Assembly: GCF_900198195.1 (NCBI RefSeq)
Contig: NZ_LT899436.1
Span: 2,819,001 to 2,883,000 of the forward strand
DNA: 64,000 nucleotides
DNA from: Tenacibaculum jejuense
GTDB lineage: Bacteria > Bacteroidota > Bacteroidia > Flavobacteriales > Flavobacteriaceae
Direction of reading: 5' to 3'
Within the stretch, counting starts at the first letter, position 1, and the number at the start of each line of letters is the position of its first letter. Shown piece after piece: positions 1 to 64,000 of this stretch. The translations under genes and the position numbers were made by a program. The notes below the pieces were generated by a model that worked only from the letters and a program-made list of their open reading frames with translations, was not told the DNA's origin and ran no database searches.

Positions 1-94
1 CTGTAACCGAATTGTTAGAGCCATCTAAAGATTGTTGTCCACTCCCTACAATAGACAATAACAGCATAGCAATGCTGAACAAATTATTTCTCAT
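1..94 (-). CDS. 5' end of a secreted-protein gene (partial, runs off left edge)
   Basis: Only the first 31 codons lie in the window. Read leftwards from the ATG at 92-94, the product begins MRNNLFSIAMLLLSIVG and reaches a Gln-Gln pair after residue 19. This is a short basic start, a hydrophobic core and a plausible signal-peptidase site, so the protein is probably exported. A TAnnTTTG-type -7 box (TAAATTTG on the minus strand, 150-157) lies at a suitable distance upstream. Nothing in the visible part identifies the family. Confidence 0.7.
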   Translation of the reverse strand, partial: MRNNLFSIAMLLLSIVGSGQQSLDGSNNSVT

Positions 95-436
95 AAATAA
101 ATGATTTTTAGCAATTAATTAATAACAATTTTCGAATATTAACTTTTTGCAAATTTACATTATTCTATTAACATTTTCAGATTGTTACAGAGAATTCAAT
201 ATGTTACCCAACTTTCTAGAAAAAATGATAAAATCTGTAAAATTTTAATGTAAACACATGGTTAACCCTTGTATTTTTAACATAAAAAAGATATTGATAT
301 TCTTATGAATATGTGAGTGCTTTACTATTTCAGCTATCAAAAAAATTGATTCTTAACACGAAAAACTCGATTGAATTTAATTGTAAAGCCCCAGCTAATT
401 AACGTATCTTGCAGTCGTTTTTTTTAGGAAAATATT
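95..436. other. Divergent intergenic region, no gene seen
   Basis: This 342-bp AT-rich stretch separates the leftward secreted-protein gene from the rightward PLP enzyme gene. I see a -7-like box for the leftward gene (150-157, minus strand) and a possible promoter for the rightward gene near 381-412. No ORF of useful length, RNA gene or strong hairpin was recognised between them. Confidence 0.6.
381..412 (+). promoter_or_regulatory. Possible promoter of the PLP enzyme gene
   Basis: A TTG at 381-383 is followed 21 bp later by TATCTTGC (405-412), one base from the Bacteroidota -7 consensus TAnnTTTG with acceptable -33/-7 spacing. It lies about 25 bp before the start codon at 437. Assigned by motif only. 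Confidence 0.35.
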
Positions 437-2278
437 ATGCACAACAACAATCTTTTTGACTATATAAAAAAAGTAGTAAATAACCTTCCAACAGACTGGT
501 TAAACTTAACTACTCATAGATTAGATATCTATAATGAATCTCAAGCTAAAACTGAATTTTTAGAGCAATTTGAGAATTTATTTAAAAATGATAACGCAGA
601 TAAAATAGCTTTGAGTGAATTACCTACTGCTTATGATTATATCAGGTTAGGACATCCTTTATCTTCTGTCTTAGAATGGACAATCGCTCAGTTAAATAAC
701 ATTGCATCTGAAAGAGTGATCTCTTTTTCTTCGGTAACAATTCCTTTCTTAGCTATCTTAAGGAAAAATTTATTTGATCAGAAAAAAACGTTACTTGTTT
801 ATAAAGATCAGTTACCTGATGTATTTAATGAAAGCATCATAAAAGAAGTTTATGGTTATAATTTTGAAGTTCAAAAAATAGCCGATCTAAATCATATCCC
901 TGAATTCGACGGAAGTATCGTTCTTTTTTCTGAACAGGAAAACATTCACGAATTTGATTTCAATGTAAACGTTGATTTCTTTATAAATTCTACATCAGAA
1001 CTCGGGAGTATTTTAGTTATTAAAGACGCATCAAATGAAGATTATGTTTCAGAGATTCAACATGTAAGAAGGAGAGAAACTATTGCCATGACTCCATCAA
1101 ACACTTTAATTGTGTTACAAAATATTGTTGGAGTTTCACCTGAACTAGTTTCTTATAACACTAAAGCTAACAAGGCAAAAGTATTAAATACAATTGCTAA
1201 TGTAACTGGTGTAAAAACAAAAGCTATTACAGGATCTAGCGGACTTTCAATTCAATATGCGATAATGATGGGATTAATTCATCATGCTATTGAAAATCAT
1301 AAAGGTAAAGACATTAAAATTATAGTTCCACCGAATTGTTATGGTGGTACAAATGACCAAGCTAGAAGAGTTGCTGCTTGCTTAGATAATGTTGAAATTA
1401 TGGATTTACCTGTAGATGGTGATAACGATATGGTAAAAAGTATTGATATTGTACTAACTAAAGTTACAGAGCTTGATGCAGTACCTTACATTATTGCTGA
1501 AATTCCGACTAATCCAAGAGTAGAAGTTCCAAATTTAGAAGAATTAAAATCGGTATTAAGTAAAAAACGTTTCAACGCTAATGGAATGCCAGCTGTTGAA
1601 CCTGTTTTTATTTTAGACCAAACTTTTTGTCCGAATGTACACTTTTTAGGAGATAATGAAATGTTAGCTGATGTAAAAACGATAGCATATGTTAGTGGAT
1701 CTAAATTTCCTAGTGGTGGAAAATGTACTGCAGGTTATTGTACAGCAAATACAAAAGCAGCTTTTTTAATGGACAAAATAGAAGCGCATATTCAACTTTG
1801 TAATAACGAAGCTACAGCTCTTCAATTAGAAATTTTAGCTGAACAAATGCCTTCGATGAATCAGAGAATTAAAGATGCTTATGTAAATACTCGTGAGTTT
1901 GTAACTTTTATTGAGGAAAACTTACCTGATGCAAAAATTAATTTTGTTTCAGAAGAATTAGCTTCTCAAGGTTTTACTCCATCTGTTTTCTCTCTAGATT
2001 TACCTACTAAAGGAAATACTGATGAAGAAAGAGAAGCTTATAAAAGAGCTTTGAACTTAAAGCTAATTAACTTGATGATTACCGAAATCCCTGAGGAAAG
2101 TAAATATTGTGTAAGTTATGGACAATTAAAAGGTTGTTATTGGACTATTCCTGCAACTTCTACTCAAGGAACGACTAAAGAAGGTGACAAGGATTATATT
2201 GCTCGTGTTGCAGTTTCTCCAAATCTTAATTTAGAATTACATAAAAAAGTTTTCTCAGATTTTATAAAAGAAATTTAA
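437..2278 (+). CDS. PLP-dependent enzyme of the Cys/Met-metabolism family, long form
   Basis: The C-terminal two thirds have the layout of cystathionine gamma-synthase-type enzymes (fold type I, pyridoxal phosphate): a GSSGLSIQYA cofactor-phosphate region, a YGGTNDQ motif like the family's YGGT, an AEIPTNPRVEVPNLEEL segment matching the family's ETPxNP motif, and the Schiff-base lysine candidate K423 in SGSKFPSGG. At 613 residues it is about 200 longer than ordinary cystathionine gamma-synthases; the extra N-terminal part resembles no domain I know. Substrate is unknown: a sulfur amino-acid lyase or synthase is the family expectation only. It is monocistronic, with its own candidate promoter and a strong hairpin after the stop codon. 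The fold is fairly certain, the reaction is not. Confidence 0.8.
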   Translation: MHNNNLFDYIKKVVNNLPTDWLNLTTHRLDIYNESQAKTEFLEQFENLFKNDNADKIALSELPTAYDYIRLGHPLSSVLEWTIAQLNNIASERVISFSSVTIPFLAILRKNLFDQKKTLLVYKDQLPDVFNESIIKEVYGYNFEVQKIADLNHIPEFDGSIVLFSEQENIHEFDFNVNVDFFINSTSELGSILVIKDASNEDYVSEIQHVRRRETIAMTPSNTLIVLQNIVGVSPELVSYNTKANKAKVLNTIANVTGVKTKAITGSSGLSIQYAIMMGLIHHAIENHKGKDIKIIVPPNCYGGTNDQARRVAACLDNVEIMDLPVDGDNDMVKSIDIVLTKVTELDAVPYIIAEIPTNPRVEVPNLEELKSVLSKKRFNANGMPAVEPVFILDQTFCPNVHFLGDNEMLADVKTIAYVSGSKFPSGGKCTAGYCTANTKAAFLMDKIEAHIQLCNNEATALQLEILAEQMPSMNQRIKDAYVNTREFVTFIEENLPDAKINFVSEELASQGFTPSVFSLDLPTKGNTDEEREAYKRALNLKLINLMITEIPEESKYCVSYGQLKGCYWTIPATSTQGTTKEGDKDYIARVAVSPNLNLELHKKVFSDFIKEI

Positions 2279-2282
2279 AAGC

Positions 2283-2316
2283 AAAGAGGTATTCAAAAAT
2301 GAATACCTCTTTTTTT
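2283..2316. terminator. Bidirectional intrinsic terminator
   Basis: A 12-bp stem (2283-2294 with 2301-2312) around a 6-nt loop, followed by a T run on the plus strand and T-rich sequence on the minus strand. It sits between the converging PLP enzyme and SprF-like genes and overlaps the last codons of the latter by 2 bp. Confidence 0.85.
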
Positions 2317-3271
2317 AAAAATATTTAGGAGTTCTTCTAATCCTATCTCTTAAATCGATATCATATAAAAACATCATTTCATGAGATCCATTACTATTAA
2401 ATGAATTTCCTGTGGAAAAGTCGTATGAATATCCTATTCTCAAATTTTTATTCAAATTTAAAGCTGCTATTAAAGCGACAGACTCTTTAATTCGATATGA
2501 TATTCCAAGTTCAAAAATTTCATCAATAAAAGCGGTATTTGAAACATCTAATGCAACTGGTACTGTTGAAGAATATCGTAACATCATAGCTGGCTTCATT
2601 TTTAATGAATTGCTAATTTCAAAAACATAACCTGAACCTAAAAATACAGTACTATTCCTTGAAACTCGGTTTGGGTTATCTAATGAAGAATCAACTTCAA
2701 AAAAGTTTGTATTTAATATATTAGGAATAGAAGCACTTATAAAGAATTTCTCTTGAGAAAAAAACAAACCAAAACCTAAATTAAATTCTGTTCTATTATT
2801 AAAAACTGTGTTTAAACTTTCATTAGAATTGAATCGTAATAACGATTGATTTAAACTTTGGATTGATGTTCCAAATTTCAAACCAAAAGACAAAAAACCA
2901 TCATTAGAAACTTCCAACTTGTAGGCTAAATCTCCGTAAAGATGAGTTTCTTTTAAAGGTCCTAATTCTGTATAAATTGCAGAAAAACCTAATCCGAACG
3001 CTCTTTTTACTCCCAAAGGTGTGTGAATACCTAAAGTTCCTGTTCTTGGTGCTCCTTCTACTCCAACCCATTGTGTTCTTCCCATTATATTTATACTTAA
3101 AGAATTTTTAATTCCTGCATAAGCAGGATTTATAATATTCATATTGTACGTATACTGAGTAAACTGAGGATATTGTTGTGCACTTAGTTTTGACACTAAA
3201 AGCAAGCTAAATAATAATACACAACTTGTATAAAGTTTAATCAAGTTATTTTCTCTTTTTAAATTCTTCAT
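2315..3271 (-). CDS. PorP/SprF family type IX secretion membrane protein
   Basis: The product starts with a signal peptide ending near SAQQ. It then has the family-defining PorP/SprF opening: QYPQFTQYTYNMNIINPAYAG, followed by a run of outer-membrane beta-strands to the C-terminus (318 residues, normal for the family). In Bacteroidota these proteins are linked to T9SS, and SprF-type members are needed for secretion of adhesins carrying a type B C-terminal signal. The gene lies 20 bp after the giant type B adhesin gene on the same strand, so it is probably co-transcribed and dedicated to that cargo. Family assignment is secure; the pairing with the adhesin is inferred from position. Confidence 0.92.
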   Translation of the reverse strand: MKNLKRENNLIKLYTSCVLLFSLLLVSKLSAQQYPQFTQYTYNMNIINPAYAGIKNSLSINIMGRTQWVGVEGAPRTGTLGIHTPLGVKRAFGLGFSAIYTELGPLKETHLYGDLAYKLEVSNDGFLSFGLKFGTSIQSLNQSLLRFNSNESLNTVFNNRTEFNLGFGLFFSQEKFFISASIPNILNTNFFEVDSSLDNPNRVSRNSTVFLGSGYVFEISNSLKMKPAMMLRYSSTVPVALDVSNTAFIDEIFELGISYRIKESVALIAALNLNKNLRIGYSYDFSTGNSFNSNGSHEMMFLYDIDLRDRIRRTPKYF

Positions 3272-3291
3272 CGTCTTTTTTTTTTAGCTAT

Positions 3292-6200
3292 TTATTCACG
3301 GTTTAAAAAGACCCATGTTGCTTTCGGTTCTTTGTCTCCGTTATTGTAGTTTAAAGAGAAATAATAGATTCCTGTAGGAAGTTTCTCTCCTTTATATGTT
3401 CCATCCCACCAAATTGGTGTTGATCTAGTATCTCCGTTATGTTTGTACTTATAAAGATTTGAGCCGTTTCTGTCAAAAAATTGAATTTCAAAATTTGGAT
3501 ATTTCTTTTCTAAATCTTTGATTTCAAATACATCATTAACTCCGTCTCCATTTGGAGTAAATACATTTGGAAACTCTATGTTTTCTGGAATTGCAGCTGT
3601 AATTTCAAATGAACTCGGTAAGAATGTGATATCATAATTCGTATTATCTAAATCTCCTTGTGTGATTTCATAAATCCCAACATTTTCACCTAATTCTCTT
3701 TCTAAATCACCGTTTAAAACATCTCCTATTTCTAAACTTCCTGAAGTAATTTGATACGTCAAACTTGGATCAGCATCGCCATAAACTTTTGTTTTTGAAT
3801 CCGCTGTAATTGTAATTGATTTTGGTGTGATTGTTAAATCATCAGAAACATAAGTGATCGTATAATTAGAATTTGATAAACTTGAATTGATTGCATAATC
3901 TCCAACATTTTCGCCTGCAATTCTGGTTAAACCTCCAGTTAAAACATCACCTGTTACTAAACTTCCTGAAGTGATTTGATACGTAAAACTTGGATCGACA
4001 TCACCATAAACTTTTGACTTTGCATCCGCTGTAATTGTAATTGATTTTGGTGTGATTGTTAAATCATCAGAAACATAAGTGATCGTATAATTAGAATTTG
4101 ACAAACTTGAATTGATCGCATAATCGCCAACATCTTCACCTGCAATTCTAGTTAAACTTCCTGTTAAAATATCTCCTGAAATTAAACTTCCTGAGGTAAT
4201 TTGATACGTCAAACTTGGATCGACATCGCCATAAACTTTTGTTTTTGATTCTGCAGTAACTGTAATCAATTTTGGTGTGATTCTTAAATCATCAGAAACA
4301 TAGGTGATTGTATAATTTGGATGCGATAATGTAGAATTAATCGTATAATCACCAACATCTTCACCTGTAACTCTGGTTAAACTTCCTGTTAAAACATCTC
4401 CTGAAATTAAACTTCCTGAAGTGATTTGATACGTCAAACTTGGATCAGCATCCCCATAAACTTTTGTTTTTGAATCGGCTGTTATTGTAATTGATTTTGG
4501 TGTGATTGTTAAATCATCAGAAACATAAGTGATTGTATAATTAGAATTTGATAAACTTGAATTGATTGCATAATCGCCAACATTTTCACCAACCGCTCTG
4601 GTTAAACTACCTGCTAAAATATCTCCTGGATTTAAACTCCCTGCAGTAATTTGATACGTCAAACTTGGATCGGCATCTCCATAAACTTTTGATTTTGAAT
4701 CCGCAGTAACTGTAATTGATTTTGGTGTGATTGTTAAATCATCAGAAACATAAGTAATAGCATAATTTGGATGAGATAATGTAGAATTAATCCTGTAATC
4801 TCCAATATCTTCACCTACAACTCTAGTTAAACTTCCTGTTAAAACATCACCTGGATTTAAACTTCCTGAAGTAATTTGATACGTCAAACTTGGATCAACA
4901 TTGCCATAAACTTTTGTTTTTGAATCCGCTGTAACTGTGATCGATTTTGGCGTAATTGTTAAATCATCAGAAATATAAGCAATCGTATAATTAGAATTTG
5001 ACAAACTTGAATTGATTACATAATCTCCAACATTTTCCCCTACAACTCTAGTTAAACTTCCTGTTAAAACATCACCTGGATTTAAACTTCCTGAAGTAAT
5101 TTGATACGTCAAACTTGGATCAACATTGCCATAAACTTTTGACTTTGCATCCGCTGTAACTGTGATCGATTTTGGCGTAATTGTTAAATCATCAGAAATA
5201 TAAGCAATCGTATAATTAGAATTTGACAAACTTGAATTGATTACATAATCTCCAACATTTTCCCCTACAACTCTGATTAAACTTCCTGTTAAAACATCAC
5301 CAGAATTTAAACTTCCTGAAGTGATTTGATACGTCAAACTTGGATCGGCATCGCCATAAGCTTTTGTTTTTGAATCTGCAGTAATTGTGATCGACTTTGG
5401 CGTGATTTTTAAATCATCAGTAACATAAGTGATTGTATAATTTGGATGCGATAATGTAGAATTAATCGTATAATCACCAACATCTTCACCTGTAACTCTG
5501 GTTAAACTTCCTGTTAAAACATCTCCTGAAATTAAACTTCCTGAGGTAATTTGGTACGTCAAACTTGGATCAGCATCGCCATAGACTTTTGACTTTGCAT
5601 CTGCTGTAATTGTAATCGATTTTGGCGTGATTGTTAAATCATCAGAAACATAAATAATTGTGTAATTAGAATTTGATAAACTTGAATTAATCGCATAATC
5701 GCCAACATTTTCTCCTGCAACTCTAGTTAAATTCCCTATTAAAACATCACCTGGATTTAAACTTCCCGAAGTAATTTGATACGTCAAACTTGGATCAACA
5801 TCGCCATAATTTTTTGTTTTTGAATCCGCTGTAACTGTAATTGATTTTGGCGTAATTGTTAAATCATCAGAAACATAAGTAATATTGTAATTAGAATTTG
5901 ATAAACTTGAATTGATTGTATAATCGCCAATATTTTCGCCTGCAATTCTAGTTAAACTTCCTGTTAAAACATCACCTGTTTCTAAACTTCCTGAAGTAAT
6001 TTGATACGTTAAACTTGGATCAGCATCGCCATAAACTTTTGACTTTGCATCTGCTGTAACTGTGATCGATTTTGGCGTGATTGTTAAATCATCAGAAACA
6101 TAAGTGATCGTATAATTAGAATTTGACAAACTTGAACTAATCGCATAATCGCCAACATCTTCTCCTGCAACTCTGGTTAAACTTCCTGTTAAAACATCTC

Positions 6201-9200
6201 CAGGGTTTAAACTCCCTGAAGTAATTTGATACGTCAAACTTGGATCAGCATCGCCATAAACTTTTGACTTTGCATCCGCTGTAACTGTAATTGATTTTGG
6301 TGTGATGGTTAAATCATCAGAAACATAAGTGATCGTATAATTAGAATTTGATAAACTTGAATTGATCGCATAATCGCCAACATCTTCTCCTGCAATTCTG
6401 GTTAAACTTCCTGTTAAAACATCACCTGTTTCTAAACTTCCTGAAGTAATTTGATACGTAAAACTTGGATCAGCATCGCCATAGACTTTTGACTTTGCAT
6501 CTGCTGTAATTGTGATTGATTTTGGCGTGATTGTTAAATTATCAGAAATATAAGTAATCGTATAATTTGGATGAGATAATGTAGAATTTATTACATAATC
6601 GCCAACATTTTCGCCTGCAACTCTGGTTAAACTTCCAGTTAAAACATCTCCTGGATTTAAACTTCCTGAAGTAATTTGATAAGTCAAACTTGGATCAGTA
6701 TCGCCATAAACTTTTGACTTTGCATCCGCAGTAATTGTGATCGATTTTGGTGTAATTGTTAAATCATCAGAAACATAAGTGATCGTATAATTTGGATGTG
6801 ATAATGTAGAATTTATTACATAATCTCCAACATTTTCTCCTGCAACTCTAGTTAGACTTCCTGTTAAAACATCACCAGGATTTAAACTTCCTGAAGTGAT
6901 TTGATATGTTAATATTGGATCGGCATCGCCATAAACTTTTGTTTTTGCATCTGCTGTAACAGTAATTGGTGTTGATAAAATTGTTTTGGTTAATGTTAGC
7001 TCAAAACTTTGTTCTGAATCTCCACAACTTCCAGTGTCATAAGCGTAAAGAGTAATAGGATATGATGGGAAATCAGCAAAATTAATTACACTTCCTGCTA
7101 CATAAGAAGTTCCCATACCTCCAGATTGTGTGTAATATTTTTCTGAACCTGATAAATTTGTTCCTACTATAGTTGGTAACGTATAAGTATCTGCTTGATT
7201 TACATTCGTAATTGGATCTAAATTCGGGCTTGCGACTTTACCTCCATCAGTAATAACCCACATATCACTGGCAATCATATTTGCTCTTTCTGTAACTGCC
7301 ATGCAATAAGTACTGTTTCCTCCATCAAAATTAAGATTTGGTTGTACTGTTTGTGCATTCCATCCTTTTAACAAAGCATCGTAATTAGCAGTAGATAATT
7401 TTGCACTATTAAACATTCCATTTAATGTAGTAACCTGACCAATATCCCAATTACTAATATCTTGATCGAAACTAGTAGCCCTTTGAAACATACGATGCAT
7501 TCTTGTAACCTTACTTGTATCCCAATTACCGATGTCTTGGTTAAAAGCTTCAGCATTGGAAAACATTTCATTCATTTTAGTAACTTCACTTGTATTCCAA
7601 CCTCCTATATCTTGATTAAAAGCGGTAGCGTTTGAAAACATTGCCCACATTGAAGTTACTTTACTCACATCCCAACTTCCTATATCTCCATTAAAAGCAA
7701 AGGCTCTGGCAAACATAGTTTCCATTTTCTCTACTTTACCTGTATTCCAACTCCCTATATCTTGATTAAAAACTCTAGCGTCTGAGAACATACCATACAT
7801 ATCAGTAACCTCACTAACATTCCAACTTCCAATATCTTGATTGAATGCTCTTGCTGAAGAAAACATAGTTCGCATCGTAGTAACTTTTCCTACTTTCCAA
7901 GCACTTATATCTTGATTAAATTCTAAAGCAGCTCCAAACATCGAACGCATATTTGTAACGTTACTAACATTCCATTTACTAATGTCTTGATTAAATACTA
8001 CTGCTCTCTGAAACATTTCTTCCATAGTAGTAATATTACCAACATCCCAATTGGTAACTTTTCCGTTGAAAACCTCTGCTTCTCTAAACATTCTAGCCAT
8101 ATTTGTTGCTGACTTTGGATTCCAGTTTTCTAAATCTTGATTGAAAACTTCAGCTCCATTAAACATGGATTCAAATGATAACACGTTCTCTACATTCCAA
8201 GAGCTAATATTTCCATTAAAAGCTTTCGTATTTGAAAACATAAATCCCATTTGAGTAACTTTACTAACATCCCAACTGCTCAAATCTTGATTAAAAACAT
8301 CATTAGTAGAAAACATACTATTCATGTTAGTAATATTGCTTACATTCCAACCACTAACATCTCCATTAAAAAGAGTTGCTCCTCTAAAAGCAGAAGACAT
8401 ACTTGTTACATTTGTTAAATTAGGATTTCCAGCAGCAGGATTTGTAATATTAAGTTTTGTACATCCCCAAAAAGCTCCTAAAAATGAGACCCAAGGATTA
8501 TCTCCCCACTGCTCTATGGTTAGAATTTTATCTTTATCTCCAGCATTAAAAAAATAGATCTGAGGAAAGGTTCCTGAAATTGTTATAGTATGAATTCCTG
8601 GCACTACATAATTGTGAGTTGCATTACCTGTTTCGTTTGTAGTAATAGTTCCATCTCCCCAATCAACAGAATAGTTATACGTTTCTAAAGAATTGGTAGG
8701 TATAGTTATAGATTCATTTGCTGCTGTTGTTTGCCAAGTTGTGATAAAAGGTTTTGAAACGGGTATTGTTGTAAATGAAATGCTTGTACAACCTACAGAC
8801 TCTCCTCCTGCATTACTTGCATAAATAGTTACGTAGTATTGCGTGTTATTCAATAAATTACTAGTAAAAGTAAAATTATCTACATCTCCTACATTCGAAT
8901 TCACGATATCATTTCCACCCAATGTAGTTCCTACAGTTACACGATAGTTTGTAGCGCCAACTACTTTATTCCATTCAATACTTGGCTGTAATGCTACAGA
9001 AGTAGCATCTGCTAGAGGAGCCGTAATAGTTGGACAAGCTGGTGGCAATGGAACTGTTGTAAATTCAATAGAATGACAACCTATACGTTCTCCAACAGCA
9101 CTTAATCCGTAAATAGTCACATAATATTTAGTATCGTTTAGTAGATCATTAGTTGGTGTATACGTATTCACATTTCCCAAAGAAACATCAAGAAAATCTG

Positions 9201-12036
9201 TACCTTTTGGTGTAGTTCCTATGGTTAAATCATAACTTACAACTCCAGGAGTAAAAACCCAATTTATAGCAGGTCTTACTAATATTCTTCCTGAAACCAC
9301 TTGAGTAGTACACGTCAACTCTGGTCTAGTAGTAATTTCAATACTTATACAAGCTATATCAATATTCGCTGCATTTACCCCATAAATAGTAACATAGTAT
9401 TTAGTATTTACTGCAAGTTCATTTGTAAGTTGATAAGCGGTAACATTTCCTAAAGTAATATTATCAAAATCATCTCCTTTTGGAGTAGTTCCAATAGTAA
9501 TTCTATAACTATTAGCACCTGTTATAGGATTCCAAGTAATATTAGGTCTTAACTTTATATTGTTTACATCTGGTTGAGCAGAACAAGTTAACGGCGGACA
9601 ACTTAATCCTCCATCTTTAATATTCCATGTATTGGCAGTTTCTAAATTTGCTCTTTCTGTAGCTGCCGTGCAATAAGTACTGTTTCCTCCATCAAAATTA
9701 AGGTTTGGTTGTACTGTTTGTGCATTCCATCCTTTTAATAATGCATCGTAATTAGCAGTAGATAATTTTGCATTATTAAACATTCTGTCTAATGTAGTAA
9801 CCTGACCAATATCCCAATTGCTAATATCTTGATCGAAAACGTCTGCACTTTGAAACATTCCATGCATTCTAGTAACTTTACTTGTATTCCAGCTTCCGAT
9901 ATCTTGGTTAAAAGCTCTAGCAAAGTAAAACATATCATTCATTTTAGTAACTTCACCTGTATTCCAACTTCCAATGTCTTGATTAAAGGCTCTAGCACTA
10001 GAAAACATCTCTGCCATATTTGTAACAGCACCTGTTTTCCATCTACTTATATCTTGATTAAAAACTTGTGCACCTAAAAACATCCTATTCATGTCAGTTA
10101 CATTACTAACATCCCAACTTCCTATATCTTGATTAAAAACTCTAGCATCTGAAAACATACTACTCATGTCAGTTACATTACTAACATCCCAACTTTCTAT
10201 ATCTTGATTGAATGCTCTTGCTGAAGAAAACATAGCCCGCATCGCAGTAACTTTTCCTACTTTCCAAGTACTTATATCTTGATTAAATACTAAAGCAGCT
10301 CCAAACATCGAACTCATATTTGTAACGTTACTTACGTTCCATTTACTAATATCTTGATTAAAAGCTAAAGCATTAGAAAACATACTACTCATGTCAGTTA
10401 CATTACTAACATCCCAGCTTCCTATATCCTGATTAAATTTTGAAGCTGCTATAAACATACCTGACATATTAGTTACGTTACTCACATTCCAATTACCTAT
10501 ATCTGCATTAAACGAAGTAGCAAACCTAAACATAAATCTTGTACTTGTTACATTTGTTAAATCTGGAACATCAATACTTGTATTGGTTATATTTAAATTA
10601 GAACATCCGTGAAAAGCATTTTCCATGGAACTCCAAACTTGATCTCCCCACTGCTCTATGGTTAGAATTTTATCTTTATCTCCAGCATTATTAAAATAAA
10701 TTTGAGGAAAGGTTCCTGAAATTTTTATGGTATGTATTCCTGGTATTACATAATTATGAGTTGCATTACCTGTTTCATTTGTAGTAACAGTACCATCTCC
10801 CCAATCAACTGAATAATTATACGTTTCAAAAAGATTACTAGGTATTGTTATGGATTCATTTGCTGTAGTGGTTTCCCAAGTAGTAATAAAATATAATGTA
10901 CTACAATCAATACCCTTATCAGAAATATCCCAGGCATTAGCAGTTTCTAAATTTGATCTTTCTGTAGCTGCTGTACAATAGGTACTATATCCTCCATCAA
11001 AACTTAGGTTTGGTTTTACTGTTTGTGTACTCCATCCTTTTAACAAAGCATCGTAATTAGTAATAGATAATTTTGCCCTAAAAAACATTCCATTTAATGA
11101 AGTAACTTTACTAATATTCCAATTACTAATATCTTGATCGAAACTAGTAGCACTTTGAAACATACGAAACATATGAATAACCTCACTAACATCCCAATTT
11201 CCAATGTCTTGATTAAAAGCTCTAGCCTGGATAAACATCTCTCCCATATTTGTTACAGCACCTGTATTCCATCTACTTATATCTTGGTTAAAAACTTGTG
11301 CATTGGAAAACATCGCATTCATACTTTCAACACTACTTACGTCCCACCCACCAATATCTTGGTTAAATGTTATTGCATTCCCAAACATAGACCACATTGA
11401 AGTTACCTTACTCACATCCCAACGTCCTATATCCTGATTAAAAGCTTCTGCTCTGAAAAACATCAAGTTCATATTTTCAACCTTGCTGGTATCCCAATCT
11501 CCAATATCTTGATTAAATACTCTAGTTGATGAAAACATACTATTCATGTTAGTAATGTTACTTACATCCCAACCACTAACATCTCCATTAAAAAGGGTTG
11601 CTCCTCTAAAAGCAGAGGACATACTTGTTACATTTGTTAAATTAGGATTTCCTGCAGCTGGATTTGTAATATTAAGTTTTGTACATCCCCAAAAAGCTCC
11701 TTGAAAAGAAATCCACGGATTATCGCCCCACTGCTCTATGGTTAAAATTTTATCTTTATCTCCTATATTACTAAAAATAATTTGAGGAAAGGTTCCTGAA
11801 ATTTTTATGGTATGAATTCCTGGTATTACATAATTATGAGTTGCATTACCTGTTTCATTTGTAGTAACAGTACCATCTCCCCAATCAACGGTATAATTAT
11901 ACCTTTCAAAAGCATTAGTCGGTATAGTTATCGATTCATTTGCTGTGGTGGTTTCCCAAGTAGTAATAAAAGGAGATTGTGCATATACAATACATTGAAA
12001 TAACAACAATATTAATACACTTATTTTTTTATTCAT
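3292..12036 (-). CDS. Giant T9SS-exported repeat adhesin (BspA/DUF285 + MBG repeats)
   Basis: About 2,914 residues. A signal peptide ([14 protein letters not shown]... ending YAQ) is followed by three cassettes, starting near residues 20, 383 and 1098. Each has a beta-rich head with VDWGDGT (PKD-like) and then 25-residue BspA/DUF285 repeats of the type [20 protein letters not shown]. Residues ~813-1095 hold three Fn3-like domains (YYVTIYG motif). Residues ~1688-2812 hold fifteen 75-residue MBG (YGX-type) repeats with the [19 protein letters not shown] core. The C-terminal ~95 residues ([16 protein letters not shown]...) are the gliding-motility-associated type B T9SS sorting domain. The likely role is cell-surface adhesion. 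The frame can be extended to a TTG at 12048, but the ATG at 12036 directly starts the signal peptide and lies just after the -7 box, so it is preferred. The SprF-like partner gene follows. Confidence 0.93.
3594..6970 (-). repeat. Fifteen tandem 225-bp coding repeats (MBG domains)
   Basis: The same landmark (the codons for GDADPS) recurs every 225 bp exactly, at 3780, 4005, 4230 and so on to 6930, without a single length change. This gives fifteen 75-residue MBG domains. The unit nearest the C-terminus is the most divergent; the inner ones differ mostly by a few substitutions and fall into alternating subtypes (SNSNYT versus SHPNYT; SLNPGD, SLISGD and SLETGD). The pattern points to amplification by unequal recombination. 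Confidence 0.95.
7400..8420 (-). repeat. BspA/DUF285 repeat cassette 3 (14 units of 75 bp)
   Basis: Fourteen 25-residue units with the core xMFxxAxxFNQDIxxWDVSxVTxM. The first unit and the head before it are nearly identical in DNA to cassette 1 (for example 8384-8470 against about 11600-11690), showing recent duplication within the gene. Confidence 0.9.
9770..10560 (-). repeat. BspA/DUF285 repeat cassette 2 (11 units of 75 bp)
   Basis: Eleven 25-residue units of the same type as in the other cassettes, ending in the [19 protein letters not shown] tail that closes every cassette. Confidence 0.9.
11070..11640 (-). repeat. BspA/DUF285 repeat cassette 1 (8 units of 75 bp)
   Basis: Eight 25-residue units in the N-terminal cassette. 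It is shorter by three units than cassette 2 and by six than cassette 3. Confidence 0.9.
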
Positions 12037-12058
12037 CTTTGAACTCAATTTAAGAGCG

Positions 12059-12066
12059 CAAAAGTA
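12059..12066 (-). promoter_or_regulatory. -7 box of the adhesin-SprF operon
   Basis: TACTTTTG on the minus strand matches TAnnTTTG exactly. Transcription would start near 12052, about 16 nt before the ATG at 12036, which also argues against the TTG at 12048 as start. No TTG is present at the usual -33 position; an inverted repeat lies there instead. Confidence 0.6.
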
Positions 12067-12082
12067 GTTTCAGTAATAATAT

Positions 12083-12107
12083 ATTACCCCCCTGTTTTCA
12101 GGGTAAT
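12083..12107. promoter_or_regulatory. Inverted repeat in the -33 region of the adhesin promoter
   Basis: ATTACCC at 12083-12089 and GGGTAAT at 12101-12107 form an inverted repeat, with a second possible pairing of CCCTG (12090-12094) with CAGGG (12099-12103). It is the most GC-rich patch of this intergenic region and lies 17-41 bp upstream of the adhesin -7 box. It could be an operator. The divergent neighbour is a two-component operon. Confidence 0.45.
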
Positions 12108-12232
12108 TTGTTATTAGCTTGAATAATTCTCTTTCTTTATTTCACTGCAAAAATTTATTATTTACAAACGAATATTAGTTTAAGCATCTTAATGTTATCT
12201 ATCTTTCTTATTTTTCGGATTATTTTTATTTA

Positions 12233-13921
12233 ATGAAAATCATTTTAAAAAACATATTAATATTTGTTTTCATTTTTATTGTTGACTTGAATGCACAGAC
12301 TAGAAAGTTTACAAAAGAAGATAAACATGCACTTAAAAATCTAGAACTCAAAGAAAGTACTATAGGGCTTACTCAAAGTGAATATATAGAACTGGTTAAA
12401 CTTTATAGTAAAGAAAACTCTCTGTATAAGAGTCTTATTATTATTGAGAATATATTAGAAAACATAGAGTCTGGCGACGATAAAAAGACTTTAGCGCTAC
12501 TTTATAACATAAAAGCCCAAAACTTAATTGACCTAAATAAAATAGAGGAAGGAGTATCTTTTTGTGATCGAATAGTTCCTAAAATGGAACAAAATGAAAG
12601 CCCTTACATTGAAGAAATTTGTTTGAGATGCGGTATGTTATATAACTTAAACAAACAATACAAAAAGGCCTTAGTTTTCTTTAAAAAAATTAAAAAGGGT
12701 TACATCAAAACATCTTCTCCTTACTTTAATTACTACGGACAGGTTTTAGTTAACAATAACCTCTACGATAAAGCTTTAGTTTTTCTAAAAAAAGGAGTGG
12801 ACGTTAGTACATCCAAGAACGAATTAGAGTTTATAAGTTTAAACTTAACTAATATAGCTAGGATGTATATCCAAAAAGAACAATGGAATAAAGCTAAGGA
12901 CTATATTGATTCAGCTGGTAAATCTTTAAAACATTCACGTTATTATGTTCGACATAGAAAAATATGGCTAGAAACTTATTATATCTACTTTTTATATCAA
13001 AATAGGTTTGGTGAAGCTCGTAATGTATTACGTAGAGTTGAAGTAGAAAATAATAGTAGATATGATCTTGAAATACAACAAAAAATTAAAGAATTAAATG
13101 CTGTAAATTCTAGAAAAAAGCGACTTACAAAGAAAGTTACAGTAATTAATGACTCTATGAAAGTGGTTCATAACAAAAAATTAAAAACTTATGTTATTTT
13201 AATTTCTTTGATTTTATTCTTAACCTCTTGGACACTTTTAAAAATATACAAGAATGTGCAACTTAAATATAAAAAAGTAGTTAATGAGCAAGAATTACTT
13301 TCTTCTCAAATGACCCCACACTTTATTTTTAATTCTCTTTCCATACTCCAAGGAATGCTTCTTAATAGAGAAAGAACAAAAGCAATTGAGTATATTAAAA
13401 AGTTCTCTAACATTCTAAAGTCAACAGTTAAAGAAAAATCTCAAAAATACATTTCTATAAAAAATGAAATAAAACTTTTACAAGATTATGTTGATATTCA
13501 AAATTTAAGTACAAGTAAAAACATTAATTTCACTATTGAAATAGGTAATGATGTAAATACAGATCATAGTATTCCGGCTATGATTTTACAACCTTTTATT
13601 GAAAATGCCATCATACATGGTTTTAAAAAAGAAATAAAAAACCCAGCCATACAATTATCGCTTAAACTCATAAATGAAGAACTTATTTGTATCATTAGCG
13701 ATAACGGAGTTGGGTATTCTATTGGAGAAAAACCTAGAAAAAATCAAGAAAAAACATCTTTAGCAACTCAAATTGTAAAAGAAAGACTAACCATACTTTC
13801 TCGAAAACTAAACCGTAACTTCTCAGTAGAAATTAGAAACTTACAATATAAAGACAAAAGAGGTACAGAAGTACTTCTAAATCTTCCATATCATAACAAT
13901 AATTTTAAAAAGTATGCATAA
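12233..13921 (+). CDS. LytS-type sensor histidine kinase with TPR-like sensor
   Basis: Signal peptide, then about 270 periplasmic residues of helical TPR-like repeats, one membrane span (about 317-337) and a cytoplasmic His_kinase (LytS/YehU) domain. The phosphoacceptor is H363 in QMTPHFIFNSL. The ATPase domain has an intact N-box (LQPFIENAIIHG, N458) and G-box (ISDNGVG). The family phosphorylates LytTR regulators, and the LytTR gene stands two genes downstream in the same operon. It overlaps the next gene, its paralogue, by 8 bp. The ligand is unknown. It is transcribed divergently from the giant adhesin gene. Confidence 0.9.
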   Translation: MKIILKNILIFVFIFIVDLNAQTRKFTKEDKHALKNLELKESTIGLTQSEYIELVKLYSKENSLYKSLIIIENILENIESGDDKKTLALLYNIKAQNLIDLNKIEEGVSFCDRIVPKMEQNESPYIEEICLRCGMLYNLNKQYKKALVFFKKIKKGYIKTSSPYFNYYGQVLVNNNLYDKALVFLKKGVDVSTSKNELEFISLNLTNIARMYIQKEQWNKAKDYIDSAGKSLKHSRYYVRHRKIWLETYYIYFLYQNRFGEARNVLRRVEVENNSRYDLEIQQKIKELNAVNSRKKRLTKKVTVINDSMKVVHNKKLKTYVILISLILFLTSWTLLKIYKNVQLKYKKVVNEQELLSSQMTPHFIFNSLSILQGMLLNRERTKAIEYIKKFSNILKSTVKEKSQKYISIKNEIKLLQDYVDIQNLSTSKNINFTIEIGNDVNTDHSIPAMILQPFIENAIIHGFKKEIKNPAIQLSLKLINEELICIISDNGVGYSIGEKPRKNQEKTSLATQIVKERLTILSRKLNRNFSVEIRNLQYKDKRGTEVLLNLPYHNNNFKKYA

Positions 13922-15596
13922 ACTCACTATTTTATTTTTGTTGTTCGTATTTAAAAATGCTATTGTTGTTTATTCACAAGATAGCGAGGTAAAAAACTTA
14001 TTCGATAATAAAGAATATCAAAAAGTTATAGACTCTTTAACCAAAAAACAGGCGACTAAAGATTTAACTTTTAAAGAGTATTATTATTTGTCAAGATCTT
14101 ATGGACGAACCAAACAGTTTGGAAATGGGTATATTTTGTCAAATGAAATCATTAGAAAGGCTCAAAAAGCAAATGATACTTCCAACATTTTAATGGGGTA
14201 TCAATTAAAAATTGAACACTCAACCGATTTGAATAGAATTGCCGAAGGTGTTCATCTTTGCGATTCAATTATGCCTGTATTCCGTAAACAAGATTCTTTA
14301 ACTTTAATGAGAACTTGTTTTCCTTGTGGAATGTTATATAAAATTAACAACCAGCCTGAAAAGGCATACGATACTTATAAGAAAATCACCAAACCTGCCT
14401 ATAAGAAGCTTACATTATACACCAATAACTTTGGAACTATACTTCTAGAATTAAACAAACATCAAGAAGCAATTGATTTTTTTAAGCTAAGCTTGCTAGA
14501 AGAAAAAAGAAAATATAAAGACGGAAAAAGTCCATATATAAACATCAATTATCATAACATAGCAGTATCGTATTTAAACCTACGTAAACTTAAAATCAGT
14601 AAAATTTATTTAGATTCTGCATACAATTCTTTAACTCCAAAAAGTGAACTTTATAATAAGAAATATATTTTTGACAGCTACTTTCTGTATTATAAAATAA
14701 AAGAGCAAAATCAATTGACTAGTAATTATTTAGATAGTATTTATACTATAAATGAACTCATCTTACAAAAGCAAATTGATGAACGTATTTTATCTATTTC
14801 AGAAGCAGATAAAAACGAAAAATTTTTAATAAAGAAAGTGAAATATATTGACAATGAATTAGAAAGAACTAAACAAATTATACTACAAAGTACATTGGTT
14901 TTTTTATCTATACTCTTTGTTTTAATCATAGCTTTTTTCATCTTTCGCTACAGAAACATTCAATCTACTTATAAAAATTTACTGATAGACAGAACTTTGA
15001 GCTGGGTAAAATTAAAACCAAGTTACATTAACAGCTCTCTTTTATCTATGGAAAAAATGATTGAAAATGACTGCCCGAATAGCGTTAAATATCTTTCAAA
15101 ATTTTCAAAATTTCTTAGACTTTTACTAGAAAATTCACGAAAGTCTTTTATCACAATAACAGATGAAATTACCACGATGAAGTATTTTCTAGAAATCCAA
15201 CAAATAGAAAGTAATCAATCGTTTACATTTGATATTATTACTGATGATGCATCTAAAGAAGAAGAAATCCTAATACCTCCTATGTTAATACAACCTTTTA
15301 TAGAAATAGCTTTAGATAATTGTAAAAACACAGAAGATAGTACACCAAAAATTAGCATTGCGCTAACATTTTCAGCAAATATCTTAACTTGTGTAATTTC
15401 TGATAATGGACATTTGTTAGAAAAATCTAAGTTTCAAGAAAAAATTTCTAATATGCAGATGAAAGAGCTTTTTAATGCGTTTTCAAAAAAAATGAATATA
15501 ACATCTAACATTAGTTTTACTAATCCAAAAATGAAAGATGCAGTTATAAATAAAACCATATTAATTTTACCTTATAAATTAGAAGTATATGATTAA
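13914..15596 (+). CDS. Degenerate LytS-type kinase paralogue (probable pseudokinase)
   Basis: Same length (560 residues) and layout as the preceding kinase: signal peptide, TPR-like periplasmic part, membrane span (about 323-343) and LytS-like cytoplasmic domain. The key residues have changed, however. The phosphoacceptor motif reads LKPSYINSSL, with Ser370 where the partner has His363. The N-box reads IQPFIEIALDN, with Ile465 replacing the metal-binding Asn. The G-box keeps SDNG but loses the following glycine. The reading frame is intact, so this is not a decayed gene; it more likely acts as a sensor or regulatory partner of the active kinase. It overlaps both neighbours by 8 bp, suggesting translational coupling. 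Confidence 0.85.
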   Translation: MHKLTILFLLFVFKNAIVVYSQDSEVKNLFDNKEYQKVIDSLTKKQATKDLTFKEYYYLSRSYGRTKQFGNGYILSNEIIRKAQKANDTSNILMGYQLKIEHSTDLNRIAEGVHLCDSIMPVFRKQDSLTLMRTCFPCGMLYKINNQPEKAYDTYKKITKPAYKKLTLYTNNFGTILLELNKHQEAIDFFKLSLLEEKRKYKDGKSPYININYHNIAVSYLNLRKLKISKIYLDSAYNSLTPKSELYNKKYIFDSYFLYYKIKEQNQLTSNYLDSIYTINELILQKQIDERILSISEADKNEKFLIKKVKYIDNELERTKQIILQSTLVFLSILFVLIIAFFIFRYRNIQSTYKNLLIDRTLSWVKLKPSYINSSLLSMEKMIENDCPNSVKYLSKFSKFLRLLLENSRKSFITITDEITTMKYFLEIQQIESNQSFTFDIITDDASKEEEILIPPMLIQPFIEIALDNCKNTEDSTPKISIALTFSANILTCVISDNGHLLEKSKFQEKISNMQMKELFNAFSKKMNITSNISFTNPKMKDAVINKTILILPYKLEVYD

Positions 15597-16317
15597 AGCA
15601 CTTATTGTTGAAGACGAATTATATATCCGAAAAGGATTAATTTCTATGATCGAATCTTTAGATAAAGAAATTGATATTATTGGTGAATGTGAGTCTGTTC
15701 AAGAAGCTGTTACAGTAACAAAAGCTTGTAAACCTGAATTAGTTTTTTTAGACATAAATCTTAAAGACGGAATTGCTTTTGATTTTTTAGATCAAGTAAA
15801 AGATCTAAATTTTCAAATCATTTTTATAACTGCATATGATCAATATGCACTACAAGCAATAAAAAATGGTGCTATAGACTATATTTTAAAACCTGTTGAT
15901 ATTGATGAACTAAGTGATGCAATAGATCGTGTAAAAGTAAATTCTGAAAGTATACAACCACACATAGAAATTGTTAAAGAACAGTTCGTAGAAAATAAAA
16001 GAGAACACATCGTACTTCGTTTACAAGAAGGATATCAAATTATTCGATTCGATACCTTAATGTATTGCCAATCTGACAAAGGATATACTACATTTTACAC
16101 AGAAGATAAAAAATCTTACATCGCTTCTAAACCGATTAAAGAATTTGAAAATCAATTACCAGAAGAACTTTTTGTTAGAACACATCAATCTTATGTTGTG
16201 AACTTAAAGTTTATTGACAAGTATGATAAAACTGGATATGCATTTTTAAAATCTGGAGCAAAAATTCCTGTTTCTACGAGAAAAAGAGAAGAGTTTGTTT
16301 CTCGTCTTTTACTATAA
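15589..16317 (+). CDS. LytTR-family response regulator
   Basis: N-terminal receiver domain (residues 1-115) with acidic residues E8 and D9, phosphoacceptor D55 in LVFLDINLKDG, the T in IFITAYD and the K in YILKPVD. The C-terminal LytTR DNA-binding domain (about 140-242) includes the typical YCQSDKGYTTFYT and FVRTHQSYVVNLKFID segments. It overlaps the pseudokinase gene by 8 bp, completing a kinase-pseudokinase-regulator operon. Targets are unknown; the divergent adhesin promoter is a candidate by position. Confidence 0.93.
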   Translation: MIKALIVEDELYIRKGLISMIESLDKEIDIIGECESVQEAVTVTKACKPELVFLDINLKDGIAFDFLDQVKDLNFQIIFITAYDQYALQAIKNGAIDYILKPVDIDELSDAIDRVKVNSESIQPHIEIVKEQFVENKREHIVLRLQEGYQIIRFDTLMYCQSDKGYTTFYTEDKKSYIASKPIKEFENQLPEELFVRTHQSYVVNLKFIDKYDKTGYAFLKSGAKIPVSTRKREEFVSRLLL

Positions 16318-16381
16318 TCCAAATATAAATCTTTTAACTACAGATATAGATTCATACATAAATTCTAGTTGAATCAAAACT

Positions 16382-16427
16382 ATGTTTGCTTTCATTAAAA
16401 AACACATAATGAAAGCAAACATTTTTT
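16382..16427 (+). terminator. Perfect 16-bp hairpin with T run, overlapping the next start codon
   Basis: Left arm 16382-16397 and right arm 16407-16422 are perfect inverted copies around a 9-nt loop, directly followed by six T residues. It has all features of an intrinsic terminator for the two-component operon ending at 16317. The only good start codon of the next gene (16409-16411) lies inside the right arm. Confidence 0.85.
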
Positions 16428-17266
16428 CTTTAAAATTCTTTTGTTTAATCATTTTTACTGTAAGTGTCGTTTCGTGTAACCTTAACACTAATAGTGATAC
16501 TAAAATTAATGAACTACAAAAAGAAATTGCAACTCAAGAAGCGATAAATAATGCTTTAAAAGAAGCCAATCAAAACTTTAAAAAGAGAATTGAAGTATTA
16601 AACAATGAATCAGAAAAACACTCAGAAAAATGTGTTTCAGAATATGAAAAAGAATTGTATTTAGATAAAGAAACCGTAAACTTTATTATTGATGATGAGT
16701 TGAATTTTCTTCTAGATAAAAAGGATTTTGCAGAAAAAGCAATAAAGTTAGCTAACTTTGAAAATAATAGTTTCTACAGAATTTACAACAATTTCTTCAA
16801 CCTGTATCTTTACGAACCATACCCTATCCAAGATAAAATGCAATTCCTACATTATCTAATGAATAAGTTTGATAGAAGTAGTAAAAATATTGAACGTTTT
16901 TTTGACACAGAAACCATTAATCACATTGCTTACCTTATCAAACAAACTGGTTTTTATGAGAAATCTGGATTAGAAAAACGACTCACTTGTTTGCTTGCTA
17001 CCTATGAGCATGAAAGCACAGATGAAGAATTATTTTTACAATTGTATGCTAAATTTAATTCTGATAGTTGGGATTGGAGTGAACTGAAAACTATACCTAG
17101 TGAGGAAATGAAAAGTACAATTGCAGATATATTTACAACTCACGAAATTTATACTCAAGATATATTTGATAGTTATGGTTTCTGGGCAAGACGATCTAAT
17201 GAAGGAAATGCAGCTACTGTTTATAAAGTCTTAAAACAATTTCAGAAGCATATATCTTCTCTTTAA
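16409..17266 (+). CDS. Lipoprotein with N-terminal coiled coil, unknown function
   Basis: From the ATG at 16409 the product starts MKANIFSLKFFCLIIFTVSV and reaches a lipobox SVVSC, then a coiled-coil stretch (about residues 33-75: KINELQKEIATQEAINNALK and onward) and a helical C-terminal domain. The frame can be extended to an ATG at 16382, but that would add nine residues encoded by the terminator hairpin. The family is not recognised. It stands alone between the two-component operon and the LipL32-like gene. If transcription starts upstream of the hairpin, the start codon is buried in RNA structure. Confidence 0.75.
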   Translation: MKANIFSLKFFCLIIFTVSVVSCNLNTNSDTKINELQKEIATQEAINNALKEANQNFKKRIEVLNNESEKHSEKCVSEYEKELYLDKETVNFIIDDELNFLLDKKDFAEKAIKLANFENNSFYRIYNNFFNLYLYEPYPIQDKMQFLHYLMNKFDRSSKNIERFFDTETINHIAYLIKQTGFYEKSGLEKRLTCLLATYEHESTDEELFLQLYAKFNSDSWDWSELKTIPSEEMKSTIADIFTTHEIYTQDIFDSYGFWARRSNEGNAATVYKVLKQFQKHISSL

Positions 17267-17333
17267 GTATTTATAAGATTTCAAAAAAGGTCTAAACTCT
17301 AACAAATATACATTCTAACTAACCGTATCTAAT

Positions 17334-17355
17334 TTCAAGTATCTAAAAACTTGAA
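17334..17355. promoter_or_regulatory. Inverted repeat upstream of the LipL32-like gene
   Basis: TTCAAGT (17334-17340) and ACTTGAA (17349-17355) form a perfect 7-bp inverted repeat with an 8-nt spacer, 40 bp before the start codon. It may be an operator or a 5'-leader hairpin. No clear TAnnTTTG box is seen next to it. Confidence 0.35.
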
Positions 17356-17395
17356 TTACTAAATAACTTAGCCATAAATTAAAAATCAATCAAAT

Positions 17396-18076
17396 ATGAA
17401 AAAACTAAATTTTATTGCCGTATTAACTATTTCTATGTTCGCTTTTACTCAAGTAAATGCTCAAAAGTTAAAATCATTTGGCAGTTCAATTGAAAAGAAA
17501 ATAGGATTCGTTAAAAAGAAAGTTCCATATACAGATGTAGTTACTTATTTAGGGCATGCTGCTCCAAACACAGAAGATGAAGTAAAAAACGGAAAAAAGT
17601 TCTACTACATTTATGTTTGGGTTCCTGCTGTTGCTCCAGAATTAGGTTTACGTATGATGTCACCTGCAAAAAAAGTAAAAGCAAAAAACCCTATTAAAGG
17701 AAAAAATTATGACGCTAACTCTAGCTCAGACGACTTTTTCGATACTTACATTACTTTAGAACGTTCTAACATTGTAACCAAAGAGCAAATTAAAGATGCT
17801 AGTTCTGCAAACTGGACTGTATTAGCTAGAAATGATGATAGTGGTGAAATGCCAAAGCAACCTAGCGGACGTAGTTACAATTCTTTATTACGTTATAAAA
17901 GTAAAGTTGGAAACCCTACAAAAGCTTTAACACGTGGATTATACCGTGTAGGTTTTACTACATTTAAAAGAGGTGAAGTAAAAGGAACATTTGTTGCTCA
18001 AATAGGATCTCCTGTAAAACTTCCTGGAGTAGTAATGGCTAAAACAATAGATGAGTTATTAGCTCAAATGAAATAA
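17396..18076 (+). CDS. LipL32-family secreted protein
   Basis: A signal peptide (MKKLNFIAVLTISMFAFTQV, cut after NA) is followed by a domain strongly resembling the Leptospira outer-membrane lipoprotein LipL32, as far as I can compare from memory. Residues 73-90 read YVWVPAVAPELGLRMMSP (LipL32: YVWIPAVIAEMGVRMISP), 114-123 read FFDTYITLER, and 178-197 read LTRGLYRVGFTTFKRGEVKG (LipL32: RGLYRISFTTYKPGEVKG). There is no lipobox cysteine, so the protein is probably soluble or surface-attached by other means. The calcium-binding Asp run of LipL32 is replaced by NDDSG (146-150). LipL32 binds extracellular matrix in Leptospira; the role here is unknown. It is a single gene with two terminators behind it. 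Confidence 0.85.
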   Translation: MKKLNFIAVLTISMFAFTQVNAQKLKSFGSSIEKKIGFVKKKVPYTDVVTYLGHAAPNTEDEVKNGKKFYYIYVWVPAVAPELGLRMMSPAKKVKAKNPIKGKNYDANSSSDDFFDTYITLERSNIVTKEQIKDASSANWTVLARNDDSGEMPKQPSGRSYNSLLRYKSKVGNPTKALTRGLYRVGFTTFKRGEVKGTFVAQIGSPVKLPGVVMAKTIDELLAQMK

Positions 18077-18083
18077 ACGACAT

Positions 18084-18109
18084 CTAATCAAGTTAATTGA
18101 TTAGTTTTT
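18084..18109 (+). terminator. Intrinsic terminator 1 after the LipL32-like gene
   Basis: Stem CTAATCAA (18084-18091) with TTGATTAG (18097-18104), loop of 5, followed by five T. Confidence 0.75.
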
Positions 18110-18124
18110 CTCATTAGTTCAATT

Positions 18125-18156
18125 CTAAGGATGGTAAAACATCCTTAGTTTTTTTT
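18125..18156 (+). terminator. Intrinsic terminator 2 after the LipL32-like gene
   Basis: Stem CTAAGGATG (18125-18133) with CATCCTTAG (18140-18148), loop of 6, followed by eight T. The tandem arrangement suggests strong expression of the gene upstream. Confidence 0.85.
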
Positions 18157-18193
18157 ATTACTTACTTTTAAAGTCAATAACTAATTTTTAAAA

Positions 18194-18997
18194 ATGAGTA
18201 CTTCTGGAATTGAAGAAAACGAAATATCACAACCAGGTTGTTTAAATACTTTCTTGATACTTATCGTGCTGTTAGTTTTTATTGGCTCTTTAATGGTTTA
18301 TGCTATATTTCCTTATTTTGCTTTTTTTGAAGGCGATAATAGCAGTTCAGAAAAAATCACATTAAGTATTGTAAGCTTTTTTGCTCTGGTAATAAACCTC
18401 TTTTCTATTCAAGGAATGTCTATTATTAATGGTGGCCAAATTCCAGAAATCGAGACTTACATTAAGAAAAACTCTACAAAACCATTAGTTAGTTGGACCT
18501 ACAATCAAAAAGAATGGTTAATATTCTTCAAAGAAAGACACAAAAAAAATATCCGTAACTCTTCATTTTTTTTGGCTGGATATCTTTTGCTGTGGACTAT
18601 TATTTACTATGCCAACGAATTTAGCCCTGTAGCTTTACTCTTATTCTCACTTATTAGCATTTATATCATTCTTGTGTTTAGATTTTTTGCTTACAAAACA
18701 CAAATAAAAAGATGGCAAGATATTTTGAGTTCAACTCAAAGAAATATAGAAATTTATAAAGAAGCCATTCTTATAGATAAAACATATACTACTCCTATTT
18801 CTGGATATTATACTAGACTGCTTGATGTGCAAATAGTACATAAAAACAAACAAAGTTTTATTGAATTTACCATTAATATTTTCGCTGGTAAAAACCCGAG
18901 GCATAATATTCATACTAGAACTTTTCTAATTCCGGAAGGTAAACTAGATGAAGCTACAAGAATATGTTCTCAGTTTACTTTACACGAACGTTATTAA
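18194..18997 (+). CDS. Membrane protein of unknown function, about four spans
   Basis: 267 residues. Hydrophobic segments near 19-43, 56-75, 117-135 and 141-160 are consistent with four membrane helices; the last 100 residues look cytoplasmic. No signal peptide or known family motif was recognised. It follows the tandem terminators of the LipL32-like gene, so it must have its own promoter, and 97 bp separate it from the next operon. The start at 18194 is the first ATG of the frame. Confidence 0.65.
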   Translation: MSTSGIEENEISQPGCLNTFLILIVLLVFIGSLMVYAIFPYFAFFEGDNSSSEKITLSIVSFFALVINLFSIQGMSIINGGQIPEIETYIKKNSTKPLVSWTYNQKEWLIFFKERHKKNIRNSSFFLAGYLLLWTIIYYANEFSPVALLLFSLISIYIILVFRFFAYKTQIKRWQDILSSTQRNIEIYKEAILIDKTYTTPISGYYTRLLDVQIVHKNKQSFIEFTINIFAGKNPRHNIHTRTFLIPEGKLDEATRICSQFTLHERY

Positions 18998-19094
18998 AAT
19001 TCTTTTTCAAATATAAGCTCTTATAAAACGAATATATGTTAGCACATTAATAAAGTGAGGTGTTGCTATACTTTTACTTTATAAAAAACATAAC

Positions 19095-20216
19095 ATGTAT
19101 TCAATCAAACATTTATTAGCTTTTCTAATAGTATCTCTTGGAGTTTTAAACACCAATGCGCAAGTATATATCTCTTGGAATGAAGTTCAAACAAAACGAT
19201 TTGGTAAAGAGTCTATTTTCCTACTAATTGAAAATAATAAACCGCTAAATGGCGATTATAAAATTTCTGAAACAAGTGGAGCATACGCTGATATAAGTTT
19301 CAAAAATGGTAAAATTAATGGAACGTATACCAGTTACGATTTTGCAGGAAATAAATCTTCAGAAGCAAATTATATTGATGGAAAAATAGAAGGAAAACAA
19401 ATCTCATATTTTCAAAACGGAAAAATTCAAGAAGAAACGCAATATAAAAATGGACTCAAGCATGGTACATGGGTAACTTATAATAGAAAAGGAAAAAAGT
19501 TTCGTACAGAAAAGTATAAGAACGATAAAAAAGAAGGAAAATGGACTAGAGAAGTAAAAAATGTTCAAGATAACACTACTTCTATTATTGTAGAATACTA
19601 CAAGAACAATGAACCTACAGGACGTTGGGAAGAACGCTTAACTGATGGAAAATTGAAATGGGAAAAAGTTCACTCCTCACCTACTGATTACTTGAAAAAA
19701 AGCTATCATTTAAATGGGAAAATTGCTCAAGAATTACAAATAAAGGATCGCAGAAAAAACGGAATTACTACATATTACACTCCAGAAGGTATCTTACAAT
19801 ATAAAATTAACTATGATAATGATCATATTACTTATGAGGAAAAGTACTTTGAAAACGGAACTTTAGAGAGTAAAACCAGTTTTAAATATGGAAAAAGAAA
19901 TGGCGCTTATACTAAGTTTAATGAAGATGGAGTTAAAATACAAGAAGGTAAATATGTTGATACTTTTAAAAGTGGTATTTGGAAAACATTTGATGGAAAA
20001 AAAGGGAGACAAATTTCTGCACTAACATATAAAAATGGAAAGTTAAATGGAATTGGAAAATTCTATAATTTGAAATCAAAAACTGTTGACATGGAAGGAA
20101 ATTATGTAAGTGGAAAAAAACATGGTTTATGGAAACATTACGATGCTGCTGGTGAAATTACTAAAGAGGTAGAATTTAATAAAGGAAAACAGATATCTGA
20201 AAAAAATTATAACTAA
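19095..20216 (+). CDS. Secreted MORN-repeat (YwqK-like) protein
   Basis: A signal peptide ending near NTNAQ is followed by about ten MORN_2-type repeats of the form NGKxxGxWxxYxxxGK (e.g. YKNGLKHGTWVTYNRKGKK and YVSGKKHGLWKHYDAAGEI) that fill the protein. The family is often labelled YwqK antitoxin-like, but no toxin is recognisable here and the protein is exported, so I would not transfer that function. It heads a rightward operon of four envelope proteins. TACTTTTA upstream is a one-mismatch -7 box. Confidence 0.85.
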   Translation: MYSIKHLLAFLIVSLGVLNTNAQVYISWNEVQTKRFGKESIFLLIENNKPLNGDYKISETSGAYADISFKNGKINGTYTSYDFAGNKSSEANYIDGKIEGKQISYFQNGKIQEETQYKNGLKHGTWVTYNRKGKKFRTEKYKNDKKEGKWTREVKNVQDNTTSIIVEYYKNNEPTGRWEERLTDGKLKWEKVHSSPTDYLKKSYHLNGKIAQELQIKDRRKNGITTYYTPEGILQYKINYDNDHITYEEKYFENGTLESKTSFKYGKRNGAYTKFNEDGVKIQEGKYVDTFKSGIWKTFDGKKGRQISALTYKNGKLNGIGKFYNLKSKTVDMEGNYVSGKKHGLWKHYDAAGEITKEVEFNKGKQISEKNYN

Positions 20217-20225
20217 TAATTCACT

Positions 20226-20984
20226 ATGAAGTATATTTTCTACGCCTGTGTAATCCTACTTTCTTGGACATTACAAGCACAAAAACAGTCAATGTTAGAT
20301 AAATTAAATGACCTTCAATTAAAACGTTTAGAAAATCTAAGAAACTGGACAAAAAAAGATTCTTTAAATACTTTAATTTCTAAAACTATTGCAAGTGATG
20401 ATGCTAAGCTTTTTGTGAATACAGATACAACACAGTATTATCTTGTTGAAAATAAGCTAAGAGATGCAAAAAAAGGAATTCGATTGGCTTATGCATTTAT
20501 CAATAATATCATTATTAACACAAATGAAGATATTAGAGTATTTTCTACCGATGTTTTAGATAATGGTTCGTTCCATGAATATTTGAATTACATTCAATTT
20601 AAAACCAAAAATCAAACATGGAAAGTCATAAATTTAGACAAAAGTCAACAAGATAAAAGTGTAGGTTTTTACAAAGTAGATAAAATTAACAATTACTATA
20701 TTTTATTAGGTTATGGTACTTATGGAAGTGGAAAACAACATTTCGTTATTCGTGTATTTGAAAAGAAAAATGATGATTTGATAGAAAATATAGAAGCATA
20801 CCCAAATAAAGAACTATTTTTTATCGAATGTAATCGTAGTCAAAATATCGATTTAAATTTTAATCCAGATACCAAAGAATTGTCTTTTAAACAGTTTAAA
20901 ATGGATGATGATACAGGATTTTATACTCGTAAATTTGACCTAAAGAAATTTAAATTTATAAATGGTAAGTTTACTCAAGAGTAA
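20226..20984 (+). CDS. Secreted protein of unknown function
   Basis: 252 residues with a signal peptide (MKYIFYACVILLSWTLQAQ). The remainder is charged and mixed alpha/beta, with no motif I recognise. It begins 9 bp after the MORN protein and its end overlaps the next gene by 23 bp, so it is the second gene of a tight operon. Cytosolic location is unlikely. Confidence 0.7.
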   Translation: MKYIFYACVILLSWTLQAQKQSMLDKLNDLQLKRLENLRNWTKKDSLNTLISKTIASDDAKLFVNTDTTQYYLVENKLRDAKKGIRLAYAFINNIIINTNEDIRVFSTDVLDNGSFHEYLNYIQFKTKNQTWKVINLDKSQQDKSVGFYKVDKINNYYILLGYGTYGSGKQHFVIRVFEKKNDDLIENIEAYPNKELFFIECNRSQNIDLNFNPDTKELSFKQFKMDDDTGFYTRKFDLKKFKFINGKFTQE

Positions 20985-22233
20985 TATTAAAAACTTATTT
21001 CAAGTTTGTGTAACTTTAATGGTAGTTACTCAAGGTTTTTCACAACAAAAAACAATAAAAAAAGTACATAATGTTATTGAGTTCTTTAATGCTTTAAACA
21101 ATAATACTGAAATTGTTTTTGAAACTGATATTTTAAATCTAACCTTAGATACAATCAAAACGAAAGTTCCATTATTAAATCGTAAAAAGACAACAAAAAA
21201 ACCGTCTTACTACATTGACGACAATGGAGTAGTTTTAGAAGGCTATTCAAATTTAACTTTACATAGCAACAACGGTACAAATATTATCTCTTTTGAAGAA
21301 CACGAAGATATTTTGTCTTTTAAAAATTGTGATAATTTAAACTTTAATAATCTTTCCATTTATCATATGGATGAAACATGTAATGGTTATGTACTACTTT
21401 TAGAGACTTGTAAAAATGTAGTTATAGAAAACACAAACCTAAATGGTAGTGGAGCTATTGGAGCTTATTTAATTGACTCAGAAAATGTAAACTTTCTTAA
21501 TACAAACCTATTCCGGAATGCTTTTCATGCAGTATCAGCTGTAAACTCAAAAGACATTAATTTTAATGAATGTAGCTTTTATGGAAACAATACAGTTTTT
21601 ACAGAATATCCTCTTATTTACACTCAATTTAGTGAGCTAAATTTTAACTCCTGTGAGTTTTATGATAACGAGAGTGAGAAATTATACAATTCTAATGATA
21701 CGATTGAAGATTTTTACAATCTTTTAGAACATGAAGAGTATCGTAATTATTACAACTCAACAACAATTGGTTTTAATCTTGATATTACTCAATTTTCTCC
21801 AAAATTTAATGACTGTTCCTTTGAAGGTGAAAATACATTTGAAAAACCTGGAAAAAAACAAAAATATAAAGAAGAAATTATAGATCTTAACTTGATTTAT
21901 GCAGAATATTTTGTCAATTATTTAGTATTAATATTGAATGACGGACCAACTATTTATTATAGGTCTGATAAACCTGCCAAAGAATTTGAAAGTTTACTTT
22001 CAAAGCAAATAAAGGTTAACCATGTAAATGTAGATAAAGAAGAATTTTTAACTCATTTTTACGATTTACAATACGATATTGATTATTCTCTTACAGAACT
22101 TCAAATGATAAATCCTAGTAAATTTTATTTCAGTATTTCAGAAAAAGAAGAGGATAAAAAAGTAAAGAAATTACAATGGGAATTTACTTTCAACAATTCA
22201 AAAAAAGTTTCATCAATAAAAAAGATTCAATAA
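20962..22233 (+). CDS. Secreted right-handed beta-helix protein
   Basis: The signal peptide ends near GFSQQ. Residues ~45-270 show short repeating strands rich in Asn (NLTLHSNNGTNIISFEEHED, NCDNLNFNNLSIYHMDE, NTNLFRNAFHAVSAVNSKDI), the pattern of parallel beta-helix (pectate-lyase-like) proteins. The last 100 residues are a separate, more charged domain. No catalytic residues can be assigned. The start overlaps the preceding gene by 23 bp; this ATG is the one that gives the signal peptide. Third gene of the operon. Confidence 0.75.
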   Translation: MVSLLKSNIKNLFQVCVTLMVVTQGFSQQKTIKKVHNVIEFFNALNNNTEIVFETDILNLTLDTIKTKVPLLNRKKTTKKPSYYIDDNGVVLEGYSNLTLHSNNGTNIISFEEHEDILSFKNCDNLNFNNLSIYHMDETCNGYVLLLETCKNVVIENTNLNGSGAIGAYLIDSENVNFLNTNLFRNAFHAVSAVNSKDINFNECSFYGNNTVFTEYPLIYTQFSELNFNSCEFYDNESEKLYNSNDTIEDFYNLLEHEEYRNYYNSTTIGFNLDITQFSPKFNDCSFEGENTFEKPGKKQKYKEEIIDLNLIYAEYFVNYLVLILNDGPTIYYRSDKPAKEFESLLSKQIKVNHVNVDKEEFLTHFYDLQYDIDYSLTELQMINPSKFYFSISEKEEDKKVKKLQWEFTFNNSKKVSSIKKIQ

Positions 22234-23060
22234 TGAGATTACCACTATTATTACTTGTTTTAATAATTATCAACTGTAAAAAACAGGAGCAAAAAGGTTT
22301 CGTTTTCAAAATATCTAATGAAGCTATAGAAGCTTACCAAAACTTAAATCGAACCAAACTTTCTAAAGATTTATGGAATAAATACGGATTCTTTAATATT
22401 GAAAGTTTTAATCCCAATTTTAACTACTATATCAGCCATAAAAATGACTCCTTAAAAATTATTGAACGTCTTTATGATACTGAAAACACAACATGGCTTT
22501 GCCTAGTGAATAAAAATAATTTTTATTTAGATGATCTTCAAGTAGCCTATGATAATGCCGAAGGTTTTTTATCTGTTACATCTGAACTGATAGAAGATAA
22601 AGTAATTGTAAAAACTTGGAACGATTTTTCTGATGTAAAAGAAACTATTGATACTATTCAAATTACGACTGATGCTTTTCTAAATCAAAAAAAGGAAAAG
22701 TTGGCTATTGGAAATTGGAAGAACGAAACTTCAAACTTAAACTTTAAATTATTTATTGAAAATCATCAATTAAAATATACATTTACTTCTCCTAAAAGAT
22801 CATTAAGTGGAACTGCAAAAATCACTGAAAACAATATGATTATTTTTGATGACTTTGAATGGAGTGAATATGCTGGAGGAGCTATAGATGAAGAAGGTAT
22901 CGAGAAAAAAGAGACATTACCTTTACCCACACAAATTGGTACAACTATAAATTTTGAAAGTAATGAGTTTGTGATTCAGAATTATGGAAATGCCATGAAT
23001 TATTACACTAAAATAGAAGAAGCGGACGAAAAGTATGTGATCTTTAAAAGATTACAATAA
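22233..23060 (+). CDS. Lipoprotein of unknown function
   Basis: The ATG shares its first base with the preceding stop codon (TAATG), and the product starts MRLPLLLLVLIIINCKKQEQ with a lipobox cysteine at residue 15. A longer reading from 22176 would bury this lipoprotein signal inside the protein and is not preferred. The mature part (about 260 residues) is mixed alpha/beta without a known motif. Last gene of the rightward operon; it converges with the CHAP gene with only 5 bp between the stop codons and no visible terminator. Confidence 0.75.
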   Translation: MRLPLLLLVLIIINCKKQEQKGFVFKISNEAIEAYQNLNRTKLSKDLWNKYGFFNIESFNPNFNYYISHKNDSLKIIERLYDTENTTWLCLVNKNNFYLDDLQVAYDNAEGFLSVTSELIEDKVIVKTWNDFSDVKETIDTIQITTDAFLNQKKEKLAIGNWKNETSNLNFKLFIENHQLKYTFTSPKRSLSGTAKITENNMIIFDDFEWSEYAGGAIDEEGIEKKETLPLPTQIGTTINFESNEFVIQNYGNAMNYYTKIEEADEKYVIFKRLQ

Positions 23061-23065
23061 CTCAA

Positions 23066-23647
23066 TTACTTTCTTAACCAACCTAGAATTCTATCATTAT
23101 TTATTTTCCAAGTATTATTTGACTTGGTTAAAACCATTTTTTCTCTTGAAGGTGAAAATGGTCCTGGATTTTGTTGGATAATTTCAATCGCGTCTTTACT
23201 TACTTTTGAAACTATAGCTACATGACCATATCTATTTAATAATGTTCCTTTAAAAACTAATAAATCTCCTTCTTGAGGCTTTGTTTGACTTGGGTTTTTA
23301 TATTGATATAAGTTTCTACGCGAATTTAATTTACCATCGGAAACATTGGCATCAAAAAAACTCTTTGCATGACCATAAGAATCTGGCATTTGATGTTGGT
23401 AATGTTGATAATAATAACGTTTTACAAACTCTACACATTGGTATTTTAGTCCCAGATTGTAACCATCTTTTGTATTTCTTTCGGTAACATTATCTACACC
23501 TCCATTGTAGTAAACATATACATTATTAATGCTATCTATCTTTTCTCCAACCTCGTATTTAGTATTAAAATTAATCTTTTTAATTCCTTTCGATCCTAAA
23601 AAAACAACAACTAAAATTGCAAAACCAATACCTATCTTTTTCTTCAT
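23066..23647 (-). CDS. CHAP-domain amidase/peptidase, membrane-anchored or secreted
   Basis: 193 residues with an N-terminal hydrophobic segment (6-19). The CHAP (NlpC/P60-like) catalytic pair is visible: C71 in YQCVEFVKR and H142 in NRYGHVAIV, with a polar third residue candidate in IIQQNPGPF. Such enzymes cut peptidoglycan peptides or glutathionylspermidine. Position at the end of a leftward series of envelope proteins suggests a wall-related role, but the substrate is unknown. It starts 4 bp after the stop codon of the gene upstream. Confidence 0.85.
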   Translation of the reverse strand: MKKKIGIGFAILVVVFLGSKGIKKINFNTKYEVGEKIDSINNVYVYYNGGVDNVTERNTKDGYNLGLKYQCVEFVKRYYYQHYQHQMPDSYGHAKSFFDANVSDGKLNSRRNLYQYKNPSQTKPQEGDLLVFKGTLLNRYGHVAIVSKVSKDAIEIIQQNPGPFSPSREKMVLTKSNNTWKINNDRILGWLRK

Positions 23648-23651
23648 ACTG

Positions 23652-24380
23652 TTATATTCCTGCCTGTAAAATTTCAGACAATTGATACATTTCTAAAACA
23701 CTCATGATTTCTGCATTTTCAACTACAAAAATATCTTCACATAGCAACTCATCATCTGTATCACCTTTTAATACAGCGTAGGAATGGAGATTTAAAAAAG
23801 TTTTATAATCTTCTTCATTTAAGTTTTTATCACAAACAAATATCAGTCCTCTTCTAGGAATAGACACAAACAGCTCTTTACTATTTAACTTTTCATGAGC
23901 TGATAACATGTGTTTTTTACTCATAATTAATTCTGAACTAAAGAAGGTAATCGGAGCTGATAAAATTGAAAAATCTAAATTCATATCAACAGGATTCCAA
24001 TAATCAAAATTAATATCTAGTGCTTGAATATTCTTCTCTGCATGTTCTACCAAAAACCTAAGGAAAAGTTCTTCATCATCTGGTTTTACTTGAAAAAGCT
24101 CTCCCCCATTACTCTCATCTAAATTCTTGTAATTAAAAGAAGCCAATCCAATTACAATTCGATTAAAGACATTCTCTCTATTGTGAAAAATGGATGTCAT
24201 TTGATTTTCTAACTCAATTGCAGTAGTCTTTTCTGTAACTAATACAGGAAGTATCAAATCTAAATCATAAAAATGTTTTTCTTTCTCTTCTACTCTATTC
24301 TCTTTTACAGCTTGTGGTTTTTTAATAGTATTTATAGGTTCTTTAGGCCCCAGTCCTAAAATTCTTCTTATAAAATTCAT
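23652..24380 (-). CDS. Conserved cytoplasmic protein, unknown function
   Basis: 242 residues, no signal peptide or membrane span. A charged N-terminal tail (1-35) precedes an alpha/beta domain containing the segment ELFVSIPRRGLIFVCDKN. It may be distantly related to DUF1444/YtpQ-like or SseB-like domains, but I cannot support either. It lies immediately before the CHAP gene and probably shares its transcript. Confidence 0.6.
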   Translation of the reverse strand: MNFIRRILGLGPKEPINTIKKPQAVKENRVEEKEKHFYDLDLILPVLVTEKTTAIELENQMTSIFHNRENVFNRIVIGLASFNYKNLDESNGGELFQVKPDDEELFLRFLVEHAEKNIQALDINFDYWNPVDMNLDFSILSAPITFFSSELIMSKKHMLSAHEKLNSKELFVSIPRRGLIFVCDKNLNEEDYKTFLNLHSYAVLKGDTDDELLCEDIFVVENAEIMSVLEMYQLSEILQAGI

Positions 24381-24493
24381 TTGTTTGTCTTAACCTTTAC
24401 TTATTAGTAATTTAACCCGAAAGTAAAACAATTTATAATGAACTACTATTAAGAATAAATATCTGCTATAAATTAGATCATATTTGTAATGAT

Positions 24494-26821
24494 TTAATTC
24501 GCATCATATTGCCTAAAATAACTGCATTTACTTCTTATAAAATCATAGAATTTTGTGTTTTTATACTTTGTTTTCAAAGCTTCAAATCCTGAGTTTTCAA
24601 ATTTAGTAAACTCATCACCTTCGTAACCAGAATAGTCTGAATCCCAACCATTGTTATAATATTCATTTAATTCGCACTTCGCAATCATGTAAGAACATCG
24701 TGCATTTAATTCATTATCGGTTGACATTGCAATGGTTTTCTGATAATAGTATTTTGCTTTCTTAGCTAAACCATTATACGTATTTCTGTAACCTCCATAA
24801 GGAAAACTGTATGTTTTCTTCTTTACTATTACATCGTTAATATCTGATCGTTTCGATCCTAAATCATAATTGTAATGACGATCTTTTCCGTAGTAAGTAT
24901 ATGCTCTATAATATCCTGTATTAGAAGCATTATAAAAATAATTCCCTAGTAAATAGTATGCTAATTTTTTCTTCCACTGCTTTGTATTTGCATCTTGTGT
25001 CATACGCTCTAAAGTTTGTAGATTGTCTAATAAATCATATAAATTCATCTTTTTATTTAAAAAAGAGTAAGCGCTTGCTTTGTATACTTCATCTTCCATA
25101 ACCGTATTAGCCTTACAATTAAAACATTCAATCGTATTATTACTGAAAATAGCAGCTGGTATATTTTTGTTTTCAGAAGGTGTGAAATAAGGTTTAGCTA
25201 TATTGAAATCTCCACTTCTAAAATACATTAAACCTTTTGCTTCTTCTGCTATAGCAATTAACGATTGAAAACGTTTATCTTCTACACTTACTAACAATGA
25301 CTTTTCAAAATCATTTTTATCTTCTTTTTTAATAAATTGAATGATATCATCTACTAAATCGTGAGAACTAATTTCTTTTAAATCTTCTAAATAATTATGA
25401 ATTAAATAAGATTGAGCTAGTTTATTTTCTTTTAAATATAAATGACTCACTTGCTCTAAAATAATCCCTCTCAAATTGCATGAAAATTTAGCTTGATTCT
25501 CTTCAATATCACAAGGACCTAACATGATAATTCCTTTTTCATTTTTACCTAGAAACTTTGATAACCAAAGTTCATTTTCTTTGTTTATCGTGGTCCAAGA
25601 AAACACTTCAAATACTTTCGCTAAACTTTCTTTTTGCTCTTGAAACTTTTTAGAATTAATTAAGCTTAACTTTTTTTCTGCCGTTTTAAAATCTTGATTT
25701 AAAAACGATATATAAGCATCTGTTAATTTCCAAAACTCGAGATTAACTGGAGTTCCTTCTAATTTTCTGTCAACATAACTTTGTAATGCAATAAGTTCAT
25801 CAGCCACCCTTTCTTCTACTTGAAAAATAGATCTCCTATAATTTATATCTAAAATTGCTCGTTCTAAATTATTAATTATTCGAATAGCTAATAATTCTTG
25901 TTTATCTTCTGCAATACCTAAATCTGTAATCTCTTCAAGGTCTTGCATAGTATCTGAAAACTTTCGAATTGCAGTAATAAAAATTTGATTTGCCTTTTCT
26001 TCTTTAGTTGTTAAAAACGATTTTCCTTCAGCTTTCTTATAGGTGCAAAATTTATAACTAACAAAAGCCGATTTCTTTTTATCGATACTTTTATCGAATA
26101 CTTTTAAAAATAAATATGCTGCTTTTTCATAATTCTTCAATTTGTAATAACATCCTGCTATTTGATCTAATATATAGTAATAAACTTCATTCTTAGCTAC
26201 ATTAGATTTTACTTCATTATTATAGAATTCAATAGCAGTTTGAAATTGATAATTGTAGCGATACAAACGAATTAATTGGTATGCATAGCGTAATTTTAAA
26301 CTCGCGTTATTCTCCTTACTATATAGTGATAACCCTTTATTAATTAAGTCTGGAGCGTTGTGTTTCCTCTTTTTAATTAAAGCTTCATAATCCCAGTAAT
26401 ATCCTTCATTACTAACTGTTATTTTCTCACAAGATTTTGCAAAGTTTATATATGTTTTAGCAGCTTTCTCTTTTGCTGTTTTTCCTTGTATAGTGATTAC
26501 TTTTTTTTCTTTTCCGTAAAGAATTTTTACAAGTTGATCTTTAGTGTATTTTTTGTTGAAAAAAGAATACCATTCGTGAACATTTTTTGAGTCAACTAAA
26601 GATTGTTTTTCATAAAACGGATTCACATCTGTTCTCAAAAATGGATAAAATGCCTTTTGAGATATATTCTCTTGATTGAACAAATTATAATAAAAAGAAT
26701 CAGCATCGTAATACCAACCTCCACAAAAATAGTTTGGTGCGTCGTCTGCAAATACTTTAGGCGTTGTTACTATTATTAACAATAGCCCAACTACAAACTT
26801 TCTCTTTAGTATTTTATTCAT
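24494..26821 (-). CDS. Large secreted TPR-like protein, unknown function
   Basis: 775 residues with a signal peptide (KFVVGLLLIIVTTPKVFADD). The rest is helical, with several stretches of TPR character (e.g. AAYLFLKVFDKSIDKKKSAF and LKLRYAYQLIRLYRYNYQFQ) and a Tyr-rich C-terminal third. The start FCGGWYYDADSFYYNLF after the signal is distinctive, but I do not know the family. It overlaps the upstream lipoprotein gene by one base, so the two are translationally coupled and may act together in the periplasm or outer membrane. Confidence 0.75.
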   Translation of the reverse strand: MNKILKRKFVVGLLLIIVTTPKVFADDAPNYFCGGWYYDADSFYYNLFNQENISQKAFYPFLRTDVNPFYEKQSLVDSKNVHEWYSFFNKKYTKDQLVKILYGKEKKVITIQGKTAKEKAAKTYINFAKSCEKITVSNEGYYWDYEALIKKRKHNAPDLINKGLSLYSKENNASLKLRYAYQLIRLYRYNYQFQTAIEFYNNEVKSNVAKNEVYYYILDQIAGCYYKLKNYEKAAYLFLKVFDKSIDKKKSAFVSYKFCTYKKAEGKSFLTTKEEKANQIFITAIRKFSDTMQDLEEITDLGIAEDKQELLAIRIINNLERAILDINYRRSIFQVEERVADELIALQSYVDRKLEGTPVNLEFWKLTDAYISFLNQDFKTAEKKLSLINSKKFQEQKESLAKVFEVFSWTTINKENELWLSKFLGKNEKGIIMLGPCDIEENQAKFSCNLRGIILEQVSHLYLKENKLAQSYLIHNYLEDLKEISSHDLVDDIIQFIKKEDKNDFEKSLLVSVEDKRFQSLIAIAEEAKGLMYFRSGDFNIAKPYFTPSENKNIPAAIFSNNTIECFNCKANTVMEDEVYKASAYSFLNKKMNLYDLLDNLQTLERMTQDANTKQWKKKLAYYLLGNYFYNASNTGYYRAYTYYGKDRHYNYDLGSKRSDINDVIVKKKTYSFPYGGYRNTYNGLAKKAKYYYQKTIAMSTDNELNARCSYMIAKCELNEYYNNGWDSDYSGYEGDEFTKFENSGFEALKTKYKNTKFYDFIRSKCSYFRQYDAN

Positions 26822-27807
26822 TATAATTTGGTGATTAATTCTTTAAAATTTAGTTCTTTAATTTCTGTTTCGTCTAAATGATACAAAATTGTATTTCTAA
26901 TATTTAAATTACTTTTTTTTACAATTTCGCTAGATTTCACAATCTCTTCAATACTCGTTTTTTCTAACTTTAACACAAAATCTTTATATAAATATTGTCC
27001 CCTGTAAAGTTTCTTTTTAAGTACTAAATACTGATGATTTCCTATATTTTTAAAATGTTCAGTATCATTCTTAAAATCTTTTTCAATAACTCTATTTATG
27101 AGTCTAATATTGTGTTCTTTATTTTTAATTACAACTTGAGAGAATAATGGTAAGGCTAAATCTAACTCTAGCGGGTAGTTCGTATGGTTTTTAATATACT
27201 GAGAAACTATTTTACTATTTAAAATAGAATTATGGTTAAAATCACTTAAATCTCCTACGTTATAAAGCATTAAAGCACCAAAATCTACAGGTGGAATACC
27301 AGTTTCTTTTTGATATTTTATTTGATGTAAACGTATTGTTGTACTTACTTGAATCTTTTTTTTTAATAATTTTAAAAACTGAAAATATGCTTCTTTAGTA
27401 GTTTTGGTCCAGTCGCAATCAATTTGAATTTCAATCGCTTTTTTATTAAAATATTTCTGGTGAATTTGTTGAACTAAATTTTCAACTTTATCAACTAAAC
27501 TGTTAATTCCATATGAATTTCCTTTAAAAACAGAATTGCTTATAAATACTACTGGAACAACTTCTATTTCATTAAAAAAAGTATCTATATCTTGAATCAC
27601 ACTTACAGGTTGATTGATTCCTTCTGATACAACCACATCAAAATAATGAATAAAGGTCTTTTCTGCTTTTGTAGTTTTGAGAGCTTCTTTTTCTACAACA
27701 GAAATCTTTGCATTCGATTTCCAATGATAAAACTGTATTTTTTTATCTTCTTTTTTACAAGCACATACTAATAGTAAAATATATAGACTACTAAGTATTT
27801 TCTTCAT
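26821..27807 (-). CDS. Lipoprotein, possible TIM-barrel glycosidase-like domain
   Basis: The lipobox CACKK follows a short signal (MKKILSSLYILLLV). The middle contains AIEIQIDCDWTKTTKEAYFQ, STTIRLHQIKY and GALMLYNVGD, a strand order and acidic placement resembling barrel-type glycoside-hydrolase-like proteins such as DUF3142. This is a weak, pattern-based suggestion. It is coupled by a 1-bp overlap to the TPR-like protein. A TATCTTTC box (27836-27843, minus strand) is a possible -7 element. Confidence 0.65.
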   Translation of the reverse strand: MKKILSSLYILLLVCACKKEDKKIQFYHWKSNAKISVVEKEALKTTKAEKTFIHYFDVVVSEGINQPVSVIQDIDTFFNEIEVVPVVFISNSVFKGNSYGINSLVDKVENLVQQIHQKYFNKKAIEIQIDCDWTKTTKEAYFQFLKLLKKKIQVSTTIRLHQIKYQKETGIPPVDFGALMLYNVGDLSDFNHNSILNSKIVSQYIKNHTNYPLELDLALPLFSQVVIKNKEHNIRLINRVIEKDFKNDTEHFKNIGNHQYLVLKKKLYRGQYLYKDFVLKLEKTSIEEIVKSSEIVKKSNLNIRNTILYHLDETEIKELNFKELITKL

Positions 27808-27988
27808 CTTTAATTTCTTTTTGCTTTACAAATGCGAAAGATAAAATTTATCAGCTATAAACTTACTAATCTTTAACATACATTTTTTTGTGTTCTTTAT
27901 CTCATTTTTGAAAATTCAAGAGTTAATTCTTAAATTCCTTTATTACAAAAACAATAACCAACCTATGTTTACAACCTTAAGTGCAACT

Positions 27989-28414
27989 CTATTTTAAAAC
28001 TATACCTCTACCCCCATATAAATGCATGGCTAAAGCACTAAATTCATCTTGTACAATCTCTTTTTTTATTCCATAACGATTAGAAATTTCTTTCAATTCT
28101 TTTTTTATGGTTGCGTTTTTACTCATTGCTATTATAGCCATAATTATAACTGAAATTCCTAAAATTACAACTATGGTAAGTTCTATGGCCTTAATACTTT
28201 CATAAGTTTGATAATCGTAACTTTTTCCTGCTATAAATACATTATGTATTAAAATAAATACAGCAAATAATGCAAATGGAATTTTCACATATGTTTCTAT
28301 AGATGTTGAATCGCTGTAGAGCTTTAATGATTTTTGAATTTTCTCCTTAGGAACTTTTTCTACTATTTCAAATTTTACTTCTTCATTTTCGTTTACTGTC
28401 ACACTATTTTCCAT
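27989..28414 (-). CDS. Small membrane protein, two spans
   Basis: 141 residues with two hydrophobic segments (about 43-64 and 76-100) between charged ends. No family recognised. It has 181 bp of empty sequence downstream and 218 bp upstream, so it is probably a single transcription unit. Confidence 0.6.
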   Translation of the reverse strand: MENSVTVNENEEVKFEIVEKVPKEKIQKSLKLYSDSTSIETYVKIPFALFAVFILIHNVFIAGKSYDYQTYESIKAIELTIVVILGISVIIMAIIAMSKNATIKKELKEISNRYGIKKEIVQDEFSALAMHLYGGRGIVLK

Positions 28415-28632
28415 GATATGTTTTATTTATAGTATAAAAGTAATAGTAGTCTACTGACAAATAAGTTCTTGATTTATATATGCTAGTGTTGAACTTATTT
28501 ATGAAAAAAACTTTGTTTTTTATCAAATATTCAGCAAAAGATAAAAATCAGCGATACTTGTATCTATAGACTAATAGATACCTTATGAATCTTTAATATA
28601 CTTTTGTAACCTTTTATATTGAACATGTTAAA

Positions 28633-29448
28633 TTAAAAAAGCAGTTTCTTTTTCAATTTATTCATATCGATTTGATGGTGTTCCAAAACAGGAATCTTTA
28701 ATGTAGCTGTATGCTTTACTTCACCTCCATTAAAATCATCAAAAGATGTTAAAACTGCTTGAGAAAGTGTGGTGAATTGTAAAAAATTTAAAGATTCTTC
28801 TTCAATAAGATCTAATGCGGTTAATGTGGTACTAGCGCCTTCTCCATGATAATGATTAAACCCACAATACCAATCGTTTACGGTTAATCCTTTTTGATAA
28901 ATTTTTACTACATAAGTATTTGAGTTAAATAAGATATTATTGTAATATTCTTGTTGAAATGGCTCCTTTATAACAGAATGAAAAGGCAACGCAAAGAAAA
29001 AAATAAAATGGCCAACAATCAACCCTACTGTAAATTCTATAAAACAGAAAAATATGGCTATTGCAAATAAAAATAATGTGATAACGAATCTTCGATTTTC
29101 TATCTTATTTTTCTTTTGTAGGTATTCAGCTTTTTTAACTTTTGTCCATTCCTCTTTTGAATATTCTAATTTTAATACATATGTATCTTCTACTAATTGT
29201 GGGCTTTTATTAGAAACACGTTTTCGATAGAAAGATGTAAAAGCTTTCATTCCTATGTAATTATTCAACATGTAAATAATGATTACAGAAATAAATAGTA
29301 AATCTCCCGAAGTGCTAAAATACTTTAATAACTTTCGATGAGCATCATCTAAAGATAGAGCAGCTAAACATAACATGGAGATTCCCATAGTAGTCATTAA
29401 TCCTAAAACGAAAATAAATTCTTGTATTGGTGTAATTGTTTGCTTCAT
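28633..29448 (-). CDS. Membrane protein, about four spans, unknown function
   Basis: 271 residues. Hydrophobic stretches near 13-33, 50-68 and a long one at 117-152 that probably forms two spans. The C-terminal third is soluble. No motif recognised. It ends a run of genes (32887 leftward to 28633) with short gaps and may belong to that operon. Confidence 0.6.
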   Translation of the reverse strand: MKQTITPIQEFIFVLGLMTTMGISMLCLAALSLDDAHRKLLKYFSTSGDLLFISVIIIYMLNNYIGMKAFTSFYRKRVSNKSPQLVEDTYVLKLEYSKEEWTKVKKAEYLQKKNKIENRRFVITLFLFAIAIFFCFIEFTVGLIVGHFIFFFALPFHSVIKEPFQQEYYNNILFNSNTYVVKIYQKGLTVNDWYCGFNHYHGEGASTTLTALDLIEEESLNFLQFTTLSQAVLTSFDDFNGGEVKHTATLKIPVLEHHQIDMNKLKKKLLF

Positions 29449-29469
29449 AGAAATAGATTAAACCTCTAT

Positions 29470-31002
29470 TTAATTTTTAGATTCTTTAGCAACACGCATC
29501 AGATTTTGCAAATTGGTAAACCTATCTTTAGTATTGGTAAGTTTTACTTCTTTTATAGCTTTCATTTTTTTGTCCTTAGAACTGTAAACATAGAAACCTC
29601 TAGCATCTTTAAAGAAATAATATACATTAATTTCTACATCGTAGTAATTCCCTTCTTCATCTTCAGCGTCACAAGGCGAGAGTACATCTACAATAGATCC
29701 TGTAAATTCCATAGATTCTATGTCCGCTAAGTTTTTTACATCATTATTTTCTATAACTAAACGATCGTTATAAGCTACAAACAACTTAAAATCCCTAAAA
29801 AAAACAACTTCTTTTTTAATTACTTTTTTCCCAGTTCGTCTATATAAGTGCTCCTTTCCTAAATACATATCGTAGTTTCCAAAACCATGATAACCTGAAA
29901 TTCCTGGGATATACTTACTAGAATTTTCTGGATAATTTAAAACAGCTATTCTTTTGTTTTTATAGTCTAGAAAATATCTTTTAATTCCATCAAAGTATTG
30001 TGTATCGCCTTCTCTACGAAATATTTTTACATTTTTTACAGCACTAATATCTATAGGTTTCCAGTTTCTAACCAATTCATAAAAATCTTTATAAACTTTG
30101 TTTTGATAAACAACAAACTCTTTATACGAATTTAAATAACTAGCTTTTTTTCTAACAAAATGTAAAGGAATGCTACTATATCCTTGTTGCTTTTCTAACA
30201 GTCCATTTTCTCTATACAACCATAAAAAACCATCATTAGTGTCTATAGAAATTGCATCATCAATTTGATTAATAACTGCTTTTTTTAATGTAAACTCTTT
30301 CTGTTGATCAGAAAATTCTTTTGTTAGGTTTATTATATCATGAACTCCAGCTTTATAAAGTGTATTCGTATCATATAAAAAACCTCCAAACTCTTGGTAT
30401 CTGTTTTCAATTTTAAAGAAACTTGTATTTTCTGCTTTTAACTTGGGAATTCTTACAAATTTTAATTGATCGGTATCAAAGGAAAAAACATGATTACTTC
30501 CTTTTAATAAAAGTTTACGAGCCATAAAATCTGTTAGTAAACTCAATGGTTCAGGAAGTTTTACTTTTTTCATTTTAATAGCAGTTGAATAGCTTATATT
30601 TTCTACATAATTCCATTCATTATCAATACAAAAAAAGTAATTCCCTATATGTTTACTAACAGTTTGTGCAGTTCCTATTTTTTTTACTCCGTAATTTTTG
30701 ATTTGATATATTTCTTTAGGAATTAAGAAATAACCACTCTCATTTGAGAAAATAAAACTGTTTGTGTTTTCTGAAATTATGCGAAAATCTTTAGTACTGA
30801 TTTTATCTAAAACTACTTGTTCTTGCGAAACAAAACTCACCTGATTTGGATCTTTAACGGTATGTTGAAAAACAAGGTTGTTAGCATTAGAAAATAGTTT
30901 ATAATAATGCTTTGTATGATAATGGTAACATTCACTTGCATGCAAAAAACTAACTGCAAAATTGCATAGAATACTAATTATAATAAACTTATTGAATTTC
31001 AT
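29470..31002 (-). CDS. Secreted protein with DKNYY-like repeats (tentative)
   Basis: 510 residues with a signal peptide (FIIISILCNFAVSFLHASEC). The body is beta-rich with recurring short units in which a Lys/Tyr-rich strand is followed by Asp-Lys turns (FDGIKRYFLDYKNKRIAVLN, YYFFKDARGFYVYSSKDKKM), reminiscent of the DKNYY family. Function is unknown. It lies 9 bp after the upstream lipoprotein gene in a compact leftward operon. Confidence 0.65.
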   Translation of the reverse strand: MKFNKFIIISILCNFAVSFLHASECYHYHTKHYYKLFSNANNLVFQHTVKDPNQVSFVSQEQVVLDKISTKDFRIISENTNSFIFSNESGYFLIPKEIYQIKNYGVKKIGTAQTVSKHIGNYFFCIDNEWNYVENISYSTAIKMKKVKLPEPLSLLTDFMARKLLLKGSNHVFSFDTDQLKFVRIPKLKAENTSFFKIENRYQEFGGFLYDTNTLYKAGVHDIINLTKEFSDQQKEFTLKKAVINQIDDAISIDTNDGFLWLYRENGLLEKQQGYSSIPLHFVRKKASYLNSYKEFVVYQNKVYKDFYELVRNWKPIDISAVKNVKIFRREGDTQYFDGIKRYFLDYKNKRIAVLNYPENSSKYIPGISGYHGFGNYDMYLGKEHLYRRTGKKVIKKEVVFFRDFKLFVAYNDRLVIENNDVKNLADIESMEFTGSIVDVLSPCDAEDEEGNYYDVEINVYYFFKDARGFYVYSSKDKKMKAIKEVKLTNTKDRFTNLQNLMRVAKESKN

Positions 31003-31011
31003 GTAGTAATA

Positions 31012-31605
31012 TTACAAACTATTATGAAGTTTTTCTGGTAATAGTTCTTGTAATAATTGACGACTATCTTCTTCTAAAATTAAAAACTTCCATGCTGCAA
31101 TTTCACCTTCATTCAAAATTGCATAGGCTCTTTTCTTTGTTTTTATTTCAAAATGATCTTTATCATTAAGTTTTACATTAGAACTACCGAATCTTTTCTT
31201 ATAAATCTTTTTTAATGCTTTTAAATCTTCTTGTTTTGTTTCCTCTAAAATATTTTCCTCAAACTTTATAACAATATCCATGCGCTCTTTAAATGATAAT
31301 AATGCGTAGTATTTGTCTTGAATTTTTAACGAATCTTTAATTCGAGTTACAGTGGGTGGATAATGTATAAAACTCATGTCGTCTGATTTATAAGCTTCTT
31401 CATAGGAATTTATCAGACTTCTTTTAGATACATACGAAAATAAATCTTCTGGTAAATATGTCATTGCTTTATCAAACTCTTGATCTGATAAATGCTGAAA
31501 ATAACTTTGAAAACAAAGTTCTATTTCTTGTTTATATTTTGGCAGCGTTGAATTACAAGCTCCTATAATTATCGTAGTTATTACTAAAACTAAAAACTTA
31601 TTCAT
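31012..31605 (-). CDS. Lipoprotein of unknown function
   Basis: 197 residues. A lipobox GAC follows the hydrophobic segment LVLVITTIII. The mature part starts with a helical region (YKQEIELCFQSYFQHLSDQE) followed by strands, which would fit an NTF2-like fold, but no signature is decisive. It is 7 bp after the ankyrin-protein gene, in the same leftward operon. Confidence 0.65.
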   Translation of the reverse strand: MNKFLVLVITTIIIGACNSTLPKYKQEIELCFQSYFQHLSDQEFDKAMTYLPEDLFSYVSKRSLINSYEEAYKSDDMSFIHYPPTVTRIKDSLKIQDKYYALLSFKERMDIVIKFEENILEETKQEDLKALKKIYKKRFGSSNVKLNDKDHFEIKTKKRAYAILNEGEIAAWKFLILEEDSRQLLQELLPEKLHNSL

Positions 31606-31612
31606 AAACTGT

Positions 31613-32887
31613 TTAATTATAATATTTTCTGAAACCAGATTTACTTTCTGAGTACTTCTTAGTTTCTTTTACTCCTATTGTTTTTAAATATTCAGCAACA
31701 GTTGAATTTTTCGACGCTTCTGCATAGTAAAGTGCATTAGCGTTGAACTTATCTTTAAAATGTAAGTTAGCCTTTTTTGAAACTAGAAACTTAACTGCTT
31801 CTAAACTATTTTCTTCATTTTTTTCTTTACTATTAGCAAAAATATCTAAAGCTGCTTGTGTTAAACTTATACCTAATTTAGCACCTTTTTTATCTATAGA
31901 ATTAAAATTATCGTATAACTGTGCCGCATGCATTAATACAGACATGGTTTTATCTTTTGACAACTGATTAATATTTGCTCCTTTTTCTAACAGAAATTTT
32001 AACATTACGACATTACCACGAGCCGCTGCGTAATGAAGAGCTCCATATTTATATTCGTCATGTAAATAATTTATTTGCGCTCCTTTATCTAATAATTTTT
32101 GAACTGTAATAGTGTCTTTAGCAAATACTAATGATTTATTCAATAGTTTTCTCGTAATCCATTTTTTCTGTATTAATTCATCTAAAAACACAGCATCATC
32201 TGAAAATCTACATACATTCAGAAATAATTTACGTTTGTCTTTAACTGCCATTTTATGATAAAATAACTTTTGTATTTCAATGTCTTTAGATCGAATTGCT
32301 AAATCTACTACAGTTTTTTCATTATAATCTTTAATTGTATCTGATGTAATTTCAATTAAACTTTTTATGCTTTCAATATCTTTATTTTCTACAGCAATAT
32401 GTAAAGGTGTTGATCTCATTAAAGATTTACTTACTTGATTTGGCTTAGCTTTTTTCGCTAATAATTTCTTTACTAAAGAATTTTCTTTGTTGTAAACTGC
32501 ATAATGTAATGGTGTAAATCCGTTGTAACTTTCAAAATCATTAACTCCAACATTTTTACTAAGTAATAAATCGATGATTTCATAATTTGGTTGTGTATCT
32601 TGTACTAGTGCTAAAAGAGGTGTATAACCTAAAGAATCTTTCTCGTGTATCAGCAATTCTTCTTGTATTAACTGCTGCATAATTCTAGTTGCTTTTACTT
32701 GATAGGCGTAGTGAAAAACTGTACTTCCTGTTTCGAACCTCAAAGTATCTATATGGAATTCTTTTCTTAAATTTTGAAAACGACTTATATCATCATTTTC
32801 TATGGCTTTAATTACGTCTTTAACGGTTGGTTTTGCACAAGATAATGCTACAATACATAATATGGTAAGTAGAATTATTTTTTTCAT
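31613..32887 (-). CDS. Ankyrin-repeat lipoprotein
   Basis: Lipobox ALSC after MKKIILLTILCIV. About nine ankyrin repeats follow; the clearest are GFTPLHYAVYNKENSLVKKL, STPLHIAVENKDIESIKSLI and YGALHYAAARGNVVMLKFLL. 424 residues in total. Ankyrin arrays bind other proteins, and a lipidated version acts in the periplasm or on an outer membrane face. It heads the four-gene leftward set that continues with a lipoprotein, a DKNYY-like protein and a membrane protein. The partner is unknown. Confidence 0.85.
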   Translation of the reverse strand: MKKIILLTILCIVALSCAKPTVKDVIKAIENDDISRFQNLRKEFHIDTLRFETGSTVFHYAYQVKATRIMQQLIQEELLIHEKDSLGYTPLLALVQDTQPNYEIIDLLLSKNVGVNDFESYNGFTPLHYAVYNKENSLVKKLLAKKAKPNQVSKSLMRSTPLHIAVENKDIESIKSLIEITSDTIKDYNEKTVVDLAIRSKDIEIQKLFYHKMAVKDKRKLFLNVCRFSDDAVFLDELIQKKWITRKLLNKSLVFAKDTITVQKLLDKGAQINYLHDEYKYGALHYAAARGNVVMLKFLLEKGANINQLSKDKTMSVLMHAAQLYDNFNSIDKKGAKLGISLTQAALDIFANSKEKNEENSLEAVKFLVSKKANLHFKDKFNANALYYAEASKNSTVAEYLKTIGVKETKKYSESKSGFRKYYN

Positions 32888-33275
32888 AACTTTTTTATAT
32901 TGATTATAAATGTTAATGGATTAACACAAAAACTAATGTTAATCCGTTATTGAAGTTTGTAGTCGTAAAAATTATAATGAACCCATCCAACATATTGAAA
33001 GCGTAACTCACTTTCTTTCTACCCCAAAATACAATTTACTTTATATCATTTTTACTTTGTGAAAGCTATCTGTATTCACTGTATATTAGCATACTTTCCC
33101 TTTAGCTTTTCCCCTCGTGTTCGTTCACCTTGAACTTTTATCGACATCACAAACATTTTTGTTTATGCTTAAATTATTTTTTTCTCATCTATAGCTCAAT
33201 GTGTAATACAGATATATTCGGTAATATGATTTAAAGTTATATGTATAATAGTTGGATGGAATTCATTACAAAAAG
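32888..33275. other. Intergenic region of 388 bp, no gene recognised
   Basis: I find no ORF longer than about 26 codons. A short patch near 33105-33145 is more GC-rich than its surroundings and includes the small hairpin GTTCA-CCT-TGAAC followed by four T. It is not enough to call an RNA gene. The promoter of the ankyrin lipoprotein operon must lie near the left end. Confidence 0.5.
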
Positions 33276-33836
33276 CTAGTAATCGAATTTTCTTAATGTC
33301 CCATCAAGTTTATACCAAAAATCGAAACTAGTTCCCCCATTTTTTGGTTTTATAGTTATGAAATATTCCATTTTTTCAAAGTCTCCATTATTTGGAGCAT
33401 TCATGTAAATGCTACTCACAATTACTTCATCTATTTTCTTTTCTTCTTTTACTTTTTCTTTAGATTTTTCTACTAAATCTCCTAACAATTTGAAATTAAT
33501 AACCGAATCATCTAACTTAAACATAAAATCTTTCGCTTTTGCTCCTTCACTTAATTCTAGAGTTACTTCTGAACTTTGTGTCCATTTCCCTTGAAAATGA
33601 TTCCATTCTCCCATTTTTAATGAAGCTGGATCACTTGTTTGAGTTGTATTAATAATATCTCCAGAAGATGTAGAAGAATTAATTATAGAAATACTTGTGT
33701 AATAAGCATCTTTTCCAAATTCATCAGCTAGTAAAGTTTGTAATTCCTTAATAGAATCTGCATTTTCTGTAAATCTTTTTTCTTTTCCACATGAAATTAG
33801 AACTATTAAAGCTAATGTGTAGATAATTTTTTTCAT
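33276..33836 (-). CDS. Lipoprotein of unknown function
   Basis: 186 residues. Lipobox LISC follows MKKIIYTLALIV. The mature part has the segments DAYYTSISIINSS and GTSFDFWYKLDGTLRKFDY in a beta-rich domain. No family recognised. It stands between two gaps (388 bp and 117 bp) and is probably transcribed alone. Confidence 0.65.
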   Translation of the reverse strand: MKKIIYTLALIVLISCGKEKRFTENADSIKELQTLLADEFGKDAYYTSISIINSSTSSGDIINTTQTSDPASLKMGEWNHFQGKWTQSSEVTLELSEGAKAKDFMFKLDDSVINFKLLGDLVEKSKEKVKEEKKIDEVIVSSIYMNAPNNGDFEKMEYFITIKPKNGGTSFDFWYKLDGTLRKFDY

Positions 33837-33953
33837 TGTTATTATTGTATTTGATATGTTAAAATTAATGGAGGACTTTATAAAAAATACACTTCAATAG
33901 ATTTTCGTTAGTATTGAAAGAATATTCGCTATAATTCTATCACATTCTAAGTA

Positions 33954-34577
33954 CTACTTAAATGAGAATTTCTTGTAAACATCTAAGTTTTTCACCCTAA
34001 AAACCCAAGACAACATAGATTGTTTTGAATAATACAATTCTTTACATTCATCTATAACGTCTTCTAGGTCGAAACCATGAATACATCTACCTAATAAAAA
34101 AGATATAGTATACTGTTTCCAATCTGTTCCAATTTCTGTTGCTCGTTCAGCTCCATAGGAAATAAAATCCCACATTTCTTCTTCTGTGATATAGCTGCTC
34201 CAATAAGAATATTTAGAAACTACAATTAGTCGAACAATATCCCAAGCATAAGTATCTGTTACTTTATTTACTTCAGAAAAATGAATATCTAAACCTTCTG
34301 CTATTTCACTTTTTATTGCGTTAAGCTCAGCGTCTGGTGTTTCCAATAAAACATTAATACTTGTACTTTTCTTAAGAGCTAATAAATCTCCTAACACACT
34401 TTTTGCTTCCTCAGTATTAGTTATTCCCCACCAATTTACTAATCCTTCAATATACTCTTCATTATCACCTGATAATGTTGTATCTAAAATTGATTCTCCT
34501 CGGTAATATGATAATATGGCTCCAAAAACTAATTTACGTTTTTGAGATTCTGATAATGTAATGTTTGATTTGCTCAT
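33954..34577 (-). CDS. DUF1266 domain protein
   Basis: 207 residues, cytoplasmic. The C-terminal half carries the DUF1266 pattern: AWDIVRLIVVSKYSYWSSYI, then EEEMWDFISYGAERA, then a tryptophan-containing SFLLGRC segment. The family function is unknown; members are often seen near toxin or effector loci, but no toxin is visible here. It overlaps the upstream DUF3592-like gene by one base and so belongs to the three-gene leftward operon starting at 35359. Confidence 0.75.
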   Translation of the reverse strand: MSKSNITLSESQKRKLVFGAILSYYRGESILDTTLSGDNEEYIEGLVNWWGITNTEEAKSVLGDLLALKKSTSINVLLETPDAELNAIKSEIAEGLDIHFSEVNKVTDTYAWDIVRLIVVSKYSYWSSYITEEEMWDFISYGAERATEIGTDWKQYTISFLLGRCIHGFDLEDVIDECKELYYSKQSMLSWVFRVKNLDVYKKFSFK

Positions 34578-34963
34578 TATGCTGTTTTATGAAGTTTTAC
34601 TACATTTAAATATCTTTTTACAGAAAAGAATACTCCCAGAGCTATTAAAATAATTATGCCGTACTGTGATAAAAATTTTCCACTTTCGCTTTTAGCAATA
34701 GCAGGATTAGTTTTATCATAATAAACTTCAATACTATCTCCTACTGATTTAAAACTTCCTATAATTGGTAAACCTAATAACTGAATGTAAGCTGAAGCTT
34801 CTTTTCCATCTTTTGTTGTAAAGCTCACAGTAGCAAAAGTTTTTCCTCTCCTCTTCTTTTCTAATTCTTTAATGACTCCATTAGTTTTAACCCATGTTAC
34901 ATTATCTTGGGTATAAACATTTGTTAGCATTAGAAGAAAAAATAGATAAATTATACTTTTCAT
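34577..34963 (-). CDS. DUF3592-like membrane protein
   Basis: 128 residues. A signal peptide or membrane anchor (IIYLFFLLMLTNV), a small beta domain (TNGVIKELEKKRRGKTFATV, then VGDSIEVYYDKTNPAIAKS) and one C-terminal span (about 104-120). The order WxxTxGxI ... V(Y)YDxxNPxxA ... TM is that of DUF3592. Role unknown. Coupled by a 1-bp overlap to the DUF1266 gene downstream. Confidence 0.7.
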   Translation of the reverse strand: MKSIIYLFFLLMLTNVYTQDNVTWVKTNGVIKELEKKRRGKTFATVSFTTKDGKEASAYIQLLGLPIIGSFKSVGDSIEVYYDKTNPAIAKSESGKFLSQYGIIILIALGVFFSVKRYLNVVKLHKTA

Positions 34964-34972
34964 CTGTTTAAC

Positions 34973-35359
34973 TTAAACTGTTGCTTTATTAAAAACTTGC
35001 TCTAACTCTGTAAATGCTTTTTTCTGTGATCCTACTAAAACTGCATCTTTTATTTTTCCTAAAATAATTTCATCTATACCTCTGTAAGCTTTTTGACTTT
35101 TACCAAACCATCCATGAAGAAATACATTAGGAATAGCATAGCTAAGTTCGATAGTTTTATCATCTAAGAAATAAACTTTTAATCCATGCATTGCACTTTT
35201 CTTCAGCATAATACATTTCTGCATATTTCCATTATTATCCTTTCTTATTTCCCATTTATCGTACTGTATGTTAGAACTATAATTTGACTCTTCATTAATA
35301 TAACTCTGTAATTTTTCTAATGAATTATACTCTTGCTTGATTGTTATAATTTTTTTCAT
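34973..35359 (-). CDS. Small cytoplasmic protein of unknown function
   Basis: 128 residues, no signal or membrane segment. It reads as an alpha/beta protein with a helical start (QEYNSLEKLQSYINEESNYS) and a strand-rich centre. It is the first gene of the leftward operon with the DUF3592-like and DUF1266 genes and is preceded by a clear -7 box. Confidence 0.6.
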   Translation of the reverse strand: MKKIITIKQEYNSLEKLQSYINEESNYSSNIQYDKWEIRKDNNGNMQKCIMLKKSAMHGLKVYFLDDKTIELSYAIPNVFLHGWFGKSQKAYRGIDEIILGKIKDAVLVGSQKKAFTELEQVFNKATV

Positions 35360-35386
35360 TCTAAATATTATTTTTTAGTTCGCAAG

Positions 35387-35394
35387 CAAAAGTA
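35387..35394 (-). promoter_or_regulatory. -7 box for the DUF3592/DUF1266 operon
   Basis: TACTTTTG on the minus strand, an exact TAnnTTTG match, 28 bp before the start codon at 35357-35359. Confidence 0.6.
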
Positions 35395-35495
35395 TATGCA
35401 GAATTCGAAAATCTTAAAGTCAAAGTTATATTCGCTAATTTGTAATAAATATTCGTTTTAGATTTATTTCACTAAAAATCAACTTATTTTTTTGT

Positions 35496-35540
35496 AAATA
35501 AAAAAAGCCAACCTAGCGAATTTTGCTATGGTTGGCTTTT
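35496..35540 (-). terminator. Intrinsic terminator of the 73-residue protein gene
   Basis: Stem formed by 35525-35540 and 35503-35517 (AAAAGCCAACC paired with GGTTGGCTTTT, extended by AGC/GCT after one bulged base), followed on the minus strand by a T-rich run. It lies 36 bp after the stop codon. Confidence 0.8.
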
Positions 35541-35575
35541 AATTAAGAGGAAGAATTAAAAGAAATTTATAAATT

Positions 35576-35797
35576 TTATAACAACGGTTTACCTTTCAAT
35601 CGTGATTCTATCCTTCTTTTTTTAACGGTTATACGTTTCATAATGTCCATCAGGTTAGCATCTTTAGTTCTCTTATAGATTTCATTCAATGCTAACACCA
35701 ATCTTTTTGCCTCTCTAGATGCTACAACTCTATCACTAGTAGTCATATTTTTCATCTTGGCCTGTTCGAATGCTAATGCTTCACTTACTATATCCAT
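35576..35797 (-). CDS. Small conserved basic protein, unknown function
   Basis: 73 residues, helical, rich in Lys and Arg (ITVKKRRIESRLKGKPLL at the C-terminus). No signal peptide. A TATATTTG -7 box (35820-35827, minus strand) sits 22 bp upstream, and a good terminator follows, so it looks like a genuine well-bounded small gene. The basic tail might contact nucleic acid, but nothing proves it. Confidence 0.7.
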   Translation of the reverse strand: MDIVSEALAFEQAKMKNMTTSDRVVASREAKRLVLALNEIYKRTKDANLMDIMKRITVKKRRIESRLKGKPLL

Positions 35798-35819
35798 AAT
35801 CTTTTTGTTTAAACTTATT

Positions 35820-35827
35820 CAAATATA
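35820..35827 (-). promoter_or_regulatory. -7 box of the 73-residue protein gene
   Basis: TATATTTG on the minus strand, an exact TAnnTTTG match, 22 bp before the start codon. Confidence 0.55.
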
Positions 35828-35921
35828 CTTAAACAGTTTAAAAAAATATGTTAATAAAACCTTATTATTTACTAATTTGAATAGTTTTAAATAGAAACCA
35901 AACAAAATAAAATATCGATTA

Positions 35922-35967
35922 TTTTGTTTATCTTTTTATTTTATTAGTTAAACAAAACGTATCTTTG
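35922..35967 (+). promoter_or_regulatory. Promoter and inverted repeat before the Lacal_2735 gene
   Basis: TATCTTTG (35960-35967) is an exact TAnnTTTG -7 box 19 bp before the start codon. TTTTGTTTA (35922-35930) and TAAACAAAA (35949-35957) form a perfect 9-bp inverted repeat whose right arm ends 2 bp before the -7 box, where a regulator could act. Confidence 0.5.
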
Positions 35968-35986
35968 TAGTACTAATACTATTCAT

Positions 35987-36160
35987 ATGTTCAATTTTTT
36001 TAAGAAGAAGTCACCGAAACAACAATTGGAAGAACGCTATAAAAAGTTACTTCATGAATCTTACAAACTCTCGACTGTTAATCGAAAACTTAGTGATGAA
36101 AAGGCTTATGAAGCTGAACAAGTTTTACAACAAATAGAATCTTTAAACAAACAATCTTAA
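35987..36160 (+). CDS. Lacal_2735 family small protein
   Basis: A 57-residue protein (MFNFFKKKSPKQQLEERYKK ... SLNKQS). The start MFNFFKKKS followed by the helical STVNRKLSDEKAYEAEQVLQ segment is that of the Lacal_2735 family, common in Flavobacteriia and of unknown function. It ends one base before the ATG of the DUF2452 gene, implying coupled translation, and has an exact -7 box upstream. Confidence 0.85.
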   Translation: MFNFFKKKSPKQQLEERYKKLLHESYKLSTVNRKLSDEKAYEAEQVLQQIESLNKQS

Positions 36161-36161
36161 A

Positions 36162-36569
36162 ATGGAGAAGAAAAAAAAACCTGATTATGTTGTATATAAT
36201 TATGAAACAGAATCTTACGATGCTGCTTTAAAACCTTATTCAACCTCTGTTGGTGCTCCAAAAATTACCATTGATGATAACACTGCGTGGAAAAACAGAG
36301 TGACAAACAAAGTGAATCATAAAATTAAAACCAAGTACGAAGAACTCAAAGAAGCATATACGAAAATGATGGAAGAGTTTGAATATAATAATTTAATTTT
36401 AAATGCAGAGTTTTCTTTTGAACCTATTATCGGACAAACATATCATTTGTACATCAACAAAAAAGAAATACACTTTTTATCATTAATCGCTCCTGAACAG
36501 TGCAACTTTAATTATGTTGGAAGCTTTACTTTAAATGCTGACCAAACTTGGGAAAAAGTCAATGCGTAG
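36162..36569 (+). CDS. DUF2452 domain protein
   Basis: 135 residues. The family pattern is clear: an N-terminal PYSTSVGAPKI segment, a helical middle, then SFEPIIGQTYHLY, FLSLIAPEQC and GSFTLNADQTWEKV. Function unknown; cytoplasmic. It lies one base after the Lacal_2735 gene and 28 bp before the FAD oxidoreductase gene, so the three probably form one operon. Confidence 0.85.
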   Translation: MEKKKKPDYVVYNYETESYDAALKPYSTSVGAPKITIDDNTAWKNRVTNKVNHKIKTKYEELKEAYTKMMEEFEYNNLILNAEFSFEPIIGQTYHLYINKKEIHFLSLIAPEQCNFNYVGSFTLNADQTWEKVNA

Positions 36570-36597
36570 TTAAACTAACTTTAATTTTTTAAAACAA

Positions 36598-37839
36598 ATG
36601 GAAAAAGAACATCTAAATGTTAATATTGTAGGTGCAGGTGTTAGCGGATTAGTAGCTGCTTTGGTATTAGAACAACATGGATTTAAACCGACTATAATTG
36701 AAGCTACCAGCAGTGTCGGGGGAAGAGTTAAAACAGATTATATAAATAATTATCAACTCGATCATGGATTCCAAGTACTCTTAACATCGTATCCTTTTGC
36801 AAAAAAATATTTAGATTTTGATCTTTTAGAACTTCAAAAGATTTTACCAGGTGCACTTATTTACAATAATAAAAAGGAATTTGTTATCGGTGATCCTTTA
36901 AGAGAATTCTCTTTTTTTCTATCGACTATCTTTTCTAATTTACTTTCAATAAAGGATAAGCTAAAAGTTTTCAAATTAAATAATACTTTAAAAAAGAAAA
37001 CAATCTCTGCTATATTTTCTGAAAAAGAAACAACGACATTAAAGTATCTATCTAACTTTGGTTTTTCGAAAAAAGCTATTGATCACTTTTTTATCCCTTT
37101 TTTTAGTGGAATATTTTTAGAAGATAAACTAGAAACTTCTAGTAGAATGTTTGAGTTTATTTATAAAATGTTTGGTAATGGTTACGCTGCTATTCCAAAA
37201 TCAGGAATGCAAGCTATTCCTAATCAACTGAAAAGTAAATTAAAACAAACGACCTTTATATTTAATTCAGAAGTTTCTAAGGTTGAAAACTCGAAAATTC
37301 AACTTGAAAACGGTGAAGTAATTAAAAGTGATTATACCATTATAGCAACAAATCCTGATAAAATTCTACCTACTAAAACTAAGGCTAGTTCATGGAAATC
37401 ATGTCACACTTTATATTTTGAAACAACAAATAAAAAGATAAGTAAACCCTTAATTGGGCTTATAACAGACAAAACTTCCTTGATTAATAATATTTTCTAC
37501 CATACTAGCTTAAAATCTAAACACAAGGCTAAAAACGAACTTTTGTCTGTAACTGTAGTTAAAGAACATAATTTAGATGATAAAACATTATTAGATACAG
37601 TAACTAAGGAACTAGAAGAGTTATGTAATATCACAGATATTAAATTCATTAAAGATTACAAAATACCATATGCCCTACCTCAAAATATCAATGTTGTAAA
37701 TACTAATACAAATATTAAAGTTGATCAAAATATTTATTTAGCTGGTGATTATCTATTAAATGGTTCTTTAAATGCAGCTATGCATTCAGGCGAAACTGTA
37801 GCAAAAAATATTATTCAAGATATACATATCAACAAGTAA
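36598..37839 (+). CDS. FAD-dependent amine-oxidase-type oxidoreductase
   Basis: 413 residues. The N-terminus has the dinucleotide-binding motif VGAGVSGLVAALVLEQHGF with a following acidic residue, then SSVGGRVKTD, the GG motif of amine oxidases and phytoene desaturases. The C-terminal IYLAGDYLLNGSLNAAMHSG is the second FAD-contact segment with the family's GD motif. The substrate is unknown. Third gene of a small rightward operon. No plus-strand terminator is obvious after it. Confidence 0.85.
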   Translation: MEKEHLNVNIVGAGVSGLVAALVLEQHGFKPTIIEATSSVGGRVKTDYINNYQLDHGFQVLLTSYPFAKKYLDFDLLELQKILPGALIYNNKKEFVIGDPLREFSFFLSTIFSNLLSIKDKLKVFKLNNTLKKKTISAIFSEKETTTLKYLSNFGFSKKAIDHFFIPFFSGIFLEDKLETSSRMFEFIYKMFGNGYAAIPKSGMQAIPNQLKSKLKQTTFIFNSEVSKVENSKIQLENGEVIKSDYTIIATNPDKILPTKTKASSWKSCHTLYFETTNKKISKPLIGLITDKTSLINNIFYHTSLKSKHKAKNELLSVTVVKEHNLDDKTLLDTVTKELEELCNITDIKFIKDYKIPYALPQNINVVNTNTNIKVDQNIYLAGDYLLNGSLNAAMHSGETVAKNIIQDIHINK

Positions 37840-37867
37840 TTTTTTCTGGCTTTAAATCCGTTTTTCA

Positions 37868-37898
37868 TAAAAAAAAGCCACACAAAACTGTGTGACTT
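37868..37898 (-). terminator. Intrinsic terminator (minus strand)
   Basis: Stem 37890-37898 with 37875-37883 (AAGTCACAC against GTGTGGCTT, one G-T pair), loop of 6, followed by eight T on the minus strand. It ends transcripts coming from the right: the symporter gene and the candidate small RNA. Confidence 0.8.
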
Positions 37899-37932
37899 CG
37901 TAAGTGGGGGAATAATATAATCGGTTAAAAAC
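37868..37932 (-). ncRNA. Candidate small RNA of about 65 nt
   Basis: Reading leftwards, an exact -7 box TACTTTTG (37938-37945) is followed by a predicted start near 37932, a 5' hairpin (CGGTT-TTT-AACCG, about 37921-37934), an unpaired C-rich stretch (CCCCC, near 37906-37910) and the strong terminator hairpin with eight T. There is no ORF in it. The layout is that of a free small RNA. It could instead be the 3' end of the symporter transcript with the box being fortuitous; the box lies 128 bp after the symporter stop codon. Confidence 0.45.
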
Positions 37933-37937
37933 CGGGG

Positions 37938-37945
37938 CAAAAGTA
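37938..37945 (-). promoter_or_regulatory. -7 box of the candidate small RNA
   Basis: TACTTTTG on the minus strand, an exact match to TAnnTTTG, placed 128 bp beyond the symporter gene and just before the small hairpin transcript. No clear TTG at -33. Confidence 0.4.
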
Positions 37946-38072
37946 CTATCTATCTCTACTTAAAATTTTAAAAATTAGATACAAGCAAACACTCTATCGA
38001 TAAATGACAGAAATGCTTAGTCGAATGACTGTAAAAGCCTTATTTAAAACCTAGTAAAACTCTTAAACCCTG

Positions 38073-39725
38073 CTAAGAAAAATAATAATAAATTAAAATT
38101 ACAGTAATACAAATACATCCACCGACAAGTTTTGTGTATCTCCACGGTGTAACATCAACTTGCTTTGATTCTTTTTGCTCATAAGCTTTTTGTTTTGGAT
38201 GTACAATTCCAATAAATAACATTATTAATGTATTCAATAGGAAAAGAATAGCCATAATATGAAGAAAATGTGGATAGGCTTCTGCTTTTACTATAGTTTC
38301 ATTAAAAATTTCACCTGAGGCTTTAGCCCTTTCTAATGCAGATTTTATAAAGCTTGGACGTAGTATGAACTCACTTATTATATACAATAGAGAACCAGTT
38401 ATCAATCCAATTTTAGCTGCTATTGCAGGTACTCGTTTGGTAACAAATCCAACAAAAATTATAGTTAAAATAGGTATACTATATACGCCGTTTACTTGTT
38501 GTAAATAAGCAAATATACTTTTTAGGCTTGATAAAAAAGGAGCAATAAACATTGCTATGATAGCTAAAATAATTCCAAAAGATTTACCATATTTCACCAC
38601 TTCTTTTTCATTAGCTTTGGGTTCTAAATGTTCTTTGTAAATATCAATACCAAACAAAGTAACAGAACTATTTAGCACACTGTTAAATGAACTTAAGATA
38701 GCTCCGAATAAAACGGCAGCAAAAAAACCAATAAATTCTTTAGGCAAAACACGTTTTACTAAAGCCCCATAAGCTTCATCTGAAGCCCCAACATTCAACA
38801 TTCCTTGTGATGACATATAATATGCTACAACTCCTGGTAGAACAACTATTAGCGGACCTAGTATTTTTATGAAAGCTCCTAATAACAAACCTTTCTGACC
38901 TTCTTTTAAGTTCTTTGCTCCCAAAGCTCTTTGAATTATTTGTTGGTTTGTACCCCAATAAAAAATTTGTACAAGCATCATTCCTGTAAAAATTGTCATA
39001 AAAGGAACAGAAGCAGAAGAACTACCAATAGCATTAAAATGATTCGGTATTTGATTTTGTAAAATTTGTATTCCGTTTACTAAATTATTCTCACCTATAT
39101 ACAACAAACCAAAAACAGGAATTAAAATTCCACCAATTAATAAACCAATCGCATTAATTGCGTCTGAGACTGCAACTGCTTTTAAACCTCCAAATACTGC
39201 GTAAATAGAACCTATAATTCCAATTGACCAAACACAAATCCACAAAGCAACTTCTTTAGAAACCCCCAATAATGAAGGAATATCAAACATTCCACTAATA
39301 GCTAAAGAACCCGAATATAAAATAGTAGGTAATAAAACTATAGCATAACCACTCAAAAATAAAATAGAAGTCAATGTTTTAGTTGTGGTATCAAAACGTT
39401 CTGCTAAAAATTGTGGAATAGTAATTAATCCACTTTTTAAATACCTTGGCAATAAAAAAATAGCTGTTACTACCATAGCAATAGCTGCTAAAGTTTCCCA
39501 AGCCATAACTAAAATACCTTCTGAAAAAGCAGCTCCGTTTAATCCTACTATTTGTTCAGTAGATAAATTAGTTAGTAGTAATGAACCTGCAATTACACCT
39601 GCTGTTAAACTTCTACCACCTAAAAAATAGCCTTCTGATGTATTCTCATTAGTTTTACGAGTAGCACTCCACGAAATAACTGCAACTAGTATCGTAAATC
39701 CTACAAACGATATTATTCCTATCAT
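38073..39725 (-). CDS. SSS (SLC5) family sodium:solute symporter, SglT-like
   Basis: 550 residues with about 14 hydrophobic spans. It closely follows the Vibrio sodium/galactose transporter layout, as far as I can compare from memory: TSEGYFLGGRSLTAGVIAGS near residue 33, NLSTEQIVGLNG in the first helix hairpin, YWGTNQQIIQRALGAKNLKE in the middle, and a sugar-transporter-like size. The substrate is probably a sugar or similar organic solute, by family only. It is divergent from nirB, sharing a 298-bp intergenic region with the nitrate-box promoter. The start ATG at 39723-39725 directly precedes the first span. Confidence 0.9.
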   Translation of the reverse strand: MIGIISFVGFTILVAVISWSATRKTNENTSEGYFLGGRSLTAGVIAGSLLLTNLSTEQIVGLNGAAFSEGILVMAWETLAAIAMVVTAIFLLPRYLKSGLITIPQFLAERFDTTTKTLTSILFLSGYAIVLLPTILYSGSLAISGMFDIPSLLGVSKEVALWICVWSIGIIGSIYAVFGGLKAVAVSDAINAIGLLIGGILIPVFGLLYIGENNLVNGIQILQNQIPNHFNAIGSSSASVPFMTIFTGMMLVQIFYWGTNQQIIQRALGAKNLKEGQKGLLLGAFIKILGPLIVVLPGVVAYYMSSQGMLNVGASDEAYGALVKRVLPKEFIGFFAAVLFGAILSSFNSVLNSSVTLFGIDIYKEHLEPKANEKEVVKYGKSFGIILAIIAMFIAPFLSSLKSIFAYLQQVNGVYSIPILTIIFVGFVTKRVPAIAAKIGLITGSLLYIISEFILRPSFIKSALERAKASGEIFNETIVKAEAYPHFLHIMAILFLLNTLIMLFIGIVHPKQKAYEQKESKQVDVTPWRYTKLVGGCICITVILIYYYFS

Positions 39726-39977
39726 AAATTTGGTTGTTAAATTTTACAATTTAACATTATTTCTTTTCATTTAAATCAATAATTAAGTTTTAGAACAAAT
39801 TACTTATCAATAGTTTAAAATAATATCAATATTGTTTAGAATACTATAGAATTTAAATCCATCTCCTTATCAATTTTATAATTTAAAACAATTGAAATTA
39901 TGACTTTATTAAAAAAACATAGTCATATTCTTCAATTCCAAAATAAACAAGTTTACACGTATTTTTTTACTCCTTTT

Positions 39978-40005
39978 TACGTATTATTTTAAGTATTTAT
40001 ACGTA
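39978..40005 (+). promoter_or_regulatory. nirB promoter region with conserved 16-bp nitrate-regulon box
   Basis: TAAGTATTTATACGTA (39990-40005) is an inverted repeat of two 7-bp arms with a 2-bp centre, 18 bp before the nirB ATG. A further TACGTA (39978-39983) lies 22 bp upstream of the one inside the box, two helix turns away, and an ACGTA at 39957-39961 adds a third partial copy. The same box occurs before nrtA and the FNR-like gene. TTATTTTA (39984-39991) is the nearest -7-like octamer and overlaps the box. Confidence 0.6.
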
Positions 40006-40023
40006 GTTTTATATTCAAAATCA

Positions 40024-42546
40024 ATGAATATGAAACATATTATCGTTGTCGGAAATGGAATGGTTGGTTATAAATTTTGTGAAAAATTTACAGAACAAGC
40101 CACTTCAAAAGATTTTAAAATTACTGTTTTTGGAGAAGAACCAAGACCAGCTTATGATAGAGTTCATCTAAGTGAATATTTTGAAAATAAAGATGCAAAA
40201 GCACTTGAAATGGCTCCTATTGAATGGTATAATGATAATAATATTGATTTAATTACCAACACTAGAGTTAATAGTATTGACAAAGTTGCTAGAACTATTG
40301 AAACAATTCATGGTAAAGAATATAACTATGATTATTTAGTATTGGCTACTGGATCATCTCCTTTCGTTCCAAATATCAAAGGTGTAGAAAAAAACGGTGT
40401 TTTTGTATATCGTACTATTGAAGATTTAGAAGGGATGCTTGCCTATGCAGATCAATTAAACGCTGAAAAGCCAAATGCTAAAGCTGCAATATTAGGTGGT
40501 GGTTTATTAGGTTTAGAAGCTGGTAAAGCTGTTTTAGACATGGGATTAGAGCCTCACGTTGTTGAGTTTGCTCCTAAATTAATGCCAAGACAACTAGATC
40601 TTAGAAGTAGTAAAGTACTACAATTAAAACTAGAGTCTATTGGCTTACATATTCATTTAAGCAAAGCTACAAGCGAAATTTTAGGTGATGGAAAAATTAC
40701 TGGAATGCAGTTTGGTGAAGACGATCGTTTAGATGTAGATATGCTTATTATTTCTGCAGGAATTCGTCCAAGAGATGAACTAGCTAAAACATGTAATTTA
40801 GAAACAGGAACTCGAGGTGGTATTATTGTTAATAACAAAATGCAAACTTCAGACCCAAATATTTATGCTATCGGAGAAGTTGCTTTATACAACCAAATGA
40901 TTTACGGTTTAGTAGCTCCAGGTTATGATATGGCTACCATTGCTGTTGAACAAATTATTGGAACTTCAGCATCTGTTATGCAAGAAGATATTGATATGTC
41001 TACTAAATTAAAACTTATAGGTGTTGATGTTGCTAGTTTTGGTGAGCCTTTTATGCCTGCAGATAAAGGACATTCTATAATTTTTGAAAATAAAACTCAA
41101 TTTTTATATAAGAGAATAAATATAAGTTTAGATGGTAAAAAATTACTAGGTGGTATTTTAGTTGGTGATGCTTCTGATTACAGTATGTTGCATCAGATAT
41201 ATTTAAACGGCATGGCAATTCCTGAAGATCCAGCACAATTAATTTTACCTGCTGGTGATGGAAATACTGCTTTTGGTGATGTAATGGATTTACCTGATGA
41301 CGCTCAAATATGCTCTTGTGAAAGCGTTACAAAAGGTCAAATTTGTGGTGTGATAGAAAAAGGTGAAGCTACAGATTTAGCTGGAGTTGTAAGCTGTACA
41401 AAAGCCGGAACTGGTTGTGGTGGATGTAAACCTATGGTTAGTGATTTAACCAATGCTACTTTAAAATCTTTAGGAATTGAAGTGAAAGATTCAGTTTGTG
41501 AACATTTTGATTTAAACCGACAAGATTTATATAAAATCATTCAGGTTAAAGGCTATAAAACTTTCAATGAAGTATTAGATAATCATGGAAATGGCGGTCA
41601 TGGTTGCGAAAAATGCAAGCCTTTAGTTGCTTCCTTAATGGCGACAATTAATGCCGATACAGCAAATGAAGAATATGCTATTCAAGATTCTAACGATCGT
41701 TTTATGGCAAATATTCAGAGAAACGGTACATATTCTGTTGTTCCTAGAGTTCCTGGTGGAGAAATTACTCCAGATAAACTTATTGCGTTGGGTCAAATTG
41801 CAAAGAAATACGATTTATATACTAAGATAACTGGTGGCGTGCGTGTTGATCTATTTGGAGCAACATTAAATCAATTACCGCTAATTTGGAAAGATTTAAT
41901 CGGTCATGGTTTTGAAAGCGGACATGCATATGGAAAATCACTTAGAACTGTAAAAACTTGTGTTGGATCTACTTGGTGTCGTTACGGAATGGATGAAAGT
42001 GTAAGTTTCGGAATTGAACTTGAAAACCGTTATCGAGGTATTCGTGCACCACATAAAATTAAAGGTGGAGTTTCTGGATGTATTCGTGAATGTGCAGAAG
42101 CACGCGGTAAAGATTTTGGTTTAATTGCTGTTGAAGGCGGTTGGAATTTATATGTTGGTGGAAATGGTGGTGCAAACCCTCGCCATGCAGAGTTATTTGC
42201 TGAACAAATTGATAATGAAACTGTAATTAAATATTTAGATCGTTATTTAATGTTCTACATGAGAACTGCAAAACCATTACAACGAACTGCTGCTTGGCAA
42301 GAACGACTAGAAGGTGGTTTAGACTATTTGAAAGAAGTTATTATTGATGACAAACTAGGTATTGCTGAAGATTTAGAACAAGAAATGCAAACTTTAGTAA
42401 ATAGATTCAAATGTGAATGGACACAAGCTATAAATGATCCTGAAATGATGAAACGTTTCAATCACTTTGTAAATAGTAAAGAAGAAGACGATAACCTTGT
42501 TTTTGTACCAATGCGAGAACAAAAAATGCCTGAACCATGGAGTTAA
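40024..42546 (+). CDS. nirB: Assimilatory nitrite reductase [NAD(P)H], large subunit
   Basis: 840 residues, normal for NirB. Domains in order: FAD/NAD(P)-binding reductase (1-~400, with VVGNGMVGYKF and LATGSSPFVP); two BFD-type [2Fe-2S] segments (CSCESV ... CTKAGTGCGGCKP near 420-470, and a second ending HGCEKCKP near 540); and the nitrite/sulfite reductase half with the siroheme-[4Fe-4S] ligands C646, C652, C686 and C690 (CVGSTWC ... CIREC). It reduces nitrite to ammonium with electrons from NAD(P)H in the cytoplasm. First gene of the nirB-nirD-DUF4202-kinase operon. The start could also be the ATG at 40030. Confidence 0.96.
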   Translation: MNMKHIIVVGNGMVGYKFCEKFTEQATSKDFKITVFGEEPRPAYDRVHLSEYFENKDAKALEMAPIEWYNDNNIDLITNTRVNSIDKVARTIETIHGKEYNYDYLVLATGSSPFVPNIKGVEKNGVFVYRTIEDLEGMLAYADQLNAEKPNAKAAILGGGLLGLEAGKAVLDMGLEPHVVEFAPKLMPRQLDLRSSKVLQLKLESIGLHIHLSKATSEILGDGKITGMQFGEDDRLDVDMLIISAGIRPRDELAKTCNLETGTRGGIIVNNKMQTSDPNIYAIGEVALYNQMIYGLVAPGYDMATIAVEQIIGTSASVMQEDIDMSTKLKLIGVDVASFGEPFMPADKGHSIIFENKTQFLYKRINISLDGKKLLGGILVGDASDYSMLHQIYLNGMAIPEDPAQLILPAGDGNTAFGDVMDLPDDAQICSCESVTKGQICGVIEKGEATDLAGVVSCTKAGTGCGGCKPMVSDLTNATLKSLGIEVKDSVCEHFDLNRQDLYKIIQVKGYKTFNEVLDNHGNGGHGCEKCKPLVASLMATINADTANEEYAIQDSNDRFMANIQRNGTYSVVPRVPGGEITPDKLIALGQIAKKYDLYTKITGGVRVDLFGATLNQLPLIWKDLIGHGFESGHAYGKSLRTVKTCVGSTWCRYGMDESVSFGIELENRYRGIRAPHKIKGGVSGCIRECAEARGKDFGLIAVEGGWNLYVGGNGGANPRHAELFAEQIDNETVIKYLDRYLMFYMRTAKPLQRTAAWQERLEGGLDYLKEVIIDDKLGIAEDLEQEMQTLVNRFKCEWTQAINDPEMMKRFNHFVNSKEEDDNLVFVPMREQKMPEPWS

Positions 42547-42950
42547 TTAGTACACAAAATGCAACAAAGAATATGGAAGTAATTCTTGAAAAATATAAAA
42601 CTACACAATTAAAAAATGTAACATTTTGGTTTAAAGCCGCTACTATTCACGATTTCCCAAAAGACGGTGGTGCATGTGTAAAATACAAAGACAAACAAAT
42701 CGCTGTTTTCAATTTCACAAGGTTAAATAAATGGTATGCATGTCAAAATGTTTGTCCACATAAAATGGAAATGGTTTTATCAAGAGGAATGATTGGTGAC
42801 AAAGAAGGTATTCCAAAAGTAGCTTGCCCACTACACAAAAAGACATTTTCTCTAGAAAATGGAGAAAACTTAAATGGTGATTTAGATGCAATTGCTACAT
42901 ATCCTGTAAAAATAGAAGAAGAAAATGTGTATATTGGTTTTTCAGACTAA
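42537..42950 (+). CDS. nirD: Nitrite reductase small subunit with intact Rieske ligands
   Basis: 137 residues. The Rieske [2Fe-2S] ligands are all present: C73 and H75 (CPH) and C97 and H100 (CPLH). Several proteobacterial NirD proteins have the fold without the ligands; this one resembles the cluster-binding type. It partners NirB. The start overlaps the nirB end by 10 bp; an internal ATG at 42573 is an alternative that keeps the whole Rieske domain. Confidence 0.93.
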   Translation: MELISTQNATKNMEVILEKYKTTQLKNVTFWFKAATIHDFPKDGGACVKYKDKQIAVFNFTRLNKWYACQNVCPHKMEMVLSRGMIGDKEGIPKVACPLHKKTFSLENGENLNGDLDAIATYPVKIEEENVYIGFSD

Positions 42951-42960
42951 TTAACTATTC

Positions 42961-43545
42961 ATGAAACCAACTCGCTTTGAAACTGCTTTAGCTTTAATTG
43001 ACAAGAAAAATGCTGAAGACCCAAATCTTTACACTGTAAATAACATGAACTTCCCCAAGGAATTATTGTATTCACAACGTATGAGTAGGCAGTTACTGCA
43101 ATTTAATCCTAATGCATCTAGAGCGTTGCAAATAGCTGCAAGAGCGCAACATATTTGTCGTTGGAAAATTCCACGTAGTGAATATCCAATGGATCGAATA
43201 GGATATTTAAAATGGCGAGAAGAATTAAAAAGATCGCATGCTACTATTACTGCAGAAATACTTGCTGAAGTTGGTTATAATGACGACTTTATAAAAAGAG
43301 TTCGTTTTCTTATCTTAAAAAAACAACTCAAAAAAAATGAAGAAGCACAAACATTAGAAGATGTTATTTGTTTGGTATTTCTAGATTTCTATTTTGAAGA
43401 ATTTGCTGCAAAACATAACGATGAAAAAGTAATTGATATCCTGCAAAAAACACTCGTAAAAATGTCTGATAAAGGAAAAGAAGAAGCTCTAAAAATTAAA
43501 TTTTCAGATAAAAGTTTAGCTTTAGTACAAAAAGCAATACACTAG
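42961..43545 (+). CDS. DUF4202 domain protein
   Basis: 194 residues, cytoplasmic, helical. The family pattern is visible from the start (TRFETALALIDKKNAEDPN) through AARAQHICRWKIPRSEYPMD, YLKWREELKRSH and EDVICLVFLDFYF. The conserved His, Glu and Asp placement recalls HD-type metal hydrolases, but no activity is known to me. It lies 10 bp after nirD and 16 bp before the NarX-like kinase, so it probably serves nitrite assimilation or its control. Confidence 0.85.
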   Translation: MKPTRFETALALIDKKNAEDPNLYTVNNMNFPKELLYSQRMSRQLLQFNPNASRALQIAARAQHICRWKIPRSEYPMDRIGYLKWREELKRSHATITAEILAEVGYNDDFIKRVRFLILKKQLKKNEEAQTLEDVICLVFLDFYFEEFAAKHNDEKVIDILQKTLVKMSDKGKEEALKIKFSDKSLALVQKAIH

Positions 43546-43561
43546 AAAATTTTAAAAATAC

Positions 43562-45370
43562 ATGACTAAGCATAGTAATTCATTAGATCAAAGAACCTTT
43601 GAAAAGCTTAGCCGACTATACATTATAGCTCTAAGTACAATTGCTATTTCTGTAATTGTAAGTCAGTTTTTAATTCGTAAACACTTAAAAAACCAACAAA
43701 GTGATTCTAGAGTGATTAACATAGCTGGAAGGCAACGTATGTTAAGTCAAAAACTTACTAAAGAAACTCTTTTATTATTTTCAGAAAAAGACGCGTCTAA
43801 AAAACAAGAAATAACACAACAGTTAAAGAAAACACTTTCACTGTGGAAATCTTCTCATATAGCCTTACAAAAAGGAAATGATTCTTTAGGATTACCCGGT
43901 AACAATAGCGCAATTGTTAGTAAACAATTTACTGAAATCAATCCAATTTTTGATGTCATAAATAGTGCTACAAACTCAATAATTACACATGTTGAAGAGA
44001 CTAAAATCTCTACTGGAAAATCTTACAATTCGTATATTGACATTATAAAGGTTAATGAAAGTTCATTTCTGACTAAAATGGATGCTATTGTAAATCAATA
44101 TGACATTGAAGCCAATGCTAAAATAAATTGGTTACGAAGACTAGAGTTACTGCTAATGGTCATTACATTGATCATTCTTTTGGGAGAGTTTTTATTCATT
44201 TTTTGGCCAACTGCTAAATCCATCCGAACCACATTAGCAGAATTATTATCTGCTGAGAAACTTGCTAAAAAAATGGCTTTTGATGCTGACGAACTTAGTT
44301 TAGCAAAAGAAAAATCTGTAAAAGAATTAAAAGCATTAAGTAGAGCTATGGATGAAACTCTTTTATCTGCTCGAATTTTACCTGATGGAAGTATTATACA
44401 TATTGGAAACAGATTATCTCGACTTTTTAAATATTCTCAATTTAATGAAGAATACTTCTGGAATATGTTATCTCCTGTTAAAAATGAGCGAAATAGTATT
44501 GAAGAGCTAATTTTAAAACATAAAAAAACAGGATGGCAAGGTGAAGTAAAAGCTTCTACAAAAGATAATGAAGATATTTGGTTAGAAATGGCTATCATTC
44601 CATATAATCCAACAAACGAAAAGTCAGAATTATTAATTATAGCTTCTAATATTACCGAAAAGAAAACCGCTCAACTTGAAATTGATTATTTGAAACAAGT
44701 TGGATTCGAAGAAAAAATGAATCAACAAAAAATAATTTCAAAGAAAATCATTGAAAACCAAGAAAAAGAACAAAGTAGAATTGCAAAAGATGTTCATGAT
44801 GGAATTGGACAAATGTTAACTGGTCTGAAATTTAACCTAGAAAGTGTAAATCCAGAAAACATAGAAAAAACAAAAGAAAAAATTCATCAACTTAAATCAC
44901 AAACTAGCGATATTATTAAAGGTGTAAGAACTGCTACTTTTAATTTAATGCCCTCTGAATTATCAGATCATGGATTAGTTCCTGCATTAACTAAACTCTC
45001 TAAAGAATTAAGTAGATTAACAGATAAAAACATTATTTTCTTCAATAAAACGAATTTTGATTTCCGTTTAGATACCCTAACTGAAATTAATATTTACAGA
45101 ATTACTCAAGAAGCGATTAATAATGCAATAAAATATGCTAATTCTTCACATATTTTACTATCTATATCACATAGTGAAAGTATTCTTAGTATTGCTATAG
45201 ACGACAATGGTAAAGGGTTTGATGCTAACAAACCTATGAGTAAAGATGGTGGTATGGGACTAACATTTATGAAAGAACGTATCAAATATATAAATGGCCG
45301 ATTATTTATAAATTCTGAAGAAGATAAAGGAACTCGAGTTACATTAAACATTCCTTTACATCAATCCTAG
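43562..45370 (+). CDS. NarX-like nitrate/nitrite sensor histidine kinase
   Basis: 602 residues. First membrane span ~18-37; a periplasmic PilJ/NarX-type domain with the P-box-like RVINIAGRQRMLSQKL (residues 50-65), the region that binds nitrate in NarX; second span ~192-214; a PAS domain (~245-370); then a HisKA_3 domain with phosphoacceptor H412 in IAKDVHDGIGQ and a HATPase domain (DDNGKGFD, GGMGLTFMKER). HisKA_3 kinases pair with NarL/FixJ regulators; one is encoded at 53081. Last gene of the nirB operon, so sensor and enzyme are made together. Confidence 0.9.
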   Translation: MTKHSNSLDQRTFEKLSRLYIIALSTIAISVIVSQFLIRKHLKNQQSDSRVINIAGRQRMLSQKLTKETLLLFSEKDASKKQEITQQLKKTLSLWKSSHIALQKGNDSLGLPGNNSAIVSKQFTEINPIFDVINSATNSIITHVEETKISTGKSYNSYIDIIKVNESSFLTKMDAIVNQYDIEANAKINWLRRLELLLMVITLIILLGEFLFIFWPTAKSIRTTLAELLSAEKLAKKMAFDADELSLAKEKSVKELKALSRAMDETLLSARILPDGSIIHIGNRLSRLFKYSQFNEEYFWNMLSPVKNERNSIEELILKHKKTGWQGEVKASTKDNEDIWLEMAIIPYNPTNEKSELLIIASNITEKKTAQLEIDYLKQVGFEEKMNQQKIISKKIIENQEKEQSRIAKDVHDGIGQMLTGLKFNLESVNPENIEKTKEKIHQLKSQTSDIIKGVRTATFNLMPSELSDHGLVPALTKLSKELSRLTDKNIIFFNKTNFDFRLDTLTEINIYRITQEAINNAIKYANSSHILLSISHSESILSIAIDDNGKGFDANKPMSKDGGMGLTFMKERIKYINGRLFINSEEDKGTRVTLNIPLHQS

Positions 45371-45512
45371 ACTACAAGTTAATTTAATCCCTACATTACA
45401 TATTTATTCTTATTTACTTTTTTAATAATTCACTACATATCAAAACTTTGCTCTAGCGAAAGCAAAAAAAAATTCTTATTTTTAAGGTAATTAACCTATT
45501 AAATCAATTATC

Positions 45513-48500
45513 ATGATTAACTACTACTCGTTGTTAAGTATGAGGGGGAAATTATTGCCCATACTTAACCAAAAGATAGTACTCCTAATTATCTTATCAT
45601 TATGTTTTAATTTCCAATCTTTAATTGCGCAAAAAATGGAACGAATACCTGGCACACAGGTCATTTGTCCTGCAAAATTTGAAGATATGCATTCTAGAAT
45701 GGGAATGAAGCAAGCTTCAGCAAAACAAAGATCTATTATTCAAAGAAATGCAACTGCAGAAATTATTGTGACCTACGGACCAGGTGCTCAGGCTAATCCA
45801 GAAGCTAGAGCAGCTTTCGATTTTGCTTTAGCTATTTGGTCTGAAGAAATAGTTTCTTCTGTTCCTATCCGTATCTCTGCTGAATTTGCAAACTTAGGTC
45901 CAGGAGTACTTGCTTCAGCAGGACCTACAACATTAGTTCGTAATTTCCCGGGAGCACCTCAACAAGATGTTTTTTACCCTATAGCATTAGCAAATTCTCT
46001 AGCTGGAGAAGATTTAGCTCCAGATACTGAGTTTGATTTGGTTGTAAATTTAGGAAATGGAATTCCTTGGTATTTCGGTACTGATGGAAATACACCAGCA
46101 GGTTTATTCGACTTTGTATCCGTTGCTCTTCACGAAGCCGGACATGGTTTAGGTTTTATTGATGGCGGTAATGTTTCTGGAGGTGTCGGAAATATTAATA
46201 ATGGAGGTGATCCTTTTGTTTTTGACACATTTGTTGTTGATGGAAATAACAACTCAGTATTAGATTTACCTAATCCTTCTATAGATCTTGGAGTTTTTTA
46301 TACTAGTGGAGATGTTTTTGTTAATGGAAATTTTGCTGTTGCTGCAAATAATGGAACTAATCCTGAATTATTTGCTCCAAATCCTTTTCAAGGAGGATCA
46401 AGTATAGCACATTGGGATGAAGCTACTTTTCCTGCAGGTGATTCTAATTCACTAATGACTCCACAAATTGGTAGTGCTGAATCTAATTTTGATATTGGAG
46501 ATATTACTCGTGGATTCTTCAGAGACATGGGATGGGTTTTAGCAGAACAAGCTCCGATTACTATTGTTCCAAATCAAATTAGTGACGTACTTAATGTAGA
46601 TGAAACTATAAATGAAGAAATAAGTATAACTAACACTTCAGAAAATCCAGTTAATATTACTATAAATCCTAGTTCAAATGCACTTTTAATAAACTCTATT
46701 AGCAATTCTAATTTTACCATACCTGCTGGTGAAACAACAACTTTTACAGTAGAACTTAGTACAGTTGATGTTAATAAAGGAATTTATGAAGAAAGTATTG
46801 AAATCTTAATAGAAGGTTTTGAAGAAGCTGTTAATATTCCTGTAAACATTAGAGTAATAGATGGTACTGAAGCGCCTGTACTAGTTATAAATCCAACATC
46901 ATTCAGTGAAACATTACAAAAATTACAAGTCGTAACAAGAGATTTAGTGATTCAAAATACGGGTGACGATACATTAACGTATAATATTACTGTAAATGAT
47001 AGTCTTTTAAACACGGTAAACACAAGAACTGCAAAAACTAATGATTTCATTATTAAAAATGGATTTAAAACAGCAACTAGAGCAACAAATTTTAATCCTC
47101 TTCAAAACCCTATCATAAAATTATTATCAATAGACAATACCTTTAATCGTTTAGCTACAAATTTATTTGCTGCTGACTTTGAAAATTATACTATTGGTGA
47201 TTTAAATGGTCAGTTTGGTTGGCAAACTTCTCCAAACACGTGGGAAGTAACTACTGAAAATCCTGCTACAGGTGCCAATGCTATTCAATTACAGGGTGAT
47301 GGTTCTGCAACTAGAGCTTTAGCTTTTACTCCTTCGATTGCCGCAGGTTCTGAACCTTTTATGATTGCTTCAGCAGACATTAATATTCAAGGTAGTGGTG
47401 TTACATGGGAATTTATTCCGCAGTCTAACACAGCTGAATTAGTAAATACTAGAGTACGTTTTAATCCAGATAACACTATTGATATTTTTGATTCAGATAT
47501 TGGTGATTTTACACGAATTGATAGAACAACACCAAGTGGATATTTTAACATTCGAATTGTAATTGACAGAGATGATGCCGCATTAACTATTTTCTTTGAT
47601 GACGAATTAATTTATAGTGGAAGAGCTGCTGCAAATCAGATTGAACAAATTGTTTTATTATCTGAAATGGAAACTGCAACATCTACTATGAATGTTGATA
47701 ATATTGAAATTATTGATGGTGATGCAAATGCTTTCTTCTTATCTGTTTCTCCAACAAGTGGTTCTGTTAATTTTGGCTCTGAAACCACTCTGGATGTAAA
47801 GTTTGACACTAGAGCCTTAGAAGCTGGAGAATATAGCGCCACTATTAATATTTCTAGCAATGATCCTAGAAATGCAAAAATTGATATTCCTGTAGCATTA
47901 ACAGTACTCTCTCCTCCTACTATTACAGTAAATCCTGATAGTTTATCAACTGCTATTAATGTTCAAACAGATAATCCTGCTACAAAAACAGAGATTTTTA
48001 CAATTACAAATACAGGACAAGCAAATTTAGATTTTACTTCTGTTATTGGTAATATTTCATTTACTCCTCCATCAAATTCTAATACAATACTAGGTTCCCT
48101 AGACTTATCGAAATATGGAGTTTCTAACAATGTAAACCATGAATTAAAAAGAGCTTCTACGTCTGGAAATAACTTATCTTCTTTAAAAAAGAAAGCTTTA
48201 AAAAATAGTGCTCCTATAATAGATTCTATAGCTTATGATGCAGGAATTAATTTCCCTGACGATTTTGTAGGGTTTAATAATGGAACTGCATTAACTACGG
48301 CTGTTAAATTTGATGTTGATCGAAATTTCACATTAACTGCAATTCGTAACGGATATAGAACTGAACTTTCTGCAGATCCAATAATTCTTGAAATTTACCA
48401 AGGAGGAACAACTCCAAATGACGGAACATTATTGCTTTCTCAAACTATTACAAAAACTAGTGCAGATGGAGTTTTTGATATCGAAACACTGAATCAAGCT

Positions 48501-51500
48501 TTTAGTTTTTCTAATGGTGATTCATTCTGGGTTGTTCATAAATATCCTCAAGATATTAATTTCCCACAAGGTGTAAATGATGGCGCTCCTGTAAGACCAA
48601 ATACTTATTTTATAAGTGATGATGGTGGTGCTACTTTTTCTACTGTCGATTTTGTTTTCTTAACAAGAGCTTTAAATACACAAACAAATAATAGTATAAC
48701 TTTAAATCCTTCTGAAGGATCAATTGCTCCTGGAGCTTCTGTTGATGTTTCTGTTACTTTTGATGCTACTGATTTATCAAATGGTAATTATGCATCAGAT
48801 ATTTTAATTTCAAGTAATGATCCTGTAAATCCAACAACAACTGTTACTACTAGTTTAGATGTATCTGGTCAAACTTCTTTTATTGAATTATCAGATGAAT
48901 TCATTTTATTTAATAATGTATTTATTGGAAATGATTCTGAAAGAATAATTACACTTAGTAATTCTGGACTTTCACAAATAAACGTTTCATCAATTTCATC
49001 CGATAATGTTGCTTTTTCTGTAACACCTAGCAGTACAACTATTGCCGCAGGAGAAAGTATCGATATTACTGTAAAATTCACTCCTAATATCACTGGGAAT
49101 ATTAATGGAATAATTACAGTAGATAGTGATGCCTCAAATGCTAGTTCTTTACAAATTATCGTTAATGGAGTTGGTGTAGAACCTCCAATTGCCGTTTTAG
49201 ATCCTGCTAACGTTTCAGAAACTGTAGATTCAGGAAATACAGTAGACACGCAAATTGCTTTAAAAAATGAAGGTAAAGCACCTTTATTCTTCTCTTTTCC
49301 TGATCTTGCTGTAGCTGCTGCTTTAGCAAAACCTGACGTAAAATTAAACGATACTAAAATTTTAAACTTTAGCAACTTTAGTAATCAAAAAGGAGCTAAA
49401 GATGATAGAATTGGATCCAAAGTTTTATATAGTCTTGGTACTGACAATGGTTTTGGATATAGCTGGATTGACAGTGATGAAAATGGTGGACCTATTTATA
49501 ATTTTGTTGATATATCTGGAACTGGAACAGAAATTACTGCCGATTTAGGTGGAGATGGAAGTTTAGGTATTCCTTTACAGTTTCCTTTTGAATTCTATGG
49601 TAATACTTACACTAACGCAACTGTAAACGCAAATGGTTTTATCTCTTTTGATGAATCTTCAACACTTACATTCGTTAATAGTCAAATTCCAGTAGATAAT
49701 GGTGTAAATAATATGATCGCTGGTTTATGGGATGATTTAGAACCTCAAAACTTTAATGGAACTGTTCATTATCAAACTATAGATGATGCATTTATTGTAC
49801 AATGGACAAATGCTTCTGTATTTTTAGGTTCAGAAAATGAAACCGTTACTTTCCAAATTGTTTTACATTCAGACGGGAATATCGATGTTTTTTATGAAGA
49901 TGTAGAAACTGCTTCTTTCTTAAATTCTGCGACTGTTGGTATAGAAAATGCAGACGGAACAGACGGCGCACAAGTTGTGTTCAATTCAGATTATATTAAA
50001 AATAGATTGGCATTACGTTTTGTTAAACCAGACGTAGCTTTAACTCCATTTATTTCAAATGTGACTCCGATTTCTGGTGTTGTACCTGCTGGTGGCTCTA
50101 GAAATCTTACCGTAACTTCAGATGCTACCAATTTAAATGATGGTGTTTATTTTGATGAACTAGTGGTATCTAGTAATTCTCCTGATACTTCCACTAGTAC
50201 TTCTCTTATAGAATTAACCGTTAAAGGTTTCCCGAGAATTGAAGTGCCTAGAGATTCAATTACTTTTGAACCTATTTTTGTTGGTTTAGAAAGTAGTACA
50301 ACCTTCTTAATTGAAAATACAGGAAGTAAAACTTTAGAATACAATTTAAGCAATCAAAATTCAGATTTTACTGTAACTGCAACCAATACTTCAATTATAC
50401 CAGGCGCTAGTCAATCTATTACGGTAAACTTCACTCCTACTTCAGTCGGTAGCATAACAGATAATCTTTTAATTACAAGTAATGATGCTTTTGGTAATCA
50501 ATCTATAACAATTCCTTTATCAGGTATTGGTGTTGATCCTCCTGTTATCAATGTTACACCAGAAGAATTTAATTTAACATTAAAAAGAGAAAAAACGACT
50601 ACAGAAATTATTACAATAGAAAATACTGGAGGAAGTACATTAAATTATTCATTGGTAAAAACTCCATTTTCTACTAATCTTACCAACAATACACGAACTG
50701 TAGGATATAGTAAAATTGAATATGAAGAACAGATCATTACAAAAGAACAAACTGATAACAGAATTGGCCCTAAATTTTTAAATGCTAGTGGCGGTCCTGG
50801 AACGTTTGGTTATATATGGACTGATAATAATAGCGGTGGACCTGCTTATAACTTTATAGATATTAGTAGTACAGGAACTCTCGCTAATGTTGGTGCAGAT
50901 GGTGATGAAACAGTTAATTTACCTTTTACATTCAACTTCTTTGGTGAAGATCAAAATAATGTAATTATTGCTGCAAACGGGTTTTTAAGTTTTAGTCCTA
51001 TTACGGCTAGTTTTGGTGCATTTTTAAATCAACAAATACCTTCTACAGAAAACCCTAATTTCTTAATTGCTGGTTTATGGGATGATTTAGAACCTCAAGA
51101 TGGTGACGGTGTTTTTTATCAGGCTTTTGAAGATTATTTTATTGTTCAGTATGAAAATGTTCCTGGATTTGGTTCATCGCCAATAAAAACTCCTGTTACT
51201 TTTCAAATTATATTATTTAAAGATGGATCTATTAAAATGCAATATAAAAATGTTGATTCTGAAATTAGTACGAGTTCAACAGTTGGTTTAGAAGGTCCGA
51301 ACGGAGAAAGTGGATTACAGGTAATTTTTAATACCGAATTTTTAACTAATGAATTAGCTATTACATTTACTCCTCCAATAATGGGTAGTGTAGCACCTGG
51401 AGCTTCTATTGAAGTACCTGTAGCCTTTTCTGCTGAAGGATTAGAAGCAAACACAACTTATAATTCGAATATAATCATTAGCAGTAACGATCCTGCAAAT

Positions 51501-52916
51501 TCAGAAGTAACTGTTCCAGTAACATTAAATGTTCTTGACTCTCCTGAAATTGTAAGTTTTATGCTTATAGACGCAACGACTAACACAGAAGTTGGAATTA
51601 TAAATGATGGTGATATCATCGATCTTAACGATTATAATGGTTTCAATAATTTCAGTATTATCGCTAATCAAGGAACATTAGATATCGCAAGTGTTGTATT
51701 TGATTTTAACGAAGAAACTGCATTCAATACTGAAAACAGAGCTCCTTTTTCTTTAAAGGGTGATTTTAACGGAACAAATTTTAGAGGCGTCGCTTTTAAT
51801 TTAGGAACGAATACTGTATCTGCTACACCATTTGAAGAAAAAAACGGTGATGGAGATTCTGGAATTCCACTTACAATTAATTTTGAAATAATAGATTCTA
51901 ATCCTCCAACGGTTACAGATTTCATATTAATAAACGCAACTAACAATTCTATTATTGGTCCTTTAAATGAAGGTGACACTATTGATCTTGCTGATTTTAG
52001 AAGGAATAATTTTTCAGTAGTTGCAAATACTTCTGGCTCTAGAGTTGAAAGTGTTATTTTCGATTTCAACGATCGTACTAATTTTAATACAGAAAGCAAT
52101 GTTCCATATTCATTAAATGGAGATCTTACTTTCAGAAGAACAAATTATTTCGGAGTACCATTTAGTATAGGAACTCAAACTATTACAGCTACACCATACC
52201 GAAACAATAATGGACAAGGTGATAATGGAACTCCTGTGACAATAACTTTTGAAGTTATTGATAGTGACGCACCTTTAGTTACTAGTTTCACATTAATAGA
52301 TGCGGTTACCAATCAATTATTAGGTCCTTTAAATGAAGGTGATACTATTAATATTGCAAACTTTGGTGCTAATCGTTTCTCTGTTTTAGCAAATACTGAA
52401 GGAGCTGATACTAGAAGTGTAGTATTTGAATTTAACAACCGTAACAGGTTTAATGTAGAAAATTTTGCTCCTTATAGTTTAAAAGGAGATTTTGCTGGAA
52501 ATTTTAACGGTATAAAATTCCCTATTGGAACAAATACAATCACTGCAACTCCTTATAAGAGAATATTTGGTAAAGGAAAACCAGGATCTGGTATTTCAGT
52601 TACTTTTACTGTTATTAACGACAATTCATCTACTGATCAAATGGTTAATGGTCAAATTTCTCCTAATCCAGTTAGAGATATTGCTACTGTTACTTTAAAA
52701 GAGAATAACAATTTTAAAGATATTGCCAATATGAATTTAAAAGTTTCTATTCATACATTATCAGGATTTACCATGAAACAACCTGTTCTTTTCTCTTTAA
52801 ATGAACAACAAAAAGGTCAAGTTAATGTAGGAAGTTTACCTACTGGAATTTATATTTTAAGAGTTACAGATACAAATGATCAAATCATTTCAAGAATCAA
52901 ATTGATTAAGAAATAA
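45513..52916 (+). CDS. Giant T9SS-exported metalloprotease-like surface protein
   Basis: 2,467 residues. Signal peptide (ending SLIAQ), then a metzincin-like domain (~80-335) with HEAGHGLGF (H207, E208, H211), a later AHWDE (H300) and a Met-turn candidate SLMTP (M315). The order HExxH, distant His-Trp, LM resembles leishmanolysins (M8). It continues with several ASH/choice-of-anchor-type Ig domains (SxxPxxPGASxxVxVxFxA), two nidogen-like repeats (NANGFISFDESS / AANGFLSFSPIT, AGLWDDLEPQ) and three ~120-residue repeats (LNEGDTIxxAxF). The C-terminal ~75 residues (ISPNPVRDIATVTL ... RIKLIKK) are a type A T9SS sorting domain. It probably degrades or binds extracellular protein. A start at 45540 is also possible. 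Confidence 0.9.
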   Translation: MINYYSLLSMRGKLLPILNQKIVLLIILSLCFNFQSLIAQKMERIPGTQVICPAKFEDMHSRMGMKQASAKQRSIIQRNATAEIIVTYGPGAQANPEARAAFDFALAIWSEEIVSSVPIRISAEFANLGPGVLASAGPTTLVRNFPGAPQQDVFYPIALANSLAGEDLAPDTEFDLVVNLGNGIPWYFGTDGNTPAGLFDFVSVALHEAGHGLGFIDGGNVSGGVGNINNGGDPFVFDTFVVDGNNNSVLDLPNPSIDLGVFYTSGDVFVNGNFAVAANNGTNPELFAPNPFQGGSSIAHWDEATFPAGDSNSLMTPQIGSAESNFDIGDITRGFFRDMGWVLAEQAPITIVPNQISDVLNVDETINEEISITNTSENPVNITINPSSNALLINSISNSNFTIPAGETTTFTVELSTVDVNKGIYEESIEILIEGFEEAVNIPVNIRVIDGTEAPVLVINPTSFSETLQKLQVVTRDLVIQNTGDDTLTYNITVNDSLLNTVNTRTAKTNDFIIKNGFKTATRATNFNPLQNPIIKLLSIDNTFNRLATNLFAADFENYTIGDLNGQFGWQTSPNTWEVTTENPATGANAIQLQGDGSATRALAFTPSIAAGSEPFMIASADINIQGSGVTWEFIPQSNTAELVNTRVRFNPDNTIDIFDSDIGDFTRIDRTTPSGYFNIRIVIDRDDAALTIFFDDELIYSGRAAANQIEQIVLLSEMETATSTMNVDNIEIIDGDANAFFLSVSPTSGSVNFGSETTLDVKFDTRALEAGEYSATINISSNDPRNAKIDIPVALTVLSPPTITVNPDSLSTAINVQTDNPATKTEIFTITNTGQANLDFTSVIGNISFTPPSNSNTILGSLDLSKYGVSNNVNHELKRASTSGNNLSSLKKKALKNSAPIIDSIAYDAGINFPDDFVGFNNGTALTTAVKFDVDRNFTLTAIRNGYRTELSADPIILEIYQGGTTPNDGTLLLSQTITKTSADGVFDIETLNQAFSFSNGDSFWVVHKYPQDINFPQGVNDGAPVRPNTYFISDDGGATFSTVDFVFLTRALNTQTNNSITLNPSEGSIAPGASVDVSVTFDATDLSNGNYASDILISSNDPVNPTTTVTTSLDVSGQTSFIELSDEFILFNNVFIGNDSERIITLSNSGLSQINVSSISSDNVAFSVTPSSTTIAAGESIDITVKFTPNITGNINGIITVDSDASNASSLQIIVNGVGVEPPIAVLDPANVSETVDSGNTVDTQIALKNEGKAPLFFSFPDLAVAAALAKPDVKLNDTKILNFSNFSNQKGAKDDRIGSKVLYSLGTDNGFGYSWIDSDENGGPIYNFVDISGTGTEITADLGGDGSLGIPLQFPFEFYGNTYTNATVNANGFISFDESSTLTFVNSQIPVDNGVNNMIAGLWDDLEPQNFNGTVHYQTIDDAFIVQWTNASVFLGSENETVTFQIVLHSDGNIDVFYEDVETASFLNSATVGIENADGTDGAQVVFNSDYIKNRLALRFVKPDVALTPFISNVTPISGVVPAGGSRNLTVTSDATNLNDGVYFDELVVSSNSPDTSTSTSLIELTVKGFPRIEVPRDSITFEPIFVGLESSTTFLIENTGSKTLEYNLSNQNSDFTVTATNTSIIPGASQSITVNFTPTSVGSITDNLLITSNDAFGNQSITIPLSGIGVDPPVINVTPEEFNLTLKREKTTTEIITIENTGGSTLNYSLVKTPFSTNLTNNTRTVGYSKIEYEEQIITKEQTDNRIGPKFLNASGGPGTFGYIWTDNNSGGPAYNFIDISSTGTLANVGADGDETVNLPFTFNFFGEDQNNVIIAANGFLSFSPITASFGAFLNQQIPSTENPNFLIAGLWDDLEPQDGDGVFYQAFEDYFIVQYENVPGFGSSPIKTPVTFQIILFKDGSIKMQYKNVDSEISTSSTVGLEGPNGESGLQVIFNTEFLTNELAITFTPPIMGSVAPGASIEVPVAFSAEGLEANTTYNSNIIISSNDPANSEVTVPVTLNVLDSPEIVSFMLIDATTNTEVGIINDGDIIDLNDYNGFNNFSIIANQGTLDIASVVFDFNEETAFNTENRAPFSLKGDFNGTNFRGVAFNLGTNTVSATPFEEKNGDGDSGIPLTINFEIIDSNPPTVTDFILINATNNSIIGPLNEGDTIDLADFRRNNFSVVANTSGSRVESVIFDFNDRTNFNTESNVPYSLNGDLTFRRTNYFGVPFSIGTQTITATPYRNNNGQGDNGTPVTITFEVIDSDAPLVTSFTLIDAVTNQLLGPLNEGDTINIANFGANRFSVLANTEGADTRSVVFEFNNRNRFNVENFAPYSLKGDFAGNFNGIKFPIGTNTITATPYKRIFGKGKPGSGISVTFTVINDNSSTDQMVNGQISPNPVRDIATVTLKENNNFKDIANMNLKVSIHTLSGFTMKQPVLFSLNEQQKGQVNVGSLPTGIYILRVTDTNDQIISRIKLIKK

Positions 52917-52937
52917 TTTTCTTTTGTTTATTATCAT

Positions 52938-52972
52938 AAAAGGTCATCTAAGTTTAGATGACCTTTTTCTTT
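52938..52972 (+). terminator. Intrinsic terminator of the metalloprotease-like gene
   Basis: A perfect 14-bp stem (52938-52951 with 52954-52967), followed by more T. It isolates the NarL-like gene downstream, which therefore needs its own promoter. Confidence 0.9.
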
Positions 52973-53016
52973 TCTATGTCTCGTACTGAAATAAGTTAAC
53001 ACTATTTAGATTTTTA

Positions 53017-53061
53017 CTACGTATTTACATCAACATAATATGTAGTTTCTAAGTATATTTG
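53017..53061 (+). promoter_or_regulatory. Promoter of the NarL-like gene with TACGTA half-sites
   Basis: TATATTTG (53054-53061) is an exact -7 box 19 bp before the ATG. Upstream, CTACGTATT (53017-53025) and AATATGTAG (53037-53045) are inverted copies with one mismatch and an 11-nt spacer, and CTAAGTAT (53049-53056) overlaps the -7 box. The half-sites resemble those of the nirB and nrtA boxes, suggesting autoregulation. Confidence 0.5.
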
Positions 53062-53080
53062 CTTATAAATTAATAGACCT

Positions 53081-53755
53081 ATGGAAATTATTAATGTTGT
53101 TTTAGTAGACGATCATGTTTTAGTTCGAGACGGAATTAGAGCATTGTTAGAAGATCAAAATGATATTAAAGTAATAAACGAAGCTTCTAACGGAAAAGAT
53201 GCTTTACAGATTATAGAAAGTATTACTACTCCTATTGTTTTAATTGTTGACATTCGTATGCCTGAAATGACAGGAATAGAGTTAGTAACTATTTTAAAAG
53301 AAAAACACACTGAAAAAGATATCAAAACGTTGGTTCTCTCCATGCACGATTCAGAAGAGTACGTTGTACAATCTATCCAAGCAGGAGCAGATGGTTATTT
53401 GTTAAAAGGTTCTAGTAAAGAAGAGTTCTTAAAAGCTTTACATAAAATTGCTTCTGGCGATAAGTATTTTACAGGTGATGTTTCAGATATTATCATGAAT
53501 AATTTTGTGAATGGAAAAACAACTCAGAAAACTAATACAACTTCAAAAAAATCTGAAAATCCTTTTAAATTAACTAAAAGAGAAACACAAATACTTCAGC
53601 TAGTTCTACAGTTAAAAAACAATAAAGATATTGGAGAAGAACTTAAAATTAGTAAGAGAACCGTTGAAGTACATCGTTTTAATCTGATGAAAAAACTCAA
53701 TGTGAAAAATATCATGGAGCTAAATCAGAAAGCAAATGAATACAATCTAATATAA
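53081..53755 (+). CDS. NarL/FixJ-family response regulator
   Basis: 224 residues. Receiver domain with D10/D11 in LVDDH, phosphoacceptor D57 in LIVDIRMPEMTG, then a LuxR-type helix-turn-helix (LTKRETQILQLVLQLKNNKD ... ISKRTVEVHRFNLMKKL). It is the natural partner of the NarX-like kinase at 43562, the only HisKA_3 kinase in the window, although the metalloprotease-like gene lies between them. Its promoter carries related TACGTA half-sites. A NarL-type protein is the leading candidate to bind the 7-2-7 box. Confidence 0.92.
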   Translation: MEIINVVLVDDHVLVRDGIRALLEDQNDIKVINEASNGKDALQIIESITTPIVLIVDIRMPEMTGIELVTILKEKHTEKDIKTLVLSMHDSEEYVVQSIQAGADGYLLKGSSKEEFLKALHKIASGDKYFTGDVSDIIMNNFVNGKTTQKTNTTSKKSENPFKLTKRETQILQLVLQLKNNKDIGEELKISKRTVEVHRFNLMKKLNVKNIMELNQKANEYNLI

Positions 53756-53757
53756 AT

Positions 53758-53783
53758 AAAAAAGGCTGCCCTTTCGGGCAACC
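53758..53783 (-). terminator. Intrinsic terminator of the astacin gene
   Basis: GGTTGCCC-GAAA-GGGCAGCC on the minus strand (53764-53783, one internal mismatch), followed by six T. The plus strand lacks a T run directly after the stem, so it mainly serves the leftward astacin gene. Confidence 0.8.
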
Positions 53784-53859
53784 TAAATCCATTTTAATAA
53801 TTAGGATTGGGATAAGGATTTATTGTCTACTTACTTTCTTTCCTTTATTGTTAATCTAA

Positions 53860-54879
53860 CTAAGATCCACACTGACCTAAGTTATTCCATCCACCAGATA
53901 CTCTTTCATATAAAGATCCTTGGAATGTTACTCTTGATCCTATAGAATATCTTCTTCCTCTAACGTATGCAGATACTCCATTACATTTATCACTAGCATT
54001 TGAAGGAGGGTACATTCTATTTATTCCTTGAATATCTCCAGCAGATAATCCATTTCTTTGAATAGAATATGATGATCCATCTTTCTTTTCGATAGTTGGT
54101 TTACCATTCTTAGAGAAAAATGTTGGTCCGTACATCATGATAGATCCAAAGTCTAAAGTAGAAGTGTACTCATTTCCATCATTACCTTGTTGAACATACG
54201 TTTGAAAGTTAAATGAACGACCATCAACAATATTTTCGAAATTAATATTCACATAAGTGTCTCTATCTTTTCTACTTTGCTCATGCCATAAACCTACTGC
54301 ATGTCCAATTTCATGAATAGTGTTACCTGTAGTACAACCTGTAGCTAAATTAATATCTTGACGACCTCCTCTTCTACCTACGAAAGAAGAACATCCTGAA
54401 CCAGTTCTGAAATAAATATAATCTGACTGATTTGTTCTTTGTACAAATCTTAAAGCTGTGTTTCTTTCCCAATGCGCAATTGCGTCAGTTACACGTCTTT
54501 TATTTGCTAAAGATGATTGTACTGAATAGTATACAGTATTATTTCTCCATCTACCACCAGTTCTACCAACAGATTTTCCTAAAGTTTCTGCAGAAGAAGG
54601 CTCACCTGCTTCAGTTGGTGTTTCTGTTAATTGATTTGCATCAAAAAGAATGTCTCCATCCATTACATATACATCATTAACTTTCTCTACATTTACCTTA
54701 CTACTTCCGTAGTACATTTCTTTAACATCACCGCTAAGTGCCGGAAAAGCCTCTTCTGGACTAATTGTTGCACTCTCTGGTGGAATAATTTCATTTAAAT
54801 CATTTGTTTCCTCGTTTTGACAAGAAAAAATTAACATCGAAGCAGCTAAAGCTACTAATGGGAGTTTGAAGTTTTTCAT
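53860..54879 (-). CDS. Astacin-family (M12A) zinc metalloprotease lipoprotein
   Basis: 339 residues. A lipobox LIFSC (C20) follows the signal peptide. A ~85-residue propeptide-like region precedes the catalytic domain (~105-295), which has the full astacin zinc site HEIGHAVGLWHEQSR (H189, E190, H193, H199) and the Met-turn SIMMYG (M248 or M249). C163 and C182 could form the usual disulfide. The last ~45 residues (SAYVRGRRYSIGSRVTFQGS onward) resemble a small chitin/carbohydrate-binding CBM5/12 module. Similar in kind to flavastacin of flavobacteria. It digests proteins at the cell surface and is a single gene. Confidence 0.93.
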   Translation of the reverse strand: MKNFKLPLVALAASMLIFSCQNEETNDLNEIIPPESATISPEEAFPALSGDVKEMYYGSSKVNVEKVNDVYVMDGDILFDANQLTETPTEAGEPSSAETLGKSVGRTGGRWRNNTVYYSVQSSLANKRRVTDAIAHWERNTALRFVQRTNQSDYIYFRTGSGCSSFVGRRGGRQDINLATGCTTGNTIHEIGHAVGLWHEQSRKDRDTYVNINFENIVDGRSFNFQTYVQQGNDGNEYTSTLDFGSIMMYGPTFFSKNGKPTIEKKDGSSYSIQRNGLSAGDIQGINRMYPPSNASDKCNGVSAYVRGRRYSIGSRVTFQGSLYERVSGGWNNLGQCGS

Positions 54880-55285
54880 AATAATGGTTTTATAAATTGA
54901 TATTGGGAGTTTTTAACGTAAGCGTTAAAAAACAATTAATTCACTTACATAATGTGCTAAATTGTAAATTATTATTCTAAACATAAAAGAAATAAACAAA
55001 CTTATATTTCATTATTATCAATAAAAAAAATAAAAATAAAAAATACAAAAGCCTGAAAACCAAATATTTAACAAAATAAAAAAAGTTGTTAAATTCTAAT
55101 TTTAAACCTTAACTTTTTATTAACATTTAAAAATCAATTAATATAAACTTAACACGAGCCCCACTTTACTGATAATATAATAATAAAAAAAGAGGTCACT
55201 TGAAAAAGTACCCCCTTCTTAATCCAAAACATATAAATCAAATTATTTATCTAAATAATGATTGATTTTTCTTTGTTATCATTTG
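54880..55285. other. Intergenic region of 406 bp with leader hairpin and terminator
   Basis: Between the astacin gene and the nitrate-transport operon, both leftward. It holds a -7 box TAAGTTTG (54997-55004, minus strand) for astacin; a hairpin with stem TTTTTAACG/CGTTAAAAA (54910-54931) in the predicted ~110-nt leader; and the terminator of the upstream operon near 55185-55215. The rest is extremely AT-rich with no ORF. Confidence 0.55.
55185..55215 (-). terminator. Terminator of the nrt-porin operon
   Basis: On the minus strand GGTACTT (55206-55212) pairs with AAGTGACC (55194-55201, one bulged base), followed by a run of T. It lies about 70 bp after the porin stop codon. Confidence 0.65.
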
Positions 55286-56569
55286 CTATTTTGTTCCATT
55301 TAAAAACTTAGGTTTTAAAACTAGCATAGCCCAAGCCCAATTTTGAGTACCTGCCACATCAGCTTCAGCTATCCCTTTTAATTCATACATTCCATCACTT
55401 TCAAACATATGAGAATATCCAGCTACAACTGTAAAACCTTTAAATTTTCTTTTGTATACTAAATCTACTTCAGTTCCTAAAGATTTTTCTCCGCTTGCTA
55501 ATTCTTGTTCTCCTCTGAAATTTAAAACCTTAACCATAAGATTTGCCTTATCATCTAATTTAAAATTAGCGCTAGCATGTATATCAAATAAACCGATAGA
55601 GTTCGCATGATTTCCTACATAGAAATAATCCATTAACCCGTTGAACTTATGATTTGTTCCATATAATGGGAAAAATGCAGCAGTATCATCTGTTCTTCCA
55701 CTAATTATTTCTAATCCAGCTCCTACTCCTATCTTTGGAGAAGCTTTATAATTTACATCTAAACCTACTAAATAAGCACCACTAACTTCAATGTCTCCTT
55801 GTCTTTCTCCTGTTTGTAAATACGCATTTGCAGCTATGCTAAATTTATTTTTCTTGTATTTTAAGTGAGTTCCAAAAGTTTGTAGATTATTATTACCTTC
55901 TTCAGGTTGAAAAACACCAGCTACTGTAGTTCCTTTTTGAAATCCGTTATTCATGAATAAAAAGCTCCCTGAAAAATCTGTCCAAGATTTATGAACATGT
56001 AACATTTGCATAGTTTTGTAAGTAAAAAAACCTGTAGTAGTAAATGCTGTTCCTTCCGATTGAAATCCTCCAGGTGTTGGATTATCTTGATTGAATGCTA
56101 AAGCTAAATCTGCGCTAAAAGTTCCTTTTTTATACTTTAATAAACCTGCATCGTGATTACGTCCTTGTTGTGCCCAATCTAAACCACCCAAGATTCTTTG
56201 ATCATCATAAGATAACACTTGTCTACCAAGCTTCGTTGAGAAACCTCCTCCAAGTCTAATTTCAGCCCATGCTTGAAAAATAGCGAATGAATTATTAAAA
56301 TCATTAGGTAAAATCTGTCTATTTTCTCCCCAAACAAATACATCTTGTAAACTTAGGTAAAACTTGTAGGCATCTGTTTTGTACCCTGCATTAAGTCTAG
56401 CTCTTGTGGCTATTCCTAAGCCAGGATCTGAATTTTCAGCAATTAATGTTCCAAATCCATTACGAAATTCGATACGTGGTCTAAATTCTCCATCTAGGGT
56501 AAACTGTGCGTTTACGTATTGATTAAAAGTTGTAAATAATATACCTAATAGTAGTAGTTTGCTTCTCAT
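55286..56569 (-). CDS. Alginate_exp-family outer-membrane porin in the nitrate operon
   Basis: 427 residues. Signal peptide ending near VNAQ, then the Alginate_exp family layout: GEFRPRIEFRNGF at the mature start, LGRQVLSYDDQRILGGLDWA near the middle-left, and alternating strands to the C-terminus. This family includes AlgE-like channels for anionic substrates. It is the last gene of the nrtA-nrtB-ATPase-ATPase operon (12 bp after the second ATPase), so an outer-membrane channel for nitrate or nitrite is a reasonable inference. No alginate genes are nearby. Confidence 0.85.
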   Translation of the reverse strand: MRSKLLLLGILFTTFNQYVNAQFTLDGEFRPRIEFRNGFGTLIAENSDPGLGIATRARLNAGYKTDAYKFYLSLQDVFVWGENRQILPNDFNNSFAIFQAWAEIRLGGGFSTKLGRQVLSYDDQRILGGLDWAQQGRNHDAGLLKYKKGTFSADLALAFNQDNPTPGGFQSEGTAFTTTGFFTYKTMQMLHVHKSWTDFSGSFLFMNNGFQKGTTVAGVFQPEEGNNNLQTFGTHLKYKKNKFSIAANAYLQTGERQGDIEVSGAYLVGLDVNYKASPKIGVGAGLEIISGRTDDTAAFFPLYGTNHKFNGLMDYFYVGNHANSIGLFDIHASANFKLDDKANLMVKVLNFRGEQELASGEKSLGTEVDLVYKRKFKGFTVVAGYSHMFESDGMYELKGIAEADVAGTQNWAWAMLVLKPKFLNGTK

Positions 56570-56581
56570 ACTTTTTCAGTT

Positions 56582-57400
56582 TTAATGTTCTAAAAAATCA
56601 ATTAAATGTTTTCTATATTTATAATAATCGTCGTGTTCTAATACTGTTTTTCTTGTTCTTGGCCTTTCAAAGTTAATGTTTAAAATATCTCCAATTTTTG
56701 CTTTAGGACCACTAGTCATCATTACAACTCTGTCTGCTAAGAAAATAGCTTCATCTACATCGTGAGTAATCATAACCGCAGTAATTTTTTCTTTATTCCA
56801 GATTTCTATCAAAATATCTTGTAGCTCACCTCTTGTTAAAGAATCTAACATTCCAAAAGGTTCATCTAATAGTAACACTTTAGGTTTGATAGCAAATGCT
56901 CTCGCAATACCAACACGTTGTTGCATTCCTTGAGATAACTCACTAGCCTTTTTGTAAAAAGCATCTTCTAAACCTACTTTTTGTAAATAATATTTAGCAA
57001 TATCGTTTCGTTGTTTTTTTGTTGCATGTGGGAATACTTGATTTACTCCTAACAATACATTTTGTAATGAAGTCATCCAAGGCATTAAACTTGGAGCCTG
57101 GAAAATTACGCCTCGATCAGGTCCTGGACCTTTAATAGGATTTCCTAACACTGATATGCTTCCACCAGTAATCTCATTTAAACCTGCAATCATAGAAAGC
57201 ATAGTAGTTTTACCACATCCAGAATGACCGATAATGGTTACAAACTCTTCTTTCATGATTTGAAGATTCAAATCTTCTAAAACTATATAATCTCCTTTAG
57301 GTGTTGGATAAACTTTTTTAAGATTTTTTAAATCCAACATTAACTCTTTGGTTTCTATTTGGGGGGTATTTTGAGTTATTTCTGCTTCTAATATACTCAT
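56582..57400 (-). CDS. Nitrate ABC transporter ATPase (NrtD-type), second copy
   Basis: 272 residues. Walker A GHSGCGKTT, signature LSQGMQQRVGIARA, Walker B VLLLDEPFG, and the switch His in MITHDVDEA. The signature has Gln where LSGGQ/LSGGM has its first Gly. The N-terminal ~18 residues are an extension before the domain. It is closest to the nitrate/sulfonate/taurine subfamily by the PGPDRGVIFQAPSLMPWMTS segment. It follows a homologous ATPase by 19 bp; the two probably form a heterodimer on the NrtB permease. Confidence 0.88.
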   Translation of the reverse strand: MSILEAEITQNTPQIETKELMLDLKNLKKVYPTPKGDYIVLEDLNLQIMKEEFVTIIGHSGCGKTTMLSMIAGLNEITGGSISVLGNPIKGPGPDRGVIFQAPSLMPWMTSLQNVLLGVNQVFPHATKKQRNDIAKYYLQKVGLEDAFYKKASELSQGMQQRVGIARAFAIKPKVLLLDEPFGMLDSLTRGELQDILIEIWNKEKITAVMITHDVDEAIFLADRVVMMTSGPKAKIGDILNINFERPRTRKTVLEHDDYYKYRKHLIDFLEH

Positions 57401-57419
57401 TTTAAATCTTTTTATTGAA

Positions 57420-58262
57420 TTAGACTCTTACAAAACTCTTTGGCATTAAATCTGGCAATACATATGTATTTTGTTGTTCAGACTTTCGTTCTTCACCGAT
57501 ATCCATTAAATATTCTATAATAGCATTTCGCGTTTTCTTGTATACAGGATTATCATTTAAATCTGTTTTATCTCGAGGTCGTTCAATGTTTATTTTAAAT
57601 TCTGGACCTAAAGTAGCGTTTGGTCCAGGTCTTAATGGAATAATTCGATCTGCCATATAAATTCCCTCATCTACATCATTTGTAATTAACAATGCTGTAC
57701 GTTTGTCTTTACCCCAAATCTTTAATATTTGATCTTGAAGATTACCTCTAGTTAAGGCATCTAAAGCTCCTAACGGTTCATCCATAATAATCATATCTGG
57801 CTTCATAGCTAAAGCTCGAGCTACAGCAACACGCTGACGCATTCCTCCAGATAATTCTTTTGGTAATTTGTTAATAGCAGGAGTTAAACCTACCATTTCT
57901 ATATAATGTCCTGCTTTTCTTTTCCAGACTGCTTTTTCCCTTTTAGGAAAAGCCTCTTTTACAGCCATTAATACATTCTGTTCAACAGTTAACCATGGTA
58001 ATAATGAATAATTTTGAAAAATTACACCTCTCTCATGACTCGTTCCTTTAACAGGCTCGCCTTTAAATAAAACTTCTCCACTAGTAGGCTCTAATAAACC
58101 ATTGATTAAATTTACTAAGGTAGTTTTACCACTTCCTGTAAACCCAACTATAGCTACAAATTCTCCTTCTTCAATAGATAAATTAATATTTGATAAAACT
58201 TCAGTAGCTTGTTCTCCTACACCATAGGTCTTATTAATATTTTTTAATTCTAAATATGCCAT
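57420..58262 (-). CDS. Nitrate ABC transporter ATPase (NrtC/NrtD-type), first copy
   Basis: 280 residues. Walker A GFTGSGKTT (40-48), Q-loop in VIFQNYSLLPWLTV, canonical signature LSGGMRQRVAVARA, Walker B MIIMDEPLG. Unlike cyanobacterial NrtC it has no substrate-binding C-terminal domain. The switch position reads LLITNDVDEG, Asn in place of the usual His, so its ATPase site may be impaired and the other ATPase may carry hydrolysis at one site. It lies 11 bp after nrtB. Confidence 0.88.
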   Translation of the reverse strand: MAYLELKNINKTYGVGEQATEVLSNINLSIEEGEFVAIVGFTGSGKTTLVNLINGLLEPTSGEVLFKGEPVKGTSHERGVIFQNYSLLPWLTVEQNVLMAVKEAFPKREKAVWKRKAGHYIEMVGLTPAINKLPKELSGGMRQRVAVARALAMKPDMIIMDEPLGALDALTRGNLQDQILKIWGKDKRTALLITNDVDEGIYMADRIIPLRPGPNATLGPEFKINIERPRDKTDLNDNPVYKKTRNAIIEYLMDIGEERKSEQQNTYVLPDLMPKSFVRV

Positions 58263-58273
58263 ATCTTGTAGTT

Positions 58274-59422
58274 TTATATTCCTTCACTTTTATTAAATGA
58301 AACCATATTTTGAATAGTTAGCATGAATCGATCTAAAAGGAAACCAATAATTCCAATCACAAACATCGCTACGATAATTTTAGAGTTTGAATCGTTAGCT
58401 CCATTTTGGAATTCTTCCCAAACAAAAAGCCCTAAACCTGGACTTTGTGCCAATAATTCAATTGCAATTAAAACCATCCAAGCTACAGATAATGTAATAC
58501 GTAAACCGGTAAAAATCAACGGTAAAGATGAAGGTAAAATTACCTTGAATACTTTTTGCAATGGTCCTAATTTTAAAACCTTTGCTACATTGATATAATC
58601 TTTATCTACTGTTGAAACTCCAACAGCTGTATTTACTAAAGTTGCCCACATTGCGCACAAACCAACACTTATAAAAGAAATAACAAATGAGTTATCTGTA
58701 CTAGTACCAATTAATAATGTTTTTACAATCATGAATACTAATAAATACCAAACGACAGGAGAAACTGGTTTAAAAATTTGAATAAACCAATTAAAGGCAT
58801 TTCTTAACTTATCACTTAACCCAATCACAATTCCGATAGGAACAGCTATAAAAAACGCTAATAAGAATCCAGCAAATACCGTTTTAAGACTTGTTAAAAC
58901 AATATCGATAAAAGAAGCTCTACCTGTATATTCTATTAATTCTTTTTTTGCGACTTTACCTGCACTAATTAATGCGGCATTTTCTTTATTGAATACTTTT
59001 ATTTTTTCATTTAAAGATGCAGTTTTATCTCTAAATGCTTTTTTATCTTCTAAAATGATAAAGTGATCATTAATCAAAGTCATAACTGAAGCCCAAACCA
59101 TAGTTGGAGAAGGTAAAGTGTTTGTTTGGCAAGTAGCGTCACCTGATGCAAAACAAGATTTAAGTGCTGCTGCTGCTGCTTCCCCTTGATCTGCAAGAGT
59201 TTTTTCTACTCTATAATTTATCTCTCTTTGTCTTAAACCTTCAGCTCCTAAATGCCAAATACCTATAAAAACTACTATAGAAGCGAAAGGAATACCTACT
59301 TTTTTTAAGGTTGATAATAAGTTAAAACTTGGTTTTTTAACACTTACTTTACTAAAAAGTGTTTTAATTACCTTTTGCCACTTTGCTTCCGCTGGTTGAT
59401 TTACTGTTACACTTTGCTTCAT
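58274..59422 (-). CDS. nrtB: Nitrate ABC transporter permease
   Basis: 382 residues, longer than typical NrtB (~270-280). A first span (~48-65) is followed by an extra ~105-residue loop, probably periplasmic, with two close cysteines in SCFASGDATCQTN. The usual permease core (from ~170) has the EAA-type loop YINVAKVLKLGPLQKVFKVI and LPSSLPLIFTGLRI. It moves nitrate (or nitrite) across the inner membrane together with the two ATPases. Second gene of the operon, 26 bp after nrtA. Confidence 0.9.
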   Translation of the reverse strand: MKQSVTVNQPAEAKWQKVIKTLFSKVSVKKPSFNLLSTLKKVGIPFASIVVFIGIWHLGAEGLRQREINYRVEKTLADQGEAAAAALKSCFASGDATCQTNTLPSPTMVWASVMTLINDHFIILEDKKAFRDKTASLNEKIKVFNKENAALISAGKVAKKELIEYTGRASFIDIVLTSLKTVFAGFLLAFFIAVPIGIVIGLSDKLRNAFNWFIQIFKPVSPVVWYLLVFMIVKTLLIGTSTDNSFVISFISVGLCAMWATLVNTAVGVSTVDKDYINVAKVLKLGPLQKVFKVILPSSLPLIFTGLRITLSVAWMVLIAIELLAQSPGLGLFVWEEFQNGANDSNSKIIVAMFVIGIIGFLLDRFMLTIQNMVSFNKSEGI

Positions 59423-59448
59423 GATCTATATGTTTTTTGGTTTTTTCT

Positions 59449-60834
59449 TTATTTATCTTTATTCCCTATTGAAAAACTATTGATATAACCTATAGGGTCT
59501 TTCGCATCAAACTTTTTACCATCGATAAAGTCTGTGGTTGCTGGTTTATAACCATCTGTTTGTGGAATATCACTTGCTGGGATTTTTCCTTCTTTCACTA
59601 ATAATTCAGCTGCTTTCTTCCAGATATCTGGTCTATAAATTTTTTGAATCGTTTCTGGATACCAATTTGCAGCTTTGGCTTCTGGAATTTGTCCCCAACG
59701 ACGCATTTGTGTTAAAAACCAAATTCCATCTGAATAAAAAGGATATGTCGCATGATATTTATAAAACACATTGAAATCTTTCATTTGTCTTTTGTCTCCT
59801 TTTTCAAACTCAAAAGTACCTGTCATTGAATTCGCTAACACAGACTCTGGAGCTCCTACATATTGAGGTTTAGATAAGATCTTAACTGCTTCTGCTCTAT
59901 TCTCTGGCTGATCTAACCATTTCCCTGCTCTTATTAATGCTTTAGTTACTGCTGTCGCTGTATTTGGATTCTCTTCAATGAATTTTTTAGTCATTACAAA
60001 TACCTTCTCTGGATTATTTTTCCAGATATCATAATTTGTAGTTACTGGAACTCCAATTCCTTTAAAAACTGCTTGTTGGTTCCAAGGTTCTCCTACACAA
60101 TATCCATAAATAGTTCCTGATTCAAGAGTTGCAGGCATTTGTGGTGGTGGCGTTACTGATAATAATACTTCAGCATCTATTTGTCCTTGAGTATTCTCTG
60201 CCGTATACATTCCTGGATGAATACCTGCAGCAGCTAACCAATAACGAATTTCATAATTGTGTGTAGATACAGGAAATACCATTCCCATTTTAAATGGCTT
60301 TGTTTTTCTGTACTCGTCTATAACAGGTTTTAATGCATCTGCTTTTATTGGATGAATTGGTTTTCCTTCTTTGTCTTTAGGAACGTTTGGCTTCATTTTA
60401 GCCCAAACATCGTTAGAAACCGTAATACCATTTCCGTTTAAATCCATAGAAAATGTAGTTACTAATTCTGCTTGTCTACCAAAACCTGCTCCTGCAGCAA
60501 TTGGCTGTCCTGCTAACATATGCGAACCATCTAATTGTCCATCTATAACTCTATCTAATACATTTTTCCAATTTGATTGCGCCTCAACTGATACGAATAA
60601 TCCTTCATCTTCAAAATAGCCTTTCTCTTTAGCAATTGCTAAAGGTGCCATATCTGTTAACTTTATAAAACCAAAAGTTAATTGAGGTTTTTCAATTTCT
60701 AAACCAGTAGTTTTAACTTCTTCTTTAGTTTCGGCTTTTACTTCTTTTTTTTCTTTACCTCCACAAGAATTCAATAAAACAGCTAATGCTATTACTGAAA
60801 TTGTTCTCTGTAGTATAGTTTTCATTTTTTTCAT
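59449..60834 (-). CDS. nrtA: Nitrate-binding lipoprotein of the ABC transporter
   Basis: From the ATG at 60834 the product (461 residues) starts [20 protein letters not shown] and reaches a lipobox LNSC (C24). The mature part has the NrtA/NasF-type substrate-binding layout: [20 protein letters not shown] at the start, [16 protein letters not shown], the [13 protein letters not shown] segment and [13 protein letters not shown] near the end. It captures nitrate in the periplasm. The frame runs open to 60978, but that part encodes the promoter region and gives no signal peptide. First gene of the operon. Confidence 0.93.
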
Positions 60835-60847
60835 TGATGAGTTTTTA

Positions 60848-60884
60848 TACGTATTAATACTTAGTTTTAACAAATATATACGTA
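60848..60884 (-). promoter_or_regulatory. nrtA promoter with conserved 16-bp nitrate-regulon box
   Basis: On the minus strand TATATTTG (60878-60871) is an exact -7 box. The box TAAGTATTAATACGTA (60863-60848) lies 7 nt downstream of it and 13 nt before the ATG. A second TACGTA (60879-60884) abuts the -7 box upstream. The box is 15/16 identical to that of nirB. Its position at the expected transcription start suggests repression or a double role. Confidence 0.6.
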
Positions 60885-60982
60885 CTCCTTTATATAGCTT
60901 ATGATAATACCCATAGCTAAACATCTTTTTAAACCATAACAAAAACTGACAAAACGCAGGTTTTTGACAAACCCTCAATAAA

Positions 60983-61011
60983 TACGTAGTTTTAAGACTA
61001 AAAAATACGTA
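60983..61011. promoter_or_regulatory. Distal pair of TACGTA sites upstream of nrtA
   Basis: TACGTA at 60983-60988 and at 61006-61011, start-to-start distance 23 bp, about 150-175 bp before the nrtA ATG. The left one is in the context ATACGTAGTTTTA, shared with the nirB promoter. They lie between the nrtA promoter and the terminator of the FNR-like gene. Confidence 0.4.
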
Positions 61012-61045
61012 AAAAGAAAAATGTTGCTTAATTACTTAAACAACA
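61012..61045 (-). terminator. Intrinsic terminator of the FNR-like gene
   Basis: On the minus strand TGTTGTTTAA (61045-61036) pairs with TTAAGCAACA (61031-61022) around a TTAC-type loop, one G-T pair, followed by TTTTTCTTTTT. It separates the regulator from nrtA, which is on the same strand. Confidence 0.8.
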
Positions 61046-61076
61046 CTTTTGCTTTATATTCTAAAAAATTAAATAC

Positions 61077-61808
61077 TTAACTATCTAAGAAAAAATTATG
61101 CTGACTAATTTCAGCTTTTAAGCCTTCTACATCTAGAATACTTATTTTTTTACCTCTAGCACCAATAAACTGTTCCTTTTTCAGACTAGAAAAAGTACGA
61201 ATTACTTGTTCTTCTGTAGTCCCTGCATAATCTGCATACTCTTTACGAGTTAACAATAAGTTCAAATAGCCCCCAGTAGTTCCAAACTTTCTATTTATAT
61301 ATAATAAGGTATCTATTACTCTTTCTCTTACAGTCATTTGAGAAATTGTTTTTACCTTACTTTCACTTCTGTTCAGTTCGTTTGCATAGAATAACATCAT
61401 ATCATAAGATAATTTAGCACTACTTAATAATGCTTCTTGCAAATGTTCTTTAGAAAAATAACACAATAAAGTATCTTCTAGAGCTACAGCACCTATTGGA
61501 TAAGACTCTTCTGTTCCAAAACCACGATGACCAACTACTTCTCCGTCTTTTGCAAATCGAACAATTTGCTCTTTACCATTGATTCCTGTTCTAAAAACTT
61601 TAGCAGTTCCTTCTAGAATTATAAATAAACCATTCACCATAGCTCCCTCCATTATAAACTGCTGTCCTTTTTTACATCGTAAAAGTTTTTTGTTTTCAAC
61701 AAATTTTGAAATATTTTGATTCTTACGATTTACGTATATCAAACAGTTAATATTTAAACAGTTTTGACAAGAATAATTCGAATTAGTGATGTTGTTTTTT
61801 GTACTCAA
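61077..61808 (-). CDS. FNR-type Crp/Fnr regulator with candidate iron-sulfur cysteines
   Basis: 243 residues. The N-terminus has C14, C17 and C22 (SCQNCLNINC), and a fourth cysteine C116 (TLLCYFS) at the place of FNR Cys122, so a [4Fe-4S] oxygen- or NO-sensing cluster is likely. A cyclic-nucleotide-like beta-roll follows (~45-130), then a dimer helix and a winged helix (LTRKEYADYAGTTEEQVIRT) whose recognition helix keeps the FNR Glu and Arg. The start is TTG: an in-frame stop codon lies two codons before it and the next in-frame ATG (codon 53) would remove the cysteines. The promoter carries a nitrate-regulon box variant. Confidence 0.88.
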   Translation of the reverse strand: MSTKNNITNSNYSCQNCLNINCLIYVNRKNQNISKFVENKKLLRCKKGQQFIMEGAMVNGLFIILEGTAKVFRTGINGKEQIVRFAKDGEVVGHRGFGTEESYPIGAVALEDTLLCYFSKEHLQEALLSSAKLSYDMMLFYANELNRSESKVKTISQMTVRERVIDTLLYINRKFGTTGGYLNLLLTRKEYADYAGTTEEQVIRTFSSLKKEQFIGARGKKISILDVEGLKAEISQHNFFLDS

Positions 61809-61831
61809 AAGCTAAAATTAAGTCTGGAAAT

Positions 61832-61857
61832 TACGTAATAATACTTGTTCAAAATAA
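61832..61857 (-). promoter_or_regulatory. FNR-like gene promoter with a variant of the nitrate-regulon box
   Basis: On the minus strand CAAGTATTATTACGTA (61847-61832) has the same 7-2-7 layout as the nirB and nrtA boxes with few changes. It lies 23 bp before the TTG start. TTATTTTG (61857-61850), a one-mismatch -7 octamer, is 2 nt upstream of it. Confidence 0.55.
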
Positions 61858-61945
61858 TCTGATTTTCATTTTTCTCAAATTATTAAAATAAAGGTTCTAT
61901 TTTTTTAATAATTCATTTTGAATGATTCTTTTTTATGATATCTAT

Positions 61946-61962
61946 AGTAATTAAAAATTACT
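61946..61962. promoter_or_regulatory. Palindrome between the FNR-like gene and moeA
   Basis: AGTAATT-AAA-AATTACT, a perfect 7-bp inverted repeat with 3-bp centre, 68 bp before the moeA start. It may be an operator of the moeA operon (for example for the ModE-like protein encoded there). It is AT-rich and so could be chance. Confidence 0.3.
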
Positions 61963-62029
61963 TCTAATTGATTAAAAATTAACCCTCTATTTTCATTATG
62001 TTTATGAAGATATAACGAAAATATAAGTT

Positions 62030-63220
62030 ATGATTTCTGTTGAAAACGCTATTCAAACTCTAAAAAAATATAGTAAAATAGGTACTAATTTTGTAGATAA
62101 AACCTTAGAAAAAGCTAATGGATATTTATTAGCTGAAGCTATTATTGCTCCTATTGATTTGCCTCCTTTTAATCAGTCTGCTATGGATGGTTATGGTTTA
62201 TGTTTATTTGATGATTATAAAAATCAAAATGAATATAAAATAGTTGGTGAAATTAAAGCTGGTGATACGAAAACTTATCATTTAAAAAAAGGGGAAGCTG
62301 TACGTATTTTAACTGGAGCTGCTGTTCCGAGTAGTGTAGACACTATTATCATGCAGGAAAAAACTTCATTACATAACAATGTGGTTACAATTCAAGAAGA
62401 AATCTCTTTTCAAAAAAATATAAGATTGAAAGGCGAACAGGTAAAAAAAGGAACAATCGCATTAGAAAAAAGAACAGTAGTTAATCCTGCTATTGTAGGT
62501 TTTTTGTATTCTTTAGGTATCGATACTGTAAAAGTTATCCAAAAACCTAGTATTGGAATCATCTCAACCGGCAACGAATTAATTGAAACCGGTAAAACTT
62601 TAGCTTACGGAGAGATTTATGAAAGTAATTCTAAAATGTTAATTAGCGCTTTATATAATTTAAAATTCTATGATATTAACATATATAAAGTTAAAGATGA
62701 TTATGATGGTACATTATCTACAATTACCTCTTCAATAAATAAACATGATATTGTTTTAATATCTGGAGGAATTTCTGTTGGTAAGTATGATTTTGTATTC
62801 AAAGCTTTGCAAGAGCTTAATGTAAACGAATTGTTTTACAAAGTAAATCAGAAACCTGGAAAACCTATATTTTATGGTGTTAAAAATGAAACTCAAATAT
62901 TTGGGTTACCTGGAAATCCTGCTGCAACATTAACTTGTTTTTATACTTATGTCCATATAGCGCTTCAAAAGTTTGCTGGTAAAATAAATATTGAATTACC
63001 TAGAAAAAAAGCAATATTATCTAACGCTTATACTAAAAAAAGGCAACGTTCAGAATTCTTAATGGCTAAATACAATCAAGGAACTATCAAAATTTTAGAT
63101 CAACAGGGTGCTGCAATGCTACAAACGTTTGCTGCTGCTAATGCTTTAATTTATATTCCTGAGAATATTAATACTGTAGAAATTAACGATACTGTAGAAA
63201 CTATTTTACTCCCACTTTAA
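62030..63220 (+). CDS. moeA: Molybdopterin molybdenumtransferase MoeA
   Basis: 396 residues, normal length. Typical MoeA features: LPPFNQSAMDGYG near residue 45, ILTGAAVPSSVDTIIMQE near 105, GIISTGNELIETG near 180, the ISGGISVGKYDF motif near 245 and PGNPAATLTCF near 295. It inserts molybdate into molybdopterin to finish the cofactor of nitrate reductase and other molybdoenzymes. It is the first gene of a rightward operon with a ModE-like gene one base after it and mobA. Confidence 0.95.
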   Translation: MISVENAIQTLKKYSKIGTNFVDKTLEKANGYLLAEAIIAPIDLPPFNQSAMDGYGLCLFDDYKNQNEYKIVGEIKAGDTKTYHLKKGEAVRILTGAAVPSSVDTIIMQEKTSLHNNVVTIQEEISFQKNIRLKGEQVKKGTIALEKRTVVNPAIVGFLYSLGIDTVKVIQKPSIGIISTGNELIETGKTLAYGEIYESNSKMLISALYNLKFYDINIYKVKDDYDGTLSTITSSINKHDIVLISGGISVGKYDFVFKALQELNVNELFYKVNQKPGKPIFYGVKNETQIFGLPGNPAATLTCFYTYVHIALQKFAGKINIELPRKKAILSNAYTKKRQRSEFLMAKYNQGTIKILDQQGAAMLQTFAAANALIYIPENINTVEINDTVETILLPL

Positions 63221-63221
63221 A

Positions 63222-63569
63222 ATGAACTATAAAATAAAAAGTAGAATATGGATTGAAGTTGATGATCGTGTCTTTTTAGGTGAAGGTCGAATTCAACTTT
63301 TAAAAGCAGTACATCAAGAAGGCTCATTATCAAAAGCAGCCAAATATTTAAATTTATCTTATAAAAAAGCATGGCATTTATTAAATTCAATAAACTCTTC
63401 AGGAAAAGAACCCGTAACTATAAATACTATTGGTGGTAAAGGTGGTGGCGGAACTGAACTTACTGAATATGGAAAAGATTTGATTAGAGTATTTGAAAAT
63501 ATCAATAAGAATTGTTGGTCTTTTTTAGATCAAGAGTTGGAAACTTTAAAAAACCTTCATGAAAAATAA
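63222..63569 (+). CDS. ModE N-terminal-type winged-helix regulator
   Basis: 115 residues. The winged helix (LLKAVHQEGSLSKAAKYLNL then SYKKAWHLLNSIN) and the wing IGGKGGGGTELTEYG are those of the ModE/LysR-type N-terminal domain. It has no C-terminal molybdate-binding TOBE (Mop) domains, so it either senses molybdate with a partner or not at all. It is placed between moeA and mobA and overlaps mobA by 11 bp. Confidence 0.88.
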   Translation: MNYKIKSRIWIEVDDRVFLGEGRIQLLKAVHQEGSLSKAAKYLNLSYKKAWHLLNSINSSGKEPVTINTIGGKGGGGTELTEYGKDLIRVFENINKNCWSFLDQELETLKNLHEK

Positions 63570-64000
63570 TAATATTACAGGAATTGTTTTGGCAGGTGGT
63601 AAAAGTTCTAGAATGGGAACTGATAAAAGTAAAATTGTTTTCAATGGAAAAACTTTTATAGAGCATAGTATTTCTGCTTTAGAATGTATTACTTCAGATA
63701 TTATAATTATTTCTAATACTAGCGATCATGATACTTTTTCTTATGAAAGAATTCCAGATGAAATTCAAAATTTCGGTCCCGTTGCAGGAATTTATAGCGG
63801 ATTAAAAGCCATTAAAACTGAATATGCTATTATTTTAAGTTGTGATATTCCTTTAATTAATTCCTATGTATTAAATAAACTTGTTCATGCTATTGATAAT
63901 GAATTTGATATTATTCAATTTGAATATCAGGATAAGGCCACTCCTCTGATCGCACTATATCATAAAAACTGCCTTTCTAGATTTGAACATGCAATAAACC
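63559..64000 (+). CDS. mobA: Molybdenum cofactor guanylyltransferase MobA (partial)
   Basis: The first 147 codons are in the window; the gene continues past the right edge. The product starts MKNNNITGIVLAGGKSSRMG, with the nucleotidyltransferase motif LAGGxSxRMGxDK, and shows FGPVAGIYSGL and LSCDIPLI as in MobA. It attaches GMP to the molybdenum cofactor, the form used by bacterial nitrate reductases. The ATG overlaps the ModE-like gene by 11 bp. An assimilatory nitrate reductase gene is expected nearby beyond the edge. Confidence 0.9.
   Translation, partial: MKNNNITGIVLAGGKSSRMGTDKSKIVFNGKTFIEHSISALECITSDIIIISNTSDHDTFSYERIPDEIQNFGPVAGIYSGLKAIKTEYAIILSCDIPLINSYVLNKLVHAIDNEFDIIQFEYQDKATPLIALYHKNCLSRFEHAIN

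Follow-up and report, generated by a model that had tools for sequence, protein, structure and literature searches.

Nitrate assimilation in Tenacibaculum jejuense and its relatives is probably governed by a NarL-like response regulator that reads a 16-bp box placed before the nitrate genes, and sequence comparisons argue for both this link and the resulting regulon. The box and NarXL occur in flavobacteria and some related bacteria, and together form a variant of the known NarXL kind. As in the NarX-NarL and NarQ-NarP systems of E. coli, a predicted four-helix sensor, possibly akin to nitrate receptors, with a HisKA_3 kinase part is found together with a Response_reg and GerE regulator resembling NarL, the proposed operator is made of inverted heptamers with TA outermost, a 2-bp centre and, in many promoters, additional single half-sites, and the targets belong to nitrate/nitrite reduction. 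The system differs from that of E. coli by its heptamer (TAMGTAT instead of TACYYMT), by its recognition helix (E-V/T-H-R-F-N instead of K-V-H-V-K-H), by its assimilatory targets, and by the fusion of the operator to the -7 element. The following features lie in the window, i.e. the whole analysed stretch of 64,000 nucleotides:

39978..39983, plus strand: additional half-site TACGTA, 12 bp 5' of the start of the nirB box
39990..40005, plus strand: NarL-type box before nirB, TAAGTATTTATACGTA, predicted at -26 to -11
40004..40011, plus strand: -7 element TAGTTTTA of nirB (TAnnTTTG with the final letter off), its TA common with the box
40024..42546, plus strand: nirB, nitrite reductase large subunit (NIR_SIR, Pyr_redox_2, Fer2_BFD)
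43562..45370, plus strand: NarX-like sensor kinase (PilJ-type sensor, weak PAS, HisKA_3, HATPase_c), encoded downstream of nirBD
53050..53065, plus strand: box preceding the narL-like gene, degenerate with 2 mismatches, TAAGTATATTTGCTTA; this position reads TACGTAGTATTACKTA in a number of relatives
53081..53755, plus strand: NarL-like response regulator (Response_reg and GerE), the proposed box binder
59449..60828, minus strand: nrtA, nitrate ABC transporter binding protein; its start is put at or near 60828, and the listed reading frame starts at 60978, upstream of the box
60848..60863, minus strand: NarL-type box before nrtA, TAAGTATTAATACGTA, predicted at +4 to +19
60871..60878, minus strand: -7 element TATATTTG of nrtA
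60879..60884, minus strand: half-site TACGTA adjoining the nrtA -7 element
60901..60914, minus strand: putative site for the FNR-like protein, ATGGGTATTATCAT, with its predicted centre at -41.5 before nrtA
61077..61808, minus strand: FNR-like regulator gene (Crp/Fnr family)
61832..61847, minus strand: NarL-type box before the FNR-like gene, CAAGTATTATTACGTA

The three boxes that the initial annotation had placed before nirB, nrtA and the FNR-like gene were all found at these coordinates and strands, and their description as two inverted heptamers around a 2-bp centre (7-2-7) is correct. The reported likeness to the NarL heptamer holds for TACGTAT, one position off TACYYMT, but less so for the other half, TAAGTAT, which is two positions off. 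The box before the FNR-like gene shows 2 mismatches from TAMGTATTWATACGTA. In the window, the core AAGTATTNNTACGTA occurs exactly three times, each at one of the three boxes, against a mean of 0.007 under a first-order Markov model, and none of 300 shuffles reaches 3; with up to 2 mismatches allowed, only a weak excess is left (9 matches versus 4.8 expected, 4 of 100 shuffles reaching 9). When the entire genome (a single contig of 4.61 Mb) was scanned, TAMGTATTWATACGTA at 0-1 mismatch was found in four places only, namely at nirB, nrtA, nasA (26 bp upstream of the gene) and glnB-amtB-gltB, while no genome-wide excess was seen at up to 2 mismatches (31 versus 38 for the reversed control). In the same genome, a search with the looser 16-mer TAMGTATWWATACKTA, up to 1 mismatch being allowed, gave no specific signal on its own (7 versus 5), but did so once nnTTTG was appended (5 versus 0).

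The refined signal is TAMGTAT-WW-ATACKTA-nn-TTTG; here the box and the flavobacterial -7 element (TAnnTTTG) overlap, the box ending with the TA with which that element begins. The view of the 16-bp box as a mark of the nitrate regulon was supported, with the correction that the box is part of a promoter-operator module including the -7 element. Among 92 box-bearing nirB promoters, nnTTTG directly follows the box exactly in 73 and with at most one mismatch in 89, and additional half-sites are repeatedly seen around positions -33, -12 and +30 counted from the box start. At the promoters of nirB, the NarK-type transporter, nasA and the fnr-like gene in Flavobacteriaceae, the proposed operator and the -7 element overlap, and the nrtA operator sits shortly after the predicted start. 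Given these locations, occlusion is the most likely action: boxes at about -18.5 and +11.5, as predicted here, are placed like those of a repressor, RNA polymerase would be occluded by the bound regulator, and a nitrate signal would lift the block. This repressor step, deduced from position, has in our view an even chance of being right. E. coli NarL binds after phosphorylation in nitrate, which agrees poorly with repression of nitrate assimilation.

It is possible, if rather unlikely, that the NarL-like protein activates instead: bound in the spacer between -33 and -7, it would replace the absent -33 contact and recruit or position RNA polymerase with nitrate. Induction by nitrate would agree with the E. 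coli polarity, and the box lies farther upstream in Cyclobacterium and Echinicola, near -37, a position compatible with activation. In addition, TTG at the -33 place is not enriched (8 of 92 nirB promoters, versus 8, 10 and 8 in control windows), so that these promoters may be activator-dependent; however, -33 elements are generally weak in Bacteroidota. Moreover, activation from the nrtA box, downstream of the -7 element, is hard to imagine. In E. coli, the known activation sites of NarL are at -44.5, -67.5 and -77.5, and a 7-2-7 site at frdA, at -4/+6, serves repression. More speculatively, and we think improbably, a NarL-type regulator of Bacteroidota might act inside the core promoter, where the operator and the sigma-A -7 element would form one module, TAMGTATWWATACKTAnnTTTG; bound in the spacer within a helically phased array of half-sites, it would supply what the missing -33 element would and be the means by which nitrate switches nitrate assimilation on. 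If true, such activation would follow neither the class I nor the class II mode known for NarL/LuxR.

Whatever its sign of action, the assignment of the box to the NarL-like regulator draws on the distribution of both across genomes. In a family set of 129 genomes, 29 of which are nitrate-assimilating with NirB, the NirB, NarX-like kinase and NarL-like regulator are all found in the same 29. The box precedes nirB in 29/29 of them at up to 2 mismatches and in 28/29 at up to 1, about 18-39 bp upstream of the aligned nirB start in all 29; it is present in 21 of 23 nrtA promoters (up to 1 mismatch) and in 17 of 22 promoters orthologous to that of the FNR-like gene (up to 2 mismatches). The predicted targets are nirB, nasA, NarK-type MFS transporters, nrtA, the FNR-like gene and moeA. 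To the nitrate set first described has to be added, in T. jejuense itself, a box before glnB-amtB, which was found in this genome only among the 30 examined. At up to 1 mismatch, TAMGTATWWATACKTANNTTTG is present in 29/29 NarXL genomes (107 strand matches; reversed control 5) versus 12 of 100 genomes without NarXL (18 matches; control 6). Part of the box excess is nevertheless due to composition or size, since a reversed control 16-mer gives 4.9 matches per NarXL genome and 2.6 per genome without NarXL. Among 79 named nirB loci, 61 have NarXL and the box, 6 NarXL without the box, 2 the box without NarXL in the flank, and 10 neither (Fisher 3e-7). The six NarXL loci without a full box are three of Lewinella type, which have half-sites only, plus L294, L337 and L292, the last with Ns in the searched stretch.

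The NarL-like regulator has E. coli NarL as best solved relative (1a04, E 1.7e-33, ranking first among the 27 distinct sequences with E <= 1e-10), and its phosphoacceptor and switch residues D13, D14, D59, S87 and K109 are kept in 29/29. The DNA-contacting residues of E. coli NarL are K188, V189 and K192. Here, K188 and K192 are replaced by E188 and F192 in 29/29, within a recognition helix E188-V/T189-H190-R191-F192-N193 common to all 29; 61 named NarL rows have E188 in 60 cases and F192 in 59, and the box-less L337 is the only one with a rebuilt helix. All half-sites of the 29 nirB boxes have G as base 4 of the heptamer, a departure from the TACYYMT consensus. Residue 189 is V in 22 genomes and T in 7, and TACGTA half-sites make up 90/120 in T189 genomes versus 81/326 in V189 genomes. 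Across 6 independent pairs, residue 189 and base 3 of the box change the same way in a mean of 5.6 and the opposite way in 0.0 (median p 0.031), with a cut-off (fraction >0.5) picked after the counts were viewed; p ranges from 0.031 to 0.125 over pairings, a cut-off of 0.34 gives a median p of 0.0625, and nirB boxes alone give 0.125.

The NarL-like regulator is the likely binder because box and NarXL co-occur, the FNR-like protein is dispensable, and residue 189 covaries with base 3; on the same three grounds, the initially proposed NarX-NarL circuit gains support. A NarL-like dimer would bind TAMGTAT-WW-ATACKTA in the 7-2-7 arrangement, with both recognition helix and heptamer altered, as association and covariation suggest. 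Co-occurrence alone cannot single out NarL, since NarL, NarX, NirB and NasA are inseparable in this sample. Linkage could explain this perfect co-occurrence, and some other regulator shared by all these genomes might bind the box, NarXL merely accompanying the nitrate genes; we consider this very improbable in view of the covariation within the NarL recognition helix, of the helix rebuilt in L337, and of the ten nirB promoters where neither NarXL in the flank nor the box is found.

The FNR-like protein, put forward as alternative binder and conceivable as an NtcA-like nitrogen regulator, given that the box can also be read in a Crp/Fnr half-site frame, that its E209 and R213 equivalents are kept in 22/22, that its gene adjoins nrtA and has the box in its own promoter, and that boxes precede glnB-amtB in T. 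jejuense, is nonetheless very improbable in this role, as its gene is present in only 22 of the 29 nitrate-assimilating genomes, the nirB box is kept in all 7 others and the nrtA box in one of these (G124), seven of the ten box-less nirB loci without NarXL have a Crp/Fnr relative (33-37% identity) in the flank, and a separate ATG-N8-CAT site accompanies the gene. This protein, with cNMP_binding and HTH_Crp_2 domains, is not required for the box and appears to have ATG-N8-CAT as its own candidate site. Of the 22 FNR-bearing genomes, 18 have the motif at exactly the same offset upstream of nrtA, with CTG-N8-CAT in G002, and named nrtA promoters have it in 3 of 8 cases with the FNR-like gene in the flank and in 0 of 9 without. 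Class II activators are positioned at -41.5, and, as for FNR/CRP, the candidate TG-N8-CA dyad is at this predicted place. In the oxygen sensor FNR, four cysteines hold a [4Fe-4S] cluster. Compared with E. coli FNR, S212 is replaced by I in 22/22, C122 is kept in 22/22, and the N-terminal cysteines read C-x2-C-x4-C in 21/22, one residue shorter than the C-x2-C-x5-C of E. coli. The candidate site differs from that of NtcA, GTA-N8-TAC. It also differs from GTAACnnnnGTTAC, given for HcpR2 of Bacteroides and others (PMC1274295). The FNR-like protein, itself under a box, would most likely activate nrtA from -41.5, in a feed-forward arrangement.

Regarding the kinase, Pfam reports HisKA_3 and HATPase_c, a PilJ match in the sensor region and, in T. 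jejuense, a sub-threshold PAS (26.7 bits versus a cut-off of 27) and no HAMP. The sensor model resembles the nitrate receptors McpN and NarQ: Foldseek places McpN first and NarQ next, with the serine receptor Tsr level with NarQ, while VIA-align does not discriminate. A P-box arginine is conserved in the four-helix nitrate sensors NarX and NarQ. In the GRQR motif of the present sensor, R59 is kept by 90% or more of 17 rows and lost in G027. To judge from sequence and predicted fold, the kinase would sense nitrate or nitrite via this PilJ/NarQ-type four-helix sensor and would be paired with the NarL-like regulator, the box being the operator of the latter.

In the open-licence literature searched, we found no earlier description of such a nitrate-control circuit in Bacteroidota and no account of the control of nitrate assimilation in flavobacteria, which are abundant in the sea. 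The analysis yields a named operator and its probable regulator, another regulator for which a separate site is proposed, a list of targets, and a specificity residue to swap. Finally, the 22-bp signature is searchable, and would thereby allow regulon prediction in genomes and metagenomes.

Among the 129 genomes (128 genera) of the Flavobacteriaceae set, NirB, the NarX-like sensor kinase and the NarL-like response regulator, searched at E cut-offs of 1e-100, 1e-40 and 1e-45, are each found in 29, and these 29 are identical. All of them carry the 16-bp palindromic box before nirB, where the initial annotation had proposed to look for it in relatives, with at most 2 mismatches in 29/29 and at most 1 in 28/29, around 18-39 bp 5' of the aligned start, while the best match of the reversed pattern in the same regions already has at least 2 mismatches. 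The FNR-like gene, a Crp/Fnr family regulator beside nrtA that had been put forward as the alternative binder, has an ortholog in 22 genomes, all among the 29 (at least 51% identity, the next relatives falling to 36%; two matches, in G097 and G111, contain a stop), and the nirB box is kept in all seven of the 29 that are devoid of it. When sought in the 29 NirB-bearing genomes only, NasA is present in 29/29 and NrtA in 23/29, namely the 22 FNR-bearing genomes and G124.

The association extends to named records, for which the best 80 nirB loci gave 79 readable promoters (L301 being cut) and NarX or NarL was sought within up to 10 kb of flanking sequence. For a box accepted at up to 2 mismatches, NarX-NarL and box occur together in 61 loci, NarX-NarL without box in 6, box without NarX-NarL in the flank in 2 (L309, and L329, a 7-kb contig) and neither in 10, which corresponds to a Fisher value of 3e-7 with related genomes counted as independent. 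Beyond Flavobacteriaceae, both are found in Chryseobacterium, Algoriphagus, Echinicola, Cyclobacterium and a Marinoscillum bin; neither is seen at the loci (flank included) of five Mucilaginibacter, Niastella, Paraflavisolibacter, a Bacteroidetes bin, Pelagicoccus and Rubritalea. The six exceptions with NarX-NarL comprise L292, which has Ns within the promoter stretch, three loci of Lewinella type in which TACGTA half-sites ending in TACGTAGATTTG are retained, L337, whose NarL recognition helix is rebuilt (the sole such case in 61 named NarL rows), and L294. Seven loci (L340, L342, L344, L347, L348, L351 and L355) have neither NarX-NarL nor box and are flanked by a Crp/Fnr gene (33-37% identical), which is perhaps a different nitrite-assimilation switch. 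Besides, L343, titled Rickettsiales bacterium isolate NP5, has a nirB promoter and regulators near those of the Marinoscillum bin (L345), and this record is probably misassigned.

In the recognition helix of the NarL-like protein (numbering after E. coli NarL), E188, H190, R191, F192 and N193 are invariant in 29/29, and the 61 named rows keep E188 in 60, R191 in 61, F192 in 59 and N193 in 61. Residue 189, a DNA-facing position in E. coli NarL, is either V or T. Counted over boxes at up to 1 mismatch in the promoters and loci examined, TACGTA makes up 90/120 half-sites in the 22 T189 genomes vs 81/326 in the 61 V189 genomes, its fraction exceeding one half in 18/22 and 1/61, respectively. Seven changes of residue 189 are counted on a quick tree of 83 NirB rows; of six independent pairs lying on its supported branches, 5.6 on average vary in the same direction and 0.0 in the opposite one (median p 0.031, the lowest attainable, with values up to 0.125, for the one-half cut-off, which was set after the counts were viewed). 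The median p is 0.0625 with a cut-off of 0.34, and 0.125 for the nirB box alone (3.6 vs 0.1). Of the evidence for a reading of the box by the NarL-like protein, this covariation is the most direct.

In the aligned nirB boxes, the TA-GTA....TAC-TA letters are invariant and all four central bases are A or T. The box is followed by two free bases and TTTG, whose letters are kept in 26, 29, 28 and 26 of 29. Over 92 box-bearing nirB promoters (29 family and 63 named, the L289 and L297 genomes being also among the 29), exact nnTTTG follows in 73 and at up to 1 mismatch in 89, whereas TTTG at nine other tested offsets occurs once in total. The flavobacterial sigma-A -7 element is TAnnTTTG at -12 to -5 according to PMC9723704; the last TA of the nirB box being that of this element, the box is therefore predicted at about -26 to -11. 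TTG at the -33 place is not enriched (8/92 vs 8, 10 and 8 in control windows). Counted from the first base of the box, extra half-sites accumulate at -34 to -32 (38), -14 to -12 (31) and +30 to +32 (53), offsets near whole helical turns from which phasing may be inferred. A recurring CAATTTGnGAAATT...AATAAT element is also seen around 45-70 bp 5' of the nirB box, clearest in FNR-bearing genomes, with look-alikes in G105 and G021, both without the FNR-like gene. In Echinicola/Cyclobacterium (L339, L349, L350), the box is further upstream with more half-sites around it, near -37 if the -7 element is TAACTTAG/TACCTTAG.

Over whole genomes, TAMGTATWWATACKTANNTTTG at up to 1 mismatch is found in 29/29 NarX-NarL genomes (107 strand hits, control 5) and 12/100 others (18 hits, control 6), a palindromic site possibly scoring on both strands. 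The 16-mer alone averages 7.2 per NarX-NarL genome (control 4.9) and 2.2 in the rest (control 2.6), so that control matches too are commoner in the former. In 34 stretches inspected, chiefly around matches outside promoters already examined, the genes 3' of matches encode a NarK-type MFS transporter (one kind at 14 loci, a second kind at two) or are nasA, nirB, nrtA, the FNR-like gene, moeA (G111) and cobA (G010), the latter divergent from nirB with one box common to both. Matches in L362, L366 and L367 precede genes without evident nitrate role, and that in L364 has no gene in range. Product families were checked for seven of the downstream products, plus nasA and glnB; three NarK proteins score slightly below the curated cut-off (302 vs 312) and one at 190, the remaining NarK-like loci being assigned by eye. 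In G030, which lacks NarX-NarL, several perfect box-type palindromes are followed by T-rich runs (L383-L386), possibly terminators.

The initial annotation also proposed to check in relatives whether the box precedes nrtA, nasA and the regulators. This holds for nrtA (at most 1 mismatch in 21/23, none in G002 and G111) and the FNR-like gene (at most 2 mismatches in 17/22), and in part for nasA (at most 1 mismatch within 420 nt upstream in 12/29; in at least some of the other loci, a match precedes an upstream transporter gene). The narL promoters have variants only, often TACGTAGTATTACKTA, except for a distant perfect box in G002. In T. jejuense itself, the three boxes it had placed before nirB, nrtA and the FNR-like gene are all present, the exact core reaching 3 copies per 64 kb (Markov expectation 0.007; 3 copies in 0/300 shuffles). 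At 0-1 mismatch, TAMGTATTWATACGTA has four places in the whole 4.61-Mb genome, namely nirB, nrtA and the following two:

26 bp upstream of nasA (nitrate reductase gene), just beyond the window edge: one box
L008:7610-7992 (genome 3101610-3101992), upstream region of glnB-amtB-gltB: two boxes, the second weaker and additional to the TAMGTATTWATACGTA match

No excess is seen at up to 2 mismatches over the whole genome (31 vs 38 for the reversed pattern), and a looser 16-mer at up to 1 mismatch gives 7 vs 5. Among 30 genomes examined, 59 further amtB genomes lying outside this count, only this one has a box before glnB-amtB, none being found at up to 1 mismatch in the 29 other amtB loci. Side features of the region are a 2467-aa ORF bearing Ig repeats of HYDIN/ASH type (window 45513-52916) between the narX-like and narL-like genes, two genes that only some 65 bp separate in G045, G095 and similar relatives, a DUF4202 gene (42961-43545) between nirD and the narX-like gene, and a nasA product (L007:4937-8449) that fuses a nitrate reductase catalytic part to a C-terminal NirB-like flavoprotein part (704-1165).

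The FNR-like protein has a candidate site of its own. In 18/22 FNR-bearing genomes, the nrtA promoter has a second dyad, ATG-N8-CAT, whose centre is exactly 29 nt upstream of the -7 element and therefore at a predicted -41.5; G002 has CTG-N8-CAT instead, and no match is found in G066, G097 and G111, nor in G124, which lacks the FNR-like gene. The tighter ATGR-N6-YCAT occurs in 13/23 nrtA and 1/29 narL promoters, in 0/29 nirB, 0/29 nasA and 0/22 FNR-like promoters, and in 83/4600 mononucleotide shuffles. Among named loci from the best 80, the site is present in 3/8 flanked by an FNR-like gene (in one of them as CTG-N8-CAT) and in 0/9 without it. The pattern fits a Crp/Fnr activator of class II type acting on nrtA, most closely in the nearer relatives. 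The FNR-like gene of T. jejuense lies at window 61077-61808; since the FNR-like proteins keep C-x2-C-x4-C (21/22) and C122 (22/22), an iron-sulphur cluster is conceivable.

Regarding the sensor, the N-terminus of the NarX-like kinase gives a PilJ match, and its predicted fold (mean pLDDT 83.8) retrieves in Foldseek first the P. aeruginosa nitrate receptor McpN (E 9.5e-4), followed by NarQ (9.1e-3) and, level with NarQ, the serine receptor Tsr. A GRQR motif shows almost no variation across 17 rows and is absent from G027. The literature covered, with most subscription papers outside its scope, yielded no account of a NarX-NarL regulon in Bacteroidota; Rodionov 2005 (PMC1274295) deals with HcpR for Bacteroides and with NarP for proteobacteria.

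How the bound protein would act may be approached through E. coli NarL, which, according to PMC7419079 and PMC4549865, activates ogt derivatives from -44.5, -67.5 and -77.5 and acts at frdA as a repressor, from sites that surround the start. The main rival reading is that the NarL-like protein, bound in the spacer, activates. The positions predicted here, -18.5 and +11.5, are like the frdA repression sites, and a nitrate-relieved block is preferred over such spacer-bound activation on account of this resemblance: the NarL-like protein bound to the box would block the promoter, and nitrate would lift the block.
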